Source: Oricola sp. (GTDB lineage Bacteria > Pseudomonadota > Alphaproteobacteria > Rhizobiales > Rhizobiaceae). From it: DNA of 64,000 nucleotides. Location: the NCBI RefSeq assembly GCF_022763245.1, contig NZ_JALEGV010000032.1, forward strand, positions 62,001-126,000. The letters are read 5' to 3'. Each line of letters opens with the position of its first letter. Within the stretch, counting starts at the first letter, position 1. A program made the translations under genes and the position numbers. The notes beneath the pieces were generated by a model. The model did no database searches and was not told the origin of the DNA. It saw nothing but the letters and a program-made list of their open reading frames with translations. This document shows positions 1-64,000 of this stretch, in pieces.

Positions 1-1
1 G

Positions 2-328
2 CCATCGACGGACACGCCCATCGAGAACCTGTCGGGCGGCAACGTGCAGCGCGCGATCCTGGCGCGCGAACTGTCGCACGACGTCAAGGTGCTGATCGTC
101 GCCAATCCCTGCTTCGGTCTGGATTTCGCTTCCGTTGCCGAAATTCGCGCGCAGATCATCGACCAGCGCAACAATGGCGCGGCGGTGCTGCTCGTCTCGG
201 AGGATCTCGACGAGATCCTGGAACTGTCGGACCGCGTCGCGGTAATGTCGGAGGGCAAGATCACCTATGTCTCGCCCATCGGGGAGACCGACCGCAACAC
301 GATCGGCACCTACATGGCGGGACACTGA
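2..328 (+). CDS. Sugar/nucleoside-type ABC transporter ATP-binding protein, C-terminal part (5' end outside window)
   Basis: The reading frame is open from the window edge and carries the ABC signature ENLSGGN followed by [10 protein letters not shown], then a Walker B region ([12 protein letters not shown]), the D-loop and the switch His region replaced by [11 protein letters not shown]. This is the second ATPase domain of the double-domain ATPases that serve ribose and BMP-type nucleoside importers; the SGGN-VQ form resembles the nucleoside (NupO/YufO) branch. It would energise uptake of the compound handled by the amidohydrolases directly downstream, whose first gene starts 1 base after this stop. 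The N-terminal domain and permeases lie outside the window, so the substrate cannot be read. Confidence 0.85.
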
Positions 329-329
329 G

Positions 330-1010
330 ATGATCAGCGTCAAGGCAAGGCCCTATGACTACACGCTCGATCCCGGCAAGACCGCCCTGGTGGTGATCGA
401 CATGCAGCGCGATTTCATCGAGCCGGGCGGCTTCGGCGACGCGCTCGGCAATGACGTCTCGCGGCTCCTGGCGATCATTCCGGACACGGCGGCTCTGATC
501 GGGCTGTTCCGCGCGCGCGGCTGGCCGATCGTGCATACGCGCGAGGCGCATCGCGCCGATCTCTCCGACTGTCCGCCGTCGAAGATCCGGCGCGGAAGCG
601 CTTCGGTGCGTATCGGGGAGGAGGGGCCGATGGGGCGCCTGCTGGTGACCGGCGAACCGGGCAACCAGATCGTCGCCGACCTGGCGCCAAAGGACGGCGA
701 GATCGTGATCGACAAGCCGGGCAAGGGCATGTTCTGGGCGACCGGGCTGCATGAAAGGCTGCAGGATCTCGGCATCACTCATCTCGTCTTCGCGGGCGTC
801 ACGACCGAGGTTTGCGTGCAGACCTCGATGCGCGAGGCCAATGATCGCGGCTATGAGTGCCTGCTGATCGAGGAAGCGACGGAAAGCTATTTCTCGGAGT
901 TCAAGGCGTCCACCATCGAGATGATCGTCGCGCAGGGCGGCATCGTCGGATGGGTCGGCAAGCTGGGCGATCTCGACGCCGCGCTGGCCGGGGCGGAGGA
1001 GACGGCATGA
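330..1010 (+). CDS. Isochorismatase-fold cysteine amidohydrolase (biuret/ureidoacrylate hydrolase-like)
   Basis: 226 residues, the usual size of the family. The catalytic triad is visible: Asp24 in VVIDMQRDF, Lys129 in the IDKPGKGMF segment, and nucleophile Cys162 in TTEVCVQT. Such enzymes hydrolyse C-N bonds in biuret, ureidoacrylate, N-carbamoylsarcosine and similar ureides. An upstream in-frame start at 267 exists, but ATG 330 follows the ABC gene stop directly and gives the normal N-terminus. The next gene (DUF4089) overlaps its stop, so they are translationally coupled. With AtzG/AtzE/AtzF homologues around it, a biuret-hydrolase-like role is plausible (inference); RutB-like activity is the main alternative. 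Confidence 0.85.
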
Positions 1011-1195
1011 GCGACGACACGTTCGATGTCGAGGCGATGATCGATGCGATGGCCGCCTTTCTCGACCTGCCCGTGGAAGAGTCCTACCGGCCCGGCATCG
1101 CCGGCCACCTGACGGTCGCGCGCGCCATCGCCGCCGACGTCCTGTCTTTCGACACGTCCGACGAGGCGGAACCGGCGCCGGTGTTCCGCACATGA
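1007..1195 (+). CDS. atzG: AtzG/HpxX-like small subunit (DUF4089)
   Basis: A 62-residue acidic, helical protein of the DUF4089 family. Members are AtzG, the small partner that stabilises the amidase AtzE in the 1-carboxybiuret hydrolase complex, and HpxX of oxalurate catabolism. It carries the family-like stretch around [18 protein letters not shown]. The ATG overlaps the preceding stop (ATGA) and its own stop overlaps the next start (ATGA), so it is tightly coupled to the amidase it should bind. It has no catalytic residues of its own; the role is inferred from family and position. Confidence 0.8.
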
Positions 1196-2598
1196 TAGCC
1201 ATCACTGACATGACCGGCGCGCAGATCGCGGCGGCCGTCAAGGGCGGACGCCTGACCGCGCGCGCGGTCGCGGAGGCCTTCCTGGCGCGCACCGAAGCGC
1301 TGAACCCGCATCTGGGCGCATTCACCGCGATCACCACGGACCGGGCCCTGGGCAAGGCCGACGCCGTCGATGCGCAGATCGCCGCCGGTGGCGATCCGGG
1401 GCCGCTCGCCGGCGTGCCTTTCGCGGTCAAGAACCTGTTCGACGTGAAGGGCATTTCGACGCTCGCCGGCTCGAAGATCAACCGGGATCTGCCGCCGGCC
1501 GATGAAGACGCGGCGCTGGTGGAACGCATGGAAGCGGCGGGCGCTGTCCTCACAGGCGCGCTCAATATGGGTGAATATGCCTATGATTTCACGGGACAAA
1601 ACGCCCATGACGGACCGTCGCGCAATCCGCATGATCCAGATTACATGTCCGGCGGGTCGTCGGGCGGTTCGGGCACGGCCACGGCGGCCGGCATGGTTCC
1701 GATCACGCTTGGCTCAGACACCAACGGCTCCATCCGGGTGCCCTCGTCGCTGTGCGGTCTGTTCGGCCTGAAGCCGACCTATGGCCGGCTGTCGCGCGCC
1801 CGGACCTTTCCCTTCGTCGCCAGCCTCGATCACCTTGGACCGATCGCCCGGTCGGTGAGCGATCTGGCGCTCGCCTATGACGCGATGCAGGGGCCGGACA
1901 CGGAAGATCCCGCCTGCACCGATCGTACGCCGGAACCGGTGGCGGCGAACCTAGAGGCCGGCGCGGACAGCGTGCGTGTCGCGCGTGCGGGCGGCTATTT
2001 CGCGCAGGGCGCGCTTCCGGAGGCTTTCGAGGCCGTGGCGCGCATCGCGCAGGCGGTCGGATCGGACGAAACCGTCGACATACCCGACGCCAAGGCGGCG
2101 CGGGGCGCGGCCTATCTGATCACCATGTCGGAAGGTGCGTCGCTGCATCTCGACCGGCTGAAGACGCGGCATGCCGATTATGACCCGGACGTGCGCGACC
2201 GGCTGATCGCCGGGGCGATGATCCCCGGAGCGTGGGTCACGAAGGCGCAGAAGCTGCGCCGCATCTATCGCGAGAAGATGCTGAAGCTGTTCGAGACGGT
2301 GGATGTCATCCTCGCGCCGGCCACGCCCTGCCGGGCGCCGCGGATCGGCCAGCAGACCATGGTGCTGGACGGGGTGGAAATGCCCGTTCGTCCCAATCTC
2401 GGCCTGTTCACGCAGCCGATTTCCTTCATCGGCCTGCCCGTCGTCACGGTGCCGGTCTGGACCGACGGAGAGGCGCTGCCGATCGGCGTGCAACTGATCG
2501 CCGCGCCATGGCGCGAGGATCTCGCGCTGCGCCTGGCGCATCAACTGGAGAAGGCCGGCGTCGTTGCAGCGCCGGTCGCGAACATCACAGGACACTGA
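1192..2598 (+). CDS. atzE: AtzE/HpxY-family amidase (1-carboxybiuret or oxalurate-type amidohydrolase)
   Basis: 468 residues of the amidase-signature family with the full Ser-cisSer-Lys triad: Lys80 in PFAVKNLFDV, the GGSSGGSG motif at 154-161, and nucleophile Ser180 in SDTNGSIR. The AtzE branch is indicated by the immediately preceding AtzG/HpxX partner and the HpxZ gene downstream. AtzE deaminates 1-carboxybiuret; HpxY is linked to oxalurate breakdown. Sequence reading alone cannot choose between the two substrates. The enzyme should act in the cytosol on material brought in by the upstream importer, and AtzF encoded opposite would take the allophanate-level product. Confidence 0.85.
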   Translation: MIAITDMTGAQIAAAVKGGRLTARAVAEAFLARTEALNPHLGAFTAITTDRALGKADAVDAQIAAGGDPGPLAGVPFAVKNLFDVKGISTLAGSKINRDLPPADEDAALVERMEAAGAVLTGALNMGEYAYDFTGQNAHDGPSRNPHDPDYMSGGSSGGSGTATAAGMVPITLGSDTNGSIRVPSSLCGLFGLKPTYGRLSRARTFPFVASLDHLGPIARSVSDLALAYDAMQGPDTEDPACTDRTPEPVAANLEAGADSVRVARAGGYFAQGALPEAFEAVARIAQAVGSDETVDIPDAKAARGAAYLITMSEGASLHLDRLKTRHADYDPDVRDRLIAGAMIPGAWVTKAQKLRRIYREKMLKLFETVDVILAPATPCRAPRIGQQTMVLDGVEMPVRPNLGLFTQPISFIGLPVVTVPVWTDGEALPIGVQLIAAPWREDLALRLAHQLEKAGVVAAPVANITGH

Positions 2599-2599
2599 C

Positions 2600-3370
2600 A
2601 TGGAAAAACAGGGACGCTGGGCTGGTCGCAACAGCGACAAGGACGCGGTGCGCTCGGAGGTCTGGGGCGGACTGGAGCAGGGCGGCATGAACATGGGCCC
2701 GACATGGAGCCACATCCCCAACTTCATCGGCGCGGACATGGCGGCCTGGCACCTGGCGCAGACGGACGCCTGGAAACGGGCCAAGACGGTCAAGTGCAAT
2801 CCCGATCCGCCGCAGATCCCGATCCGGCTGCGTGCGCTCTACGAGGGCAAGATGCTGTATGCGCCGGTGCCTTACCTGACGAAGGATTTCCCCTATCTGC
2901 GGATCGACCCGAAGAAGCTGATCGAGAAGGGCGTGTCCTTCGAACTGGCGGCGACGTCGGAAGGTTACATGATGCATGGCGAGCGCATCGGCTTCGAGGA
3001 TGTCGAGCCGATCGATTTCGCCATTGTCGGCTCGGTGGCGGTGAGTCGCGAGGGCGGCCGCACCGGCAAGGGCGCGGGTTTCGCCGATCTCGAGACCGGC
3101 ATCTTCCGCGAATTGGGCACGATAGGGCCGGACACGCCGATGGCGACGTCGGTGCATTCCTCGCAGCTGGTCGACAATGCGCGCGTCTTCATGCTGGCCC
3201 ATGATTCGCCGCTCGATTTCGTCGCGACCGAGAAGGAGCTCATCGTCACCGGCAACACCCAGCCGCGGCCGAAGGGCGTCGCCTGGGATTTCGTGCAGGA
3301 AGACCAGTTCGAGACGATCCCGTTTCTGAAGGCGTTGCGCGACCGGATGCTCGCGCGGAAGGCGGGTTGA
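2600..3370 (+). CDS. 5-formyltetrahydrofolate cyclo-ligase family protein
   Basis: 256 residues. The signature of the 5-formyl-THF cyclo-ligase (MTHFS) fold is seen: the ATP-binding GGRTGKGAGFADLE segment around 165-178, and the preceding IDFAIVGSVAV strand. It is longer than bacterial YgfA (about 180-200), with an N-terminal extension rich in Trp and Met (residues 1-50), as in the MTHFSD-like branch. The ATG lies two bases after the amidase stop and the HpxZ start follows in four bases, so it is inside the operon. Why a folate-fold protein sits between two ureide enzymes is unclear; it may act on a formylated or N-carboxylated intermediate rather than folate. Confidence 0.75.
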   Translation: MEKQGRWAGRNSDKDAVRSEVWGGLEQGGMNMGPTWSHIPNFIGADMAAWHLAQTDAWKRAKTVKCNPDPPQIPIRLRALYEGKMLYAPVPYLTKDFPYLRIDPKKLIEKGVSFELAATSEGYMMHGERIGFEDVEPIDFAIVGSVAVSREGGRTGKGAGFADLETGIFRELGTIGPDTPMATSVHSSQLVDNARVFMLAHDSPLDFVATEKELIVTGNTQPRPKGVAWDFVQEDQFETIPFLKALRDRMLARKAG

Positions 3371-3374
3371 GGCG

Positions 3375-3761
3375 ATGGTGATCAACGATCCCGCCACGCT
3401 GGCAGAGGTGACCGCGGTCTTCGACCGCTACGAGAAGGCGCTGGTCGGCAATGACGTCGCCACGCTGGACGAACTGTTCTGGCAGGACGAGCGGACGATC
3501 CGCTATGGCGGCGGCGAGAACCTCTACGGGGTCTCGGAGATCCTCGCCTTTCGCAAGGGGCGTCCGTCCGCGGGGCTGGAGCGCGACCTGGAGCGCACGG
3601 TGATCACGACGTTCGGCACGGACTTCGCCACCGCTTCGACGCTGTTCCGCCGTGAGAGCGCGACGGGCAAGATCGGCCGGCAGATGCAAAGCTGGGCGCG
3701 GATGGAAGACGGCTGGCGCGTCGTCGCAGCGCATGTTTCGATCATTGACGAGCCGGCGTGA
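3375..3761 (+). CDS. hpxZ: HpxZ/AtzH-like protein (DUF3225, SnoaL-type fold)
   Basis: 128 residues of the cone-shaped SnoaL/NTF2 fold class. Features are the N-terminal DRYEKALVGND helix, a DELFWQDERTIRYG segment and the C-terminal SWARMEDGWRVVAAHVS strands. Homologues are HpxZ of oxalurate catabolism and AtzH, described as a decarboxylating amidohydrolase that rescues 1,3-dicarboxyurea in cyanuric acid degradation. The usual partners AtzG, AtzE and AtzF are all present nearby. It starts four bases after the cyclo-ligase-like gene. Confidence 0.75.
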   Translation: MVINDPATLAEVTAVFDRYEKALVGNDVATLDELFWQDERTIRYGGGENLYGVSEILAFRKGRPSAGLERDLERTVITTFGTDFATASTLFRRESATGKIGRQMQSWARMEDGWRVVAAHVSIIDEPA

Positions 3762-3779
3762 TTGGTATCGTTGTGCTCC

Positions 3780-4478
3780 ATGGACGCGCTCGCATCACCA
3801 CCGCAGACATCCGTGGAATCCGTCAGGCTGGAGGTTGCGCGGCGGATCGTGAGCGGCGACCTGCTGCCCGGCACGCCGCTGGACGAGCGGCAGCTGGCGG
3901 CTGATTTCGGCGTGTCGCGCACGCCGGTGCGCGAGGCGTTGCGGGTGCTGGCCTCGTCCGGCCTCGTTGAATTGCGGGCGCATCGCAAGGCGATCGTGAC
4001 GCAACCGGACCAGAGCGTCCTTTCCGGCATCTTCATCGTCATGGGCCACCTGGAATCGCTGTGCGCCGGCTTCTCGGCGGCGGCGATGACGCCGGTGCAG
4101 CGGCGTGCGCTCGAGGCGTTGCACGATGACATGGCGGAGATGGTGCGCGAGGGCGAGACCGCCGCCTACACCCATGCCAACGAGGCGTTCCACAACGCGA
4201 TCTACGAAGGCACGCAGAACGCCTATCTGGCGGAGATCACGCTGAACACCCGCATCCGGCTGCAGCCCTTCCGGCGCGCGCAGTTTCACCAGCTCGGGCG
4301 CCTGCAGGCGTCTCACGCCGAGCATACGCTCGTCGTCGAAGCGATCCTGCGTGCGGACCGGCCCGCGGCCGAAGCCGCGATGCGCGATCATATCGGCCTC
4401 GTCGAAGAGGCCTGGCATGTCTTCGCGGGCGACGCTCAGGATGCGCCGTCGGCTATGAACGCCCGCCAGGAGCCGTAG
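3780..4478 (+). CDS. GntR-family regulator, FadR/FCD subfamily
   Basis: 232 residues: a winged HTH in the first 75 (LDERQLAADFGVSRTPVREAL) and an all-helical FCD ligand domain after it, with metal/ligand-type Asp and His residues (HANEAFHNAIYEG and the AMRDHI helix). ATG 3780 is preferred over the upstream GTG at 3762. It closes the plus-strand operon and is the obvious candidate to sense an intermediate of this pathway and act on the inverted repeat in front of atzF. Its 3' end overlaps the convergent atzF 3' end by 43 bp. Confidence 0.85.
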   Translation: MDALASPPQTSVESVRLEVARRIVSGDLLPGTPLDERQLAADFGVSRTPVREALRVLASSGLVELRAHRKAIVTQPDQSVLSGIFIVMGHLESLCAGFSAAAMTPVQRRALEALHDDMAEMVREGETAAYTHANEAFHNAIYEGTQNAYLAEITLNTRIRLQPFRRAQFHQLGRLQASHAEHTLVVEAILRADRPAAEAAMRDHIGLVEEAWHVFAGDAQDAPSAMNARQEP

Positions 4479-6184
4479 GACGAGATATCGCGGGCGGTCT
4501 TGACCGCTTCGGCCTCGACCAGGAAGCCCTTCGCCGACGATCCGTCCTCCAATGCCAGCGTGCCGATGCCAAGCGGGGCGGGGATGTTCGCGACGAAGGT
4601 GCCGAAGGCCTCCGGCGAAAGCGCCCAGAGTTCTATCGCGATCGTCTCGCCCGTGCCCGCCTCGACGCGCAGCAGGCCCGGCTTGGGCGGCACGGTGCCG
4701 TCCAGCGCATAGAGCCGGTAGTCCGCGGTGGTGGTGAGGGCGCGCAGGAAGACCGCGTTGCGATCGGTCAGTTCGTGGTTGAGCGGCATGCCGGAGAGAT
4801 GCGCGCCGACGACCGCCAGCGTGATCGAGCCTTCCGGCGCGGCCGGGACGGCCTCGGGCCGTGCGCCGGCCTCCAGCGCCGCGGCGTAGCCGGCAAGGCG
4901 GGCGTCGCTGCCGGCGGGGCCGATCAGCGTCAGGCTGGAGGGCAGGCCGTCCGCGCGGGTGCCGACCGGCACGGAGATCGCCGCCAGGTCGAGCAGGTTC
5001 ACGAAATTGGTGTAGGTGCCGAGATTGGAGTTGAGCTGGACCGGATCCGCCTCGACCTCGGCCACGGTGTAGACGGCCGGGACCGTCGGCGCGGCGAGGC
5101 AATCCAGGCCGGCGAGCGTCGGCTGGACGGCGCGTTTCAGGGTTTGAAGCTTGTAGATGGCGTCGAAAGTGTCGACTGCTGTGATGCCGTCCGCGCCGCC
5201 GATGATCTTGCGGGTGACGGGATGCAGCACGTCCGGCCGGGTTTCGATGATCTCGCGGATCGCATGGTAGCGCTCGGCGACCCAGGGGCCCTCGTAGAGC
5301 AGGCGGGCGACGGCGTGGAGCGGCTCGAAGTCGATCTCGCGGATGATCGCGCCGAGGCCGGCCAGCGTTTCGAGATCGGCCTCGAAGGCTGCCTGCGATT
5401 TGGCATCGCCGAAGAACTGCCGTTGTTCGGGAAGCGGAACGCCGACCGTGAAGTGCGGCGGAAGCGGCAGGACGCCGGCGGACGGCAGGGTGCGTGACAT
5501 GAAATCGGCCGCGTCATAGCCTTGCGCGACCGCCGTGGCTTCGGCCGCGTCGGCGACGGTCGGGGCGAAGACGGAGATGGTGTCGAGGGTGCGGCAGGCG
5601 GGGACCATGCCGGTCGCCGACAGGAGGCCGACACTGGGCTTCAGCCCGACGATGCCGTTCATGCCGGCGGGAATGCGTCCGGAACCGGCGGTGTCGGTTC
5701 CGAGCGAGAAGGCGGCCGCGCCGATGGCCACCGCGACGGCCGAGCCGGACGACGAGCCTCCCGGAATGAGCGCCGGATCGAGCGCGTTCTTCGGCACGCC
5801 ATAGGGCGAGCGCACGCCGACGAGGCCGGTGGCGAACTGGTCGAGATTGGTCTTGCCGATGCAGATCGCGCCGGCTTCCTCCAGTCGCGCCACGGTGAAG
5901 GCCGATGTCTCGACGTCGTGGGCGAAATCCGGGCAGGCGGCCGTCGTCGGCATGCCGGCGACATCGATATTGTCCTTGACCGCAAAGGGCAGGCCGAAGA
6001 GCGGCTTGCCCTCCGGTCCCGCCGCGTCGAGCGCGGCGGCCTCGGCGAGCGCCGCTTCCTCGTCTTTCAAGGCGATGAAGATCGCCGGATCGTTTGCCGC
6101 GCGGATCGCGTCATAGGCCTGGCGAACGGCTTCGACCGCCGAAAGGCTGCGCCACCAGGAAAAGGGCCTGCCATTTGATCGCAC
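4436..6184 (-). CDS. atzF: Allophanate hydrolase (AtzF-type)
   Basis: 582 residues, near the usual ~600. The amidase domain has Lys70 (PFAVKDNIDV), PGGSSSGSA at 141-149 and nucleophile Ser168 (TDTAGSGR). A separate C-terminal domain from about 440 (ITLAVVGAHLSGMPLNHEL) is the allophanate decarboxylating domain. It converts allophanate to 2 CO2 and 2 NH3, ending the ureide pathway. The start was set at GTG 6184 because AAGGAG lies 6 bases upstream on the minus strand; the frame is open to 6223. It is transcribed toward the GntR gene. Confidence 0.9.
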   Translation of the reverse strand: MRSNGRPFSWWRSLSAVEAVRQAYDAIRAANDPAIFIALKDEEAALAEAAALDAAGPEGKPLFGLPFAVKDNIDVAGMPTTAACPDFAHDVETSAFTVARLEEAGAICIGKTNLDQFATGLVGVRSPYGVPKNALDPALIPGGSSSGSAVAVAIGAAAFSLGTDTAGSGRIPAGMNGIVGLKPSVGLLSATGMVPACRTLDTISVFAPTVADAAEATAVAQGYDAADFMSRTLPSAGVLPLPPHFTVGVPLPEQRQFFGDAKSQAAFEADLETLAGLGAIIREIDFEPLHAVARLLYEGPWVAERYHAIREIIETRPDVLHPVTRKIIGGADGITAVDTFDAIYKLQTLKRAVQPTLAGLDCLAAPTVPAVYTVAEVEADPVQLNSNLGTYTNFVNLLDLAAISVPVGTRADGLPSSLTLIGPAGSDARLAGYAAALEAGARPEAVPAAPEGSITLAVVGAHLSGMPLNHELTDRNAVFLRALTTTADYRLYALDGTVPPKPGLLRVEAGTGETIAIELWALSPEAFGTFVANIPAPLGIGTLALEDGSSAKGFLVEAEAVKTARDISSYGSWRAFIADGAS

Positions 6185-6216
6185 AGAAAACTCCTTCAGA
6201 TTAAAAAATAGGCAGA

Positions 6217-6233
6217 CATACACAAATTGTATG
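6217..6233. promoter_or_regulatory. Inverted repeat in the atzF/deacetylase promoter region
   Basis: CATACA-CAAAT-TGTATG: a perfect 6-bp inverted repeat with a 5-bp spacer, lying in an A+T-rich patch 33 bp upstream of the atzF GTG and about 145 bp before the plus-strand deacetylase ATG. Its shape suits a dimeric GntR-type regulator; the protein at 3780 is the likely ligand (inference). Confidence 0.5.
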
Positions 6234-6377
6234 CCAAATGTGAGTGTAGCGGGTTCGAGGAAAAGTCAGCAAGATGTGTGCCAGCCGCAATGGCGGGATC
6301 TTGCGCGGTCGGGCGGCACTGTCGCGCATGTCGGCACGGTGTTTGCATGGCGCAAGGCGATCACCAGGAGCCCGACA

Positions 6378-7268
6378 ATGTCCGACCGTTACCCACTCGC
6401 CGACCACGGGCGCTACGACTTCGATCCGATCGTCGGCCGCCCGGATTTCTCATGGCCGGAGGGCAAGCGGCTCGCGGTCTATATCGGCATGAACCTGGAA
6501 TGCTTTGCGTTCGGCGAGGGGCTGGGGGCGGAACTGAGCCCCGGCGGGCCGCAGCCGGACATCCTCAATTTCGCCTGGCGCGACTATGGCAATCGCGTCG
6601 GCGTCTGGCGGATGATCGAGCTGTTCGACCGCCTCGGCCTGCCATGCACGGCGCTGGTCAATTCGCACATGTACGCCATGGCGCCGCAGGTGGTCGCGGC
6701 GTTCAGGGAGCGCGGCGACGAGATCGCCGGGCACGGGCGCAGCAATGCGGAGCGGCAGAGCGTGCTGGAGGAGGCGGACGAGGCGCGGCTCATCGGCGAG
6801 GCGACCGAGGCGATCATCCGTCACGAGGGCGTGCCGCCGAAGGGTTGGCTCGGGCCGTGGATCGCGCAGAGCCGGGTGACGCCGGATCTGCTCGACGAAG
6901 CGGGCTACGACTACCTGCTGGACTGGTGTCACGACGACCAGCCGGTCTGGATGAGGACGCGCAAAGGGCGAATCCTTTCCGTGCCTTATCCGCAAGACCT
7001 CAACGACATTCCCCAGATCGTCGGGCGCAAGCGCGAGGGGCGCGAATTCGGGGAGATGATCGAGGACGCCTTCGCGGTGATGCTGGCGGAAAGCGAGCGG
7101 CGGCCGCTGGTGATGGGGATCGCCCTGCACGCCTATCTGATGGGTCAGCCGCATCGGTTCCGGCATCTGGAAACGGCGCTCGGCCGCATTCGCGCGCAGG
7201 GCGGCGACCGCGTCTGGTGGACGACCGCCGGCGCGATCAACGATCACTATCGCGGGCTTGGCCTGTGA
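6378..7268 (+). CDS. Polysaccharide-deacetylase-fold hydrolase (PuuE-like)
   Basis: 296 residues of the NodB/CE4 fold in the branch that includes cofactor-independent allantoinase PuuE and related C-N hydrolases. Visible segments are RVGVWRMIELFDRLGLPCTALVNS, the EIAGHGRSNAE region in place of the usual HSxxH, GWLGPWIAQS and a late IALHAYLMGQPHR His motif. ATG 6378 is chosen because AGGAG is 7 bases upstream; the frame is open further 5'. The ureide genes on both sides suggest hydrolysis of a cyclic amide rather than of a polysaccharide (inference). Confidence 0.75.
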   Translation: MSDRYPLADHGRYDFDPIVGRPDFSWPEGKRLAVYIGMNLECFAFGEGLGAELSPGGPQPDILNFAWRDYGNRVGVWRMIELFDRLGLPCTALVNSHMYAMAPQVVAAFRERGDEIAGHGRSNAERQSVLEEADEARLIGEATEAIIRHEGVPPKGWLGPWIAQSRVTPDLLDEAGYDYLLDWCHDDQPVWMRTRKGRILSVPYPQDLNDIPQIVGRKREGREFGEMIEDAFAVMLAESERRPLVMGIALHAYLMGQPHRFRHLETALGRIRAQGGDRVWWTTAGAINDHYRGLGL

Positions 7269-7274
7269 GGCCGA

Positions 7275-8858
7275 TCACCCGTTGGCGGGGTGAAGCGCGT
7301 TGTAGCGGTAGGGACGGTGCTCCGTGACGACGCCGGTCGTCCGCATGAAGCGTTCCAGATGCGGCAGCAAGGCGTTGACCATCTCCCAGTCGCGCTCCTC
7401 CTTCGGGGTTTCCGGGGCCGAAAGGATGTCGGCTATCTCCCGCATGACGGCGTCGCGGTCGATGCCGGTGACGCGCCCGTCGGCGACGACCTTGCGGCCG
7501 GCGACGAAGACCTGGTCGATGGCGGATTTCGTGGCGCGGTGCAGGATCGTCTCGGTGAGCGGCGTGCGCGGCGAGACGAAGGGGCGCTCGATGTCGGCGC
7601 GCCGCATCAGCACGATGTCGGCCTGGAGGCCGGGGTCCAGCCGTCCCGTCACGCCGCCGAAGCCGGTCGAGCGTGCGCCGTTCTCGGTCGCCATCGCGAG
7701 CACGGCCGCGGCGTCCGGGCGGTCGTTGAAAAGGCCCGTCTCGCGGTGGAGCGCCCAGACGAGCTTCATCTCCACCGTCATGTCGCGGTCGTCGGCGATG
7801 TTGGACTGGTCGATGCCGAGCGCGACGGGAATGCCGCGGGCGCGCATGCGGTTGACGGGGGCGATGCCGCTGCCGAGGCGCAGGCCGGAGCTCGCATTGT
7901 GGCAGGCGATGCAGCCGCAATCGCCGAGCCGGTCGAGATCGTCTTCCGTCGCCCAGTTGGCGTGGCCGAGCGTCAGTTCCGGCCCGAGGCAGCCGAGCGC
8001 GGCGAGATGCTCGATGGCGGTGTGGCCGTGACGGGTTTCGGCGAAACGCGCCTGCCTCTCGGTTTCCAGCAGGTGCATGTGGATGCTGGCGCCGTGCTTG
8101 CGGGCGGTCTCGAAGATCAGCTGCAGGCTCTCGTCGCTGCACCAGTGCAGATTGGCGGGTGCAAGGCTCATGCGTATGCGGTCGTCGCCTGCGTGGCGGG
8201 TGCGCATGGCTTCGAAGAAATCCATGTAGTCGCGGGTGGGAACCGAGGCGGGAGCAAGCTGCGGCGCGATCCAGTCACGGAGATCGGCCGGCAGGGCGTC
8301 GAGCACCCTGGCGTCGTCCTCGTAGGAGAGGACGTTGCGGTCGCGCATCATGAAGGAATAGGACACCCGCATGCCGATCTCGCCATAGGCGCCGAGGATC
8401 GCCCCGGTCGTCGCGGCCCAGTCGTCGGGCGTGCCGACGAGGCCGCTCTGGATGTTGTGGACGGTCGTGGTGCCGCTTTCGAGCATCTCGATCGCCGAAT
8501 AGAGCGTGTCGAGACGCGGGCCGACGCCGCGCATGGCGCGGAAGCGCGGCAGCCAGAATTCGAGCGGAGCGAAGGGAACGCCGGCCATCAGCGGCGTTAT
8601 GCCGAAATGATGGTGGCCGTTGACGAAGCCGGGCAGGGCGATCATCCCGTCGTCGCCGTGGACGGGCAGCGAGGGGTGGCGGCGGACAAGCTCATCGGCC
8701 GGGCCGATTTCGGCGATAAGGCCGCCCCTGACCAGAATGGCCGCATCCGACAGTCCGTTGGGCGGATCGTCTTGACGGAACCCCGTCAGCACAGTGCCGG
8801 CCCGGATCAGGCATTCATGCCCGTCGCTCGGGTGTTGCGTCGTGGGGGTCGAAACCAT
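7275..8858 (-). CDS. ATZ/TRZ-type metal-dependent amidohydrolase (deaminase-like)
   Basis: 527 residues, long for the family (450-480). Metal-site motifs are in order: PGFVNGHHHFG (His82, His84), HMHLLETE, LGHANWATEDD, and GIDQSN for the final Asp. This is the TrzA/AtzA, guanine and S-adenosylhomocysteine deaminase group; the substrate is probably an aminated heterocycle. The start ATG 8858 follows AAGGAGAG on the minus strand, so an upstream ATG at 8906 is rejected. It is divergent from the GntR gene at 9120, with a GTATAC element between them. Confidence 0.85.
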   Translation of the reverse strand: MVSTPTTQHPSDGHECLIRAGTVLTGFRQDDPPNGLSDAAILVRGGLIAEIGPADELVRRHPSLPVHGDDGMIALPGFVNGHHHFGITPLMAGVPFAPLEFWLPRFRAMRGVGPRLDTLYSAIEMLESGTTTVHNIQSGLVGTPDDWAATTGAILGAYGEIGMRVSYSFMMRDRNVLSYEDDARVLDALPADLRDWIAPQLAPASVPTRDYMDFFEAMRTRHAGDDRIRMSLAPANLHWCSDESLQLIFETARKHGASIHMHLLETERQARFAETRHGHTAIEHLAALGCLGPELTLGHANWATEDDLDRLGDCGCIACHNASSGLRLGSGIAPVNRMRARGIPVALGIDQSNIADDRDMTVEMKLVWALHRETGLFNDRPDAAAVLAMATENGARSTGFGGVTGRLDPGLQADIVLMRRADIERPFVSPRTPLTETILHRATKSAIDQVFVAGRKVVADGRVTGIDRDAVMREIADILSAPETPKEERDWEMVNALLPHLERFMRTTGVVTEHRPYRYNALHPANG

Positions 8859-8922
8859 GGATTTGTTCTCTCCTTGTCCGAATCCACTTTTCAACGGATC
8901 ATCCAAAGTGTCGAGGCCGATG

Positions 8923-8932
8923 CCGTATACAT
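8923..8932. promoter_or_regulatory. GTATAC-type operator candidate upstream of the ATZ/TRZ amidohydrolase
   Basis: CCGTATACAT contains the palindromic hexamer GTATAC and matches TGTATACA at seven of eight positions. It is flanked on both sides by ATGCC. It lies 67 bp upstream of the minus-strand ATG at 8858 and is one of the variant members of the site series seen before the C1 genes. Confidence 0.4.
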
Positions 8933-9098
8933 GCCGCGGGAGGCAGATACTGGCGCGCGGCGCGCGCCTCGCGGTGTGCCGGTCGCGTTTTCATGCGGAT
9001 TTTGGGAGGGTTTTCTGCCTCGTGTCACCCGTATCTCTGGGGATGGCAGTACTGCGCAGTTGGCGCGCGTTGCGAAAGCTGCATAATGGGACAGCCCA

Positions 9099-9106
9099 TG
9101 CATACA
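9099..9106. promoter_or_regulatory. Variant operator in front of the GntR gene
   Basis: TGCATACA, one mismatch from TGTATACA, ends 13 bp before the GntR start codon. This is a position that would allow autorepression. Confidence 0.35.
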
Positions 9107-9119
9107 TAAAGAAAACGCC

Positions 9120-9854
9120 ATGAAACAACCCGCGAACAAGACCCACGCCTCTCGCACGGTGATCGAACTGCGCAAGAAAATCCTCGGGGGAGACCTGGTG
9201 GGCGGCACACGCTTGTTCGAGGTTCCGCTGGCGGAGGAACTGGAAATCTCGCGCACGCCGCTGCGGGACGCCATGTCGAGACTGGCCGAGGAAGGCCTGC
9301 TCGAACGCGCGCGGGGCGGCGGGTTTGTCGTGCGTCAGTTCAGCTTCGCGGATGTGATCGATTCCATCGAGTTGCGCGGCGTGCTGGAAGGCACCGCGGC
9401 GCGGCTGGCGGCCGAGCGCGGCGCCGTGCCGGAGGGGCTCGAGCGCATGGAGGCGATCGTCGCCTCGCTCGACGACTGCTTCGGCGAGATGCCGGGCGAA
9501 GTCGATTTCGAGGCCTATTCGGACTTGAACGCCCAGTTTCACGAGGGTCTGGCGGGTCTGGCGGGCAGCGAGATCGTGCGCCGCGAGATCGAGCGGGCGG
9601 CGCGGCTGCCCTTCGCGTCGCCCTCGGCCTTCCTGCCGGACAAGGGCGACATCGCCGCCTTCCGCCGTTCTCTGAACTTCGCCCAGGAGCAGCACAAGGC
9701 GATCATCCAGGCGATCCGCTCGCGCGAAGGGTTCCGCGCCGAATCCGTCGCGCGCGAACATGCGCGTACGGCGCGGCGCAATCTCGAATACATCCTGCAC
9801 GAGGATCGCAGCCTGATGCAGCACGTGCCGGGCTTTGCGCTGGTGGTGGCCTGA
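9120..9854 (+). CDS. GntR-family regulator, FCD subfamily (candidate regulator of the TGTATACA sites)
   Basis: 244 residues. N-terminal winged HTH (FEVPLAEELEISRTPLRDAMSRLAEEG, about 37-62), then a helical FCD domain with SDLNAQFHEGL and late QEQHKAIIQAIRS helices that usually bind a metal and a small carboxylate. It is divergent from the amidohydrolase and convergent with the EamA exporter. A near-copy of the TGTATACA element sits right before its ATG and another GTATAC in the same intergenic region. This makes it the best candidate for binding the same element at 11033, 18478 and 27070 (inference from position; other regulators are possible). Confidence 0.85.
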   Translation: MKQPANKTHASRTVIELRKKILGGDLVGGTRLFEVPLAEELEISRTPLRDAMSRLAEEGLLERARGGGFVVRQFSFADVIDSIELRGVLEGTAARLAAERGAVPEGLERMEAIVASLDDCFGEMPGEVDFEAYSDLNAQFHEGLAGLAGSEIVRREIERAARLPFASPSAFLPDKGDIAAFRRSLNFAQEQHKAIIQAIRSREGFRAESVAREHARTARRNLEYILHEDRSLMQHVPGFALVVA

Positions 9855-9872
9855 CGCCGCCGGGCGGAGCGC

Positions 9873-10823
9873 CTAGGCTGTTTCGGAAATCGCCGCGGCG
9901 CGCCGGCCCGCCAGAAGAAGGCCGTAGAGGGCGATGACGATGACGGCCATCGCCGCGACCTGATAGGTTTCGACCTGTCCTCCAAGCAGCAACACGCTGA
10001 TCAGCATCGTGACGGCCGGGACGGGGACCGTGACGGAACTCGCCAGCGAGACGTCTATGTGGCGCATGGCGTGGAACCACAGAACGAGTTCCGTGTAGTA
10101 GGCGAGCCCCAGCAGCATCGCGGCGAGCTGGAACCGGCCGTCCGTCGCCGCGGCGACGAGCGTGCCCATGTCGCCGACGACGGCATAGACCGCGAGCAGG
10201 AAAACGCCGGAGATGACCAGCCGCGAGACGGTGACCTGATTGGGCGTGACGGGCGTTTCGGCGAGGATCTGGCGAAGCAGGATGTGGGCGATGCTCCACA
10301 GGAGCGGGATGCCGAGCGCGAATGCCGACCACCAGGAGATGTCGGTCACCCGCAGGCTGCCCTGCGTGGTGAGATAGTAGAGCGCGCCGATGAGAAGCGC
10401 GGTGAATCCCAGTTCGGCGGCGGTCTTGCGCTTGCCGAGGAAGAGGGCTTCCAGGAGAATCGCGAAGAGCGGGTATGCCTGGAGTACGATCGCCATGCTG
10501 ACCGGGCCGGCGTTCCGGGCGGCGACCACATACATGTAGGTCGATACGCCGAACACCGCGCCGGTGAACAGGGCGATGGCGATGACGCGGGTGTTCGGCC
10601 GAGGCCGGGCGTGTGCGATGGCGCGCTTCGCGCGTCCGCGGCGCTCCGCGAAGAACAGCGGCAGGCTGGCGACGAGCTGCCAGAATGTCAGCCAGACGGT
10701 GAAGGTCAGCCCGTCGGATCCCGCCGGCCGCGCTTCGGCGAGGAGCGGCATGACGCCGAGAATGATCAGGCAGGCAAACGAATAGACGATGCCGGTGCGG
10801 CGGGAGGGTGACATGGCGGGCAT
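9873..10823 (-). CDS. EamA/DMT-family transporter
   Basis: About 316 residues with ten hydrophobic segments, in two EamA repeats (first from GIVYSFACLIILGVMPLL, second from WWSAFALGIPLLWSIAHILL). This is the drug/metabolite transporter superfamily, a cytoplasmic-membrane exporter of unknown substrate. The N-terminus is uncertain: GTG 10904, ATG 10823 and ATG 10814 are all in frame and none has a good Shine-Dalgarno; 10823 or 10814 puts the first membrane segment near the start. It is convergent with the GntR gene. Confidence 0.8.
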   Translation of the reverse strand: MPAMSPSRRTGIVYSFACLIILGVMPLLAEARPAGSDGLTFTVWLTFWQLVASLPLFFAERRGRAKRAIAHARPRPNTRVIAIALFTGAVFGVSTYMYVVAARNAGPVSMAIVLQAYPLFAILLEALFLGKRKTAAELGFTALLIGALYYLTTQGSLRVTDISWWSAFALGIPLLWSIAHILLRQILAETPVTPNQVTVSRLVISGVFLLAVYAVVGDMGTLVAAATDGRFQLAAMLLGLAYYTELVLWFHAMRHIDVSLASSVTVPVPAVTMLISVLLLGGQVETYQVAAMAVIVIALYGLLLAGRRAAAISETA

Positions 10824-11032
10824 TCGCGGGTTCAGGGGCGGTCGGACGGGTGCTGAGCCCAGCTTTGCCGATCGGTAAGGCACCGGCAACGCAATGTTTG
10901 TCACGATGACATTTCTCTGCGCGCGGGGCGCGAACCTGCGTTTCGTGGCAACGCGCGGTTATCAAAGGGCGGGCAATTTCGTCGCGGCGGGGTGGAAATC
11001 GCTTGCAACATCGCGCGCTATCCGGCAGAGGA

Positions 11033-11040
11033 TGTATACA
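11033..11040. promoter_or_regulatory. TGTATACA operator candidate, first demethylase
   Basis: Perfect 8-bp palindrome TGTATACA, 29 bp upstream of the chosen ATG at 11070. No TTGACA-like hexamer lies 16-18 bp upstream, so reading it merely as a -10 box is not well supported. Confidence 0.5.
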
Positions 11041-11069
11041 CGATAATCGATAACTGAGGAGGAATGCTC

Positions 11070-12482
11070 ATGTCAAAATCGTCTCTCGCCGAAGTTCTCA
11101 AGGGCGTAAGCAGCCCGGTCGAGCTGCTTCGCAACTCGAAAATCGGCATGTATGTATACCCGGTGGTCGCGCCGGAATTTTCGAACTGGCGCAGCGAGCA
11201 GGCTGCATGGCGCGATGGCGCCGTGTTGTTCGACCAGTCGCATCACATGGACGAAGTGATCGTCGAAGGCCCGCAGGCGACCGAGTTTCTAGCCCATCAC
11301 GGCATCAACTCCTTCTCGAATTTCGGCCTGAACCGCGCGAAGCACTACGTGCCGGTGACGCCGAACGGTCACGTCATCGGTGACCACATCATCTTCCGGG
11401 AGCGCGAAGACAAGTACATCCTCGTCGGCCGCGCGCCGACCTCCAACTGGCTGCTGTTCGCCGCTGCCTGGGGCAAGTGGAACGTCCGCATCCGTCACGA
11501 TCCCCGTTCGCCGAGCCGGCCGGAAGGCGAGCGCGTGCTGCGCGAGCATTACCGCTTCCAGATCCAGGGGCCCGAGGCTCCGAAGGTCTTCGAGAAGATG
11601 AATGGCGGTCCGATCCCGGACATCAAGTTCTTCCACGTCGACTGGATCAACATCGGTTCCAAGAAGGTTCAGGCGCTGCGTCACGGCATGGCCGGCGCGC
11701 CGGGTCTGGAAGTCTGGGGTCCCTACAAGGACAAGGACTACATCCACTCGACCATCATGCAGGCGGCCAAGGACGCCGGCGTCGACCTGGTTCAGTGCGG
11801 AAGCCGCGCCTACTCCACCAACACGCTGGAATCGGGCTGGATCCCGTCCCCGCTGCCGGGCATCTACACCGGCGACGGCATGCTGGCCGACTACCGCGAG
11901 TGGCTCGGTGCGGACATGTATGAAGCGGCCGGCGCGATCGGCGGTTCCTTCGTCTCCGACAACATCGAAGACTACTATGTGAACCCGTTCGAGCTGGGCT
12001 ACGACTTCTACATCGGCTGGAAGAAGGACGACTTCGTCGGCAAGGCCGCCCTTGAGAAGATCAAGGCCGAAGGTCCGAAGCGCAAGAAGGTCACCTTCGA
12101 GTGGAACCCGGAAGACGTGCTCAAGGTCATCGCGACCGCTTTCGAGCAGGGCACCCCGGCCAAGTGGATCGACTTCCCGCAGCCGAACTACGCTTCGTCG
12201 TCCGCCGACCTGATCCTGAAGGACGGCAAGAAGGTCGGCATGTCGATGTTCAACGGCTACTCCTGGAACGAGCGTCGCTGCCTGTCGCTGGGCGTCGTCG
12301 ACATCGACATCCAGGAAGAGGAAATCCTCACCCTGGTGTGGGGCGAGCCGGAGACCACCGGCAAGACCTCGACCGAGCCGCACAAGCAGACCGAGATCCG
12401 CGTTCGCGTCGCTCCGACGCCGTATGCGGCCGAGGCTCGCGAAAACTACGCCGACAGCTGGCGCACCAAGAAGGCCAGCTAA
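11070..12482 (+). CDS. LigM/DesA-type tetrahydrofolate-dependent demethylase (GcvT family)
   Basis: 470 residues, the length of the vanillate/syringate O-demethylases LigM and DesA, and longer than glycine-cleavage GcvT. The N-terminus LRNSKIGMYVYPVVAPEF, the DQSHHM segment, ILVGRAP and the GSRAYSTNTLESGW block match this family closely. Tyr30, the VGR arginine and the RAY tyrosine correspond to LigM substrate/catalytic residues as I recall them. It should transfer a methyl group from a methoxy- or N-methyl substrate to THF, forming 5-methyl-THF for the MetF homologue at 18603. ATG 11070 is preferred to 11064 because GAGGAGG ends 7 bases before it. Base and codon use look strongly biased, suggesting high expression. 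The substrate is unknown. Confidence 0.85.
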   Translation: MSKSSLAEVLKGVSSPVELLRNSKIGMYVYPVVAPEFSNWRSEQAAWRDGAVLFDQSHHMDEVIVEGPQATEFLAHHGINSFSNFGLNRAKHYVPVTPNGHVIGDHIIFREREDKYILVGRAPTSNWLLFAAAWGKWNVRIRHDPRSPSRPEGERVLREHYRFQIQGPEAPKVFEKMNGGPIPDIKFFHVDWINIGSKKVQALRHGMAGAPGLEVWGPYKDKDYIHSTIMQAAKDAGVDLVQCGSRAYSTNTLESGWIPSPLPGIYTGDGMLADYREWLGADMYEAAGAIGGSFVSDNIEDYYVNPFELGYDFYIGWKKDDFVGKAALEKIKAEGPKRKKVTFEWNPEDVLKVIATAFEQGTPAKWIDFPQPNYASSSADLILKDGKKVGMSMFNGYSWNERRCLSLGVVDIDIQEEEILTLVWGEPETTGKTSTEPHKQTEIRVRVAPTPYAAEARENYADSWRTKKAS

Positions 12483-12821
12483 GCCGAATTGCGACCCGGC
12501 TCCACGAGGGCCGGGTCGTCTCGCATCTGCCGGCGGCGAGGCGGTTTCCGCATCTCGCCGCCGACAGTTTGACGCAGGGCGGTTCGGCGGAGATCCGTCG
12601 AAACAGATTGCGTTGACGCATGAAATGAGGCCCTATGGGCGCGTCCGGCGACCGCGGTTGCAAGCGGTCGGGACCGGACGGCCCGAATTCGGGAATGCGT
12701 CGGGCGGGAGCAGTGGGCCCTGTCGCATTTCGTCATCAACATCAAAGGTCTGATTGTCTGCCTCGTAACAGAGGGCGCCGGCTCCGCGATCAGTCGAAAC
12801 GACCAATCTGGGAGGTTTCAG
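12483..12821. other. Intergenic region between demethylase and TRAP genes
   Basis: 339 bp with a hairpin near its start (12492-12518), then no convincing gene. Short frames here have no ribosome binding site. A promoter for the TRAP genes is expected, but no clear -35/-10 pair or TGTATACA element was found. Confidence 0.6.
12492..12518 (+). terminator. Hairpin after the first demethylase gene
   Basis: CGACCCGGC and GCCGGGTCG form a 9-bp perfect stem with a 9-base loop, starting ten bases after the stop codon. There is no U-tract after it, so it may be a weak terminator or an mRNA 3'-end stabiliser. Confidence 0.6.
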
Positions 12822-13826
12822 ATGTTTAACCCGACCATGAAAAGCATGACCGCCGCCATCGCCGCCACCGGCGTGGCCGCCACGATGACCGTTGTTTCCG
12901 CGCAGGCGGATTCCCTGAAATTCGCCAGCTGGGTCCCGCCCTTCCACACGATCACCAAGGGTGTGGTCGAGCCGCTGACCAAGGCGGTGGACGAAGGCAC
13001 CGGCGGTGCGACGACGATCGAATATTTCCCGGGCGGCGAGCTCGGTGCCGGTCCGCTGGAACAGTATGTCCGCGTCGTGCAGGGCGTTGCCGACATGTCG
13101 TGGGGCCTGCCGGGCTACACCTCCTCGCAGTTCCCGAAGACCATGCTGGCCGAACTGCCGGGCGCCAAGGGCGACATGCCGGGCTACGAACTGCTGTGGA
13201 ACGCATTCGACGCCGGCATGCTCGACCGTGAATTCCCGGCGACCAAGCCTATGGCCCTGTGGCTCAGCGAGCCGAACATCTTCATCATGAAGGATCACGA
13301 GGTCCGCACCCCCGACGACGTCAAGGGCCTGAAGATCCGCGTGTCCGGCGCGATCGCCGGCGACGTGATGTCGGCGCTGGGCGCCACGCCGGTGCAGATG
13401 CCGGCCGGCGAGATCTACAACGCGCTGCAGACGGGCCTGATCGACGGCGTCGTGACCGGCACCAGCGCGGTTGGCGACTTCAAGCTCGACGAAGTGGCAA
13501 ACTCCTACACCTACAACGTGCCGCTGGGCCAGATCGCGTTCTACACGATCATGAACCAGAAGGCCTATGACGGCCTGTCCGCCGAGGCGAAGGCCGCTTT
13601 CGACGGCATTTCCGGCCGCGCGCTTTCCAAGAGCGCCGAGGATGCCTGGAACGAGAAGGCGGACGCCGTGCTGGAAAGCATGAAGGCTGCCGGCGACAAC
13701 ACGATCATCACGCTGACGGATGAAGAGGCGGCCGCTTTCGCCGCGCTCACCCTGCCGGTGACCGAAAAGGTCGTGAATGATCTCGGCGCTGAAGACGTCT
13801 ACAAGACGATGCGCGGAGAGATGTAG
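12822..13826 (+). CDS. dctP: TRAP transporter periplasmic solute-binding protein (DctP family)
   Basis: 334 residues with an N-terminal signal peptide (about 1-29, cut after AQA) followed by the DctP fold: LKFASWVPPFHTITKGVVEPL, EYFPGGELGAGPLEQ, the GLKIRVSGAIAGDV segment with the conserved carboxylate-binding Arg, and the PAGEIYNALQTGLIDG motif. It binds the solute in the periplasm and hands it to DctQM encoded next. ATG 12822 has GGGAGG upstream. The Arg points to an organic-anion substrate; the neighbouring demethylases suggest a methylated or methoxylated acid (inference). Confidence 0.9.
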   Translation: MFNPTMKSMTAAIAATGVAATMTVVSAQADSLKFASWVPPFHTITKGVVEPLTKAVDEGTGGATTIEYFPGGELGAGPLEQYVRVVQGVADMSWGLPGYTSSQFPKTMLAELPGAKGDMPGYELLWNAFDAGMLDREFPATKPMALWLSEPNIFIMKDHEVRTPDDVKGLKIRVSGAIAGDVMSALGATPVQMPAGEIYNALQTGLIDGVVTGTSAVGDFKLDEVANSYTYNVPLGQIAFYTIMNQKAYDGLSAEAKAAFDGISGRALSKSAEDAWNEKADAVLESMKAAGDNTIITLTDEEAAAFAALTLPVTEKVVNDLGAEDVYKTMRGEM

Positions 13827-13835
13827 GACCAACAC

Positions 13836-14348
13836 ATGCGCGCCATCATCTGGCAATGGGCGGACAGGCTGATCAGCCTGTCCGCATTCGTCGGCACCGT
13901 CGGCCTCATGGTCGGCGTTGTCGACATTTTGATCGACGTGGTCGGTCGCGAATTTCACATGCCCCTGAAGGGCGCCCAGGACATTTCGCAGATGGCCATG
14001 GTGACCATGGTCTTCGGCGGAATGGCGATCGCCGACCGGATGAATTCGCATATCGCGGTCGACATCTTCGAGGGCGTCTTCTCCGAGCGTCTCAACCGCA
14101 TCACCCAGATCATCGCTCCGCTGATCGGCGCCCTGGTCTTCGTGATGCTGGCCAAGGCCATGTGGGACGCCGCCGCATTGTCGCGGATGCTCAACCTCGC
14201 GACGAACATCATTTACCTGCCCAAGGCCTGGTTCCAGTACATGGCGGTGGTCATGTCGGTGATCACGGCGCTGGCCATGATCCTGCGCGCCGTGGACAAC
14301 ATCCTCGGCCGGCCCATGACCGAACACGGGATTGATACGACGCTATGA
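13836..14348 (+). CDS. dctQ: TRAP transporter small permease (DctQ family)
   Basis: 170 residues with four membrane segments (LISLSAFVGTVGLMVGVV, the ISQMAMVTMVFGGMAIAD region, IIAPLIGALVFVMLAKAM, YMAVVMSVITALAMIL). The FHMPLKGAQD loop before TM2 and the IADRMNSHI motif are typical of DctQ. It starts 10 bases after dctP and overlaps dctM by four bases. Confidence 0.88.
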   Translation: MRAIIWQWADRLISLSAFVGTVGLMVGVVDILIDVVGREFHMPLKGAQDISQMAMVTMVFGGMAIADRMNSHIAVDIFEGVFSERLNRITQIIAPLIGALVFVMLAKAMWDAAALSRMLNLATNIIYLPKAWFQYMAVVMSVITALAMILRAVDNILGRPMTEHGIDTTL

Positions 14349-15649
14349 ACGAATTTGCGGTCGGCGGCATCGGGATGGCCATCCTTTTGATGCTGCTCGC
14401 TTTCCGGGTTCCCGTTGCCTTCGCGATGTTCACCGTGGGCTTCGTCGGCATTTCCATCCTGCACAACCCGGCCTCGGCGATGAGCCTGCTGGCCTCGGAG
14501 AGCTTCACGCTCGCCTCGTCGCAGGAGCTGGTGGTCATCCCGCTGTTCATCCTGATGGGCAATGTGGCGACGGTCACCGGCATGAGCCGCAGGCTCTATG
14601 ACGCGGCCTATGCCGTCATCGGATCGTTCAGGGGCGGGCTTGCGTCGGCCACCGTGATCGGCTGCGGCGGTTTTGCCGCGCTGTCCGGGTCCTCGGTCGC
14701 CTCGGCCTTGACCATGGGCAAGGTCTCGCTGGTCGAGATGGACCGCTTCAAATACGATCCGCGCCTGTCCACCGGCGTGGTCGCGGCGGGCGGCACGCTC
14801 GGCATTCTCATCCCGCCGTCGACGGGCTTCGTGATCTACGCGATCCTCGTGGAACAATCGATCGGCCGACTGTTCCTCGCGGGCGTCCTGCCCGGCATCC
14901 TGCTGGCGGCGGTCTTCATCCTGACCGTCACCATGCTTTGCTACTGGAAGCCGGAATTCGGCCCGGCCGGTCCGAAGACCTCGCTCAGCGAAAAGGGGCG
15001 GGCGTTTCTCGGCGCGGTGCCGATCGTCGGCATCACGCTCCTGACCATCGGCGGCATCTATGGCGGGTTCTTCTCGCCGGTCGAGGCCGCCGCGGTCGGC
15101 GCCGGCCTGGTGATCATCGTCGGCTTCGTGATGGGTCATCTGACGCCGATGGGGCTGTGGAAGGCCGCGAAGGACTCCGTCATCACGACCTCGACGGTGA
15201 TGCTGATCGTCATGTCGGCGAGCCTGATCAACCCGTTCCTGGCGCTCAGCCACATTCCGCAGGTGGCGGGCGACTTCCTGGTCAACCTGCCGTTCCCGCC
15301 GCTGGTGATCCTGATCCTGATCCTGCTCACCTATGTGGTGCTCGGCTGTTTTCTCGACAGCCTCGCCATGCTGGTGCTCACCCTGCCGATCTTCTTCCCG
15401 GTGATCGTCAATTTCGGCTTCGATCCGATCTGGTTTGGCGTCCTGGTGGTGCTGACGCTGGAGATGGGGCTGATCTCACCGCCCGTGGGGATGAACGTGT
15501 TCATCGTGAAATCGGTGGCGAAGGACGTTCCCCTAGGGACGATCTTCGCAGGCGTCGCGCCGTTCTTCCTGGCGATGCTGGTGACGCTGGGGATCATCGT
15601 CGCGTTCCCGCAGATCTCGCTGTTCCTGCCGAACACGATGATCAACTGA
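14345..15649 (+). CDS. dctM: TRAP transporter large permease (DctM family)
   Basis: 434 residues with 12 or so hydrophobic segments. Family marks include the FRVPVAFAMFTVGFVG start, IPLFILMGNV, GCGGFAALSGSSVASALTMG, GTLGILIPPSTGFVIYAI and the late GLISPPVGMNVFIVKS. It is the ion-coupled transmembrane subunit that works with DctP and DctQ. The start overlaps the dctQ stop (ATGA), so the three genes form one transcript ending at the hairpin 15664-15684. Confidence 0.9.
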   Translation: MNEFAVGGIGMAILLMLLAFRVPVAFAMFTVGFVGISILHNPASAMSLLASESFTLASSQELVVIPLFILMGNVATVTGMSRRLYDAAYAVIGSFRGGLASATVIGCGGFAALSGSSVASALTMGKVSLVEMDRFKYDPRLSTGVVAAGGTLGILIPPSTGFVIYAILVEQSIGRLFLAGVLPGILLAAVFILTVTMLCYWKPEFGPAGPKTSLSEKGRAFLGAVPIVGITLLTIGGIYGGFFSPVEAAAVGAGLVIIVGFVMGHLTPMGLWKAAKDSVITTSTVMLIVMSASLINPFLALSHIPQVAGDFLVNLPFPPLVILILILLTYVVLGCFLDSLAMLVLTLPIFFPVIVNFGFDPIWFGVLVVLTLEMGLISPPVGMNVFIVKSVAKDVPLGTIFAGVAPFFLAMLVTLGIIVAFPQISLFLPNTMIN

Positions 15650-15663
15650 CGCGTGCTTGCGGT

Positions 15664-15684
15664 CGCCCGTCATCTGGACGGGCG
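15664..15684. terminator. Hairpin between convergent dctM and LysR genes
   Basis: CGCCCGTC-ATCTG-GACGGGCG, an 8-bp perfect stem with a 5-base loop in the 48-bp convergent gap. It could serve both strands; no long U-tract is present. Confidence 0.55.
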
Positions 15685-15697
15685 GTCGCGACCGCTC

Positions 15698-16897
15698 TCA
15701 CGCCAGATAGCCGCGCAGCAGCGCTTCGAACAGGCGCACGATTTCCGACATTTCGCCATTGCGCCGGACCGTCAGGCCGACACGGGTCTGCGCGTCGGGC
15801 AGGGCAACCTCGACTTTCCTCAATTCGGCGGGCAGGGCGGCGAGTTGCCTTTCGCCATAGGACAACAGCGCGAGCGAATTCGATTCCATCACGAGGCGTT
15901 CGGCGCCGGCGAAGGAATGGATCTCGCAGGTCTGGGCCGGGGGCGTCGCGCCGATGGTCTTGAACAGGCCGTCGAAATAGGCGCGGATCGGCGAGCCGTG
16001 CTGGCCGACGATCCATTTTTCCCCGATCAGGTCTGACATCGAGCGCGCCGTTGCGAGGCAGGGGTGATCGTGGCGCGCGACGAGCGTGAAGGCCTCTGAG
16101 CCGAGCGGGATCTCGGTCAGGTCGGGGATCGGTGACGGCTCGCGCAGGATCCCGATCATGCAATCGATCTCGCCGAGCATCAGGGCTTCGGTCAGCATGT
16201 TGTAGCTGCCGGGCAGGGCCATCAGGCGGAGATCCGGATGGCGGTTGGTCAGCTCGCCGAACGCCTTGATGACGAGGTCCTGTCCGGAAAAGGGCAGCAT
16301 GCCGACTGCCAGCCGGCCGAACAGGCCCTGACCGGACCCGGCCATCACTTCCTTCAAGACCTCCATGCCGATCTCCTGGAGGAGACGGTCGCGCAGCGAG
16401 GCGAGCCGGCGGGCCTGCGGCGTGGCTTCGAGGCCCTCTCGCTTGCGTTCGAACAGGGGCTGGGCCGCATAGTCGCCGATGGCCGCAACCGCGCGGCTGA
16501 CGGCGGGCTGGGTCATGCCGAGATACGCGGCCGCCTTGGACGCGCTGCCCATCTGCGCGATGGCGGCCACCGCATCGAGATGATGCCACCGCAGAAATGT
16601 CGTGAGCTTCGGACGGATGCCGGACGCGGCCTCGATGTCGTCTTCGGCCTCGGCGACGAGCATGAGCGCTGCCGTGCAACGCTGCAGGACGAGTTCGCCG
16701 CGCGCGGTGGGGTCCGTACCGCCCCAGCCGCGTTCGAAGAGCGCTGTACCGAGCGCCTCTTCTGCCGTCGCGATGGCGCGGGAAATGACGGCTTGCGTGG
16801 TGTTCAGCGCTGCTGCGGCCTGGGCGATGCCCCGTGTCCGGGCGACCGCGTCGATCGCGCGGACCTGCTTGAGCGATAACCGGGATGTGGTCAGCAC
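15698..16897 (-). CDS. LysR-family regulator with two tandem HTH domains
   Basis: 399 residues, about 100 longer than a normal LysR protein. The excess is a second complete HTH. HTH 1 is at about 9-70 (AAAALNTTQAVISRAIATAEEALG...LFER) and HTH 2 at about 104-165 (AAAYLGMTQPAVSRAVAAIGDYAA...LFER), both followed by the wing and linker, and then one periplasmic-binding-protein-like effector domain from about 190. It is divergent from the second demethylase gene (100-bp gap with a GTATAC palindrome), so it probably controls that gene. The doubling may let one dimer contact four half sites. Confidence 0.88.
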   Translation of the reverse strand: MLTTSRLSLKQVRAIDAVARTRGIAQAAAALNTTQAVISRAIATAEEALGTALFERGWGGTDPTARGELVLQRCTAALMLVAEAEDDIEAASGIRPKLTTFLRWHHLDAVAAIAQMGSASKAAAYLGMTQPAVSRAVAAIGDYAAQPLFERKREGLEATPQARRLASLRDRLLQEIGMEVLKEVMAGSGQGLFGRLAVGMLPFSGQDLVIKAFGELTNRHPDLRLMALPGSYNMLTEALMLGEIDCMIGILREPSPIPDLTEIPLGSEAFTLVARHDHPCLATARSMSDLIGEKWIVGQHGSPIRAYFDGLFKTIGATPPAQTCEIHSFAGAERLVMESNSLALLSYGERQLAALPAELRKVEVALPDAQTRVGLTVRRNGEMSEIVRLFEALLRGYLA

Positions 16898-16919
16898 GTC
16901 ATATTACCAAATTTCAGAG

Positions 16920-16929
16920 TCGTATACGA
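16920..16929. promoter_or_regulatory. GTATAC palindrome in the LysR/second-demethylase divergent promoter
   Basis: TCGTATACGA, a perfect 10-bp palindrome, 68 bp before ATG 16998 and 22 bp before the LysR start. It shares the GTATAC core with the sites at 11033, 18478 and 27070 but has C/G instead of T/A in the outer positions. Confidence 0.45.
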
Positions 16930-16997
16930 ACTCAGCATAGGCGGATTTGCGCCCGGGATGCTAGGCCGTTGCGACGCTCAATCACGGGAGGAAACAG

Positions 16998-18377
16998 ATG
17001 ACCTACACGTCGCTTGAAGACAGGATCCAGAGGCAGGGCGGTGATGCGCTCGACTTGATGCGCAATGCGCAGACCGGGCGCTACCAGTTCCCGGTGCCGC
17101 CGGAATTCACCACCTGGATGGAAGAGCAGCGGGCCTGGCGCGAATCCGCCGCGCTGATGGACCAGTCCTTCCACATGACCGACCTCTATGTGAGCGGTCC
17201 CGACACGATGCGGCTTCTCTCCGATCTGGCGGTCAACAGCTTCGCCAAGTTCGGGCGCGACAAGGCCAAGCAGCTGGTGTGCTGCAACCACGAGGGCTAC
17301 GTGATCGGCGACGCCATCGTGTTCGGCCTCGAGGAGGACGCGGTCAACATCGTCGGCCGGCCGGTGGTGCCGAACTGGGTGCAGTATCATGCCGAGACGG
17401 GCGGCTACGACGTCACGGTTGAGCGCGACGAACGCAAGCTCGACAATCCCGACAAGCCGCGCAAGACCTATCGCTACGAGGTGCAGGGGCCGAACGCGCT
17501 CAAGATCCTCGAAAAGGTCAATGAGGGTGGCCCGCTGACGACCAAGTTCTTCAACATGGGCGAAATTACCATCGCCGGCTGCAAGGCGCGCACGCTGACG
17601 CATGGCATGGGCGGCGAGCAGGGGCTGGAGATGTGGGGACCGTTCGAGGACGGCGCCAAGGTCAAGGCGGCGCTGCTGGAAGCCGGCGCCGAATTCGGAC
17701 TCAGGCAGGTCGGCGCGCGGGCCTATTCGACCGCCGCGGCGGAATCGGGCTGGGTGCCGTCGCCGCTGCCGGCGATCTTCTCGGGCGAGGGGATGAAGGC
17801 CTATCGCGAATGGCTACCGGCGAATAGTTTCGAGGCGATCTCGTCGCTCGGCGGAAGCCTCGATGCCGAAACGGTCGAGGCCTACTACCTGACGCCGTGG
17901 GATCTCGATTACGGCCGCGTCGTGAAGTTCGACCACGATTTCATCGGACGGGCGGCGCTGGAGGCGATGGCCGAAGGTTCGCACCGCAAGAAGATGACGC
18001 TTGTCTGGAACGCCGACGACGTCCTCGCCGTCTTCGGCGGCATGATGGACGGTTCGGATCTGCCGGCGAAATACATGGAGATGCCGGCCGCCCACTACGC
18101 CACGCATCCCTATGACCGCGTCCTGGTCGACGGCAGGGACGTCGGCGTCTCCATCAGTCCGGTCTTCTCGGCCAACGAGCGGGCCTGGATCTCGCTGGCG
18201 ATCCTGGAAGAGGCGGCAGCCGCGCCGGGCGGGGAGGTCACCGTCGTCTGGGGCGAGCCGAATGGCGGCACAGCCAAGCCGAATGTCGAGCCGCATCGGC
18301 AGATGCAGGTGCGCGCCGAGGTTCATCCCTGGCCGATCCACGAGTCCAGCCGGCAGCACTACCGCGCCCAGACCTGA
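16998..18377 (+). CDS. LigM/DesA-type THF-dependent demethylase paralogue (GcvT family)
   Basis: 459 residues, clearly homologous along its whole length to the product of 11070-12482 (LMRNAQTGRYQFP, MDQSFHMTDLYV, VGRPVVPNW, GARAYSTAAAESGWVPSPLPAI). It should also transfer a methyl group to THF. The position of LigM Tyr31 is Phe31 here, and the DQxHHM pair is DQSFHM, so the substrate pocket differs from the first paralogue while the VGR arginine and the RAY tyrosine stay. GGGAGG precedes the ATG by 7 bases. A strong terminator follows, then metF. Confidence 0.85.
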   Translation: MTYTSLEDRIQRQGGDALDLMRNAQTGRYQFPVPPEFTTWMEEQRAWRESAALMDQSFHMTDLYVSGPDTMRLLSDLAVNSFAKFGRDKAKQLVCCNHEGYVIGDAIVFGLEEDAVNIVGRPVVPNWVQYHAETGGYDVTVERDERKLDNPDKPRKTYRYEVQGPNALKILEKVNEGGPLTTKFFNMGEITIAGCKARTLTHGMGGEQGLEMWGPFEDGAKVKAALLEAGAEFGLRQVGARAYSTAAAESGWVPSPLPAIFSGEGMKAYREWLPANSFEAISSLGGSLDAETVEAYYLTPWDLDYGRVVKFDHDFIGRAALEAMAEGSHRKKMTLVWNADDVLAVFGGMMDGSDLPAKYMEMPAAHYATHPYDRVLVDGRDVGVSISPVFSANERAWISLAILEEAAAAPGGEVTVVWGEPNGGTAKPNVEPHRQMQVRAEVHPWPIHESSRQHYRAQT

Positions 18378-18407
18378 GGCCTTGCGTGCACCTTGACTTC
18401 CTCCGGG

Positions 18408-18433
18408 GGGCGGCGTTCTGCGCCGCCCTTTTT
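18408..18433 (+). terminator. Rho-independent terminator after the second demethylase
   Basis: GGGCGGCG-TTCTG-CGCCGCCC (8-bp perfect G+C stem, 5-base loop) followed directly by five T residues. It separates the demethylase transcript from metF, which has its own operator-like sites. Confidence 0.9.
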
Positions 18434-18477
18434 CGTGCGCAGTTTCGCCACGGCGAAACCGCGGCTTCGCGCTGCAA

Positions 18478-18485
18478 TGTATACA
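18478..18485. promoter_or_regulatory. TGTATACA operator candidate upstream of metF
   Basis: Perfect TGTATACA palindrome 118 bp before the metF ATG, just after the terminator of the upstream gene. Confidence 0.5.
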
Positions 18486-18562
18486 GAATTTTCTCGCATT
18501 AAGAGATTTTCCGCGCTAATATGTGGCCTGCCATGAATTTGTCCCTTTGGGGATTCTCATCT

Positions 18563-18570
18563 TGTACACA
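18563..18570. promoter_or_regulatory. Second, variant site upstream of metF
   Basis: TGTACACA, one mismatch from TGTATACA, 85 bp downstream of the perfect copy and 33 bp before the metF ATG. Two sites about eight helical turns apart would allow looping or cooperative binding (inference). Confidence 0.3.
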
Positions 18571-18602
18571 TATCCAGAACTTGCGTGGAGGAGGCGCCGG
18601 TC

Positions 18603-19499
18603 ATGCTGAACATCCTGAAACGAGGTAAGAGTGACGCTGCGCCGTCGGACGCGTCGGTGGGCGCATTCCTCGAGGGTTTCTCGATCGAGGTGATGCCGCG
18701 CACGGCCGCGAAGATTGAGGATTTCAACGCGCTCTTGCCGAAGGGCACGCGCGTCTATATCGCCCATATCGAGGGCACGCCGATCGAGGACATGGTCGAG
18801 ACGGCGAAGCGCCTGCACGAGGAAGGCTTTCCGGTGATGCCGCATTTCCCGGCGCGCATCATCAAGGACAAAGAGACGCTTGAAGACTGGATCAAGCGCT
18901 ACCGCGACGAAGCGGGCGTGGAACAGGCGCTGCTGCTGGCCGGCGGCGTGGACAAGCCGCACGGTGAATTCGAGAGCTCGATGCAGCTGATGGAAACCGG
19001 CCTGTTCGACCAGTTCGGCTTCAAGCGGCTGCATGTCGCCGGGCATCCCGAGGGCAACAAGGACATCGACGCGGACGGCTCAACCCGGCTGGTCGATGAG
19101 GCGCTGCAGTGGAAGCAGGCCTTCTCGGAGCGCACCGACGCCGAGATGGCGATCGCCACGCAGTTCGCCTTCGACGCGAAGCCGATCATCGCATGGGCGG
19201 AGCGGCTGCAGGCCGCCGGCATCACCCTTCCGGTCCATATCGGCATCGCCGGCCCGGCCAAACTGCAGACGCTGCTCAAATTCGCCGTCGCCTGCGGCGT
19301 CGGCCCGTCTTTGAAGGTGTTGCAGAAGCGGGCGATGGATATGTCCAAGCTGCTGCTTCCCTACGAGCCCACCGAGGTTCTGGCGGATCTGGCCGCTTAC
19401 AATACGGGCAATCCGGACAGCCTGATCAAGAAGGTTCACTTCTTCCCGCTCGGCGGCATCAAGACCAACGCGACTTACGCTTCCGAACAGATGAAGTGA
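18603..19499 (+). CDS. metF: Methylenetetrahydrofolate reductase (MetF-like)
   Basis: 298 residues of the flavin-dependent MTHFR barrel: TRVYIAHIEGTPIEDMVETAKRL, FPVMPHFPARIIKD, the LLLAGGVDKPHGEF segment, VAGHPEGNKDID, ATQFAFDAKPI and IGIAGPAKLQTLLKFA. It lacks the extended regulatory part of eukaryotic enzymes. In Sphingomonad demethylation the MetF encoded beside LigM oxidises 5-methyl-THF to methylene-THF, and the position here suggests the same direction. ATG 18603 has GGAGG upstream; the frame also opens at 18585. It is monocistronic, convergent with the PAS-LuxR gene. Confidence 0.88.
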   Translation: MLNILKRGKSDAAPSDASVGAFLEGFSIEVMPRTAAKIEDFNALLPKGTRVYIAHIEGTPIEDMVETAKRLHEEGFPVMPHFPARIIKDKETLEDWIKRYRDEAGVEQALLLAGGVDKPHGEFESSMQLMETGLFDQFGFKRLHVAGHPEGNKDIDADGSTRLVDEALQWKQAFSERTDAEMAIATQFAFDAKPIIAWAERLQAAGITLPVHIGIAGPAKLQTLLKFAVACGVGPSLKVLQKRAMDMSKLLLPYEPTEVLADLAAYNTGNPDSLIKKVHFFPLGGIKTNATYASEQMK

Positions 19500-19505
19500 T
19501 CCGGC

Positions 19506-20072
19506 TCAGCCGGGCATGCCGCCGAGCTTTCCCAGGAGCTCGGCGACATTCGCCGCCTTGAATTTCTTCAGGAGCCTGGCGCGGTAGGCTTCCACCGTGC
19601 GCGGCGAGATCTCGATGATGCGGGCGATTTCCTTCGAGGTTCGCCCTTCTCCCAGATACATGACGAGTTGGCGTTCGCGCGCCGTCAGTTCACGCACCGG
19701 CCGTTCATGCGACAGGTCGGCGAAGCTCCACACCGCCTTCATCAGCGGGTCGCCGTCCTCGGTCAGCGTGACGCCGCGCACCCGGCACCAGAACAGCGAG
19801 CCGTCCGACCGCGCCATGATGCGTTCGTCGGAATAGCGACCGGTTTCGCGCAGCGGCCTGACGCCGACGTCGCGGATCTGCACGAATTCCTCGTAGGACG
19901 GATAGAGAATGGCGAAGGACTGATCGACGAGATCGGCCACGTCGAAGCCGAACATGCGCGCGAATGCCGGATTGCAGGTCTTGATGACCCGGTTCTCGGT
20001 CATGACGATGCCGACGGGGGCGTGCTCCCAGGCCAGCAGGTTGATGTCGTCGTAATTCTTCGCGCCAGTCAT
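19506..20072 (-). CDS. PAS-domain LuxR-type response regulator-like transcription factor
   Basis: 188 residues: one PAS domain (about 12-125; HAPVGIVMTENRVIKTCNPAFARMFGF, SLFWCRVRG) and a C-terminal LuxR HTH (about 128-185; LTARERQLVMYLGEGRTSKEIARIIEISPRTVEAYRARLLKKF). There is no receiver domain and no transmembrane part, so it is a one-component cytosolic sensor. It is divergent from the Liv-type ABC operon starting at 20319, which it may control. Confidence 0.88.
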   Translation of the reverse strand: MTGAKNYDDINLLAWEHAPVGIVMTENRVIKTCNPAFARMFGFDVADLVDQSFAILYPSYEEFVQIRDVGVRPLRETGRYSDERIMARSDGSLFWCRVRGVTLTEDGDPLMKAVWSFADLSHERPVRELTARERQLVMYLGEGRTSKEIARIIEISPRTVEAYRARLLKKFKAANVAELLGKLGGMPG

Positions 20073-20318
20073 GCGTGTTTCTACGCTATTGCAAGCCTCG
20101 ATCCCTGGGGCAGATACTATCTCCCGTTCCGCATGTGCAACGAGGAATGTTCATGCGGGCAGGTTCGGCTGTGCCGAGCCGCGGCTGCAACGGCCGCCAG
20201 GGAGGCGTTCGAAAATGCACGGCAGGTTTCGCGATCGCGTGGATGTCCACCGTTTGCCGACCGGCGCGCATCGTCGACGCGTCCGCCGGGCGCTTCGATC
20301 AAAGACGGAGGAATTCAC

Positions 20319-21524
20319 ATGAAACGGATTTTCGCGACGCTGGCCGTCGCCGGAACGGTGGCGCTGGGCGTGGCCGCCTCGGCTGCCGCCCAGGACGACA
20401 CGGTCAGGATTGCGCTCGTGCACGGGCTGTCCGGCTCGGCGTTCGAGGCGTTCTCCAAACAGACCTCGACCGGCTTCAACATGGGGCTGGAATACGCGAC
20501 CGGCGGCACGATGCAGGTCAAGGGCAAGACGATCGAGGTTCTGGAGAAGGACACGCAGTTCAAGCCGGACGTGGCGCGGTCGGTCCTGGCCGAAGCCTAT
20601 GGCGACGACGACGTGCTGATTGCCGTCGGCGGGACGTCTTCCGGCGTGACCACGGCGATGCTGCCGGTGGCCGAGGAGTATGAAAAGATCCTGCTGGTCG
20701 AGCCGGCGGTGGCGGATTCGCTGACCGGGCCGGACTCCAACCGCTACGTCTTCAAGACCTCGCGCAACTCGTCGATGGACATGCAGGCCCAGGCGCTGGC
20801 GCTGAAGCCGGACGAGAACCTCTATGTCGCGACGCTGGCCGAGGACTACGCCTTCGGCAAGGACGGCATCGCCGCCTTCAAGGCCGCGCTCGAAGGCTCC
20901 GGCGCAACCGTGGTCGCCGAGGAATACGTGCCGCTGAAGACGACCGACTACACCGCCGTCGGCGAGCGCCTGTTCAACGCGCTCAAGGACAAGCCGGGCC
21001 GCAAGGTCATCCTGATCTACGTGGCCGCATCGGGCGATCCGATGGGCGCGCTCACCGGCATGGATCCGTCGCGCTTCGACATCGAGATCTCGACGGGCGG
21101 GCACATCCTCGCCGTGCTGCCGACCTACAAGCGGGTGCCGGGCATGGAAGGCGCGATCTACTATTATTACGAAGCGCCGCAGAACGAGATCAACGACTGG
21201 CTCGTCAAGGAGCACCTGGCCCGCTTCGACGCGCCGCCGGACTTCTTCACTGCCGGTGGCATGGCCGCGGCACTCGCCGTCGTCAAGGCGCTGGAAACCG
21301 CCGAGGAGTGGGACACCGAAACGCTGATCTCGACGATGGAGGGCATGAGCTGGGAGACGCCGAAGGGCACGATGACCTTCCGTCCGGAGGACCACCAGGC
21401 GCTGCAGTCGATGTTCCACTTCAAGATCCGCGTCGACGACACCGTCGACTGGGCGATCCCGGACCTCGTCCGCGAGATCAAGCCGGACGAGATGGACATT
21501 CCGCTCGGGCGCAACAACCAGTAG
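20319..21524 (+). CDS. livK: Branched-chain-amino-acid-type ABC transporter substrate-binding protein
   Basis: 401 residues: signal peptide (about 1-23, cut after AAA or ASAAA), then the two-lobe LivK/leucine-binding fold (IALVHGLSGSAFEAFSKQTSTGFNMGLEYA, IAVGGTSSGVTTAMLPVAEE, FKTSRNSSMDMQAQAL, TLAEDYAFGKDGIAAFKAAL). ATG 20319 follows GGAGG. It is a periplasmic receptor; this subfamily also binds amides, urea and aromatic acids, so the substrate is open. It is followed by a strong hairpin and then the two ATPases. Confidence 0.85.
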   Translation: MKRIFATLAVAGTVALGVAASAAAQDDTVRIALVHGLSGSAFEAFSKQTSTGFNMGLEYATGGTMQVKGKTIEVLEKDTQFKPDVARSVLAEAYGDDDVLIAVGGTSSGVTTAMLPVAEEYEKILLVEPAVADSLTGPDSNRYVFKTSRNSSMDMQAQALALKPDENLYVATLAEDYAFGKDGIAAFKAALEGSGATVVAEEYVPLKTTDYTAVGERLFNALKDKPGRKVILIYVAASGDPMGALTGMDPSRFDIEISTGGHILAVLPTYKRVPGMEGAIYYYYEAPQNEINDWLVKEHLARFDAPPDFFTAGGMAAALAVVKALETAEEWDTETLISTMEGMSWETPKGTMTFRPEDHQALQSMFHFKIRVDDTVDWAIPDLVREIKPDEMDIPLGRNNQ

Positions 21525-21544
21525 GCCTCCTCCCAGGGTCAATC

Positions 21545-21568
21545 GGGCGCGGCGGTCACGCCGCGCCC
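21545..21568 (+). promoter_or_regulatory. Intra-operon hairpin between livK and livG
   Basis: GGGCGCGGCG-GTCA-CGCCGCGCCC, a 10-bp perfect stem with a 4-base loop and no U-tract. Hairpins at this place in binding-protein transporter operons usually protect the upstream mRNA from 3' decay or reduce read-through, so that the binding protein is made in excess. Confidence 0.65.
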
Positions 21569-21589
21569 CATCATGCCGGACGACCAGCG

Positions 21590-22363
21590 ATGACCGCTCC
21601 CTCCATCGAAACGCGTGACCTGACGATCCGCTTCGGCGGCCATACGGCGGTCAATGGCGTCTCCTGCGCCTTCAGGCCGGGCGAACTGACGGTGATCGTC
21701 GGTCCGAACGGGGCCGGAAAGACGACCTATTTCAGCCTGATGTCGGGCCAGCTTGCGCCGAGCGAGGGAGCTATCCTGAAAGGCGGCGTCGACATCACCC
21801 GGCTGTCGCCATCCGCGCGCGCCAAGGCCGGGATCGGCCGGGCCTTCCAGCTGACGAACCTGTTCCCGAAACTCTCTGTGCTGGAGAATGTCCGCCTTGC
21901 CGTGCAGGCGCGTCACGGTGTCGGGCCACGGCTGTTCCGGCCGGCTTCGGCCTTCCGCGAGATCGCCGACAGGGCGCATGAGCATCTGAAGGCGACGCGG
22001 CTGGAGGAAGAGGCCGACCTGCCGGCGGCCGCCCTGCCGCATGGCGACCAGCGCAAGCTGGAGGTGGCGCTGCTTCTGGCGATGGAGCCGGACATCTTCA
22101 TGTTCGACGAGCCGACCGCCGGGATGAGCGTCGACGAGGCGCCGGTGATCCTCGAACTGATCGACGAGATCCGCAAAGACAAATCGAAGACGGTGCTGCT
22201 GGTCGAACACAAGATGGACGTGGTGCGCGCGCTCGCCGACCGGATCATCGTGCTGCACAACGGCGAACTCGTCGCCGACGGACCGCCCGAAGAGGTGATC
22301 GCCATGCCGATCGTGCGCGAGATCTATCTCGGCATTCCGGCCGACGAAGGCGAGGCGGCATGA
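21590..22363 (+). CDS. livG: Liv-type ABC transporter ATP-binding protein (LivG-like)
   Basis: 257 residues with Walker A GPNGAGKTT (38-46), Q-loop AFQLTNLF, the LivG-type signature LPHGDQRKLEVAL, Walker B DIFMFDEPTAG and switch His in LLVEHKMDVV. It is cytosolic, one of the ATPase pair of the importer. The stop overlaps the next ATG by four bases. Confidence 0.9.
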   Translation: MTAPSIETRDLTIRFGGHTAVNGVSCAFRPGELTVIVGPNGAGKTTYFSLMSGQLAPSEGAILKGGVDITRLSPSARAKAGIGRAFQLTNLFPKLSVLENVRLAVQARHGVGPRLFRPASAFREIADRAHEHLKATRLEEEADLPAAALPHGDQRKLEVALLLAMEPDIFMFDEPTAGMSVDEAPVILELIDEIRKDKSKTVLLVEHKMDVVRALADRIIVLHNGELVADGPPEEVIAMPIVREIYLGIPADEGEAA

Positions 22364-23082
22364 GCGACTACATCCTGCGCCTCGACGACGTGCACACCGA
22401 TATCGGCGACTACCAGGTGCTGCACGGCATCTCGTTCAACGTGCCGGAAGGCGGGGTGCATGTGCTGCTCGGCCGCAACGGCGCGGGCAAGACCACGACC
22501 TTGCGCACCATCATGGGGCTGTGGCGGGCGCGGTCGGGCGCGATCGTCTTCAAGCATCACGACATCACGAGGATGCACACCAGCGACATCGCCCGGCTCG
22601 GCATCGCCTATGTGCCGGAGAACATGGGTATCTTCGGCGGGCTGACGGTGCAGGAGAACATGCGCCTGGCGACCGCGAAGGGCGGGTTCGACGATGGCCG
22701 GCTGGGCCGCATCTTCGACTTGTTTCCGGCAATGGAGAAGTTCTGGGCGAAGCCCGCATGGTCGCTCTCCGGCGGCCAGAAGCAGATGCTGGCGATCTCG
22801 CGGGCGATCATCGAGAAGCGCGACCTGATCCTGATCGACGAACCGACCAAGGGGCTGGCGCCGTCGATCATCCGGGCGATGATCGCGGCATTCGAGGAGA
22901 TCTCGCAGGATTCGACGATCCTGCTGGTGGAGCAGAATTTCCTGTTCGCCTCGTCGCTCGGCCGCAATGTCTGCGTGATCGACGACGGGCGGATCGCGCA
23001 TGCGGGCCGGATGGGCGAACTGGTCGAGGACAAGGACCTGCAGACGCGCCTGCTGAGCCTGTCGCTGGACGCGCACCAATAG
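22360..23082 (+). CDS. livF: Liv-type ABC transporter ATP-binding protein (LivF-like)
   Basis: 240 residues with Walker A GRNGAGKTT, signature LSGGQKQMLAI, Walker B LILIDEPTKGLAP and LLVEQNF switch region, which is the LivF pattern. It is translationally coupled to livG by ATGA and pairs with it under the LivH/LivM permeases. Confidence 0.9.
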   Translation: MSDYILRLDDVHTDIGDYQVLHGISFNVPEGGVHVLLGRNGAGKTTTLRTIMGLWRARSGAIVFKHHDITRMHTSDIARLGIAYVPENMGIFGGLTVQENMRLATAKGGFDDGRLGRIFDLFPAMEKFWAKPAWSLSGGQKQMLAISRAIIEKRDLILIDEPTKGLAPSIIRAMIAAFEEISQDSTILLVEQNFLFASSLGRNVCVIDDGRIAHAGRMGELVEDKDLQTRLLSLSLDAHQ

Positions 23083-23090
23083 GGGAGACG

Positions 23091-24095
23091 ATGAGCAACA
23101 ACTCTTCCATCGCTGCGGCATTCGACCGGATCGGCGGGGTCAACGCGCTGCCGGTGATCCTGATGATCGTCGCCCTGCCGCTGGTCGGCTCGTTTTCGTC
23201 ATGGGTGACGCTGACGATCGCCGGCCTCGCCATGGGCATGATGATCTTCCTGATGGCGTCGGGCCTCAGCCTCGTCTTCGGCCTGATGGACGTCCTGAAT
23301 TTCGGCCATTCCGCGTTCATCTCGTTCGGCGCGTTCATCGCGGCGTCGGTGCTGGCGGCGCTGGCGGCCTGGGTCGGCGCGGATTCGCTGACGCTGAACT
23401 TCCTCGCGCTGTTTGCGGCGCTGGGCGCGGCGACCGTGTTCGGTTTGATCGCGGGGCTGTTCTTCGAGCGCGTGATCGTGAAGCCGGTCTATTCCGACCA
23501 TCTGCGCCAGATCCTGATCACCATCGGCGCGCTGATCGTCGCCGAGCAGATCATCCTTGCGATCTGGGGCGGCAATCCGGTCGCCGTGCCGCGACCGGCC
23601 CTGCTCGACGGCTCCTTCATCATCGGCGACGTGGCGATCGAGATCTATCGTGTCTTCGCCTTCTTCCTCGGCCTGGTCGTCTTCATCGCGCTCAATCTCG
23701 TGCTCAACCGCACCCGCATCGGCCTCCTGATCCGCGCCGGGGTGGAGAATCGCGAGATGGTCGAGGCGCTGGGCTTCAAGATCGACCGCATCTTCATCGG
23801 CGTCTTCATGGCTGGCTCGGCGCTCGCCGCGATGGGCGGGGCGATGTGGGCCGGATACCAGGGGCTGATCACCGGCGCGCTCGGCGGCGAATTGATGATC
23901 CTGGTCTTCATCGTCGTCATCATCGGCGGGCTCGGCTCCATCGAGGGGTCGCTGCTCGGTGCGCTGCTGGTCGGCCTGCTGGGCAACTATGTCGCCTTCA
24001 TCTTCCCGAAGCTGTCGCTTGCCTCGAACATGCTTCTGATGATGGCGATCCTGCTGTGGCGGCCGCTCGGGTTGCGGCCGGCGGTCAGCCGATGA
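23091..24095 (+). CDS. livH: Liv-type ABC transporter permease (LivH-like)
   Basis: 334 residues and about eight or nine membrane segments. Typical LivH marks are GLSLVFGLMDVLNFGHSAFISFGAFIA, the RTRIGLLIRAGVENREMVEALG coupling loop and IIGGLGSIEGSLLGALLVG. It starts nine bases after livF. Confidence 0.9.
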   Translation: MSNNSSIAAAFDRIGGVNALPVILMIVALPLVGSFSSWVTLTIAGLAMGMMIFLMASGLSLVFGLMDVLNFGHSAFISFGAFIAASVLAALAAWVGADSLTLNFLALFAALGAATVFGLIAGLFFERVIVKPVYSDHLRQILITIGALIVAEQIILAIWGGNPVAVPRPALLDGSFIIGDVAIEIYRVFAFFLGLVVFIALNLVLNRTRIGLLIRAGVENREMVEALGFKIDRIFIGVFMAGSALAAMGGAMWAGYQGLITGALGGELMILVFIVVIIGGLGSIEGSLLGALLVGLLGNYVAFIFPKLSLASNMLLMMAILLWRPLGLRPAVSR

Positions 24096-24105
24096 GGAGC
24101 CGGCC

Positions 24106-25206
24106 ATGACGACGATCGACCTCGCTTCCGCGCCGCAAGCCGATCCCGCCCGCAGGGGACGGCTGATCGTCTACGCCGTCGTGCTCGCCATCGGGCTGGC
24201 GCTGGCCTTCGCGCCGTTCCTGTTCCAGGACGTGCGCTCCAGCCAGGTGGCGGCGCGCATCTGCGTCTTCATCGTGCTGGCGGCGAGCTACGATCTCCTG
24301 ATCGGCTATACCGGCATCGTGTCTTTCGCCCATACCATGTTCTTCGGCCTTGGCGCCTATGGCGCGGCGATCGCGCTGAAGGGCATGGGTCCGGGCTGGG
24401 GCGCCGTGATCCTCGGCGGTGCGGCCGGCGTGGTGACCGCGATCGTGCTGGCGGTGGCGATCGGTGTGTTGTCGCTGCGCGTCAAGGCGATCTTCTTCGC
24501 CATGGTGACCCTGGCGGCGGCCTCGGTGATGATGGTGCTGGCGTCGCAATTCTCCGATTTCACGGGCGGCGAGGACGGGATCGTCTACAAGGCGCCCGAC
24601 CTGTTCAAGCCAGCGACGAAGCTCTTGACCGACGGTGATGGTAAGGTCCTGAAGCTCTTCGGCGTGTCGATGAACGGCAAGATCGCCGCATATTATTTCG
24701 TGTTTCTCTCCTGCCTGGTGCTGTTCTTCGCGCTAATGCGCATCGTGCGCTCGCCGCTCGGCACCGTGCTGGAGGCGATCCGCGAGAACGAGATGCGCGC
24801 CGAGGCGATCGGCTACCGCGTCGTCGCCTACCGCACCTCCGTCTTCGTCATCGCCGCCGTCATCGCCGCGCTCGCCGGCACGGTCTGGGCGGTCTGGCTG
24901 AAATATACCGGGCCGGAGACGACGCTCTCCTTCTCGATCATGATCGACATCCTGCTGATGGTGGTGATCGGCGGGATGGGCACGATGGTGGGGGCGGTGA
25001 TCGGCGTCGTGCTCATGAGCCTTGCGCAGTTCTATCTGAAGGACCTGATGGAGGTGGCTGCGCAATCGACTTCGGGCGTGCCGCTGTTGCCGGATCTGCT
25101 CGAACCCGACCGCTGGCTTTTGTGGCTCGGCGTGCTGTTCATCCTGCTGGTCTACTTCTTCCCGGCGGGCATTGCGGGAACATTGATGAGGAAAGGCAGT
25201 CACTGA
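24106..25206 (+). CDS. livM: Liv-type ABC transporter permease (LivM-like)
   Basis: 366 residues, with membrane segments starting at LIVYAVVLAIGLALAFAPF, the SYDLLIGYTGIVSFAHTMFFGLGAY motif, the RSPLGTVLEAIRENEMRAEAIGY coupling loop and VVIGGMGTMVGAVIGVV. An extra ~45-residue periplasmic stretch (about 150-185) precedes the coupling loop. Its stop overlaps the following hydrolase ATG by one base (TGATG). Confidence 0.9.
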   Translation: MTTIDLASAPQADPARRGRLIVYAVVLAIGLALAFAPFLFQDVRSSQVAARICVFIVLAASYDLLIGYTGIVSFAHTMFFGLGAYGAAIALKGMGPGWGAVILGGAAGVVTAIVLAVAIGVLSLRVKAIFFAMVTLAAASVMMVLASQFSDFTGGEDGIVYKAPDLFKPATKLLTDGDGKVLKLFGVSMNGKIAAYYFVFLSCLVLFFALMRIVRSPLGTVLEAIRENEMRAEAIGYRVVAYRTSVFVIAAVIAALAGTVWAVWLKYTGPETTLSFSIMIDILLMVVIGGMGTMVGAVIGVVLMSLAQFYLKDLMEVAAQSTSGVPLLPDLLEPDRWLLWLGVLFILLVYFFPAGIAGTLMRKGSH

Positions 25207-26042
25207 TGGTTGAGCGGCGCTCGGTTTACGTTTCCTGCGGCGAACACGAACTGCATGTCAGCACCTGGGGCGACGAGGGCAAGCCGGCGCTGATCATGTG
25301 GCACGGGCTGGCGCGGACCGGCCGCGACTTCGACGAGGCGGCGATCGCGCTGTCGGACGATTATTTCGTGATCTGTCCGGACACGCTCGGCCGGGGGCTG
25401 TCGTCCTGGGCCAAGGATGCCGCGACGGGCTACACATTCGCGACCTACGGGGCCCATGCCGAGGCGATCCTCGATCATTTCGGGGTGACCACGCTGCGCT
25501 GGATCGGGACCTCGATGGGCGGGCTGATCGGCGTCACGCTTGCCGCCGGCGCGCTGAAGGGGCGGATCACCCATCTGGTGGTGAACGACATCGGGCCGTG
25601 GATCCCGGAAGAAGCGGCGGGGCGGATACGCGACTATGTCGGCAGCCCGCCGAGCTTCGACACGATCGGCGAGATGGAGCACTGGCTGCGAACCAGCTAT
25701 GCGCCCTTCGGTCAGAACAGCGACGTCTTTTGGCGGCGCATGGCAGACACGTCGTCGCGACGTAAAGACGACGGTCGCGTGACCGTGCATTACGATCCGC
25801 AGATCGTCAGTCAGTTCACCCTGCACAAATCCGATCTCGATTGCTGGCCTGCCTGGGACGCGATCGGGGCGAAGACCCTGCTGTTGCGGGGCGCCCAATC
25901 GGACGTGCTGCCGAAGGCGGTTGCGTCGGAGATGTGCGAACGCGGGCCGAAACCGGAACTGGTGGAGTTCGCCGGTGTCGGACACGCTCCCACTTTGGCC
26001 ACGAACGACGAATCGCGGCTGCTGCGCGCATTCCTTGCCTGA
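25206..26042 (+). CDS. Alpha/beta-hydrolase-fold enzyme
   Basis: 278 residues with oxyanion-loop MWHGLARTG, nucleophile elbow GTSMGG (Ser103) and a C-terminal GVGHAPTL giving catalytic His260; LLLRGAQSDVLP carries the acid Asp. The family covers esterases, C-C hydrolases and lactonases. It is the last gene of the Liv-type operon (coupled TGATG), which suggests it opens an ester or amide of the imported compound. ATG 25206 is preferred over the long in-frame 5' extension inside livM. Confidence 0.85.
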   Translation: MVERRSVYVSCGEHELHVSTWGDEGKPALIMWHGLARTGRDFDEAAIALSDDYFVICPDTLGRGLSSWAKDAATGYTFATYGAHAEAILDHFGVTTLRWIGTSMGGLIGVTLAAGALKGRITHLVVNDIGPWIPEEAAGRIRDYVGSPPSFDTIGEMEHWLRTSYAPFGQNSDVFWRRMADTSSRRKDDGRVTVHYDPQIVSQFTLHKSDLDCWPAWDAIGAKTLLLRGAQSDVLPKAVASEMCERGPKPELVEFAGVGHAPTLATNDESRLLRAFLA

Positions 26043-26109
26043 CGCGTGCTCATTGCGGGCGCTGACCGGGACGCGATAAAAGGCGTGAAACCGGAGAGGC
26101 GCTGCCCGC

Positions 26110-27000
26110 ATGATCGACAAGCTGGAATTCTTCCTGGCGCTGGCCCGCGAAAAGCATTTCGGCAAGGCTGCGGAAGCCTGCAATGTCAGCCAACCGACGC
26201 TGTCGGCCTCGATCAAGCAGTTGGAGGAACAGCTCGGCGTGCTGCTGGTGAAGCGTGGATCGCGCTTCCAGGGGCTGACGCCCGAGGGCGAGCGCGTGCT
26301 GGACTGGGCGCGGCGCATCGTCGGCGACGCGCGGGCGATGCGCATGGAAATCAACGCCGCGCGGCACGGTTTGCACGGGCGGCTGCGCATCGCCGCCATC
26401 CCGACGGCGCTGCCGATGGTGCGCGAGCTGAGCGTGGCCTTCAACGCGCTGCATCCGGGCGTGAGCTTCACGGTGCTGTCGCGCGCCTCCGACGAGATCC
26501 TTGAACTGGTCGACAATCTGGAGATCGACGTCGGCATCACCTATCTGGCGAACGAACCGCTGGGCCGTGTGGCCAGCCTGCCGCTTTACGAAGAGCGCTA
26601 CATGTTCGTCACCGCGTCGCCCGAGCTGTTCGCCGGCCGCGAGACGGTGACGTGGAAGGAGGCGAGCGCCACGCCGCTCTGCCTGCTGACACCGGACATG
26701 CAGAACCGGCGCATCATCAACCATTATTTCGAGGAAGTCGGCGTCGAGGCGCGGCCGGTGCTCGAATCGGATTCGATGATCGCACTGGTCTCGCATGTGC
26801 TCGCCGGTGCGTGGTCGTCGATCCTGCCGGCGCGGGTCGTCGACATCTTCAACGCGGCAGGGACGATCCGCGCGCTGCCGCTGACGCAGCCGGACGCGAT
26901 CCAGACGATCGGTGTGGTGGCCGAGGAACGCGAACCGCGCACGCCGGTCATCGACGCCCTGCTGAAATGCGCCTCCGTGGTCGCCGGGAAGCTGCTGTGA
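26110..27000 (+). CDS. LysR-family regulator (likely for the formate dehydrogenase operon)
   Basis: 296 residues: HTH at 3-62 (FFLALAREKHFGKAAEACNVSQPTLSASIKQLEEQLG) and a LysR effector domain (LRIAAIPTALPMVRELSVAF onward). It sits directly upstream of and co-directional with fdsGBA, as fdsR-type regulators often do. It may equally act on the transporter operon before it. Confidence 0.85.
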   Translation: MIDKLEFFLALAREKHFGKAAEACNVSQPTLSASIKQLEEQLGVLLVKRGSRFQGLTPEGERVLDWARRIVGDARAMRMEINAARHGLHGRLRIAAIPTALPMVRELSVAFNALHPGVSFTVLSRASDEILELVDNLEIDVGITYLANEPLGRVASLPLYEERYMFVTASPELFAGRETVTWKEASATPLCLLTPDMQNRRIINHYFEEVGVEARPVLESDSMIALVSHVLAGAWSSILPARVVDIFNAAGTIRALPLTQPDAIQTIGVVAEEREPRTPVIDALLKCASVVAGKLL

Positions 27001-27068
27001 GGTTGATAGAGATTTCCTATCAATTGACGGAAATCCATTATTGATCCCGAATGCCGATCTCTGGCATG

Positions 27069-27078
27069 ATGTATACAT
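27069..27078. promoter_or_regulatory. TGTATACA operator candidate in front of the fds operon
   Basis: ATGTATACAT, a perfect 10-bp palindrome containing TGTATACA, ends 25 bp before the fdsG ATG. Same octamer as at 11033 and 18478. TATACA inside it could also act as a -10 element, but I see no matching -35. Confidence 0.5.
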
Positions 27079-27103
27079 AGCGGCCACATAGGGGAGGAAC
27101 GAC

Positions 27104-27583
27104 ATGGCATTGGACCTGTCGCCCGACTTTTCCGACGATCGAATCGAGGCGATCGTCGATGAATTCTCCAATCTCGAAGGACCTTTGCTGCCCATCCTGC
27201 ACGCTGTGCAGGAGGAGCTCGGCTGCGTGCCGCGCGAGGCGCTGCCCGTCATCGCCGGCAAGCTCAATCTGAGCCGGGCCGAAGTGCATGGCGTGATGAG
27301 CTTTTATCATGACTTCCGCGAGCAGCCGGCCGGCCGCCACAGCGTGAAGATCTGCCGGGCCGAGGCCTGCCAGTCGATGGGCGGCGACCGGATCGCCGAG
27401 CATGCCAAGGGGCGCTTCAAGGTCGACTTCGGCGAGACGGCGCCGGACGGCTCCGTGACGCTGGAGGCAGTCTATTGCCTCGGCCTGTGCGCCTGCGCGC
27501 CGGCCGCGATGGTGGACGGCAAGGTGGTCGGGCGCATCGACGAGGCGCGCATCGACGCCATCGCCGCGGAGGTGCGGTTATGA
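27104..27583 (+). CDS. fdsG: NAD-dependent formate dehydrogenase gamma subunit (FdsG, NuoE-like)
   Basis: 159 residues of the thioredoxin-like [2Fe-2S] ferredoxin family. All four ligands are visible: CRAEACQSMGG for the first pair and CLGLCACAPAAMV for the second. The N-terminal helical part (GPLLPILHAVQEELGCVPREAL) contacts the diaphorase subunit. It relays electrons near the FMN site of FdsB. GGGGAGG precedes the ATG, and the stop overlaps fdsB by four bases. Confidence 0.92.
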   Translation: MALDLSPDFSDDRIEAIVDEFSNLEGPLLPILHAVQEELGCVPREALPVIAGKLNLSRAEVHGVMSFYHDFREQPAGRHSVKICRAEACQSMGGDRIAEHAKGRFKVDFGETAPDGSVTLEAVYCLGLCACAPAAMVDGKVVGRIDEARIDAIAAEVRL

Positions 27584-29136
27584 CGGTCACGATTTACGTT
27601 CCCGGTGATTCCGGCGCGCTGGCGCTGGGTGCCGACGAAGTCGCGAAGGCGATCGGCGAAGCGGCGGCGAGCCACGGCGCCGATGTCACGATCGTGCGCA
27701 ACGGGTCGCGCGGCATGTACTGGCTGGAGCCGATGGTCGAGGTCGCGACCGCCGAGGGCCGCGTCGCCTATGGCCCGGTGACCGCGGGTGATGTACCGTC
27801 GCTGTTTTCCGCCGGTTTCCTGTCCGGTGGTGATCACGCGCTTTCGCTCGGCGCGCCGGATGAGCTTCCGTTCCTGAAGAACCAGACGCGGCTGACTTTC
27901 GCGCGGTGCGGGATCGTCGATCCGCTGTCGCTGGAGGACTACGAGGCGCATGACGGCCTGAAGGGGCTGCGCAAGGCCGTCGCGATGGCGGCCTCCGACA
28001 TCGTCCAGACGGTCACCGATTCCGGCCTGCGCGGACGCGGCGGCGCCGGCTTCCCGACCGGCATCAAGTGGAAGACCGTGCTGGATGCGGCCGGCCCGCA
28101 GAAATACATCGTCTGCAACGCAGACGAAGGCGACAGCGGCACGTTCGCCGACCGGATGATCATGGAGGGCGACCCCTTCGTGCTCATCGAGGGCATGGCG
28201 ATCGCCGGCCTCGCGACGGCGGCGACCAAGGGCTACATCTATCTTCGCTCAGAATATCCCGACGCGATCCGCATCATGAACGCGGCAATCGGCATCGCCC
28301 GCGAAAAGGGCGTGCTCGGCGCTTCCGTGCTGGGATCGGACAAGGGTTTCGACATCGAGGTGCGCGTGGGCGCGGGCGCCTATGTCTGCGGCGAGGAGAC
28401 CTCGCTTCTCAACAGCCTGGAAGGCAAGCGCGGCGTGGTGCGCGCCAAGCCGCCATTGCCGGCGCATGAGGGCTTCCTCGGTCGGCCGACCGTGGTCAAC
28501 AACGTCATCTCGCTCGCATCCGTGCCGGTCATTCTCGACAAGGGCGCGGACTATTATCGCGACTTCGGCATGGGCCGGTCGCGGGGCACCATTCCGATCC
28601 AGATCGCCGGCAATGTGAAGCATGGCGGCCTCTACGAGACCGCTTTCGGCTTGACGCTCGGCGAGATCGTGGACGAGATCGGCGGCGGTACGGCGACAGG
28701 CCGGCCGGTGAAGGCGGTGCAGGTGGGCGGACCGTTGGGCGCCTATTTCCCGCGGGCGCTTTTCGACACGCCGTTCGACTACGAGGCCTTCGCGGAAAAG
28801 GACGGGCTGATCGGCCATGCAGGCGTCACCGTCTTCGACGAGACGGCCGACATGTTGAAGCAGGCCCGCTTCGCCTTCGAATTTTGCGCGATCGAGAGCT
28901 GCGGCAAGTGCACGCCGTGCCGCATCGGCGCGGTGCGCGGCGCGGAGACCGTGGACAAGATCATGCAGGGCATCGAGCGCGAGAAGAACCTCGAGCTGGT
29001 CGAGGATCTCTGCAACACGATGAAACTCGGTTCGCTCTGCGCGCTCGGCGGTTTTGCGCCCTATCCGGTGATGAGCGCTCTGACGCATTTCGCCGACGAC
29101 TTCCGTAACAATCCTTTCCTGCAAGCAGCGGAGTGA
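27580..29136 (+). CDS. fdsB: NAD-dependent formate dehydrogenase beta subunit (FdsB, NuoF-like diaphorase)
   Basis: 518 residues: an N-terminal thioredoxin-like segment (1-110) as in FdsB, then the NuoF core with the FMN/NAD motif GLRGRGGAGFPTGIKW, VCNADEGDSGTFADR, GAGAYVCGEETSLLNSLEGK, and the [4Fe-4S] ligands ESCGKCTPCR plus a later Cys in LGSLCALGG. It passes formate electrons to NAD+ in the cytosol. ATG 27580 overlaps the fdsG stop. Confidence 0.92.
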   Translation: MTVTIYVPGDSGALALGADEVAKAIGEAAASHGADVTIVRNGSRGMYWLEPMVEVATAEGRVAYGPVTAGDVPSLFSAGFLSGGDHALSLGAPDELPFLKNQTRLTFARCGIVDPLSLEDYEAHDGLKGLRKAVAMAASDIVQTVTDSGLRGRGGAGFPTGIKWKTVLDAAGPQKYIVCNADEGDSGTFADRMIMEGDPFVLIEGMAIAGLATAATKGYIYLRSEYPDAIRIMNAAIGIAREKGVLGASVLGSDKGFDIEVRVGAGAYVCGEETSLLNSLEGKRGVVRAKPPLPAHEGFLGRPTVVNNVISLASVPVILDKGADYYRDFGMGRSRGTIPIQIAGNVKHGGLYETAFGLTLGEIVDEIGGGTATGRPVKAVQVGGPLGAYFPRALFDTPFDYEAFAEKDGLIGHAGVTVFDETADMLKQARFAFEFCAIESCGKCTPCRIGAVRGAETVDKIMQGIEREKNLELVEDLCNTMKLGSLCALGGFAPYPVMSALTHFADDFRNNPFLQAAE

Positions 29137-29140
29137 GATC

Positions 29141-32017
29141 ATGCGCCTGATTCAAGAAACGGATTTCGGCACGCCCGCGTCACGGGCGGAGAAGATGATC
29201 ACGCTCTCCGTGGACGGTTTCGACGTCACGGTGCCGGAAGGCACGTCGGTGATGCGCGCCTCGATGGAGGCCGGCATCAAGGTGCCGAAGCTGTGCGCCA
29301 CCGACATGGTCGATTCCTTTGGCTCGTGCCGCATGTGCCTTGTCGAGATCGAGGGACGGCGCGGGACGCCGGCCTCGTGCACCACGCCGGTGACTGAAGG
29401 CATGGTCGTCCACACCCAGACCGAGCAGTTGAAGTCGCTGCGGCGCGGCGTGATGGAGCTCTACATCTCCGACCATCCGCTGGACTGCCTGACCTGCGCG
29501 GCCAATGGCGATTGCGAGCTGCAGGACGTGGCCGGCGAGGTCGGGCTGCGCGACGTGCGCTACGGCTACGAGGGCGACAGCCACGTGACGGCGCGTTCCG
29601 GCGACCAGCCGAACATGCGCTGGATGCCGAAGGACGAGTCGAACCCGTATTTCACCTACGATCCGTCGAAATGCATCGTCTGCTCGCGCTGCGTGCGGGC
29701 CTGCGAGGAAGTGCAGGGCACCTTCGCGCTGACCATCGAGGGCAGGGGCTTCGACAGCCGTGTCTCGCCGGGCATGCACGAGGACTTCCTGTCTTCCGAA
29801 TGCGTCTCCTGCGGCGCCTGCGTGCAGGCCTGCCCGACGGCGACGCTGACCGAGAAGTCGGTCATCGAGATCGGCCAGCCGGAACATTCGGTCGTGACGA
29901 CCTGCGCCTATTGCGGCGTCGGCTGCTCCTTCAAGGCTGAAATGCGCGGCGAGGAACTGGTGCGCATGGTGCCCTACAAGGACGGCAAGGCGAACCGCGG
30001 CCATTCCTGCGTGAAGGGCCGCTTCGCTTGGGGCTACGCCAACCACCAGGACCGCATCCTGAATCCGATGATCCGCGACACGATCGACGAGCCGTGGCGC
30101 GAGGTCTCCTGGGAAGAGGCTTTGAGTTTCACCGCCAACCGGCTGAAAAACCTGCAGAAAGATTACGGCAAGGAATCGGTCGGCGTGATCACCTCGTCGC
30201 GCTGCACGAATGAGGAGACCTTCCTCGTGCAGAAGCTGACGCGCGCCGTGTTCGGCAACAACAACACCGACACCTGCGCCCGCGTCTGCCATTCGCCGAC
30301 CGGCTACGGCCTCGGCCAGGCTTTCGGTACGTCGGCCGGCACGCAGGATTTCGACTCCGTCGAGCAGACGGACGTCGTGATCGTCATCGGTGCGAACCCG
30401 ACCGACGGCCATCCGGTCTTCGGCTCGCGGCTGAAGAAGCGGCTTCGCGAGGGCGCCGAGCTCATCGTCATCGATCCGCGCCGCATCGACCTCGTGCGTA
30501 CGCCGCATGTCGCGGCGGCGCATCACCTGCCGCTGAAGCCCGGAACCAATGTCGCCGTGCTGACCGCGCTGGCGCATGTGATCGTCACCGAAGGGCTGAT
30601 GGACGAAGCCTTCATCCGCGAGCGCTGCGACTGGGACGAGTTCCAGGATTATGCCGCCTTCGTCGCCGATCCGCGGAATTCGCCGGAAGCCACCGAGGCG
30701 ATGACCGGCGTGCCGGCTGCCGAAATCCGCGGCGCGGCGCGTCTCTATGCGACCGGCGGCAATGGCGCGATCTATTACGGTCTCGGCGTCACCGAGCACT
30801 CGCAGGGTTCGACCACGGTGATGGCGATCGCCAATCTTGCCATGCTGACCGGCAATATCGGCCGGCCGGGTGTCGGCGTGAACCCGCTGCGCGGCCAGAA
30901 CAACGTGCAGGGCTCTTGCGACATGGGCTCCTTCCCGCACGAGTTGCCGGGCTATCGGCATGTCAGCAAGCCGGAGGTGCGCGACATCTTCGAGAGCCTG
31001 TGGGGCGTGACGATCTCGTCGGAGCCGGGTTTGCGCATCCCCAACATGCTGGACGCGGCCGTCGACGGCACGTTCAAGGGCATCTACATCCAGGGCGAGG
31101 ACATCCTGCAATCCGATCCGGACACGAAGCATGTCGCGGCCGGTCTGGCGGCGATGGAATGCGTGATCGTGCACGATCTCTTCCTGAACGAGACCGCCAA
31201 CTACGCGCATGTGTTCCTGCCGGGTTCGACCTTCCTTGAAAAGGACGGCACCTTCACCAACGCCGAACGCCGCATCAACCGGGTTCGCAAGGTGATGAGC
31301 CCGAAGAACGGCTATGCCGACTGGGAGATCACCCAGATGCTGGCGAACGCGATGGGCGCGAACTGGACCTACACCCATCCGAGCCAGGTGATGGACGAGA
31401 TCGCAGCGACCACGCCGAGCTTTGCCGGCGTGAACTACGACCTGCTGGAAGAGAAGGGCTCGGTGCAGTGGCCCTGCAACGACGCAAATCCCGAAGGCTC
31501 GCCGGTGATGCATGTCGACGGCTTCGTGCGCGGCAAAGGCAAGTTCATCGTCACCGAATATGTGGCGACGGACGAGAAGTCCGGCCCGCGCTTCCCGCTG
31601 TTGCTGACGACCGGGCGTATCCTCAGCCAGTACAATGTGGGCGCGCAGACGCGGCGGACGGCGAACGTGATGTGGCATGACGAGGACCGCCTCGAAATCC
31701 ACCCGCATGACGCCGAACAGCGCGGCATCCGCGACGGCGACTATGTGCGGCTCGCAAGCCGTTCAGGCGAGACATCGTTGCGTGCGCTGATCACCGACCG
31801 CGTCGCGCCGGGCGTCGTCTACACGACGTTCCACCATCCGGGCACGCAGGCGAATGTGATCACCACCGATTTCTCCGACTGGGCGACCAACTGCCCGGAA
31901 TACAAGGTGACCGCGGTGCAGGTCACGCCGTCGAACGGACCGACGGAATGGCAGGTCGAGTATGAGGAACAGGCGAAGCAGTCGCGCCGCATCCTCCATG
32001 CGGAGCCGGCCGAGTAA
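29141..32017 (+). CDS. fdsA: NAD-dependent formate dehydrogenase catalytic alpha subunit (FdsA, Mo-bis-MGD)
   Basis: 958 residues, normal for FdsA. In order: a NuoG-like [2Fe-2S] domain (CATDMVDSFGSCRMC...C, 52-80), the His-Cys3 [4Fe-4S] site (HPLDCLTCAANGDC, 112-125), two ferredoxin [4Fe-4S] motifs (CIVCSRCVRAC, CVSCGACVQAC), the molybdopterin domain's own [4Fe-4S] (CAYCGVGC) and active-site Cys383 in CARVCHSPT, that is the Cys and not the Sec form. The C-terminal molybdopterin dinucleotide binding domain starts near 815. It oxidises formate to CO2. It needs sulfurated Mo cofactor, hence FdhD next door. Confidence 0.94.
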   Translation: MRLIQETDFGTPASRAEKMITLSVDGFDVTVPEGTSVMRASMEAGIKVPKLCATDMVDSFGSCRMCLVEIEGRRGTPASCTTPVTEGMVVHTQTEQLKSLRRGVMELYISDHPLDCLTCAANGDCELQDVAGEVGLRDVRYGYEGDSHVTARSGDQPNMRWMPKDESNPYFTYDPSKCIVCSRCVRACEEVQGTFALTIEGRGFDSRVSPGMHEDFLSSECVSCGACVQACPTATLTEKSVIEIGQPEHSVVTTCAYCGVGCSFKAEMRGEELVRMVPYKDGKANRGHSCVKGRFAWGYANHQDRILNPMIRDTIDEPWREVSWEEALSFTANRLKNLQKDYGKESVGVITSSRCTNEETFLVQKLTRAVFGNNNTDTCARVCHSPTGYGLGQAFGTSAGTQDFDSVEQTDVVIVIGANPTDGHPVFGSRLKKRLREGAELIVIDPRRIDLVRTPHVAAAHHLPLKPGTNVAVLTALAHVIVTEGLMDEAFIRERCDWDEFQDYAAFVADPRNSPEATEAMTGVPAAEIRGAARLYATGGNGAIYYGLGVTEHSQGSTTVMAIANLAMLTGNIGRPGVGVNPLRGQNNVQGSCDMGSFPHELPGYRHVSKPEVRDIFESLWGVTISSEPGLRIPNMLDAAVDGTFKGIYIQGEDILQSDPDTKHVAAGLAAMECVIVHDLFLNETANYAHVFLPGSTFLEKDGTFTNAERRINRVRKVMSPKNGYADWEITQMLANAMGANWTYTHPSQVMDEIAATTPSFAGVNYDLLEEKGSVQWPCNDANPEGSPVMHVDGFVRGKGKFIVTEYVATDEKSGPRFPLLLTTGRILSQYNVGAQTRRTANVMWHDEDRLEIHPHDAEQRGIRDGDYVRLASRSGETSLRALITDRVAPGVVYTTFHHPGTQANVITTDFSDWATNCPEYKVTAVQVTPSNGPTEWQVEYEEQAKQSRRILHAEPAE

Positions 32018-32021
32018 CCCG

Positions 32022-32837
32022 ATGCGGTCGCTGCGACCCCATGAGCGGCAATATCGGCGCGCCGGACGCGCGGGCTCCGGCCCGCGGATGCTCGCCGAGG
32101 AAACGCCGGTGGCGCTGTCCTTTAATGGCGTGACCCAAGCCGTGATGATGGCGACGCCCTCCGATCTGGAGGATTTCGCCGTCGGGTTTGCGCTGAACGA
32201 GGGGCTGGTCGCTGACGCCAGCGACATCGAACAGCTCGAGGTTGTCGAGGTCGAGGACGGTGTCGATCTCCAGATCCGCGTCAGCGACGAGATCGGCGAG
32301 AGGCTGGCGAAGCGCCGGCGCGCCATGGCTGGTCCGGTCGGATGCGGTCTGTGCGGGGTGGAGAGCATCGCGGAAGCCGTGAAGCCGCGCCGCGCCGTCG
32401 ACAGCGACTTCAAGCTCGCGGCCGACGACATCGCCCGCGCCATGGCAGAGCTGACGAAGGTTCAGCCGATGAACGCCGAATCGGGGGCCGTGCATGCCGC
32501 CGGGTTCTGGACACCGGGCAGCGGCCTGGTATTCGCGCGCGAGGATGTCGGCCGGCACAACGCGCTCGACAAGCTTGCCGGCGCGCTTGCGCGCTCGGAT
32601 GTCGATGCGGGCGAGGGCGCCGTTCTGCTGACCAGCCGGGTCTCGCTGGAGATGATCCAGAAAACGGCCGCGATCGGCGCTCCGATCGTGCTCGCCATTT
32701 CCGCGCCGACCGCGCTTGCGGTGCGCACGGCGCAAGACGCCAATGTCACGCTCGTCGCCGTCGTTCGCGACGAGGACCACGAAATCTTCACGCATCCGCG
32801 CCGGATCGCCCATGGAGAGATTGCCGATGTCGCCTGA
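32022..32837 (+). CDS. fdhD: Formate dehydrogenase accessory sulfurtransferase (FdhD/FdsC)
   Basis: 271 residues with the FdhD motif CGLCG (Cys108, Cys111), the ETPVALSFNG start, TPSDLEDFAVGF, and VGRHNALDKLAGALA followed by LLTSRVSLEMIQK. It moves sulfur from a cysteine desulfurase to the Mo-bis-MGD cofactor before insertion into FdsA. Several in-frame starts exist; ATG 32022, four bases after the fdsA stop, gives the normal N-terminus. It overlaps fdsD by 11 bases. Confidence 0.9.
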   Translation: MRSLRPHERQYRRAGRAGSGPRMLAEETPVALSFNGVTQAVMMATPSDLEDFAVGFALNEGLVADASDIEQLEVVEVEDGVDLQIRVSDEIGERLAKRRRAMAGPVGCGLCGVESIAEAVKPRRAVDSDFKLAADDIARAMAELTKVQPMNAESGAVHAAGFWTPGSGLVFAREDVGRHNALDKLAGALARSDVDAGEGAVLLTSRVSLEMIQKTAAIGAPIVLAISAPTALAVRTAQDANVTLVAVVRDEDHEIFTHPRRIAHGEIADVA

Positions 32838-33051
32838 CAAACTCGTTCGCATGGCCAACCAGATCGCCACCTTCTTCAGGTCGAAGCCGCATGACGAGGG
32901 CGTGGTCGGCGTTGCCGAGCACATCTCCAATTTCTGGGAGCCACGAATGCGCGCCCAGTTGTTCGACGCCCTTGCGAAAGGCGGCGAGGGGCTCGATCCC
33001 CTGGTGCTAGAAGCCGCGGACCGTATCCGCCCGGTTCGCGAAAACGCCTGA
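32827..33051 (+). CDS. fdsD: Formate dehydrogenase delta subunit (FdsD)
   Basis: 74 residues, starting MSPDKLVRMANQIATFF and carrying the FdsD hallmark VAEHISNFWEPRMR. FdsD is the small fourth subunit of the heterotetrameric NAD-linked formate dehydrogenase. It overlaps the fdhD end and closes the operon. Confidence 0.9.
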   Translation: MSPDKLVRMANQIATFFRSKPHDEGVVGVAEHISNFWEPRMRAQLFDALAKGGEGLDPLVLEAADRIRPVRENA

Positions 33052-33463
33052 CAATCTGACCGCGCCAGACAATTGGCGACGTAACGGAATGTGCCGTCGT
33101 GCCGCGGCGCATTCCCGCGTCCGCCTGTTTTTTTGCATTGCGAAGGCTTGAAGCTTGGCCGGAACCGGTGTGAAGTGCGGTCAGCGGCCAAATCAAAAGT
33201 TCTGCCCGAAAGGGAAGTAGCGATCATGCCGAGGTGTGCATAAGCCGGAATCATCCATGATGAAGCGGCTTTTTCGCCAATATTCGGCGCTCCGATGTTT
33301 GGAGCGGGGGATTCAACCCGGATCGTGATGGTGCGTGGTCGCGGTCGTGTGAACGTTCCTCGCCCGGTGTCACCGGCTGGAATGTTGCGATGCGAAGTCC
33401 CGTTCCCGGCGGGGCTTGCACGGCCGATGCGGGTGCAAGCGGTTCAGGAGCAGCGAAGACAGC
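33052..33463. other. Intergenic region upstream of the hydrogenase operon
   Basis: 412 bp between fdsD and hoxF. A short inverted repeat (CGCCA/TGGCG at 33063-33078) lies just after fdsD. It is expected to hold the hox promoter, but I found no convincing sigma-54 (GG-N10-GC) or sigma-70 pair, no TGTATACA element and no coding frame with a ribosome binding site. Confidence 0.55.
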
Positions 33464-35341
33464 ATGTCCACAGATGCCCAATCAGCTGAATTGACCGGCC
33501 CTGCCGTTTCGGTGCCATCCATACCCCAGGAGCAGATCGTGGAGATCTGCGAAACCTACGCAAACGATCGTCACCGGATGCTCGACATCCTGCTCGACGT
33601 GCAGGACCGGTTCCGCTGGATCTCGCCCAAGGTGATGGAGACTGTCGCCCGCCAGACGGGCCTGTCACGGATCGAGGTCGAGGGTGTCGCCAGCTTCTAC
33701 TCCTTCCTGTCGCAGACCCCGAAGGGGCGCGTGACGATCCGGCTCTGCAACGACATTGTCGATCGCTATGCCGGGCTGGAAGAAGTGGCCAAGGCGTTCG
33801 AGGAGGTGCTCGGCATCAAGGTCGGGCAAACCTCCAATGACGGCGCCTTTTCGCTGGAGTACACGCCCTGTATCGGCATGTGCGACCAGGCACCGGCGGC
33901 GATGGTCAACGATGTCGTCCTGACAAAGCTCACCGCCGAGACGGCGCGGTCTGCCGCCGAGGCGCTGAAGGCGGGAACGTCGCCTTCGAAACTTGTGAAC
34001 GAGCGCTTCGACGACCTGACGGCCCATGAGCAGGCCACGCGCATGGTGGACAACAACATCCGCCATGCCGGCGAGGTGCTGCTTGGCCCGGTTCCGGAAG
34101 AGGCAGGCCTCGGCAAGGCCGTCGGCCTGACGCCAACGCAGATCATCACCACGGTCGAAAACAGCGGCCTGCGCGGCTGCGGTGGCGCGGGCTTCACCAC
34201 CGGCAGGAAATGGCGTTTCGCGGCGAGCGAAAAGGCGGAAAAGACCTTCGTGCTCTGCAATGCGGACGAGGGCGAACCCGGCACCTTCAAGGACCGGGTC
34301 CTGCTGACGGAACGTCCGCATCTCTTGTTCGAGGGCATGACGATTGCCGCCCGGGCCGTCGGCGCCAAGGAAGGCATCCTCTATCTGCGCGGCGAATATG
34401 TCTATCTGCGCAAGCTGCTGGAAGGCGTGCTGGCGGAGCGGCGACGGCGCGGGCTGCTCGGCAAGGACATTCTCGGGGTCGCGGGTTTCGACTTCGACAT
34501 TCGCATCCAGCTCGGCGCCGGTGCCTATATCTGCGGCGAGGAGGGGGCGCTGATCAGTTCCTGCGAGGGGCTGCCGGGCGAACCGAAGACGCGGCCACCC
34601 TTTCCGGTCAATCGCGGCTATCTTGGCTATCCGACCGTTGTCAACAATGTCGAGACGTTCTGCCACGCCGCGCGCATTCTCGATCGCGGGGCGGAGTGGT
34701 TCCACGCTATGGGGACGGAAGGCAGCCACGGCACCAAGCTTCTGTCGGTCTGCGGCGACTGCCTCAATCCCGGCATCTACGAATTGCCCTACGGCCACAC
34801 CGTCTGGGAGCTTCTGGAGATGGTCGGGGACGAAGACGCCGCCGCCGTACAGGTGGGCGGTCCGAGCGGCACGATGATCGCGCGCGACAGTTTCCATCGG
34901 CGGCTGACCTTCGACGACCTGGCGACTGGCGGCGCGGTGATCGTCTTTTCCGGCGAGCGCAACATCCTGGAGATCGTCGAATATTACATGTCGTTCTTCG
35001 TGCATGAGAGCTGCGGCTACTGCACGCCTTGCCGGGTGGGGAACGTGTTCCTCCAGAAGGCGATCCAGAAATTCCGCAAGGGCCTCGCGAATGCCGAGGA
35101 CATCGAGTACCTGAAGGAGCTTTCCGGGACAATTATCGAGACCAGCCGCTGCGGGCTGGGGATGACCTCGCCCAATCCCATCCTGACCACCTTGAAGAAC
35201 TTCCCGCTGGTCTATTCGGCGATGACCAAGCCGTCGAAGGACCGGATCCGGGCGACGTTCGACATCCAGTCGGCGATCGATGACGCCCGCAGAATCGCCA
35301 AGCGGCGGTCCTACATCTTCGACAAGGATTTCAGTCAATGA
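33464..35341 (+). CDS. hoxF: NAD+-reducing [NiFe] hydrogenase diaphorase subunit HoxF (NuoE-NuoF fusion)
   Basis: 625 residues: NuoE-like domain (about 20-185) fused to a NuoF-like domain (about 205-600). The NuoE part keeps LCND and CIGMCDQAPA Cys residues but lacks one of the four, as in Cupriavidus HoxF, so this is not a defect. NuoF marks are GLRGCGGAGFTTGRKW, LCNADEGEPGTFKDR, GAGAYICGEEGAL and ESCGYCTPCR with a late RCGLG Cys for the [4Fe-4S]. It exchanges electrons between NAD(H) and the hydrogenase module. The ATG at 33464 is chosen from several in-frame starts by homology. Confidence 0.93.
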   Translation: MSTDAQSAELTGPAVSVPSIPQEQIVEICETYANDRHRMLDILLDVQDRFRWISPKVMETVARQTGLSRIEVEGVASFYSFLSQTPKGRVTIRLCNDIVDRYAGLEEVAKAFEEVLGIKVGQTSNDGAFSLEYTPCIGMCDQAPAAMVNDVVLTKLTAETARSAAEALKAGTSPSKLVNERFDDLTAHEQATRMVDNNIRHAGEVLLGPVPEEAGLGKAVGLTPTQIITTVENSGLRGCGGAGFTTGRKWRFAASEKAEKTFVLCNADEGEPGTFKDRVLLTERPHLLFEGMTIAARAVGAKEGILYLRGEYVYLRKLLEGVLAERRRRGLLGKDILGVAGFDFDIRIQLGAGAYICGEEGALISSCEGLPGEPKTRPPFPVNRGYLGYPTVVNNVETFCHAARILDRGAEWFHAMGTEGSHGTKLLSVCGDCLNPGIYELPYGHTVWELLEMVGDEDAAAVQVGGPSGTMIARDSFHRRLTFDDLATGGAVIVFSGERNILEIVEYYMSFFVHESCGYCTPCRVGNVFLQKAIQKFRKGLANAEDIEYLKELSGTIIETSRCGLGMTSPNPILTTLKNFPLVYSAMTKPSKDRIRATFDIQSAIDDARRIAKRRSYIFDKDFSQ

Positions 35342-36069
35342 GCGGCACGGAGAAAGAGACCGGCTTCACCTTCACCATCGACGGTGTCGAGGTGACGGCG
35401 CATGCCGGCCAGACCATCATGGAAGCCGCCGACGAGGCGGGTGTCTACATTCCGCGCCTCTGCGACCACGAGGGGCTGCGCCACCAGGGCGGGTGCCGGG
35501 TGTGCACGGTAAAGGCGGGCGGGCGCAGCGTCGCGGCCTGCACCCAGCCGGCAGCGCCGGGCCAGGCGGTCGAAAACGAAACGCCGCATCTGAGCAAGCT
35601 GCGCCGCGACCTGGTGGAAATGCTGTTCCACGAGGGCAACCATCTGTGCCCGATCTGCGAGGCCAGCGGCAATTGCGAATTGCAGGCCATGGCCTACCGG
35701 CTGGAAATGGTCGAGCCGACCAAGTTCCCCTACCTTGAGCCCTGCCGGGCGCTCGACGCGTCGCATCCCGACATCGCGCTCGACACCAATCGCTGCATCA
35801 GTTGCGGCCGTTGCATTCGCGCTTCGCAGGACGTCGATGGCAAGGGCGTCTTCGGCTATGTCGGTCGCGGAATTCATCGGCGCGTCGCCGTCAATGGCGA
35901 GAACCTGGCGCATACCGACGCCAAGGTGACGGATCACGCGATCTCCGAGGAAGTGTGCCCGGTCGGCTGCATCATCCGCAAGCGTGTCGGCTTCGTGACG
36001 CCGATCGGCGAGCGCGAATTCGACAAGGGGCTGATCGGCCACGAGATCGAGGAGAAGCGCCATGACTGA
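35338..36069 (+). CDS. hoxU: NAD+-reducing hydrogenase diaphorase small subunit HoxU (NuoG N-terminal-like)
   Basis: 243 residues: [2Fe-2S] domain (CDHEGLRHQGGCRVC...C), His-Cys3 [4Fe-4S] motif (HEGNHLCPICEASGNC) and the following ferredoxin-like Cys motif CISCGRCIRA with a late CPVGC. It links HoxF to the HoxYH module. It overlaps hoxF by four bases and hoxY by eight. Confidence 0.93.
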   Translation: MSGTEKETGFTFTIDGVEVTAHAGQTIMEAADEAGVYIPRLCDHEGLRHQGGCRVCTVKAGGRSVAACTQPAAPGQAVENETPHLSKLRRDLVEMLFHEGNHLCPICEASGNCELQAMAYRLEMVEPTKFPYLEPCRALDASHPDIALDTNRCISCGRCIRASQDVDGKGVFGYVGRGIHRRVAVNGENLAHTDAKVTDHAISEEVCPVGCIIRKRVGFVTPIGEREFDKGLIGHEIEEKRHD

Positions 36070-36631
36070 GCTTCCCAAGGCCCGGATCGCCACGGCGTCG
36101 CTGGCGGGCTGCTTCGGCTGCCACATGGCGATCCTGGACATCGACGAGCGGCTGATCGAGCTGATGAAACTGGTCGAGGTGGACCGGTCGCCGCTGACCG
36201 ACATCAAGCGCTTCACCAAGCGCTGTGACATCGGCATCATCGAAGGCGGGTGCTGCAACGAGGAGAACGTGCATGTGCTGCATGATTTCCGGCGCAATTG
36301 CGATATTCTGATCTCGATTGGCCAATGTGCGATCATGGGCGGCCTGCCGGCCATGCGCAACGCGATCATGCATTCGGACGCGCCGCTGCGCGAATGCCTG
36401 GAAGAGGCCTACATCACCGGCCGCTACATCCGGAACACGACGCACGACATTCCGAACGACCCGGCGCTGCCGCTGCTGCTCGACGAGGTCTATCCCTGTT
36501 CGGACGTCGTTGAGATCGACTACCAGATCCCGGGCTGCGCGCCGACCGGCGACATCATCTTCGAAACGCTGGCGAAGCTGCTCACGGGCAAGTTCCGCGG
36601 TTTCGAGCGCGAAATGATCAAGTTCGACTGA
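36062..36631 (+). CDS. hoxY: NAD+-reducing [NiFe] hydrogenase small subunit HoxY
   Basis: 189 residues with the proximal [4Fe-4S] ligands in SLAGCFGCHM, EGGCCNEEN, and later cysteines (GQCAIMGG, the EVYPCSDVV region and PGCAPTGD). It lacks a Tat signal, so the enzyme is cytosolic, as expected for the soluble Hox type. It is translationally coupled to hoxU. Confidence 0.93.
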   Translation: MTELPKARIATASLAGCFGCHMAILDIDERLIELMKLVEVDRSPLTDIKRFTKRCDIGIIEGGCCNEENVHVLHDFRRNCDILISIGQCAIMGGLPAMRNAIMHSDAPLRECLEEAYITGRYIRNTTHDIPNDPALPLLLDEVYPCSDVVEIDYQIPGCAPTGDIIFETLAKLLTGKFRGFEREMIKFD

Positions 36632-36647
36632 CGGCTGGAGAGAGACA

Positions 36648-38090
36648 TTGGGCGAACCAAGACTGATCGAGATCTCCCCCGTGACCCGTGTCGAAGGGCA
36701 CGGCAAGGTCACCATCCACCTCAACCGCGACAACGAGGTCGACGAGGCGCGGCTGCACATCGTCGAGTTCCGCGGTTTCGAGCGCTTCATTCGCGGCCGG
36801 CTGATGTGGGAAGTGCCGGTGATCGTGCAGCGGCTCTGCGGCATCTGCCCGGTCAGCCACCATCTCGCCGCGGCGAAAGCCATGGACATGATCGCCGGCG
36901 TCGACCAGTTGCCGCCGACGGCGGAGAAGATGCGCCGGCTGATGCATTACGGTCAGGTGATGCAGAGCCATGTGCTGCATTTCTTCCATCTGGCGGCTCC
37001 AGACCTGTTGTTCGGCTTCGGCGCGCCGGCGGCCAAGCGTAACATTTTCGAGGTGCTGAAGGAGCAGCCGGAACTGGGCAAGCGCGCCGTGCTCATGCGC
37101 AAGTTCGGGCAGGAAATCATCGAGGCGACGGCGGGCAAGAAGGTACACGGCACTGGCGCCATTCCGGGCGGCATCAACCGCAACCTGTCGATCGAACAGC
37201 GCGATCATTTTCTCAAGACGATCGACGAGATGGAAGCCTGGGCGCTGGATGCGCTCAATCTCGCGCGCGACTACACGCTGGAGCACGAGGACCTGATCGC
37301 CGAATTCGGCACGTTCCCCTCCAACTACATGTCGCTGGTGCGCGAAGATGACGGCGCGCTCGACCTCTATCATGGCAATCTGCGCGCGGTGCGGTCGGAT
37401 GGTGGCGCGATCTTCGATCAGCTTCCCTATCCGAAATATCATGAGGTGCTGATCGAGGACGTACGCTCCTGGTCCTACATGAAATTCCCGTTCATCAAGG
37501 AACTCGGGCCGGAAGCGGGCTGGTATCGCGTCGGGCCGCTCGCGCGCATGAACACGGCGAGCCATATCGACACACCACTCGCCAACAAGGCGCATCAGGA
37601 CCTGAAGGCGGTGACTGGCGGTTCGCCGAACAATTCGACGCTCGCCAATCACTGGGCCCGCATGATCGAGGTGCTGCATTGCGTGGAGAAGATCCGCGAC
37701 CTCCTCAACGATCCCGATCTTCAGGGCACCGATCTCGTCGCCAAGGGCGATCGTCGCGACGAGGGCGTGGGCGTGATCGAGGCGCCGCGCGGCAATCTCA
37801 TCCACCACTACAGGGTCGATGAGCACGACCAGGTCACCTATTGCAACCTGATCGTCTCGACGACCCACAACAACGAGGGCATGAATCGCGCGGTGAAGGA
37901 CGTCGCGGTGAAGCATCTGTCGGGCAAGGAAGAGATCACCGAAGGCATGCTCAACCATGTCGAAGTGGCGATCCGCGCCTATGACCCCTGCCTGTCCTGC
38001 GCCACGCATGCGCTTGGACAGATGCCCCTGCAGGTCGAGCTCTTCGACGCCGACGGGACGCTGGTCGACCGTCAGGCGCAGTGCATGTGA
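36648..38090 (+). CDS. hoxH: NAD+-reducing [NiFe] hydrogenase large subunit HoxH
   Basis: 480 residues. Ni-Fe ligands: N-terminal RLCGICPVSH (Cys64, Cys67, His71) and C-terminal DPCLSCATH (Cys448, Cys451, His454). The 26 residues after His454 are the extension removed by the HoxW endopeptidase after nickel insertion. The motif set agrees with group 3d bidirectional hydrogenases. Start codon is TTG 36648 with GGAGAG upstream. Confidence 0.94.
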   Translation: MGEPRLIEISPVTRVEGHGKVTIHLNRDNEVDEARLHIVEFRGFERFIRGRLMWEVPVIVQRLCGICPVSHHLAAAKAMDMIAGVDQLPPTAEKMRRLMHYGQVMQSHVLHFFHLAAPDLLFGFGAPAAKRNIFEVLKEQPELGKRAVLMRKFGQEIIEATAGKKVHGTGAIPGGINRNLSIEQRDHFLKTIDEMEAWALDALNLARDYTLEHEDLIAEFGTFPSNYMSLVREDDGALDLYHGNLRAVRSDGGAIFDQLPYPKYHEVLIEDVRSWSYMKFPFIKELGPEAGWYRVGPLARMNTASHIDTPLANKAHQDLKAVTGGSPNNSTLANHWARMIEVLHCVEKIRDLLNDPDLQGTDLVAKGDRRDEGVGVIEAPRGNLIHHYRVDEHDQVTYCNLIVSTTHNNEGMNRAVKDVAVKHLSGKEEITEGMLNHVEVAIRAYDPCLSCATHALGQMPLQVELFDADGTLVDRQAQCM

Positions 38091-38096
38091 GGTGAC

Positions 38097-38570
38097 TTGG
38101 AAATCCGGAAAGCCTTGTTGATCGGCTACGGCAATCCCGGGCGCGGCGATGACGGCCTCGGGCCGGCCTTCTCCGAGGCGATGTCGGCGCGCGCGCTTGC
38201 GGGCTTGGACGTCGATACGGACTACCAGCTTGTCGCCGAACATGCGCTGGCGGTCGCCGACCGGGACCTTGTGGTCTTCGCCGATGCGCTGATCGGTTCA
38301 GGCGAACCGTTTCGCTTCGAACGCGTCGCGCCGGGCCGGCCGGAGGTGCTGGGCAGTCACAGTCTGCGCCCGGAGACCGTTCTGGCGCTCGCCGACACGC
38401 TCTATGGCGGAACGCCCGAGGCCTATGTGCTGGGCATATCGGGCTATGAGTTCGGCGAGGTCTGGGAAGGGCTGTCGGGCAGGGCCGAGGCAAACCTCGA
38501 GGCGGCGAAGGCCTTCTTTCTCTCCTGGTATGAGGATACACTCAGCCGACCGGTCAGCGTCCATGCATGA
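38097..38570 (+). CDS. hoxW: Hydrogenase maturation protease (HoxW-like, HycI/HyaD family)
   Basis: 157 residues with the family start LLIGYGNPGRGDDGLG (Ni-sensing Asp/Glu region: Asp near 18, ADALIG for the second carboxylate, and GSHSLRPE in place of the usual His motif). It cleaves the C-terminal extension of HoxH. Start codon TTG 38097 with AGGTGA before it; it overlaps hypA by eight bases. Confidence 0.88.
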   Translation: MEIRKALLIGYGNPGRGDDGLGPAFSEAMSARALAGLDVDTDYQLVAEHALAVADRDLVVFADALIGSGEPFRFERVAPGRPEVLGSHSLRPETVLALADTLYGGTPEAYVLGISGYEFGEVWEGLSGRAEANLEAAKAFFLSWYEDTLSRPVSVHA

Positions 38571-38904
38571 GATGTCGATCTGCGAGAGCATTCTCGACCT
38601 GATCAAGGAACAGGCGCGTGCGCAGGATTTTTCGGGCGTGAGGCGGATCAGTCTCGAGATCGGGCCCTTGGCCGGTGTCGAGATCGAGGCACTGAAGTTC
38701 GGTTTCGACGTGGTGATGCGCAATTCGCTGGCCGAAGGCGCGGCGCTGGACATCATCGAGACCGAGGTGCGGGCGACTTGCCTCGACTGCGGCACGGAAG
38801 CGAGTATCGAGGAAAGGTTCGATCCGTGTCCGAATTGCGGTTCGCACAATCTGAAGGTGACGAGCGGCGATGAGTTGCGGATCAAGGAACTGGAGGTGAA
38901 CTGA
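38563..38904 (+). CDS. hypA: Hydrogenase nickel-insertion protein HypA
   Basis: 113 residues. The N-terminal MHEMSI carries the Ni-binding His2, and the zinc site is Cys73, Cys76, Cys89, Cys92 (CLDC/CPNC). It works with HypB to bring Ni2+ to HoxH. Overlaps hoxW and hypB. Confidence 0.92.
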
Positions 38905-39686
38905 TGTGCACGACGTGCGGATGCGGCAGCGACGGCGCCCGAATCGAAGGGTCGGCGCATGGCCATCATCACCATCACGATCATGACCATGGCGATCACA
39001 ATCGCACGCTGCAGCTCGAACTGGACATTCTTGCCAAGAATAACGCCTATGCGTCTGAAAACAGGTCGTTTTTTGCCGATCGCGGCGTGCTGGCGCTCAA
39101 TCTCGTCTCAAGCCCCGGCTCGGGCAAGACCGCGCTTCTGGTGAAGACCATCGAATTGCTGGGCGGGCGGCTGCAGAGCTTCGTGATCGAAGGCGACCAG
39201 CAGACCACCAACGACGCAGACCGCATCCGCGCGACGGGCGCGCCGGCCGTGCAGATCAACACCGGCAAGGGCTGCCATCTCGACGCGCACACGGTCGGCC
39301 ATGCGCTGGAGACGCTGGCGCCCGTCGAAGGCTCCGTGGTGTTCATCGAGAATGTCGGCAATCTCGTCTGTCCGGCCGCATTCGATCTCGGCGAGGCGCA
39401 CAAGGTCGCCATCCTCTCGGTCACCGAGGGCGAGGACAAGCCTTTGAAATATCCCGACATGTTCGCAGCTTCCGATCTCGTCCTCCTCAACAAGACGGAT
39501 TTGCTGCCGCATCTCGATTTCGACATCGCCGCCACCGTCGCCAATGCCCGAAAGGTCAATCCGCAGATCAAGGTCCTGCAGGTTTCGGCGCGCACGGGCG
39601 GCGGGATGGACAGCTGGATCGCCTGGCTGATGGCTGCGCGGGGCATGGTGCTGGCCGGCCATCCGCTCGGCACGGCGGCGGAATAG
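38904..39686 (+). CDS. hypB: Hydrogenase nickel-insertion GTPase HypB
   Basis: 260 residues: N-terminal CTTCGCG metal site, a His-rich nickel store (about 19-32, eight or more His), P-loop SSPGSGKT (69-76), and ENVGNLVCP plus NKTDLL GTPase motifs. It hydrolyses GTP to drive Ni delivery. The His-rich stretch suggests nickel storage as well as transfer. Confidence 0.93.
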
Positions 39687-39696
39687 GAGCGGCGGC

Positions 39697-39951
39697 ATGT
39701 GTCTTGCGATCCCGGCAAAGGTCACGGCCCTTGAAGAGGGCGAGATGGCGGTCGTCGCGCTGGAGGGCGTGAAGAAGCGCATCTCCGTGGCGCTGCTCGA
39801 CGAGGTCGCGGTCGGCGACTACGTGCTGATCCATGTCGGCTATGCTCTGCATCGGTTGAGCGAGGAGGAGGCGCAGCGCACGCTGGCCCTGATGGCCGAG
39901 GCCGGCATTCTTCAGGAGGAACTGGCCGAAATGGGCGAGGGCGCGGCATGA
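39697..39951 (+). CDS. hypC: Hydrogenase maturation chaperone HypC
   Basis: 84 residues starting MCLAIPAKV, with the essential Cys2 that holds the Fe(CN)2CO moiety together with HypD. The C-terminal helix is LALMAEAGILQEELAE. It overlaps hypD by four bases. Confidence 0.92.
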   Translation: MCLAIPAKVTALEEGEMAVVALEGVKKRISVALLDEVAVGDYVLIHVGYALHRLSEEEAQRTLALMAEAGILQEELAEMGEGAA

Positions 39952-41093
39952 AATATGTCGACGAGTTCCGCGACCGGGCGCTCGCCGACAAGCTCGCCCG
40001 GCAGATCGTGCAGGAGGCGCTGCCGGAGCGCGACTATCACTTCATGGAATTCTGCGGCGGGCACACCCACGCGATCTTTCGCTATGGTGTTCAGGACCTG
40101 ATGCCCGACAATGTCGAGTTCGTGCACGGGCCGGGCTGTCCGGTGTGCGTCCTGCCGGTGCGGCGGCTCGACGACGCCGTGGAACTGGCCGAGAAGCAGG
40201 GCGTGATCCTGTGCTCCTATGGCGACATGATGCGCGTGCCGGGCACGAAGCAACGCTCGCTGATCCGCGCCAAGGCCGACGGCGCGGACATTCGCATGGT
40301 CTATTCGACGCTGGACGCCCTGAAGATCGCGCGCGACAATCCGGACCGGCAGGTGGTGTTCTTCGCGATCGGGTTCGAGACCACGACGCCGCCGACCGCC
40401 GTCGCGATCCTGCAGGCGCAGGCCGAGGGGCTCACCAATTTCTCCGTCTTCTGCAACCATGTGCTGACCCCTGCAGCGATCGGGCACATTCTGGACTCGC
40501 CGGATTTCGCGCCGGGCGGGCCGGCGCGCATCGACGGTTTTCTCGGGCCCTCGCATGTGAGCGCGGTGATCGGGTCCGCGCCCTATGAGGCCGCGGCGAA
40601 GAAATATGCCAAGCCGGTGGTGATCGCGGGCTTTGAGCCGCTCGACGTCATGCAGTCCGTCCTGATGCTGATCCGCCAGGTCAATGAAGGCCGCGCCGAA
40701 GTGGAGAACGAATACACCCGCGTCGTCACGCGCGAGGGCAACCGCAAGGCGCAGGCACTGGTGGACAAGGTGCTCGAATTGCGCCCGAGCTTTGAGTGGC
40801 GCGGGCTGGGCGCTGTGGCCGACAGCGCGCTTTCCATCCGTGATGCCTATGGCGAATTCGACGCCGAGAGGCGCTTCGCCATCTCCAAGAAGCAGTCGCG
40901 CGAGACGAAATCCTGCGAATGCCCCGCCATCCTGCGCGGCGTGAAGAAGCCGACCGACTGCAAGCTGTTCGGCACGGTGTGCACGCCGGACAATCCGATG
41001 GGCTCCTGCATGGTGTCATCGGAAGGCGCCTGCGCGGCCTACTGGACCTACGGCCGGTTCCGGGCGCCTGTGCGGGAAGCGGAAGTCGCATGA
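39948..41093 (+). CDS. hypD: Hydrogenase maturation protein HypD
   Basis: 381 residues. Conserved FCGGHTH (Cys near 33), GPGCPVCVLP, the GFETTTPPTA region, and a C-terminal [4Fe-4S] site with CECPAILRG, DCKLFGTVCTPDNPMGSCMVSSEGAC. It is the scaffold for Fe(CN)2CO assembly with HypC. The stop overlaps hypE. Confidence 0.93.
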   Translation: MKYVDEFRDRALADKLARQIVQEALPERDYHFMEFCGGHTHAIFRYGVQDLMPDNVEFVHGPGCPVCVLPVRRLDDAVELAEKQGVILCSYGDMMRVPGTKQRSLIRAKADGADIRMVYSTLDALKIARDNPDRQVVFFAIGFETTTPPTAVAILQAQAEGLTNFSVFCNHVLTPAAIGHILDSPDFAPGGPARIDGFLGPSHVSAVIGSAPYEAAAKKYAKPVVIAGFEPLDVMQSVLMLIRQVNEGRAEVENEYTRVVTREGNRKAQALVDKVLELRPSFEWRGLGAVADSALSIRDAYGEFDAERRFAISKKQSRETKSCECPAILRGVKKPTDCKLFGTVCTPDNPMGSCMVSSEGACAAYWTYGRFRAPVREAEVA

Positions 41094-42127
41094 CCTTCGC
41101 CGACAGGGCTTCCGCGCGCCTCTCCGGCAGAGTGGACATGACGCATGGCGGCGGCGGACGGGCCATGGCGGATCTGATCCGTGATCTGTTCCGCCGGCAC
41201 CTTTCCAATCCGATCCTCGACGAGGGCGACGACGCCGCGCTGTTTGACATGCCGCAGGGGCGGCTCGTCATGGCGACGGACGGGCACGTGATCTCGCCGC
41301 TCTTCTTTCCGGGGGGCGACATCGGCGCGCTTGCCGTGCATGGCACGCTGAACGACATCGCGATGAGCGGCGCGCGACCGCTCTACCTGACGGCCGGATT
41401 CATCCTCGAGGAGGGGTTTCCGCTCGCCGATCTGGACCGCCTCGTCGCTTCGATGGCGCGCGCCGCCGAGGAGGCTGGCGTGCCGGTCGTGACAGGGGAT
41501 ACGAAGGTCGTCGAAAAGGGCAAGGGCGACGGGGTATTCATCACCACAACCGGCCTCGGCGTGGTGCCTGAAGACGTGCATGTCTCGGCCTCGCGGGCGA
41601 AGCCGGGACAGGCGATCCTGCTGTCGGGATCGATCGGCGATCATGGCGTCGCGATCCTGTCGAAACGCGAGAACCTGGAATTCGAGACCGAGATCCGGTC
41701 CGACACGGCCGCACTGCACGGGCTGGTCGGCGCCATGATCGAGGCGGTGCCGGGCATTGCGGTGCTGCGCGATCCGACTCGTGGCGGGCTGGCGGCGACG
41801 CTGAACGAGATCGCGCATGCGGCGCGGGTCGGCATGCTGCTGGACGAGGCGGCAATCCCGGTGAAGCCGGACGTGGCCGCGGCCTGCGAACTGCTCGGCC
41901 TCGATCCGCTGCATGTGGCCAATGAGGGAAAGCTGGTCTGCTTCTGCGCGTCGGAGGATGCCGAGACGTTGCTCGGCGTCATGCGGGCGCATCCGCTCGG
42001 GCGCGACGCGGCGCTGATCGGGCATGTGCGCGAGGACGACGCCAGCATGGTGCAGATGACGACCAGCTTCGGCGGCAGCCGGCTCGTCGATTGGATCGCC
42101 GGCGAGCAATTGCCGCGGATCTGCTGA
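41090..42127 (+). CDS. hypE: Hydrogenase maturation protein HypE (thiocyanate-forming)
   Basis: 345 residues ending in PRIC, whose terminal Cys345 is carbamoylated by HypF and dehydrated to thiocyanate. Features of the PurM/AIR-synthase fold are MTHGGGGRAMADLI, DDAALFDMPQGRLVMATDG, VVTGDTKVVEKGKGDGVFI and RDPTRGGLAATLNE. ATG 41090 overlaps the hypD stop. Confidence 0.94.
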   Translation: MTFADRASARLSGRVDMTHGGGGRAMADLIRDLFRRHLSNPILDEGDDAALFDMPQGRLVMATDGHVISPLFFPGGDIGALAVHGTLNDIAMSGARPLYLTAGFILEEGFPLADLDRLVASMARAAEEAGVPVVTGDTKVVEKGKGDGVFITTTGLGVVPEDVHVSASRAKPGQAILLSGSIGDHGVAILSKRENLEFETEIRSDTAALHGLVGAMIEAVPGIAVLRDPTRGGLAATLNEIAHAARVGMLLDEAAIPVKPDVAAACELLGLDPLHVANEGKLVCFCASEDAETLLGVMRAHPLGRDAALIGHVREDDASMVQMTTSFGGSRLVDWIAGEQLPRIC

Positions 42128-42131
42128 CGCC

Positions 42132-44447
42132 TTGCCGGTTGTCGGGTGGAGAATTCGCGTTCGTGGCGTGGTGCAGGGCGTCGGCTTTCGCCCGCATGTC
42201 TGGCGATTGGCGCGGGACGACCGGCTGGCCGGCCAGGTGCTGAATGACGGCGCCGGAGTGGTGATCGAGGCGTGGGGCGCGGCGGCCGCGCTGGAGAGTT
42301 TTCTCAGGCGCCTGCGCGAGGCACCGCCGCCGCTGGCACGGATTGACGCCATCGAGCGCGAGGCGTTGGGCGGCGCGCCGCCCTATCCGGATTTTCGCAT
42401 CGTCGAAAGCCGGGAAGGGGCGGTCTCCACCGGGGTCGTGCCGGACGCGGCGACCTGTCCGGAATGTCTCGCCGAGATCTTCGATCCCGCCAACCGGCGC
42501 TACCGCTACGCCTTCACCAACTGCACCCATTGCGGACCGCGGCTCTCGATCATCCGGGCGATCCCCTATGACCGCGCGAACACCGCGATGGCGGGTTTCA
42601 CGATGTGCGCGGAGTGCGCGGCGGAATATGGCGATCCGGCGGATCGCCGGTTCCACGCCCAACCCAATGCCTGCCCGGTCTGCGGGCCGCAACTGTGGCT
42701 GGAGGACAGGCGAGGGCCGATCGAATGCGACGATCCGATCACCGAGGTGGCGGAGCGGCTGACCGCGGGCGGGATCGCGGCCATCAAGGGGATCGGCGGC
42801 TTCCACCTGGCATGCGATGCGCGAAACGAGGGGGTTGTTGCGGAGTTGCGCCGGCGCAAGCGCCGGGAGAGCAAGCCGCTGGCGGTGATGGCGCGAAACG
42901 TGAGTCAGATCACGGGCTTCTGCGCAATTTCTCCTGCTGAACTGGAGCTGCTGGGAGGGCCCGCTGCCCCGATCGTGCTTCTCGACAAAGTCGAAGACAT
43001 GCTCGCTCCGAGCGTGGCGCCGGGGCAGGGCCGCATCGGCGTCATGCTGCCCTACACGCCCCTGCATCATCTCCTGATGGCGGCGGTGGAGGGGCCTTTG
43101 GTGATGACCAGCGGCAATCTCTCCGAAGAGCCTCAGGCGACCGCCAATGAGGATGCCCGCGCCCGGCTTTCCGGGATCTCCGATTGCTGGCTCATGCATG
43201 ACCGCGACATCGTCAATCGGCTGGACGATTCCGTGATGCGGCTTGACAAGCCTGGCCCGCAGATCCTGCGCCGGGCACGCGGATTGGCGCCGGACCCTCT
43301 GCCGCTGGCCAGCGGGTTTTCCCATGCCCGGCTTCTGCTGGCGATGGGCGGCGAATTGAAGTCGAGCTTCTGCCTGTTGAAGGACGGTCAGGCGATCGTC
43401 TCACAGCATCTCGGCGATCTGGAAGAGGCAGCGACGCATGCCGATTACCGCAAGGCGATCGGGCTTTTTCGGGACACCTTTCGCTTCGAACCCGAATGTG
43501 TCGCGGTCGATCTGCATCCCGATTATCACTCCACCCGGTGGGGCGAGGCGCTGGCCGAGGAGACCGGCGCGAGGCTCGTGCGCGTGCAGCATCATCATGC
43601 GCATCTTGCGAGTTGCCTCGCGGAGCATGGCATGGAGCCGGCCGATGACGCGACGCTCGGTATCGTCCTCGACGGCCTGGGTCTCGGAACCGACCAGACG
43701 ATCTGGGGCGGTGAGATCCTTCTCGGCGGCTATGGCGGATTCCAACGGGTCGGGCATTTCGCGCCTGTGGCGCTGCCGGGTGGCGCCCAGGCGATGCGCG
43801 AGCCGTGGCGCAATACGGTGGCGCATCTCGCCGCCGCTTTCGGTGAGGACTGGCAAGGCCGGATTGCCGGGACCACCGTTGCGCGCATGTTGGCAGAAAG
43901 GCCGGTCGCGATGATCGAGCAGATGATCCGCCAGGGCGTGAATGCACCGCTTTCCTCCTCGGCAGGACGTCTGTTTGACGCGATGGCCGCCGCGCTTGGT
44001 GTCTGTCCGGATCGGCAGGGGTATGAGGGCGAGGCGGCGATGGCACTCGAGGCGCTAGCTGCGCCGCACCTCCGGCATGCAGGCCCCTATTCAATCGATG
44101 TGGAGGCGGAGGGCGGACCTCGAATCATCGCGTGGCATGACTTATGGGCGGCAGTGATCGACGATTTGAACTCAGGCGTGGAGACAGGCGTGATCGCCGC
44201 GCGGTTTCATCTGGGCCTCGCGGACATGCTTGCACGCGTCGCGACGGCGATCGCCGAAGCGGCCGGTATCACACGCCTCGCCTTGTCCGGCGGCGTCATG
44301 CAGAACCGCATCGTGCTCGAGTCCCTGCACGGCGCATTGACCGAACGGGGTTTTGAGGTTCTCACGCAGTCGCGCGTGCCGGCCAATGATGGCGGCCTGT
44401 CGCTGGGCCAGGCGGTCGTCGCCGCCGTAAGTGACCAAGGGGAATAG
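42132..44447 (+). CDS. hypF: Carbamoyltransferase HypF
   Basis: 771 residues in the standard order: acylphosphatase domain (about 1-90; RIRVRGVVQGVGFRPHVWRLA), zinc-finger pair (CPECL...CTHCGPR, CAEC...CPVCGPQ), YrdC-like domain (GGIAAIKGIGGFHLACDA) and Kae1-like domain with HHHAHLASCLAEH and SGGVMQNRIV. It makes the carbamoyl group passed to HypE Cys345. Start codon TTG 42132, four bases after hypE. Confidence 0.93.
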   Translation: MPVVGWRIRVRGVVQGVGFRPHVWRLARDDRLAGQVLNDGAGVVIEAWGAAAALESFLRRLREAPPPLARIDAIEREALGGAPPYPDFRIVESREGAVSTGVVPDAATCPECLAEIFDPANRRYRYAFTNCTHCGPRLSIIRAIPYDRANTAMAGFTMCAECAAEYGDPADRRFHAQPNACPVCGPQLWLEDRRGPIECDDPITEVAERLTAGGIAAIKGIGGFHLACDARNEGVVAELRRRKRRESKPLAVMARNVSQITGFCAISPAELELLGGPAAPIVLLDKVEDMLAPSVAPGQGRIGVMLPYTPLHHLLMAAVEGPLVMTSGNLSEEPQATANEDARARLSGISDCWLMHDRDIVNRLDDSVMRLDKPGPQILRRARGLAPDPLPLASGFSHARLLLAMGGELKSSFCLLKDGQAIVSQHLGDLEEAATHADYRKAIGLFRDTFRFEPECVAVDLHPDYHSTRWGEALAEETGARLVRVQHHHAHLASCLAEHGMEPADDATLGIVLDGLGLGTDQTIWGGEILLGGYGGFQRVGHFAPVALPGGAQAMREPWRNTVAHLAAAFGEDWQGRIAGTTVARMLAERPVAMIEQMIRQGVNAPLSSSAGRLFDAMAAALGVCPDRQGYEGEAAMALEALAAPHLRHAGPYSIDVEAEGGPRIIAWHDLWAAVIDDLNSGVETGVIAARFHLGLADMLARVATAIAEAAGITRLALSGGVMQNRIVLESLHGALTERGFEVLTQSRVPANDGGLSLGQAVVAAVSDQGE

Positions 44448-44495
44448 CGGATTCTGCTTGGCGGCGAGGCGGCTTGCCACTAAGCACGGGCGGCC

Positions 44496-45392
44496 ATGAC
44501 TTCGTCCGCCACTCCTCCGCGATCATCCGTTCTGACCGCCGTCCTCTGGATGGTGGGGGCGCACGCCTCCTTCGTCTCGATGGCGGTGTCCGGGCGCGCG
44601 ATCCAGTCCGAACTGAACACGTTCGAGCTGATGGCCTATCGCTCTGTGGTCGGGTTCATCCTCGTCTGCGCGATCATCGCCATGTCCTCGGACGGTTTCA
44701 GGCAGGTGAAGACAACCCGGCCGGGCCTCCATGTGCTGCGCAACCTGTTTCATTTCACCGGCCAGAACCTCTGGTTCTACGGCATCACCGTCATTCCGCT
44801 CGCGCAATTGGTGGCGCTTGAATTCAGCAGCCCGATCTGGGTCGCGTTGCTCGCGCCACTGATGCTGGGCGAGAGCATGACCCGGGCGAAGTTCATCGGC
44901 GCGCTGATCGGTTTTGTCGGCGTGCTGGTCGTCGCCCGGCCCGGGATCGCACCGCTCGATCTCGGCCATTTCGCCGGTCTCGGCGCCTCCATCGGCTTCG
45001 CGATGAACACGATCTTCACCAAGAAGCTAATGCGCACGGACACGACGCTGAGCGTGTTGTTCTGGATGACGGCAAGCCAGGCGGTGATGGGCTTCGCGCT
45101 GGCGGCGCCCGGCGGCGTGACGATGTTCTCGCTCGGCATGACGCCGTGGATCATCCTCGTCGGCGTCGCCGGACTTTCCGCGCATCTGTGCCTGACCAAT
45201 GCGCTGCGCCATGCGCCGGCGACCATCGTCGCGCCGATGGAATTCGCGCGCCTGCCGGTGATCGCCGTGATCGGTATGATCGTCTACGGCGAACCGCTGG
45301 AGTTCGCCGTCTTCGCGGGTGCCGCGCTGATCCTGGCCGGCAACCTCTACAATATCATCGGCCAGAGACGGGCGCGGACGCGAGCGGCCTGA
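44496..45392 (+). CDS. EamA/DMT-family transporter
   Basis: 298 residues, about ten membrane segments in two EamA repeats (TAVLWMVGAHASFVSMAVSG; APLDLGHFAGLGASIGFAMN). Marks include FHFTGQNLWFYGITVIPLAQLVALEFSSPIW, seen in the S-adenosylmethionine/RhtA-related exporters. The substrate is unknown. It stands alone after hypF. Confidence 0.85.
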   Translation: MTSSATPPRSSVLTAVLWMVGAHASFVSMAVSGRAIQSELNTFELMAYRSVVGFILVCAIIAMSSDGFRQVKTTRPGLHVLRNLFHFTGQNLWFYGITVIPLAQLVALEFSSPIWVALLAPLMLGESMTRAKFIGALIGFVGVLVVARPGIAPLDLGHFAGLGASIGFAMNTIFTKKLMRTDTTLSVLFWMTASQAVMGFALAAPGGVTMFSLGMTPWIILVGVAGLSAHLCLTNALRHAPATIVAPMEFARLPVIAVIGMIVYGEPLEFAVFAGAALILAGNLYNIIGQRRARTRAA

Positions 45393-45398
45393 GGCTGC

Positions 45399-45794
45399 TC
45401 AGTCGAGTTCGCCCGATTCGCGCATCTTCTCCCAGCCTTCCTCGATCTGGTCGGGGACCAGCGGGTGGGACAGCAGGTAATCGGCGGTCGAACCCTCGTG
45501 GCGCTGGCGGGCAAGCGCGATGGTGCTGTCCCATTCCTGCGGCTCGGCATCGCCACGACCGATCCAGTAGAGCGCGACGAGAGCGTCCTGCTGGTCGTCA
45601 TTGAGGCCTTCGATCTCCTGCACGAGTTCCGCGCGGGTGAGGTCGCCGGACTGCTCCTGAAGTGCTGCCGGGATCTCGTCGTCGGTGGGGTTTCCGCCGG
45701 GATCGGAGATGTCGGTTTCCTCACGCGCCATGAGCGCGCGCATCCGAAGGATCAGGTTTTCCAGTTCTCCGCTGTCGACTGCGATATCGGCCAT
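45399..45794 (-). CDS. DUF3775-family protein
   Basis: 131 residues, acidic, with LTRAELVQEIEGLNDDQQDALVALYWIGRGD and DYLLSHPLVPDQIEEGWEKM, which mark DUF3775, a conserved proteobacterial family without a known function. The start is at ATG 45794, with GGAGGG just upstream on the minus strand, in preference to GTG 45806. No signal peptide or membrane segment. Confidence 0.75.
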   Translation of the reverse strand: MADIAVDSGELENLILRMRALMAREETDISDPGGNPTDDEIPAALQEQSGDLTRAELVQEIEGLNDDQQDALVALYWIGRGDAEPQEWDSTIALARQRHEGSTADYLLSHPLVPDQIEEGWEKMRESGELD

Positions 45795-45878
45795 CGGACC
45801 CTCCACTTTCTCAATTGCGGTGGACGGAGCTTAGAGCGCGTCCGGCCGTTTCCCTTGATTTCAGTCAAGCGCGCGCGA

Positions 45879-46715
45879 TCACGCGGCTGCGGCGCCGGCA
45901 GCCTGCAGAATCGGCTCGATGCTGAAATGAAAGTCCTTGTCGATGGAGTAGACGACCCCGTCGGCAAAGGGCTTCCAGTTCTCGCCGCTGATCGGTTCGG
46001 AGGCGATCTCGATGGCGCGATAGTCCTGCCCGCTTTCGTGCTGAACATGCTTGCGTCCGCAAATGCCGCAGACGGTGACCTCGGTGCGGACAAGGTGCCA
46101 GAGCGTCCGCCCGTAGCGCGAGCCGACAAGCTGTTCACCGTCGGTGAGGACGATGTTGAGGGCCGGGGGTTCCTCGACCTGGACCGATTGCGACCACTGG
46201 ATGATCCGTTGCAGGCCGCGGCCCACGGTCTGTTGCAGCGGCGTTTCCGGGTGACGCATGTGCAGGGAGAGAAGATAGTAGAAGATGTGCTCGCTGTCGG
46301 TCACGCCCTTAATGTCGTTGCGCAACACCGGATCGATGTGCTCGATCATCAGATCGCGCACGTCCGCGAAATGGGGAACGGTGCCGTTATGGGCGAAGAT
46401 CCACCGTCCGTTTCGGAAGGGATGCGTGTTCTCGACGGAGTGGCCGCCGACCGTCGCATGGCGCACATGCGCGACGACGGTCTTCGCATAGACGCGGGCC
46501 GCGGTCTTGCGGAAATGTTCGCCGTGCCAGGCCGCCCAGGTCTGCTTCTCGATCAACGGAACGGTGTCGGCATAGTCCGCGACGCCCCAGCCATGGCCGT
46601 GGGCCAGGCCCTCCGCGTCGCCGATGCTCTGTTGCATGAGCGCGTTTTGCGCATGGACGAGACTGCATTCGACGCGGGTCGGTTCTGTCGCGCGCATGGC
46701 GTATAGGCGGCACAC
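45879..46715 (-). CDS. Class II glutamine amidotransferase
   Basis: 278 residues beginning MCRLYAMRA, with the N-terminal nucleophile Cys2 exposed after Met removal. Further class II motifs are VVAHVRHATVG, NTHPFRNGRWIFAHNGTV and SEHIFYYLL. Standalone proteins of this type include EgtC (ergothioneine) and other gamma-glutamyl hydrolases/transferases; the partner is not visible here. It is divergent from puuD. Confidence 0.85.
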   Translation of the reverse strand: MCRLYAMRATEPTRVECSLVHAQNALMQQSIGDAEGLAHGHGWGVADYADTVPLIEKQTWAAWHGEHFRKTAARVYAKTVVAHVRHATVGGHSVENTHPFRNGRWIFAHNGTVPHFADVRDLMIEHIDPVLRNDIKGVTDSEHIFYYLLSLHMRHPETPLQQTVGRGLQRIIQWSQSVQVEEPPALNIVLTDGEQLVGSRYGRTLWHLVRTEVTVCGICGRKHVQHESGQDYRAIEIASEPISGENWKPFADGVVYSIDKDFHFSIEPILQAAGAAAA

Positions 46716-46956
46716 GGTGTGGTCTCCATTGATTCAGGACGCCGTCATTTGGCGTGCCATATTCGGCTGTGCGTTGAGCGATATCAACAATTTCCTCGGG
46801 CACATAGCGTCCCGTTGCGGAATGGGGCGTCCTGATTGTGGGACGGGCGCATTGGCCGGTGCGTTCATGGCGCATCGGAGTCGATGTTGCGCCGCAATAA
46901 ACTCTTGCCTTTAGAAATCCGATCGGCATGCTAGTCCCGTTAAAGGGGACACTGCC

Positions 46957-48183
46957 TTGCTCGATTTCGCCATTGCCTGGGATTGGCTCACCTTCGCCGC
47001 GCGCTGGCTGCATGTCGTCACCGCGATCGCCTGGATCGGATCCTCCTTCTATTTCATCGCGCTCGACCTCGGGCTGCGCCAAAGGCCGGAACTGCCGGAA
47101 GGCGCCTATGGCGAGGAGTGGCAGGTTCACGGCGGCGGTTTCTATCACATCCAGAAGTATCTCGTCGCGCCTGCGCAGATGCCGGAGCATCTGACCTGGT
47201 TCAAATGGGAATCCTACGCCACATGGATGTCCGGCGCGGCGTTGATGGCGATGCTCTATTATGCGGGCGCGGATCTCTACCTCATCGACCGCAACGTGCT
47301 CGACGTGCCGGCCTGGGGCGGGATCGTGATCTCGCTTCTGTCGTTGACGATCGGCTGGATCGTCTATGACCGCCTGTGCAAATCGCCGATCGGCAAGAGC
47401 GACACAGGGCTGATGCTGCTGCTCTACGTGTTGCTGGTCTTCATGGCGTGGGGCTACACGCACATCTTCAGCGGCCGCGCGACCTTCGTCCATCTCGGCG
47501 CCTTCACGGCGACGATCATGACGGCGAACGTGTTCTTCATCATCATCCCGAACCAGACCAAGGTCGTCGCCGCGCTCAAGGCCGGCGAGAAGCCGGATCC
47601 GTCACTCGGCAAGGCGGCGAAGCAGCGCTCGCTGCACAACAACTACCTGACGCTGCCCGTCATCTTCCTGATGCTCTCCAACCATTATCCACTGGCCTTC
47701 GCCACGCCGTACAATTGGGTGATCGCATCGCTGATCTTCATCATGGGCGTGCTGATCCGCCACTATTTCAACTCCACGCATGCCCGCAAGGGCGAGCCCT
47801 ACTGGACGTGGCTGGCGAGCGGAATCATCTTCGTTCTCATCATCTGGCTGTCGACGAACCCGATGCGCCATGTCGACGAGGAGGCGGCCCTGCCGACGCG
47901 CTCGGCGGAGCGTATGATGGCGTCCGCGCATTTCGAGGAAGCGCGAGACGTTGTCATGTCGCGCTGCTCGATGTGCCATGCCGCGGAACCCGCCTGGGAC
48001 GGCATCCACTGGGCGCCGAAGCACGTGCTGCTCGACACGGATGCAAGCATCGCCAACCATGCCCGTGAAATCTATCTGCAGGCGGGTGTCAGCCACGCCA
48101 TGCCGCCCGGCAATGTCACGGACATTCCGCCGGAAGAGCGCGCCACGCTGGTGCGCTGGTACAGGTCGCGCGGGGACACGTGA
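46957..48183 (+). CDS. puuD: Membrane-bound urate hydroxylase PuuD with C-terminal cytochrome c
   Basis: 408 residues: membrane domain with about eight segments (WLHVVTAIAWIGSSFYFIALD first), and a C-terminal cytochrome c with heme site CSMCH at 337-341 and an axial Met in HAMPPGN. PuuD oxidises urate to 5-hydroxyisourate and gives the electrons to the respiratory chain. Start codon TTG 46957 with AAAGGGGA upstream. The stop overlaps guaD by four bases, giving a purine unit. Confidence 0.9.
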   Translation: MLDFAIAWDWLTFAARWLHVVTAIAWIGSSFYFIALDLGLRQRPELPEGAYGEEWQVHGGGFYHIQKYLVAPAQMPEHLTWFKWESYATWMSGAALMAMLYYAGADLYLIDRNVLDVPAWGGIVISLLSLTIGWIVYDRLCKSPIGKSDTGLMLLLYVLLVFMAWGYTHIFSGRATFVHLGAFTATIMTANVFFIIIPNQTKVVAALKAGEKPDPSLGKAAKQRSLHNNYLTLPVIFLMLSNHYPLAFATPYNWVIASLIFIMGVLIRHYFNSTHARKGEPYWTWLASGIIFVLIIWLSTNPMRHVDEEAALPTRSAERMMASAHFEEARDVVMSRCSMCHAAEPAWDGIHWAPKHVLLDTDASIANHAREIYLQAGVSHAMPPGNVTDIPPEERATLVRWYRSRGDT

Positions 48184-49493
48184 GCGCGACCGGTCTCTTT
48201 CGCGGCCGCCTCCTCTGGTTCGATCGGGAGCCGGAGGGTGCAGAGGACACGGCCGCCTTCCACTATGTCGAAGACGGCGCGATCGCGGTCGCGGATGGCC
48301 GGATTGCCTGGTCGGGGGATTGGTCCGACCTGCCGGAGGCATTCCGATCGGACGACTACTCGGATTATCGCCCGCATCTGATCGTGCCGGGGTTCATCGA
48401 CTGCCACATCCATTTCCCGCAGGGCCAGGTCGTCGCCTCCTATGCGGGCAGCCTGCTGGAATGGCTGAACACCTACACCTTCGTCGAGGAGCAGAAATAC
48501 GGCGACCCGACGCATGCGCAGAGCATGGCGGGCCGGTTCCTCGACATGTTGCTGGCGCATGGCACGACGACGGCGGTCGCCTACGGGTCCGTGCACAAGG
48601 GCTCGGTCGACGCGTTGCTCGGCGCTGCCGTGGCTCGGGACATGCGCATGATCGCCGGCAAGGTGATGATGGATCTCAACGCGCCGGAACCGCTCACGGA
48701 CACGCCGCAGTCGGGCTATGACGACACCAAGGCGCTGATTTCCGAGTGGCACGGCAAGGCGCGCGTCGAGGTGGCGGTGACGCCGCGTTTCGCACTGACG
48801 TCGACCGAAGCTCAGATGGAGATGTCCGGGGCCCTGGCGCGAGAACACCCGGACTGCATCGTGCAGACGCATCTGTCGGAAAATCACCGCGAGATCGCCA
48901 CGGTCGCCGAATTGTTCCCTTGGTCGAAGGACTACACCGACATCTATGACCATTACGGCCTGATGGGACCGAAGACGCTGTTTGGCCACTGCATTCATCA
49001 GGGTCCGCGCGAGATCGCGCGCATGTCGGAAAGCGGCTCCGTCGCGGTCTTCTGTCCGACGTCCAACCTGTTTCTCGGGTCCGGCCTGTTCGATCTCGAC
49101 AAGATGCGGTCGGTTTCTCCGCATGTTCGCCACGCCGTTGCGACCGACATCGGCGGCGGCACCAACTGGTCGATGCTGCGGACGCTGGACGAGGGCTACA
49201 AGGTGCTCAACCTGCAGGGCCAGCGCTACCATCCGCTGCGTTCCTTCTACCAGGCGACACTCGGCAATGCGCAGGCTATCGGCATGGAGACGAGCATCGG
49301 CAAGCTGAAAGCGGGCTATGAAGCCGATTTCGTCGTTCTCGACGTTGCGTCCAATCCCGGCATGGCGCTGCGCGCCGAGACCGTCTCGACCCTTTCGGAA
49401 GAGTTGTTCCTGATGCAGACGATGGGCGACGATCGGGCCGTGGCTGCGACCATTGTGTCAGGTGTCACAGCGCATCGGCGCGACAAGGCCTAA
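48180..49493 (+). CDS. guaD: Guanine deaminase
   Basis: 437 residues, normal for GuaD. Zinc site HIH in PGFIDCHIHFPQ, QTHLSEN, FGHCIHQ and late ATDIGGG with the catalytic Asp; AYGSVHKGS and CPTSNLFLGSG support guanine deaminase over other ATZ/TRZ enzymes. It converts guanine to xanthine, upstream of urate. GTG start overlapping puuD. Confidence 0.9.
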   Translation: MSATGLFRGRLLWFDREPEGAEDTAAFHYVEDGAIAVADGRIAWSGDWSDLPEAFRSDDYSDYRPHLIVPGFIDCHIHFPQGQVVASYAGSLLEWLNTYTFVEEQKYGDPTHAQSMAGRFLDMLLAHGTTTAVAYGSVHKGSVDALLGAAVARDMRMIAGKVMMDLNAPEPLTDTPQSGYDDTKALISEWHGKARVEVAVTPRFALTSTEAQMEMSGALAREHPDCIVQTHLSENHREIATVAELFPWSKDYTDIYDHYGLMGPKTLFGHCIHQGPREIARMSESGSVAVFCPTSNLFLGSGLFDLDKMRSVSPHVRHAVATDIGGGTNWSMLRTLDEGYKVLNLQGQRYHPLRSFYQATLGNAQAIGMETSIGKLKAGYEADFVVLDVASNPGMALRAETVSTLSEELFLMQTMGDDRAVAATIVSGVTAHRRDKA

Positions 49494-49563
49494 ACCAGGG
49501 ACAAGTTCAGGGCCGGCGAGAATACAACAAGATGACCGGTCAAGAAGGGAAGGCGGTTCCGGG

Positions 49564-50190
49564 TCAATCGATCCGGTAGCCGACCTCTTCGGAGGAGCGG
49601 CGCAAAAGGCTCCAGAAAGATCGGGCGAAGGAGCGGAAGACATGAATGTCGAACGCATCTTCGCCGACGCGTTGGACAAGCGCGGTGATGTCATGATGCA
49701 TGGTGGCCAAGCCTTGGCCCCTTGCAAAAGCGGTGTTGGCGAAGTTGATGGCGAACAACTTGGAGAGCACCCAGCGGCTCTTCGGGCCGTCGATGCGGAT
49801 GACGACGCGGCCGTGGCTGAGATCGGTGACGCTTCCGTCCTCGCCGACGGAACCGGCGAGTTGAGCGACCAGATCCGGTTTCGTCCCCGCCACGAGCCAG
49901 CGGCCCGGGGCGAAGTTGAAGACGTTGATCTCCAGTTTTGCAGTACCGCTGCCCGGCGCGACGTTGAGCATGACGCCGGCGACCGCGCGAATGGCGACGC
50001 GGCATTTGCCTTCACTATCCTTCCACGACGCAACTTCACCGATCGACAGGCCGGTTCTCTCCGTCAGGAAGACGCCGGGTCCGTCATCGGTCAGCGCCCC
50101 GAACTCGCCCGGGCGCTTGAGGCCCTGTAGCGGGGAGGCCGCATGCGCGGCGATCACCGGATCGGCGACGAAGCTGCGGCGGTCAGCCAT
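49564..50190 (-). CDS. soxG: Sarcosine oxidase gamma subunit (SoxG)
   Basis: 208 residues with the SoxG pattern: LSIGEVASWKDSEGK, RWLVAGTKPDLVAQL, SHGRVVIRIDGPKSRWVLSKL and CRVAIRA; a GcvT-like beta fold. It supports the alpha subunit's folate-binding half. Last gene of the operon; the start overlaps soxA by eight bases. The C-terminus SFARSFWSLL is typical. Confidence 0.87.
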   Translation of the reverse strand: MADRRSFVADPVIAAHAASPLQGLKRPGEFGALTDDGPGVFLTERTGLSIGEVASWKDSEGKCRVAIRAVAGVMLNVAPGSGTAKLEINVFNFAPGRWLVAGTKPDLVAQLAGSVGEDGSVTDLSHGRVVIRIDGPKSRWVLSKLFAINFANTAFARGQGLATMHHDITALVQRVGEDAFDIHVFRSFARSFWSLLRRSSEEVGYRID

Positions 50191-53062
50191 TCATCTTCAC
50201 TCCCTTGGGGTCGTAGAAATGGTGACTGACGAATTCGACGGGGACATGCGTCTCCGAGCGCACCGGGTCAGTGGCAAAGGCGCGCGTGCCGATCCGCGTG
50301 TTTCCGTTTTCGACGAGGGCCAGCCCGATGTGCTTGCCGTAGAGCGGCGAGAGGCAGGTGGCCGTGATGTGGCCGAGACTGCGGCCCGGTGCGTCCTTGG
50401 TGCCTTCGACGATGTGGCTGCCGCCGCGCAGCTTCTCGCCGGACGAGGAAATGACGCCGACCAGTGACCAGCGGTCGGGATCGGTCAACCCTTCGCGGGT
50501 GAGCATGACCGAACCGATGAAGGGGGTTTTCTTCGACAGCATCCAGTCGAGATGCAGGTCGTGCGCGGTGGTGCGGCCGTCGATCTCCGCGCCGGTGACA
50601 TGGCCCTTTTCGATGCGCAGCGCGCCGAGCGCTTCAAGCCCGTAGGGCTGGATGCCGTGCGGCTGGCCTGCCTCGATCAGCGCGTTCCAGACGGCCTGTC
50701 CGTGATGCGCGCCGCAATAGATCTCGTAGGCGCGTTCGCCGGAGAAGGACAGCCGGCAGATCATCACCGGAATGCCGTTGATCTTTCCATGCACGATTCC
50801 CATCAGGGGCAAGACCTCGTTGTCGACGGCAGTGCCCGTGACGCAGGCGGCAAGCACTTCACGGCTTTTCGGCCCGGCGACCGCCGCGCCGGCCCACTGG
50901 TCCGTGACCGACGTCAGGTTCACCGAGAGGTCGGGCCAGATGCAGTCCAGGAAATACTCCAGATGTTGCATGACAGGGCCGGCATTGGCCGTAGTCGTCG
51001 TCATCAGGTAGTGCGAATTGGCGAGGCGCCATGTGGTGCCGTCGTCGAAGGCGAAGCCGTCCTCGCGCAGCATCAGGCCGTATCGCGCCTTGCCGACGGC
51101 CAGCTTGGCGAAATTGTTGGTGTAGACCCGGTTGAGGAACTCGGCGGCGTCGGGGCCCTTGATGTCGATCTTGCCGAGCGTCGAGACGTCGACGATGCCG
51201 ACGCCGCGGCGCACGATCCTCGCCTCGCGCAGATAGGCGTCTTCCACCGTTTCGCCCGGCTGGTTGTAGCTTTCGGGCCGCATCCAGAGGCCGGCCGACA
51301 TCATGCCCGCGCCATGTTCCTCGTGCCAGTGATGCATCGGCGTCAGCCGTTCGGGCCGCAGATCCGCGAAGCGCTCGGCCGCCAGGGCGCCGAGAGACGC
51401 GCCGGTGAAGGGCGGACGGAAGCGCGTGGTGCCGACGTCGGGGATCGGTTTGCCGAGCGCGTCGGCCATGATCGCCATTCCGGGGACGTTGGCGGTCTTG
51501 CCCTGGTCGGTCGCCATGCCGAGCGTGGTGTAGCGCTTCAGGTGCTCGACGGACTGGAAGCCCTCGCGATGGGCGAGGCGCACGTCGTCGGCTGTGACGT
51601 CGTGCTGAAAATCGACGAACGCCTTGTCGCCCTTCGCCTTGATTTCGAAGACCGGCGCCGGCGGCTCGATGCCTTCTCCGGCGCAAGAGCCGACCGCATG
51701 CCAATGATCGTCGCCCTCCGGCGGCAGGAAGGCCTGCAGCTTGTCGCTCCAGACGGGCTTCGTGCCGGCCTGCGACGCCAAATGGAGCACGGGCGACCAC
51801 CCGCCGGAGACCAGCAGAGTGTCGCAGGCAAAGCCGCGCTTTGGGCCTGACAGCTTGCCGGTTTCCAGGTTGAATGGCTGCATCAGCACCGAGTCGAGTT
51901 CCGGATCGCCGCCGGATCCGACGATCGCATGGGCCGGAAGCGTCTTCGCGCCGGCTTCGTCGGCAAGCGATTGCGCCCAGTCGCCGACGACCGGCCTCGG
52001 ATCGATGATCGCGGGGATCTCGGCGCCGAGCCTGTGCAGGATCGCGGCGGTCTCGTAGGCGCTGTCGTTGTTGGCGAAGACGACGATGCGCCGGCCGATC
52101 AGAACGCCATAGGACCGGGCGAAGCGCAGCGCGGCGCTGGCGAGCATAACGCCCGGCCGATCATTGCCCGGAAACACCATGGCGCGTTCCAGAGCGCCGG
52201 TCGCCAGAACGACATGGCCGGCACGGATGACCCAGTGACGATGGCGCGCCTCTCCGGTCGCAGGCTTGGCCTTGTGGTCGGCAATGCGCTCGAGCGCCGC
52301 AAACGTGTTGCCGTCGTAGCGGCCCCAGACCGTGGTGCGGTTGAGCAGGCGCACATCCTGGTTGTCGCGGAGCCCGGAGATCAGGGTCTCGGCGAAGCTT
52401 GCCGCATCCGGCCCCGACCAGTTGGCCGTGCCGCCCAATGCCGCCTCGGTTTCGCAGAGGATGACGCTCTTGCCCTCGGCGACGGCCTTGCGCGCAGCCT
52501 CGAGTCCCGACGGGCCGGAACCGACGACGAGGACGTCGCAGAAGGCGTTCATGCGTTCGTATCGCGCCGGATCGGGCACCGTGCCGGCCGAGCCGAGGCC
52601 CGCCGCGCGGCGTATGAAATGTTCGCAGAACCTCCAGAAGCGCGTCCCCTTCAGGGGGCCGATCGCGGGGCCCATGAAGGTCTTGTAGTAGAAGCCGGCG
52701 CTGAAGGTCTTTCCGGCAAGGCCGTTGACGGCCATCAGGTCGTGCCCGAGCGATGGAAACCGGTTCTGGCTTTGGGCAACGAGGCCGTCGAAGACCTCCA
52801 GTTCGGTCGCGCGAATGTTGGGCTCGCGCACGCCCTGCTCGATCACCGTGACGAGTGCGTTCGGCTCCTCGTAGCCCGCGGCGAGTAGCCCGCGCGGGCG
52901 GTGATACTTGAAGGATCGGCCGAGCAGTCGAATCCCGTTGGCGAGGAGGGCCGACGCCAGCGTGTCGCCGGCAAAACCGCTGTAGCGTACGCCGTCGAAG
53001 GTGAAACGGACGGTCTTCGTCCGGTCGATGCGGCCGCCGGAGGTCAGGCGATGCGAGGTCAC
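50183..53062 (-). CDS. soxA: Sarcosine oxidase alpha subunit (SoxA)
   Basis: 959 residues: an N-terminal ferredoxin-like fold (18-100; FTFDGVRYSGFAGDTLASALL), a FAD/NAD domain with GSGPSG at 181-186, and a C-terminal GcvT-like folate-binding domain (about 575-955; EEHGAGMMSAGLWMRPESY). The enzyme oxidises sarcosine to glycine and passes the methyl group to THF as methylene-THF. GTG 53062 overlaps the soxD stop (GTGA). Confidence 0.92.
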   Translation of the reverse strand: MTSHRLTSGGRIDRTKTVRFTFDGVRYSGFAGDTLASALLANGIRLLGRSFKYHRPRGLLAAGYEEPNALVTVIEQGVREPNIRATELEVFDGLVAQSQNRFPSLGHDLMAVNGLAGKTFSAGFYYKTFMGPAIGPLKGTRFWRFCEHFIRRAAGLGSAGTVPDPARYERMNAFCDVLVVGSGPSGLEAARKAVAEGKSVILCETEAALGGTANWSGPDAASFAETLISGLRDNQDVRLLNRTTVWGRYDGNTFAALERIADHKAKPATGEARHRHWVIRAGHVVLATGALERAMVFPGNDRPGVMLASAALRFARSYGVLIGRRIVVFANNDSAYETAAILHRLGAEIPAIIDPRPVVGDWAQSLADEAGAKTLPAHAIVGSGGDPELDSVLMQPFNLETGKLSGPKRGFACDTLLVSGGWSPVLHLASQAGTKPVWSDKLQAFLPPEGDDHWHAVGSCAGEGIEPPAPVFEIKAKGDKAFVDFQHDVTADDVRLAHREGFQSVEHLKRYTTLGMATDQGKTANVPGMAIMADALGKPIPDVGTTRFRPPFTGASLGALAAERFADLRPERLTPMHHWHEEHGAGMMSAGLWMRPESYNQPGETVEDAYLREARIVRRGVGIVDVSTLGKIDIKGPDAAEFLNRVYTNNFAKLAVGKARYGLMLREDGFAFDDGTTWRLANSHYLMTTTTANAGPVMQHLEYFLDCIWPDLSVNLTSVTDQWAGAAVAGPKSREVLAACVTGTAVDNEVLPLMGIVHGKINGIPVMICRLSFSGERAYEIYCGAHHGQAVWNALIEAGQPHGIQPYGLEALGALRIEKGHVTGAEIDGRTTAHDLHLDWMLSKKTPFIGSVMLTREGLTDPDRWSLVGVISSSGEKLRGGSHIVEGTKDAPGRSLGHITATCLSPLYGKHIGLALVENGNTRIGTRAFATDPVRSETHVPVEFVSHHFYDPKGVKMNG

Positions 53063-53337
53063 GCTCCCGACCTCCTCGGCGCCTTGGTGGGGGGGAATTC
53101 GACATGCGAGATCGCATGGGTGAGCGTGTCGCGGGTCACGATGAGATGCTTGCGGCAGCCGCCCGTGTGTTGCCAGAACTCGCGATGCTGACCGGCGGGG
53201 TTCTCGCGCTCATAGACATAGGCGTTCCAATGCGCCAGATCGCCTGACGCGGTGCCGGGGCGCGTGCGAGTGGCGTCGCCCTTGTAGCTGAATTCGGCGA
53301 GGTCGCGCGGGCCGCAATGGGGGCAGGTGATGATCAT
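53059..53337 (-). CDS. soxD: Sarcosine oxidase delta subunit (SoxD)
   Basis: 92 residues with the zinc ligands Cys5, Cys8 (CPHC), His57 and Cys61, matching the pattern of known SoxD. The in-frame extension to 53520 lies inside soxB and is not used; ATG 53337 sits nine bases after the soxB stop. Conserved NPAGQHREFWQH is present. Confidence 0.92.
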   Translation of the reverse strand: MIITCPHCGPRDLAEFSYKGDATRTRPGTASGDLAHWNAYVYERENPAGQHREFWQHTGGCRKHLIVTRDTLTHAISHVEFPPTKAPRRSGA

Positions 53338-53345
53338 CGCTTGAC

Positions 53346-54605
53346 CTAGTGCTTCCAGGGCGTCGCGCCCTGTCCCTTCTCGTCGATGACGTAACCGCGA
53401 TGGAAGCGGTCGAGCGAATAGGCCGCGTTGAGCGGGTGCGGCTCGTCCTTCGCGATGGTGTGGGCAAAGCACCAGCCGGAGGCCGGCGTCGCCTTGAACC
53501 CGCCATAGCACCAGCCGCAATTGAGATACATGCCGGGCAGCGGACCCGTCGTGATGATCGGCGATCCGTCCATCGACATGTCCATGATGCCGCCCCAGGA
53601 GCGCAGCAGGCGAACCCGGGCGAGCGCCGGGAAGAGGGCGACCGTCTCGGCCATCACATCCTCGACGATCGGGAGGTTTCCGCGCTGCGCGTAGGTGTTG
53701 TAGCCGTCGATGTCGCCGCCGAAGACGAGGCCGCCCTTGTCGGACTGCGAGATGTAGAGATGGCCGCCGCCGAAGGTGACGACGGTGTCGATCAGCGGTT
53801 TCAGCGATTCGGAGACGAAGGCCTGTAGGACGTGGCTTTCAATCGGCAGGCGGTCGATGCCGGCGAGCTTCATGACGCGCCCTGTCGAGCCGGCGACGCA
53901 GACGGCCACCTTGTCGGCCAGGATCTCGCCGCGTGTCGTTTGCACGCCGGTGACCGTGTCTCCGTCGCGCAGGAACCCTGTGACCTCGCAATTCTCCAGG
54001 ATGTCGACGCCGCGCCGGTCGGCGCCGCGGGCATACCCCCAGGCGACGGCGTCGTGGCGGGCGGTGCCGGCGCGGGGCTGTTCCAGCCCGCCGAGTATCG
54101 GAAAGCGCGCCGTTCTTGAGAGGTCGAGCCCTGGAACGCGCCGTGCCAGTTCGTCAGGCATGACCATGCGCGCATCGACGCCGAACAGCCGCATCGCGTT
54201 GCCGCGCCGCGCTGCGTCGTCCATCTGCGCCGGGCTGTGGCACAGATTGATGATGCCGCGCTGGGAGAACATGACGTTGTAGTTGAGCTCGTGGCTGAGG
54301 GATTCCCACAGCTTCATCGAGTGTTCGTAGAAGGGCGTGTTGCCTTCCAGAAGATAGTTGGAGCGCACGATGGTGGTGTTGCGGCCGATATTGCCGGAAC
54401 CGAGCCACCCTTTTTCGCACACCGCGACATTGGTGATGCCGTGATTCTTCGCGAGGTAATAGGCTGTCGACAAGCCATGACCGCCGCCACCGATGACGAT
54501 GACGTCGTATCGCGGCTTCGGCTCGGGCTTGCGCCACGCCGGTTTCCAGCCCGTATTGCCGGTCAAGGCGTGTCTGAGTACCTGCCAGGCAGAGTATTCC
54601 GCCAT
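53346..54605 (-). CDS. soxB: Sarcosine oxidase beta subunit (SoxB)
   Basis: 419 residues. FAD-binding GGGGHGLSTAYYLA (39-52); His184 in ARHDAVAW is in the position of the histidine that carries covalent FMN in the Corynebacterium enzyme. It holds the amine-oxidising site. It leads the operon soxBDAG; glyA, often found in front, is not there. Confidence 0.92.
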   Translation of the reverse strand: MAEYSAWQVLRHALTGNTGWKPAWRKPEPKPRYDVIVIGGGGHGLSTAYYLAKNHGITNVAVCEKGWLGSGNIGRNTTIVRSNYLLEGNTPFYEHSMKLWESLSHELNYNVMFSQRGIINLCHSPAQMDDAARRGNAMRLFGVDARMVMPDELARRVPGLDLSRTARFPILGGLEQPRAGTARHDAVAWGYARGADRRGVDILENCEVTGFLRDGDTVTGVQTTRGEILADKVAVCVAGSTGRVMKLAGIDRLPIESHVLQAFVSESLKPLIDTVVTFGGGHLYISQSDKGGLVFGGDIDGYNTYAQRGNLPIVEDVMAETVALFPALARVRLLRSWGGIMDMSMDGSPIITTGPLPGMYLNCGWCYGGFKATPASGWCFAHTIAKDEPHPLNAAYSLDRFHRGYVIDEKGQGATPWKH

Positions 54606-54772
54606 GCTTGCCGTCGTCCCTCTCGCTGTCGGCGATCAATCTAGCCTGCAAGGCTTTGGCGCGCATTGGAATTTTTTACAACATTTTTGAGTCATGGGGT
54701 CCGTCTGCAAGTGTTCGCGGCATGGCGGTCCAGTCTGTTCGCGTATCAGGAAACTGTGATATCAGCCGCGCG

Positions 54773-57169
54773 ATGAGACACCTTGTGAGCATCCTTGTCG
54801 CGTTCGTCATCCTGCTTGGGGCATGGCCCGCGGCCGCGCAGGTTGCGGAAGAAACCAGCACGGCCGTTCAGGGCTTCGAGCGCGAGCTCGGCGTGATTTC
54901 GCAGGCCTTTGACGGGGCCCGACAGGACGACGGCGCCCTGGCCGACCTTTCCAGCCGGGTTCACGCTGTCGAAGAGGGGCTGATCGCAGCCGGGGTGAAA
55001 CTGTCGCCGCGTCTGACCGAGATCAGCGCCAGGCTCGACCAGATCGGCACGTCTGCCGACGATCAGGCCGAACCGTCGGTGCTGCAGGAGCAGCGAAGCG
55101 CGCTTCTGGAAGAGCGGTCGCTTCTCTATGAACTGATCGGGCGGATGGAAGAGTTGTCGGTGACCGCCAACACGCTGGCCAACCAGATCACGGAAGCCAG
55201 GCGCGAATTGTTCACGACGACGCTGTCCCGGCGCTACGACATCACCAAGGCTTTCACCGGCGAGTTGCTCGCGGATTTGCGCGATCGATATTCGGACCTC
55301 GCGGACAAGGTGACGTCCTGGGCCAATTTCGTCTGGCAATACAAGCGCGGCCAGATGCTGACCGCCACGGCGCTGTCCCTTGCTGCTGCGGTGATGGTGC
55401 TGGTGTTCGCGCGCCGTCTGCTCGGGCGTCTCATCCGGCGCGATCCCGAGGCCGTCGAGCCGGGTTATTTCTCGCGCCTGCTCATCGGATTTCTCGGCAC
55501 GCTTCTGCCGACGCTCGGCGTCTGGGTGTTCCTGTCGCTGGTCTTTGCGACCTACAGCTACTTCTCGGTCCTGCGCGGCGACATCGGCGCGATCCTGGCG
55601 AGCCTGTTCGTCGGCACCGCGGTCATCGTCCTCGTTTCACAGCTGGCCGAAGCCGTTCTCGCGCCGCGGCTGTCGCAGTGGCGGCTGGTGGCGGTGACGG
55701 ATCATGCCGCGGGCATTCTGAAATTCCTCGTGGTCGTCATGGCGATCACGACCGTCTTCAACGAGGTCATCACGCAAATCCTGCATGTGGTGGGCGAATC
55801 CCTGCCGATCACCGTGGCGACGAGCCTCGTGAGCAGCACGCTGACCGGGCTTCTCCTGCTGGCGATCTCCGCCGTGCGGCCCTTCGCGGGCGGCGAGGGC
55901 GAGGCGGACCAGCCATGGCCGGGCGTCATCCGCCTGCTATTGCGGGCGACGGGCATCGTGCTGATCCTCGCTGTCTCCGCCGGCTTCATCGGGTTCGCCG
56001 AATTCGGCTCGCGGCAGATCGTCGTCACCGGCGCCGTCGCCTCGACGATCTATCTCGGCTACCTGGCCGCGCATGCGCTGTCGCGCGAGAGCGCGCTGGT
56101 GGACTCCCGCTTCGGCGCCTGGCTGCGGCGGACGTTCGAAATGTCCGACACGCGGATCGACCAACTGGGCCTGGTGGCCGGCATCTTGCTGACGATCGCG
56201 CTCGCGGTCATCGGCGTGCCGGTCCTGCTGCTGCTCTGGGGTTTCCAGTGGGCCGACATCCGCGGCTGGATCCTGTCCGCGGTCAATGAATTCTCGATCG
56301 GATCGCTGTCGATCTCGATCACCGGCATCATCGCGGGCGTCCTCATCTTCATCGTCGGATACTGGCTGACCAAGGTGCTGCAGCGCTGGCTCGACCGCGA
56401 CGTGCTGACGCGCAGCCGCATGGACACCGGCGTCCGCAACTCCGTCAAGACGGCGTTCGGCTATGTCGGTGTGACGATCGCCGCGTTGATCGGCGTGGCC
56501 GCTGCCGGGATCGACCTGTCGCAACTGGCCCTGGTGGCGGGCGCCTTGTCGCTCGGCATCGGTTTCGGCCTGCAGAACATCGTCTCCAACTTCGTGTCGG
56601 GCCTGATCCTCCTGGCCGAGCGGCCGTTCAAGGTGGGGGACTGGATCGAGGCGGGCGGCGTCAGCGGCACGGTGAAGTCGATCAATGTGCGCGCGACGGA
56701 AATCGAGACGTTCCAGCACAAATCCGTCATCCTGCCGAACTCGGAACTGATCAATTCGGCGGTCGGCAACTGGACGCATCGCAACACGCTCGGGCGTGTC
56801 GAGATTCCCGTGGGCGTGGCCTATGAATCGGATCCGAACCAAGTGCGCGACATCTTGCTCGACATCGCGCGGGAGCATCCGCTGGTGCTCAGCAATCCCG
56901 AGCCCTACATCGCGTTCCTGAATTTTGGCGATTCGTCGCTCGACTTCGACCTGCGCGTCTACCTGGCCGATATCGGCAATGTCCTGACAGTCGGCACCGA
57001 CATCCGCTTCGCCATCCTCGAGCGGTTCCGGGAGGCGCGGATCGAGATCCCGTTCCCGCAGCGCGACCTGCATCTGCGCGTCGTGCGCGAAGACGACAAG
57101 AAGGATGTGGCGGTCGCGCTGGACCTCGGTTCGATGGGGCCGGATGCGCAGACGGGCCGGAATGAATAG
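54773..57169 (+). CDS. DUF3772/MscS-type mechanosensitive ion channel
   Basis: 798 residues: signal peptide (about 1-23, GAWPAAAQ), periplasmic coiled-coil DUF3772 (30-200), about nine to eleven membrane segments (from MLTATALSLAAAVMVLVF), and the MscS pore and beta domain near 600-720 (GALSLGIGFGLQNIVSNF then ERPFKVGDWIEAGGVSGTVKSI). It should sit in the inner membrane and relieve osmotic stress; lying between betaine/sarcosine genes fits an osmolyte context. ATG 54773 is chosen for the signal peptide; the frame opens at 54608. Confidence 0.88.
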   Translation: MRHLVSILVAFVILLGAWPAAAQVAEETSTAVQGFERELGVISQAFDGARQDDGALADLSSRVHAVEEGLIAAGVKLSPRLTEISARLDQIGTSADDQAEPSVLQEQRSALLEERSLLYELIGRMEELSVTANTLANQITEARRELFTTTLSRRYDITKAFTGELLADLRDRYSDLADKVTSWANFVWQYKRGQMLTATALSLAAAVMVLVFARRLLGRLIRRDPEAVEPGYFSRLLIGFLGTLLPTLGVWVFLSLVFATYSYFSVLRGDIGAILASLFVGTAVIVLVSQLAEAVLAPRLSQWRLVAVTDHAAGILKFLVVVMAITTVFNEVITQILHVVGESLPITVATSLVSSTLTGLLLLAISAVRPFAGGEGEADQPWPGVIRLLLRATGIVLILAVSAGFIGFAEFGSRQIVVTGAVASTIYLGYLAAHALSRESALVDSRFGAWLRRTFEMSDTRIDQLGLVAGILLTIALAVIGVPVLLLLWGFQWADIRGWILSAVNEFSIGSLSISITGIIAGVLIFIVGYWLTKVLQRWLDRDVLTRSRMDTGVRNSVKTAFGYVGVTIAALIGVAAAGIDLSQLALVAGALSLGIGFGLQNIVSNFVSGLILLAERPFKVGDWIEAGGVSGTVKSINVRATEIETFQHKSVILPNSELINSAVGNWTHRNTLGRVEIPVGVAYESDPNQVRDILLDIAREHPLVLSNPEPYIAFLNFGDSSLDFDLRVYLADIGNVLTVGTDIRFAILERFREARIEIPFPQRDLHLRVVREDDKKDVAVALDLGSMGPDAQTGRNE

Positions 57170-57261
57170 GGCCTGTGCCCGTTCAGTTTCGGTTCAGGAC
57201 GCAACTCCTATATAAGGGACAAGTTACGGGCTTGCCCGAAGAAAGAAAGGAGGCGATGCCT

Positions 57262-57543
57262 ATGTGGCGTCGTTCGATAAAAAGAGGTCCGCTGGTTGCC
57301 GCCGCAGCATTGGCGGTGTGTTCGACGGCTGGCGCCGCATCCCTGACCAACACGGATGCCGAGAGCCAGACGATCATCGTCACCGAGGGCGGCGTCAAGA
57401 GAGAGCTAGCCATTCAGGCGGGTGAAACTGTCACCTTGTGCAATGACGGCTGTTTCCTGACGCTGCCGAGCGGCGACCGCAGGGTGCTTGGCGGCGCCGA
57501 AGCGGTCGACATCGTCAACGGATCGCCGGTGATCAAGCAATAG
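57262..57543 (+). CDS. Small exported protein of unknown function
   Basis: 93 residues: basic N-terminus, hydrophobic stretch (PLVAAAALAVCSTAGAA) ending in a type I signal peptidase site, then a mature part of about 65 residues with one Cys pair (TLCNDGCFLTL), probably one small beta domain with a disulfide. ATG 57262 fits best because GGAGG is 8 bases upstream; ATG 57256 lies too close to it. A TATATAA-like stretch lies about 45 bp upstream. No function recognised. Confidence 0.7.
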   Translation: MWRRSIKRGPLVAAAALAVCSTAGAASLTNTDAESQTIIVTEGGVKRELAIQAGETVTLCNDGCFLTLPSGDRRVLGGAEAVDIVNGSPVIKQ

Positions 57544-57554
57544 CCGGTCCGTGT

Positions 57555-57588
57555 GCCCGGCCTCTTCGAAGGGCGGGCATTTCGCCGC
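57555..57588 (+). terminator. Possible terminator after the small exported protein
   Basis: GCCCG ... CGGGC arms with an inner partly paired CCT/AGG, followed by ATTT. It lies 12 bp after the stop at 57543. The stem is imperfect. Confidence 0.3.
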
Positions 57589-57698
57589 TTACGGCCGCAC
57601 TGGTCGCGCGCCGCTTTGGGGATGTCGCAATCAGGCTGCGCCTGCGGCCCCCGCCGGCCCTATAGTCTGCGCGCAAATCCAGTTCGGAGCGGCGGGCA

Positions 57699-60260
57699 AT
57701 GGCACAATTTCCGGAAAAGGCGAAGGTCGTCATCATCGGCCTTGGCGGTATCGTCGGCGCATCGGTCGCCCATCACCTGATCGAGCGGGGATGGGACGAC
57801 ATTGTCGGCATCGACAAGTCGGGCGTCCCGACCGACATCGGCTCGACGGCGCACGCCTCGGACTTCTGCTACACGACCAGCCACGACCACATGTCGGTCT
57901 GGACCACGCAGTACTCGATCGATTTCTTCGAGAAGATGGGCCACTACGCCCGCATCGGCGGGCTGGAAGTCGCGCGCACGGGCGACGACACCTGGATGGA
58001 GGAGATCAAGCGCAAGGTCACCTCCGGCAAGGCCTTCGGCACCAATGTACGGCTGGTGACGCCCGCCGAGATCAAGGAGATGTTCCCGCTGATCGAGGAG
58101 GACATGGTGCAAGGGGGCATGTTCGATCCCGACGCCGGCCTCGTCGTTCCGCGCTCCCAGACCGTCGCCGGAAAGCTGGTCGACGCCGCCGAGAAGACCG
58201 GCAAGCTGAAGGTCTTCGGCAACACGCCGGCACAATCCCTGATCGTCGAAAACGGCCGTATCAAGGGCGTCGTCACCCATCGCGGCACGATCATGGCCGA
58301 TCACGTGGTCGTCTGCGCCGGCCTGTGGGGCCGTCTGATCGCCGAGATGGTGGGCGAGGACCTGCCGGTGATGCCGGTCGACCACCCGCTGACGTTCTTC
58401 GGGCCCTATGACGAATTCGAGGGCACCGGCAAAGAGATCGGTTTCCCGCTCATGCGCGACCAGGGCAACTCCGCCTATATGCGCGACACGGGCGATCCGA
58501 AGACCACCGAGGGCGGCCAGATCGAGTGGGGCTATTACGAGACCGACAATCCGCGTCTCTGCCATCCGCGCGACATCCTTGAAAAGCACGAGGCGCGGCT
58601 TTCGCCGTCTCAGCGCGATCTGGACATGGAACAGATCATCGAGCCTCTCGAGCGCGCGATGGAGCTGACGCCGATTCTCGGCGAGCTCGGCTACAATGAA
58701 GGCCATTCCTTCAACGGCCTGCTGCAGGTCTCGGCTGCGGGCGGGCCCTCCTGCGGCGAGAGCCAGAAGGTGCGCGGCCTGTGGTACTGCGTCGCCATCT
58801 GGGTCAAGGACGGCCCCGGCTACGGCAAGCTGATCGCAGACTGGATGACGGACGGGCGAACCGAGATCGACCATGCCGGCATCGATTATTCGCGCTTCTA
58901 TCCGCATCAGCTGACCGAAGAGTTCATCGAGAACCGCTGCTATGAGGCGGCGCAGAAGATCTATTTCCCGGCGGTGCATCCGCGCGAACCCTATGCGACG
59001 AGCCGCGGCATCAAGCGGTCGCCCTTCCATGAGCGCGAGAAGGAGCTTGGCGGTTACTTCATGGAGCTCGGCGGCTGGGAGCGCGCGCACGGCTATGCCG
59101 CCAACGAGCATCTGCTTGAGAAATATGGCGACCGGGTTCCGGTCCGCGAGAACGAGTGGGACAGCCGCCATTTCTGGCGCGTGTCGAATGCCGAGCATCT
59201 GGCGATGAGCGAGGATTGCGGCATCGTCAACCTCTCCCACTTCTACATGTTCGACGTGGAAGGCCCCGATCACGTCGCGCTGATGGAATGGCTGTGCGCT
59301 GCGAAGATTGGCGGCGACAACAATATCGGCAAGGGCATCTACACCCATTTCCTCGACGACGAGGGCATGGTGCGCGCCGACCTGACCGTGATCCGGATGG
59401 CGGACCGTTGCCGCGTGGTCGACGGGGCGGATGCCGGACCGCGGGATCTGACCTATGTGAAGCGCGTCGCCGAGGACAAGGGCTTCGACGTGACGATCAC
59501 TGACGTGACCGAGACATACATCACCATGGGCATCTGGGGGCCGAATGCCCGCGAGACGCTGAAGAAGGTGGTCGCCGATCCGGCGGGACTCGACCCTGAA
59601 AACTTCCCCTTCGCCGCGATCAAGCCGATCGAGATCGCAGGCAAGGACGTCACCGCCTTCCGGCTTTCCTATGTCGGAGAGCAGGGCTGGGAATTGCACA
59701 TGAAATATGAGGACGGACTGGCTGTCTGGGACGCTCTGCGCGAGACCGGTGTCATGGCCTTCGGCGTCGAGACATACGCGAACTCGCGTCGCATGGAGAA
59801 GAGCCTGCGGCTGCAGAATGCCGATCTCCTGACCGAGTACAATCTCTACGAAGCCGACCTGGCGCGCCCGAAGGTCAAGGAAGCCGATTTCCGGGGCAAG
59901 GAGAAGCACCTGGAATACCGTGCGCGCGAGAACCAGCCCGCGATGCTGTGCACGCTCGTGATGACCGACAATACGGATGCCAGCGGGGTGAAGCGCTATC
60001 CGGTCGGCGCCATGCCGGTGATCGATCCGGAGACGGGCAAGACGCTTGTCGACGACCTCGGTCGGATTTCCTACACGACCTCCGTCGCTTTCGGGCCGAC
60101 GATCGGCAAGAACATCGCGCTGGCCTATCTGCCATGGTCGTATTGCCAGGTGGGGCGCAGGTTGAACGTCGAGTATTTCGCCGAGACCTATCCGGTCGAA
60201 GTGGCCGGTGTCGGCTATGCACCGCTCTACGATCCGGAGAACCTGAAGCCGAGGAGCTAG
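57699..60260 (+). CDS. Dimethylglycine/sarcosine dehydrogenase-family flavoprotein with C-terminal GcvT domain
   Basis: 853 residues, the length of the DMGDH family. N-terminal FAD-binding VVIIGLGGIVGASVAHHL (10-27), DAO domain to about 400, then GcvT-type folate domain (FHEREKELGGYFMELGGWERA, GPDHVALMEWLCA, LSYVGEQGWELHMKYEDGLAVWDAL, SRRMEKSLR). It demethylates a secondary or tertiary amine oxidatively and moves the C1 unit to THF. The sequence differs from canonical DMGDH in the FAD fingerprint (GLGGIVG for GxGxxG), so the exact amine is open. GGCGGG is upstream of ATG 57699. Confidence 0.87.
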   Translation: MAQFPEKAKVVIIGLGGIVGASVAHHLIERGWDDIVGIDKSGVPTDIGSTAHASDFCYTTSHDHMSVWTTQYSIDFFEKMGHYARIGGLEVARTGDDTWMEEIKRKVTSGKAFGTNVRLVTPAEIKEMFPLIEEDMVQGGMFDPDAGLVVPRSQTVAGKLVDAAEKTGKLKVFGNTPAQSLIVENGRIKGVVTHRGTIMADHVVVCAGLWGRLIAEMVGEDLPVMPVDHPLTFFGPYDEFEGTGKEIGFPLMRDQGNSAYMRDTGDPKTTEGGQIEWGYYETDNPRLCHPRDILEKHEARLSPSQRDLDMEQIIEPLERAMELTPILGELGYNEGHSFNGLLQVSAAGGPSCGESQKVRGLWYCVAIWVKDGPGYGKLIADWMTDGRTEIDHAGIDYSRFYPHQLTEEFIENRCYEAAQKIYFPAVHPREPYATSRGIKRSPFHEREKELGGYFMELGGWERAHGYAANEHLLEKYGDRVPVRENEWDSRHFWRVSNAEHLAMSEDCGIVNLSHFYMFDVEGPDHVALMEWLCAAKIGGDNNIGKGIYTHFLDDEGMVRADLTVIRMADRCRVVDGADAGPRDLTYVKRVAEDKGFDVTITDVTETYITMGIWGPNARETLKKVVADPAGLDPENFPFAAIKPIEIAGKDVTAFRLSYVGEQGWELHMKYEDGLAVWDALRETGVMAFGVETYANSRRMEKSLRLQNADLLTEYNLYEADLARPKVKEADFRGKEKHLEYRARENQPAMLCTLVMTDNTDASGVKRYPVGAMPVIDPETGKTLVDDLGRISYTTSVAFGPTIGKNIALAYLPWSYCQVGRRLNVEYFAETYPVEVAGVGYAPLYDPENLKPRS

Positions 60261-60314
60261 TTCCTCCACACGTGACGGAAAGCGTGCCTGGCTCGGTCGT
60301 TTTCGGGGCAGTCC

Positions 60315-60334
60315 GGCGGCTTCATTGCCGCCGA
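60315..60334 (+). terminator. Possible terminator after the DMGDH-family gene
   Basis: CGGCGGC-TTCATT-GCCGCCG, a 7-bp perfect stem with a 6-base loop about 55 bp after the stop; no U-tract. Confidence 0.35.
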
Positions 60335-60383
60335 TGGCCCGCCATGCCATATTTCGGCCTGGCGAAGTCTTAGGGTTTCACAG

Positions 60384-61010
60384 GTGTCCCTTCTTCTATC
60401 GACAGCCAAAACGATCGCGGTCGTCGGTAACGGACCGGTCTCGGTTGCTGCGGCAGGCAAGATCGACGACGCGGATCTGGTGGTGCGCATGAACCATGCG
60501 GGCCTATGCGGGGTCGCTGGCAGGAGGACAGATTGCCTGGCGGTGAACGGGCGGATCTGGAGCCATGACCTTTCCCGTGACGGCCGACCCATCAATCCGC
60601 TCGCTCTCAGGCAGGCCAAGGAGATCTGGCTCTCGTTCAGCCCTCCGACTGAGGACGAACGCGACGGACGGAGGCTGGTCTTCGCCGGAGGCGATCGTGT
60701 GGACCGTCTTGCCGAGGAACTGCAGCGATTTGCTGCAGATGGCGCGGAGGTCGTTCCCTCGGTGGGAGCGCGGATCTTGCGCTATGTGCTGGACGAGAGC
60801 GATGCCAAGGTGACGCTCTTCGGCTTTTCCCATCAGGGCGATCGGCTGCACAATTGGTCTGCCGAAGCCGCCTGGATGGGTGAGCTGGCGGAGGCCGGCC
60901 TTGTCGAATACTCCGTTTCGGGACCGCCGCATGTGCGTCAGACGCTTGCGATCCGGATGTGGATGCAGGCCCAGCGCGTGCGCAATCACATTCGGGCCGG
61001 CCGCTTCTGA
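60384..61010 (+). CDS. Conserved protein with sialyltransferase (GT29)-like N-terminal motif
   Basis: 208 residues. IAVVGNGPVSVAA followed by DADLVVRMNHA resembles the GT29 sialyltransferase L-motif (VVGN...D.V.R.N). The FGFSHQGDRLHNWSAE segment near 155 has the late motif of related bacterial proteins, some of which are annotated as urease-operon accessory proteins. There is no signal peptide or membrane part. GTG 60384 is the best start in the frame, but no strong ribosome binding site is seen. Function unknown; a nucleotide-sugar enzyme is possible. Confidence 0.6.
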   Translation: MSLLLSTAKTIAVVGNGPVSVAAAGKIDDADLVVRMNHAGLCGVAGRRTDCLAVNGRIWSHDLSRDGRPINPLALRQAKEIWLSFSPPTEDERDGRRLVFAGGDRVDRLAEELQRFAADGAEVVPSVGARILRYVLDESDAKVTLFGFSHQGDRLHNWSAEAAWMGELAEAGLVEYSVSGPPHVRQTLAIRMWMQAQRVRNHIRAGRF

Positions 61011-61080
61011 TCCGCTGACATTTTCGTGATGTGGTCGTGCGCCGCATGGTCGGTGCCGTCTTTTCGCGTATCATCGGTTC

Positions 61081-61908
61081 ATGCGAAAAGCCGGTTCACC
61101 CTTGGCGGTGTTGGGCGCTTTGATCGCGTCTCTCACCCTTTTCGCGCCGGCAAAGGCGCAGGAGCGCGTCGATGTGGCCCTCGTGCTCGCAGTCGATGTT
61201 TCGCGATCCATGTCGATCGATGAATTGCGCATTCAGCGCGAGGGCTATGCGGCAGCGATCGCCAGTCCGGAGGTGGTGCGAGCGATCGGGCAGGGGGCTT
61301 ATCGGCGGATCGCGGTGACGCTCTTCGAATGGGCCAATGACAGCCATGCGCGTGAGATCGTCGGATGGACCGTCATCGAAAGCCAGGCGGATGCGAATGC
61401 CGTCGCCGAAGTGCTGCTCGCCTCGCACAGTATCGGACAACGCCGAACCTCGATTTCAGGCGCGATCGGCCATGCCGCCGGCTTGCTGGAGGTCGTGCCG
61501 TTCGAGGCCGACCGGCGGGTGATCGACGTCTCGGGCGACGGGCCGAACAACCAGGGCATTCCCGTCGCAGAGGCACGCGACGCGGCGATTTCGAAAGGCA
61601 TCACGATCAACGGCCTGCCGATGATGACGCGGGGCGGCTCAGGCCAGCAATTCCACATCGACGATCTGGACCGCTATTACACCAAATGCGTCATCGGCGG
61701 CCCCGGCGCGTTCATGGTGCCGGTCAATGACTGGGACCAGTTCGCCGAGGCCGTGCGGCGCAAGCTGGTGATGGAGATCGGGCGGATGGCGGATTGGGAA
61801 CCGCGCGTGGTCCCCGCGCAGTTCCTGCTGGAGGAGCCTTACGACTGCCTGATCGGCGAGAAGATCTGGCAGCAACGCGGCTGGCAATTCGACGATTTCG
61901 ACCGGTGA
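61081..61908 (+). CDS. DUF1194 exported von Willebrand A-like protein
   Basis: 275 residues. Signal peptide (about 1-27, LFAPAKAQ), then a vWA-like domain with MIDAS Asp39-x-Ser41-x-Ser43 (AVDVSRSMS) and later VIDVSGDGPNNQG. This is DUF1194, found widely in alphaproteobacteria with no known role; metal-dependent protein binding in the periplasm is a reasonable guess. It converges with the GlxA-type regulator. Confidence 0.82.
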   Translation: MRKAGSPLAVLGALIASLTLFAPAKAQERVDVALVLAVDVSRSMSIDELRIQREGYAAAIASPEVVRAIGQGAYRRIAVTLFEWANDSHAREIVGWTVIESQADANAVAEVLLASHSIGQRRTSISGAIGHAAGLLEVVPFEADRRVIDVSGDGPNNQGIPVAEARDAAISKGITINGLPMMTRGGSGQQFHIDDLDRYYTKCVIGGPGAFMVPVNDWDQFAEAVRRKLVMEIGRMADWEPRVVPAQFLLEEPYDCLIGEKIWQQRGWQFDDFDR

Positions 61909-61920
61909 CGTGGCCGCCGG

Positions 61921-62919
61921 TCAGGCGACCATCAGCTGCTTGCGGTCGGCGCGTTCCTGCTGAGGCGACTTGGCATAGATCTCGCGGTAGCATTTGGAGA
62001 AATGCGACGCGGAGACGAAGCCGCAGGCGATGGCCACCTCGACCACCGGCATGGACGACTGGATCAGCAGGTGGCGGGCGCGGTCGAGCCGGATCTCCAG
62101 GTAATAGCGTGCGGGAGAGCGGCCCATTTCCTGGCGGAAGAGGCGTTCGATCTGGCGGCGCGACAGGCCGACATGGTCGGCGATCTCCACCAGCGACAGG
62201 GGCTCCGACAGATTGGCCTCCATCAGTTCGATGATGGTGAGGACCTTGGGGTTCTGCACGCCGAGGCGCGCGCGCAAGGGCAGGCGCTGGCGGTCGGTCG
62301 GGTTGCGCACCCGGTCGGTCAGCACGAGTTCGCAGATGCGGTTGACCGTGCCGTCGTCGAAATCACTGCTGATGATGGAGAGCATCATGTCGAGGGCGGC
62401 GGTGCCGCCGGCGCAGGTGTAGATGTTGCCATCGACCTCGAACAGGTCTGAGAAGACGCTGACCTGCGGAAAGGACTCCTGGAAGCCGGGGAGGTCTTCC
62501 CAGTGGATGGCGCAACGCTTGTTGTTGAGAAGGCCGGCCGCGCCGAGCGTGTGGGCGGCGGTGCACAGCGACGCAATCTTGACGCCGCGATTGTATTCCT
62601 CGCGCAGCCAGGCCGACAGCGATTTGGACTGATAGCGCTCGATGTTCAGGCCGCCGCAGACGAAGACGATGGACGGGCGATGCTGCCCGAGCATCAGCTT
62701 GCGCTCTTCTTCGATGGAGGTCTCGACCTTCACCTCGACGCCGTTCGATGCCGTGACGGGTTCGCCGGTCCTGCTGGCGAGGCGCCATTTGTAGGCGTCG
62801 TAGCCCAGCACACGGTTGGCGCCGCGCAGCGGTTCGATCGCCGCCGAGAAGGCGAGCATGGTGAATTCGGGCTGGAGGTAGAAAACAACCGTCTTCTGCG
62901 GCGCCGTCGCGTTCATCAT
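61921..62919 (-). CDS. GlxA-family AraC regulator (DJ-1/PfpI domain + AraC HTH), GbdR-like
   Basis: 332 residues: N-terminal DJ-1/PfpI-like domain (about 8-190; IASLCTAAHTLGAAGLLNN) and C-terminal double HTH of AraC (about 225-325; SLVEIADHVGLSRRQIERLFRQEMG, PVVEVAIACGFVSASHFSKCYREIYAKSP). GbdR-type proteins of this architecture activate glycine-betaine and dimethylglycine catabolism. The sox genes, DMGDH-family gene and corrinoid activator around it support that role. Two adjacent ATGs at 62919 and 62916 are possible starts; the frame opens upstream at 63066. Confidence 0.85.
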   Translation of the reverse strand: MMNATAPQKTVVFYLQPEFTMLAFSAAIEPLRGANRVLGYDAYKWRLASRTGEPVTASNGVEVKVETSIEEERKLMLGQHRPSIVFVCGGLNIERYQSKSLSAWLREEYNRGVKIASLCTAAHTLGAAGLLNNKRCAIHWEDLPGFQESFPQVSVFSDLFEVDGNIYTCAGGTAALDMMLSIISSDFDDGTVNRICELVLTDRVRNPTDRQRLPLRARLGVQNPKVLTIIELMEANLSEPLSLVEIADHVGLSRRQIERLFRQEMGRSPARYYLEIRLDRARHLLIQSSMPVVEVAIACGFVSASHFSKCYREIYAKSPQQERADRKQLMVA

Positions 62920-63324
62920 TGTGCCACTCTTGATCTGGTCGCGTGACGCATCGCGCGATGTCGTTTTCACGACAGAAAAACAGCCCTGCGCATTGCGGTC
63001 AATAGCAACTGTCGCAGCGGCAGAGGCGTGTGGGCGGGGTGGAAATACGATCGGATCGGCAGGCATCAGTCACTCCATGCAAAGGCGTTACACGGAGCAG
63101 CCAATTCGCGCCTGGGACGTTCCAGCGGCATGTTGGAGGCGCCGCATGGCATGGAACGGCCAGCTATTACAAAAGCGTTTCGAGGAGGATTGGAAGCAAC
63201 CGCGACAACGCTCCCTCATGGGCAGCTCGAACTCGCGCATATGCGCTTGCCGGCTTGCCGGCACAGTCTGCGTTGCGAAGGGCGCTGGCCATTTTGCGAC
63301 GTCGGGTGTGCAAGGGCCACCGGA
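62920..63324. other. Intergenic region between the GlxA-type regulator and the RACo-like gene
   Basis: 405 bp. It contains a 12-bp palindrome (62949-62960) just before the regulator. A plus-strand frame of 211 codons crosses it and runs antisense into the RACo-like gene, but has no family features. I see no RNA gene. Confidence 0.55.
62949..62960. promoter_or_regulatory. Palindrome upstream of the GlxA-type regulator
   Basis: CATCGCGCGATG, perfect 12-bp palindrome, 29 bp before the regulator start, followed by a second small inverted repeat GTCGT-TTTC-ACGAC (62960-62973). Position suits autoregulation, but G+C-rich palindromes arise easily in this genome. Confidence 0.3.
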
Positions 63325-63999
63325 TCAGCCGCGTGCGCGTCGTCCGCCTTCACGCCTGCGGCGTCCGCCTCGAGCGTCGTCGCTGGCGGGCGGGGTCTTT
63401 CTCGCCGGCAGGGTGACGGCCTTCGCCAGTTCGGGGAAGGGATCGATCTTGTTCGGCAGGGCCATGGCGGCGACGAAATGGTCCTGGAACTTGGCTTCCA
63501 GCGCCGTTTCGATCTTCTCGATCCTGCGCACGGTTTCCTCGACCTCGCGGCGATAGTCGCGGTTGATGAGCGCCATGCGGGCTCCGGTGCCTGCCGCGTT
63601 GCCGACGGCGGAGACCTTGGACAGGTCGCAATCGGGGATGAGGCCGAGCACCATCGCGTATTTCGGATCGATGAAGGAGCCGAAGGCGCCGGCGAAGCGG
63701 ATCGCGTCGACATGCTCGACGCCGAGCTTGTCCATCAGAAGCTTGATGCCGGCATAGAGCGCGGCCTTGGCGAGCTGGATGGCACGGATGTCGTTCTGGG
63801 TGACGGTGATCATCGGGTCGCCGTCATGCAGCACATAGGAGAAGGTGCGGCCATTGGCGACGATGCGCGGAGATTTCGCCGCAAGCGATCCGTCGACCAC
63901 ACCGTCCTCGGAGATGACACCGGCCAGGAACATCTCGGCGACGACCTCGATGATGCCCGATCCGCAGATGCCCGTGATGCCTGTCTTTTCAGTTGCTTC
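63325..63999 (-). CDS. RACo-type corrinoid-protein activator, C-terminal part (5' end outside window)
   Basis: About 225 residues visible, open to the window edge. TGICGSGIIEVVAEMFLAGV, RFAGAFGSFIDPKYAMVLGLIPDC and VGNAAGTGARMAL are hallmarks of the ASKHA-fold C-terminal domain (DUF4445) of reductive activators of corrinoid proteins, which re-reduce Co(II) during methyl transfer. It ends with an unusual Arg/Gly-rich tail (DARGGRRRREGGRR). In alphaproteobacteria such proteins accompany MttB-type glycine betaine or methylamine:corrinoid methyltransferases, which would lie beyond the edge (inference). Confidence 0.85.
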   Translation of the reverse strand, partial: EATEKTGITGICGSGIIEVVAEMFLAGVISEDGVVDGSLAAKSPRIVANGRTFSYVLHDGDPMITVTQNDIRAIQLAKAALYAGIKLLMDKLGVEHVDAIRFAGAFGSFIDPKYAMVLGLIPDCDLSKVSAVGNAAGTGARMALINRDYRREVEETVRRIEKIETALEAKFQDHFVAAMALPNKIDPFPELAKAVTLPARKTPPASDDARGGRRRREGGRRARG

Positions 64000-64000
64000 C

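Follow-up and report, generated by a model that had tools for sequence, protein, structure and literature searches.

The 64-kb stretch of Oricola DNA considered here (the window) carries a palindromic octamer, TGTATACA, 5' of genes of C1 metabolism, which raises the question of whether these genes answer to a single regulator, which regulator this is and how far its regulon extends. The initial annotation had proposed, from three exact copies and several variants, a regulon joining demethylation, methyl-THF oxidation and formate oxidation under the GntR/FCD protein encoded at 9120. The analysis described here indicates that TGTATACA is very probably the core of the operator ATGTATACAT recognized by this protein, the repressor of a methylene-THF regulon of the Atu1419 type.

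The octamer in the window and in the genome

Exact copies of TGTATACA are present at 11033, 18478 and 27070, shortly 5' of ligM1, metF and fdsG, compared with an expectation of 0.02 (sd 0.20) for the 64 kb, and shuffling of the window gave a maximum of 2 copies, three or more being reached in 0/100 shuffles. Both the earlier estimate of well under one exact copy per 64 kb and that of a G+C content near 64%, which was measured as 65.0%, were thus sound. The variants are also found where they had been placed, namely TCGTATACGA at 16920, TGCATACA at 9099, TGTACACA at 18563 and, inside the site at 8923, a GTATAC at 8925; an additional GTATAC lies at 11154, within the ligM1 gene.

At the level of the whole genome, TGTATACA occurs in 20 places in the organism itself (G000), versus 7 for the reversed control, and the octamer/control counts of five genus relatives (11/14, 5/10, 18/13, 11/9 and 8/10) display no clear excess, so that genome-wide over-representation was dropped as an argument. 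The enrichment is local, not general. This is what a chance cluster of three octamers in the window has in its favour, since most relatives have no more copies of the octamer than of the reversed control; the shuffles speak against it, as do the orthologous promoters, where the octamer is kept at ligM1 and metF across many genera (for fds, in G003 only), and mere coincidence is hardly credible. Since the rarity of an octamer is weak proof on its own, these orthologous promoters constitute the real test of the operator reading, for which the following features form the core:

9099 to 9106, unstranded: predicted variant operator TGCATACA, one mismatch, 21 nt 5' of the gntR start
9120 to 9854, + strand: gntR, FCD/VanR-group repressor and Atu1419 orthologue, by its GntR and FCD domains and its identity to PDB 6z74
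11033 to 11040, unstranded: predicted operator TGTATACA before ligM1, an exact octamer conserved in ligM1 upstream regions
11064 to 12482, + strand: ligM1, THF-dependent vanillate/3-O-methylgallate O-demethylase (NF047885, 625 bits against a cut-off of 580); its start may be 11070, going by the ribosome site
18478 to 18485, unstranded: predicted distal metF operator TGTATACA, an exact octamer similarly placed in G003, G005 and G004
18563 to 18570, unstranded: predicted proximal metF operator TGTACACA, 40 nt 5' of metF and at a spacing of 85 nt from the distal operator
18603 to 19499, + strand: metF-like methylene-THF reductase, divergent (32.8 bits for TIGR00676, whose cut-off is 293.7; no Pfam hit)

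A regulator of the Atu1419 type

The octamer alone cannot name its regulator, because the genome holds 30 FCD matches. The protein of 9120 contains the GntR winged helix (PF00392) and the FCD domain (PF07729), both above cut-off, and a PDB sequence search, combined with a broader literature search, led to Atu1419 of Agrobacterium fabrum (6z74, E = 7e-94). In fact, 155/241 residues are identical in an ungapped comparison with 6z74 (64%), and the residues specifically compared agree in 20/20 cases: the DNA-contact residues His9, Arg31, Glu34, Ser44, Arg45, Thr46 and Arg49 are the same in both proteins, as are Arg86, Tyr133, Asn137, His141, His214 and Asn221 of the ligand site and citrate contacts, and also His192, which was picked by guess and not from the paper. 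Among 74 gntR relatives, 73 retain Arg45 and Thr46 and all 74 retain Arg86, Tyr133, Asn137 and His141, the ligand residues including His214 and Asn221 being kept in 69 to 74; the variable positions are Gly66, Lys175 and Arg183, with Gly66, in the wing, kept in 33/74.

In the portion of PMC7797058 drawn upon here, Atu1419 is described as a tetrameric repressor of a metF-like gene, a ligM-like gene and its own gene, binding ATGTATACAT, with 5,10-methylene-THF as the proposed effector and crystal structures under PDB 6z74, 6za0, 6za3, 6za7 and 6zab. Its DNA binding is relieved by methylene-THF, not by THF or methyl-THF, and deletion of atu1419 raised atu1418 (metF-like) 3.67-fold, atu1419 3.92-fold and atu1420 (a LigM-like demethylase) 1.58-fold. 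Mutation of the operator bases G3 and C8 abolished binding, Arg45 needing the G and the C; binding extended to a degenerate palindrome (8/10), and looping was possible between two palindromes separated by 190 bp (PMC7797058). Binding, repression and the effect of methylene-THF, demonstrated for Atu1419, would by analogy hold for the protein of 9120 too.

The choice of this protein as the best candidate has therefore stood, since it is the orthologue of a repressor whose experimentally established targets match. Besides overall identity and the compared residues, the likeness takes in the operator core, the core targets and the pairing of operators in one target promoter, whereas the gene order differs, the window having an EamA gene between gntR and ligM1 and metF further off. 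The core regulon is thus already known from Atu1419, and the window provides a further member of it. The EamA-type transporter gene (9873-10904, opposite strand) has the same place between gntR and ligM1 in O. indica (L017, G005), and does not lie between them in G001, G003 and G004.

The malonate regulators of the MatR/MdcY type, which are also FCD proteins, have the operator TTGTATACAA, sharing with TGTATACA a GTATAC core, and differ in flanks and targets. Literature searches gave no match for TGTATACA with GntR, for TTGTATACAA with GntR, or for LigM, tetrahydrofolate, Rhodobacteraceae and demethylase combined; for ATGTATACAT, one paper on this regulator was among the matches listed. Neither GTATAC nor VanR was found in the main text of a GntR motif survey (PMC4494728), to the extent that it was covered. 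The LigM-type demethylation of vanillate and syringate is likewise regulated in Sphingobium SYK-6, by DesR, which belongs to the MarR family, unlike the GntR/FCD protein of 9120 (PMC6888825, in the part consulted).

Conservation of the operator in related loci

Related loci were represented by the best 80 of 374 confirmed LigM1 relatives and, for fdsG, metF, gntR, ligB and ftfL, by 30 loci each among the matches listed. The 80 loci contain 179 exact octamers, 175 of which lie within 260 nt 5' of gntR (97), ligM1 (65) or metF (13), in zones which make up 3.2% of the bases; the four outside belong to L064, L078, L083 and L093. Counted gene by gene within 200 nt, with only matches of at least 45% identity starting within 25 residues taken, the sum is 177, the 175/179 figure using 260 nt. 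By comparison, the 64 palindromic octamers of this G+C have a median of 3 copies and 0 in the 200-nt upstream zones, and the next commonest of them, AAGATCTT, has 64 copies, 0 of which fall in such zones. The 10-mer ATGTATACAT was found in 20/61 genomes, some of them lacking a close gntR (e.g. G017).

The exact site precedes 67/74 gntR, 51/79 ligM1 and 12/29 metF genes (200 nt), and every locus having both gntR and ligM carries it before at least one of the two (74/74). Where the gap between these genes is below 60 nt, the site stands before gntR in 25/25 loci and before ligM in 0/25; with a gap of at least 60 nt, it stands before ligM in 48/49. Operator placement follows operon structure, and 25 of the 28 site-less ligM1 regions are explained in this way, the gene lying in an operon with gntR which has the site in front. 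The consensus in the relatives is ATGTATACAT, with conservation extending over the complete octamer and the A and T on either side of it. The only other strong block in the 51 ligM1 promoters is CTTG-like and spans positions -29 to -26 relative to the octamer (C in 29, T in 35, T in 31 and G in 35; n=51); a weaker block, rich in T, covers -36 to -33.

Regarding the individual sites of the window, those at 11033 and 18478 have the octamer exact and depart from the 10-mer ATGTATACAT by one outer base, and the variants at 9099 and 18563 both retain the essential G and C. These variants, already claimed as sites before gntR and metF, gain support because relatives have the exact octamer at a near-equal distance from the gene: in O. 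indica (L017 and G005), TGTATACA and the gntR start are 22 nt apart, and in G004 TGTATACA lies 40 nt before metF. The proximal metF site of G003 and G005 is TGTACACA, as in the window. The two metF sites are 85 nt apart in the window and 85, 83 and 84 nt apart in G003, G005 and G004, respectively, a spacing close to eight helical turns that would suit bridging by one tetramer. Moreover, a close metF orthologue (67-100% identity) is present in 7 genomes, and all 7 have both the site before metF and a gntR orthologue. Among the 23 low-identity MetF-like loci (L132-L154), the site was found in L148 (G034) only, between divergent metF-like and gntR genes, in a layout resembling atu1418-1419. About 3 kb past the window (G000:C9:128995-129807) lies another MetF-like gene, which shares 44% identity with the first; none of the genome's 20 exact octamers is nearby.

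Proposed mechanism of the core regulon

By analogy with Atu1419, the repressor of 9120 would bind near the promoters of gntR, ligM1 and metF, where a single tetramer could hold the metF pair. LigM would demethylate methoxyaromatics such as vanillate, forming methyl-THF (the products of ligM1 and ligM2 are GcvT-fold, LigM/DesA-like proteins), and the metF-like enzyme, presumably acting in the oxidative sense, as has been suggested for Atu1418, would oxidize it to 5,10-methylene-THF. The latter would in turn release the repressor and switch the gene set on, a positive loop by which demethylation would be held down until C1 units flow. A regulon which recurs in many Rhodobacterales and Rhizobiales records is in this way tied to a repressor of solved structure.

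The sites before ligM2, the ATZ/TRZ gene and fds

Four further features bear on the wider limits of the regulon in the window:

16920 to 16929, unstranded: imperfect palindrome TCGTATACGA, a doubtful operator upstream of ligM2 that retains the essential G and C
16998 to 18377, + strand: ligM2, LigM/DesA-like demethylase, below the cut-offs of both NF047633 (597 bits, cut-off 800) and NF047885 (553 bits, cut-off 580)
27070 to 27077, unstranded: candidate operator TGTATACA before fdsG, after a presumed -35 (TTGATC, 27041) and -10 (CATGAT, 27065), both by eye
27104 to 32017, + strand: fdsGBA, NAD-dependent formate dehydrogenase (FdsG by PF01257; FdsB and FdsA by the earlier note and position)

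Within 200 nt upstream of the LigM2 orthologues, neither the octamer nor GTATAC was present (0/5), and the proposal of a site before ligM2 is not supported. The candidate site at 8923 gains no support from relatives either, as none of the 80 loci contains a relative of the ATZ/TRZ gene, nor does one lie next to gntR in the four genus relatives compared.

As had been reported, the window has the exact octamer before fdsG. Among the 30 fdsG loci listed, the exact octamer is found in the window and in G003 only, about 26 nt from the gene, and it is absent from G005, G004 and G001, which keep a related promoter, as well as from 25/25 genomes outside the genus. In the window it is placed directly 3' of the presumed -10, and it gives the impression of having been added recently to a pre-existing promoter; it may be functional or fortuitous. 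Hence, of the single regulon originally put forward, demethylation and methyl-THF oxidation stand, with gntR, ligM1 and metF as targets in agreement with Atu1419, the ligM2 site finds no support, and formate oxidation is a plausible but weakly supported member, present as an exact site in 2/5 genus genomes. The window species and O. indica (G005), which differ at fds, provide a natural test of operator gain. A LysR-type stretch (ATAG...CTATCA) together with TTATTGA or similar (27000-27050 in the window) is common to fds promoters within and beyond the genus (by eye), and a LysR gene lies at 26110.

Extension of the regulon within the genus

Apart from the three copies in the window, the genome's 17 remaining octamers were also examined, together with 39 non-core octamers from the five relatives, the gene starts around them being taken from a simple codon-usage script and not from a gene finder. 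The sites described below at ftfL, ligAB and a PcaD-like hydrolase gene all lie outside the window and hence do not figure in the initial annotation. One of the genes concerned is ftfL, for formate-THF ligase (945 bits; cut-off 652), which has the exact octamer at 48-53 nt in G000, G003, G004 and G005 (4/6 genus genomes), and TCTATACG at 55-56 nt in G001 and in the gntR-less G002. Among 29 readable ftfL promoters of the 30 listed (L297 excluded), the exact site occurs in 4, all from gntR-bearing Oricola; outside the genus, the octamer was found in 0/23 readable ftfL and 0/6 ligA promoters.

At ftfL the octamer follows a TTGC by about 17 nt (by eye) and may double as a -10 box, and G001 and G002 retain CTATAC at this gene without the palindrome, which would suit TATACA being a -10 promoter box only, with the octamer read by no regulator; the authors of the Atu1419 study also placed sites over -10 boxes (PMC7797058, in the portion drawn upon). 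Nevertheless, the CTTG block of the ligM1 promoters leaves TATACA about 24 nt past the -35 hexamer, too far for such a box, and both the conservation of eight bases with the flanking A/T and the dependence of placement on operon structure argue for an operator, so that the promoter box on its own is a very improbable account.

The ligAB genes, whose products pass the cut-offs for protocatechuate 4,5-dioxygenase (LigA) and class III extradiol dioxygenase (LigB), have the site in five genus loci: G000, G003 and G005 carry the exact octamer, and G001 and G004 a copy with a single mismatch. A PcaD-like hydrolase gene (below the PcaD cut-off) is preceded by the exact octamer in G000, G001, G003 and G004. 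In G004 this gene is located about 0.4 kb 5' of gntR, and in G000 it precedes a second pair of ligAB-like genes. Two further octamers, at an alpha subunit-like TRAP gene and a transporter-like gene, are each common to three genomes, and others precede SDR and aldo-keto genes without a clear C1 role, which may serve others of the 30 FCD matches. Regarding the regulator, G001 has a gntR orthologue, yet no exact ftfL or fds site (best metF 43%), and G002, with no close gntR, has neither an exact ftfL site nor a ligB match.

The known Atu1419 regulon differs in this respect, the octamers before ftfL, ligAB, the PcaD-like hydrolase and, in two species, fds being extra in Oricola; in A. fabrum, the upstream part consists of hydroxycinnamate degradation under HcaR, with protocatechuate passing to the pca genes (PMC7797058, in the portion drawn upon). 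No report of an extension to ftfL, ligAB and fds was among the matches listed, and this genus-level extension, traced here from promoter sequences, looks new. We are somewhat inclined to believe that in Oricola a methylene-THF-sensing repressor that at first switched demethylation locally has come to govern a C1-load regulon comprising the demethylase, MetF, ftfL, ring cleavage and some fds operons, the fds operator having been gained recently in a LysR-type promoter. Ring cleavage by protocatechuate 4,5-dioxygenase and formate handling (ftfL and, in two species, fds) could then follow the same signal through the same operator, which may hold and is the least certain step of the scheme.

It is also possible, if less probable, that the core sites belong to this GntR protein and those at fds, ftfL, ligAB and the hydrolase to other FCD regulators with a similar operator, or to chance. 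The number of FCD matches, the octamers 5' of TRAP, SDR and aldo-keto genes, the restriction of the fds site to 2/5 genus genomes and the lack of a clear genome-wide excess in relatives would all fit such a division; the similar spacing of the ftfL and ligA sites in several genus genomes, the fit of the genes to one pathway and the deficiencies of the gntR-less G002 favour the extended regulon instead. The latter would represent a clear case of a folate-sensing switch seemingly extended, species by species, to the rest of the C1 pathway.

Two other sequence elements were observed. At L012:3803, TTGTATACA, perhaps the operator of another regulator, is flanked by a UGSC-like gene, which scores below cut-off, and by a divergent gene with no NCBIfam hit, which we take to resemble a malonyl-CoA decarboxylase gene; another FCD regulator is encoded about 2.9 kb away. 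Furthermore, TTGATTTAGGTCAA is found about 70 nt before ligA in L185 (G000:C33) and, with at most one change, in five genus ligA promoters (by eye); it is close to an FNR/FixK box, through which oxygen or redox state might act on ring cleavage.
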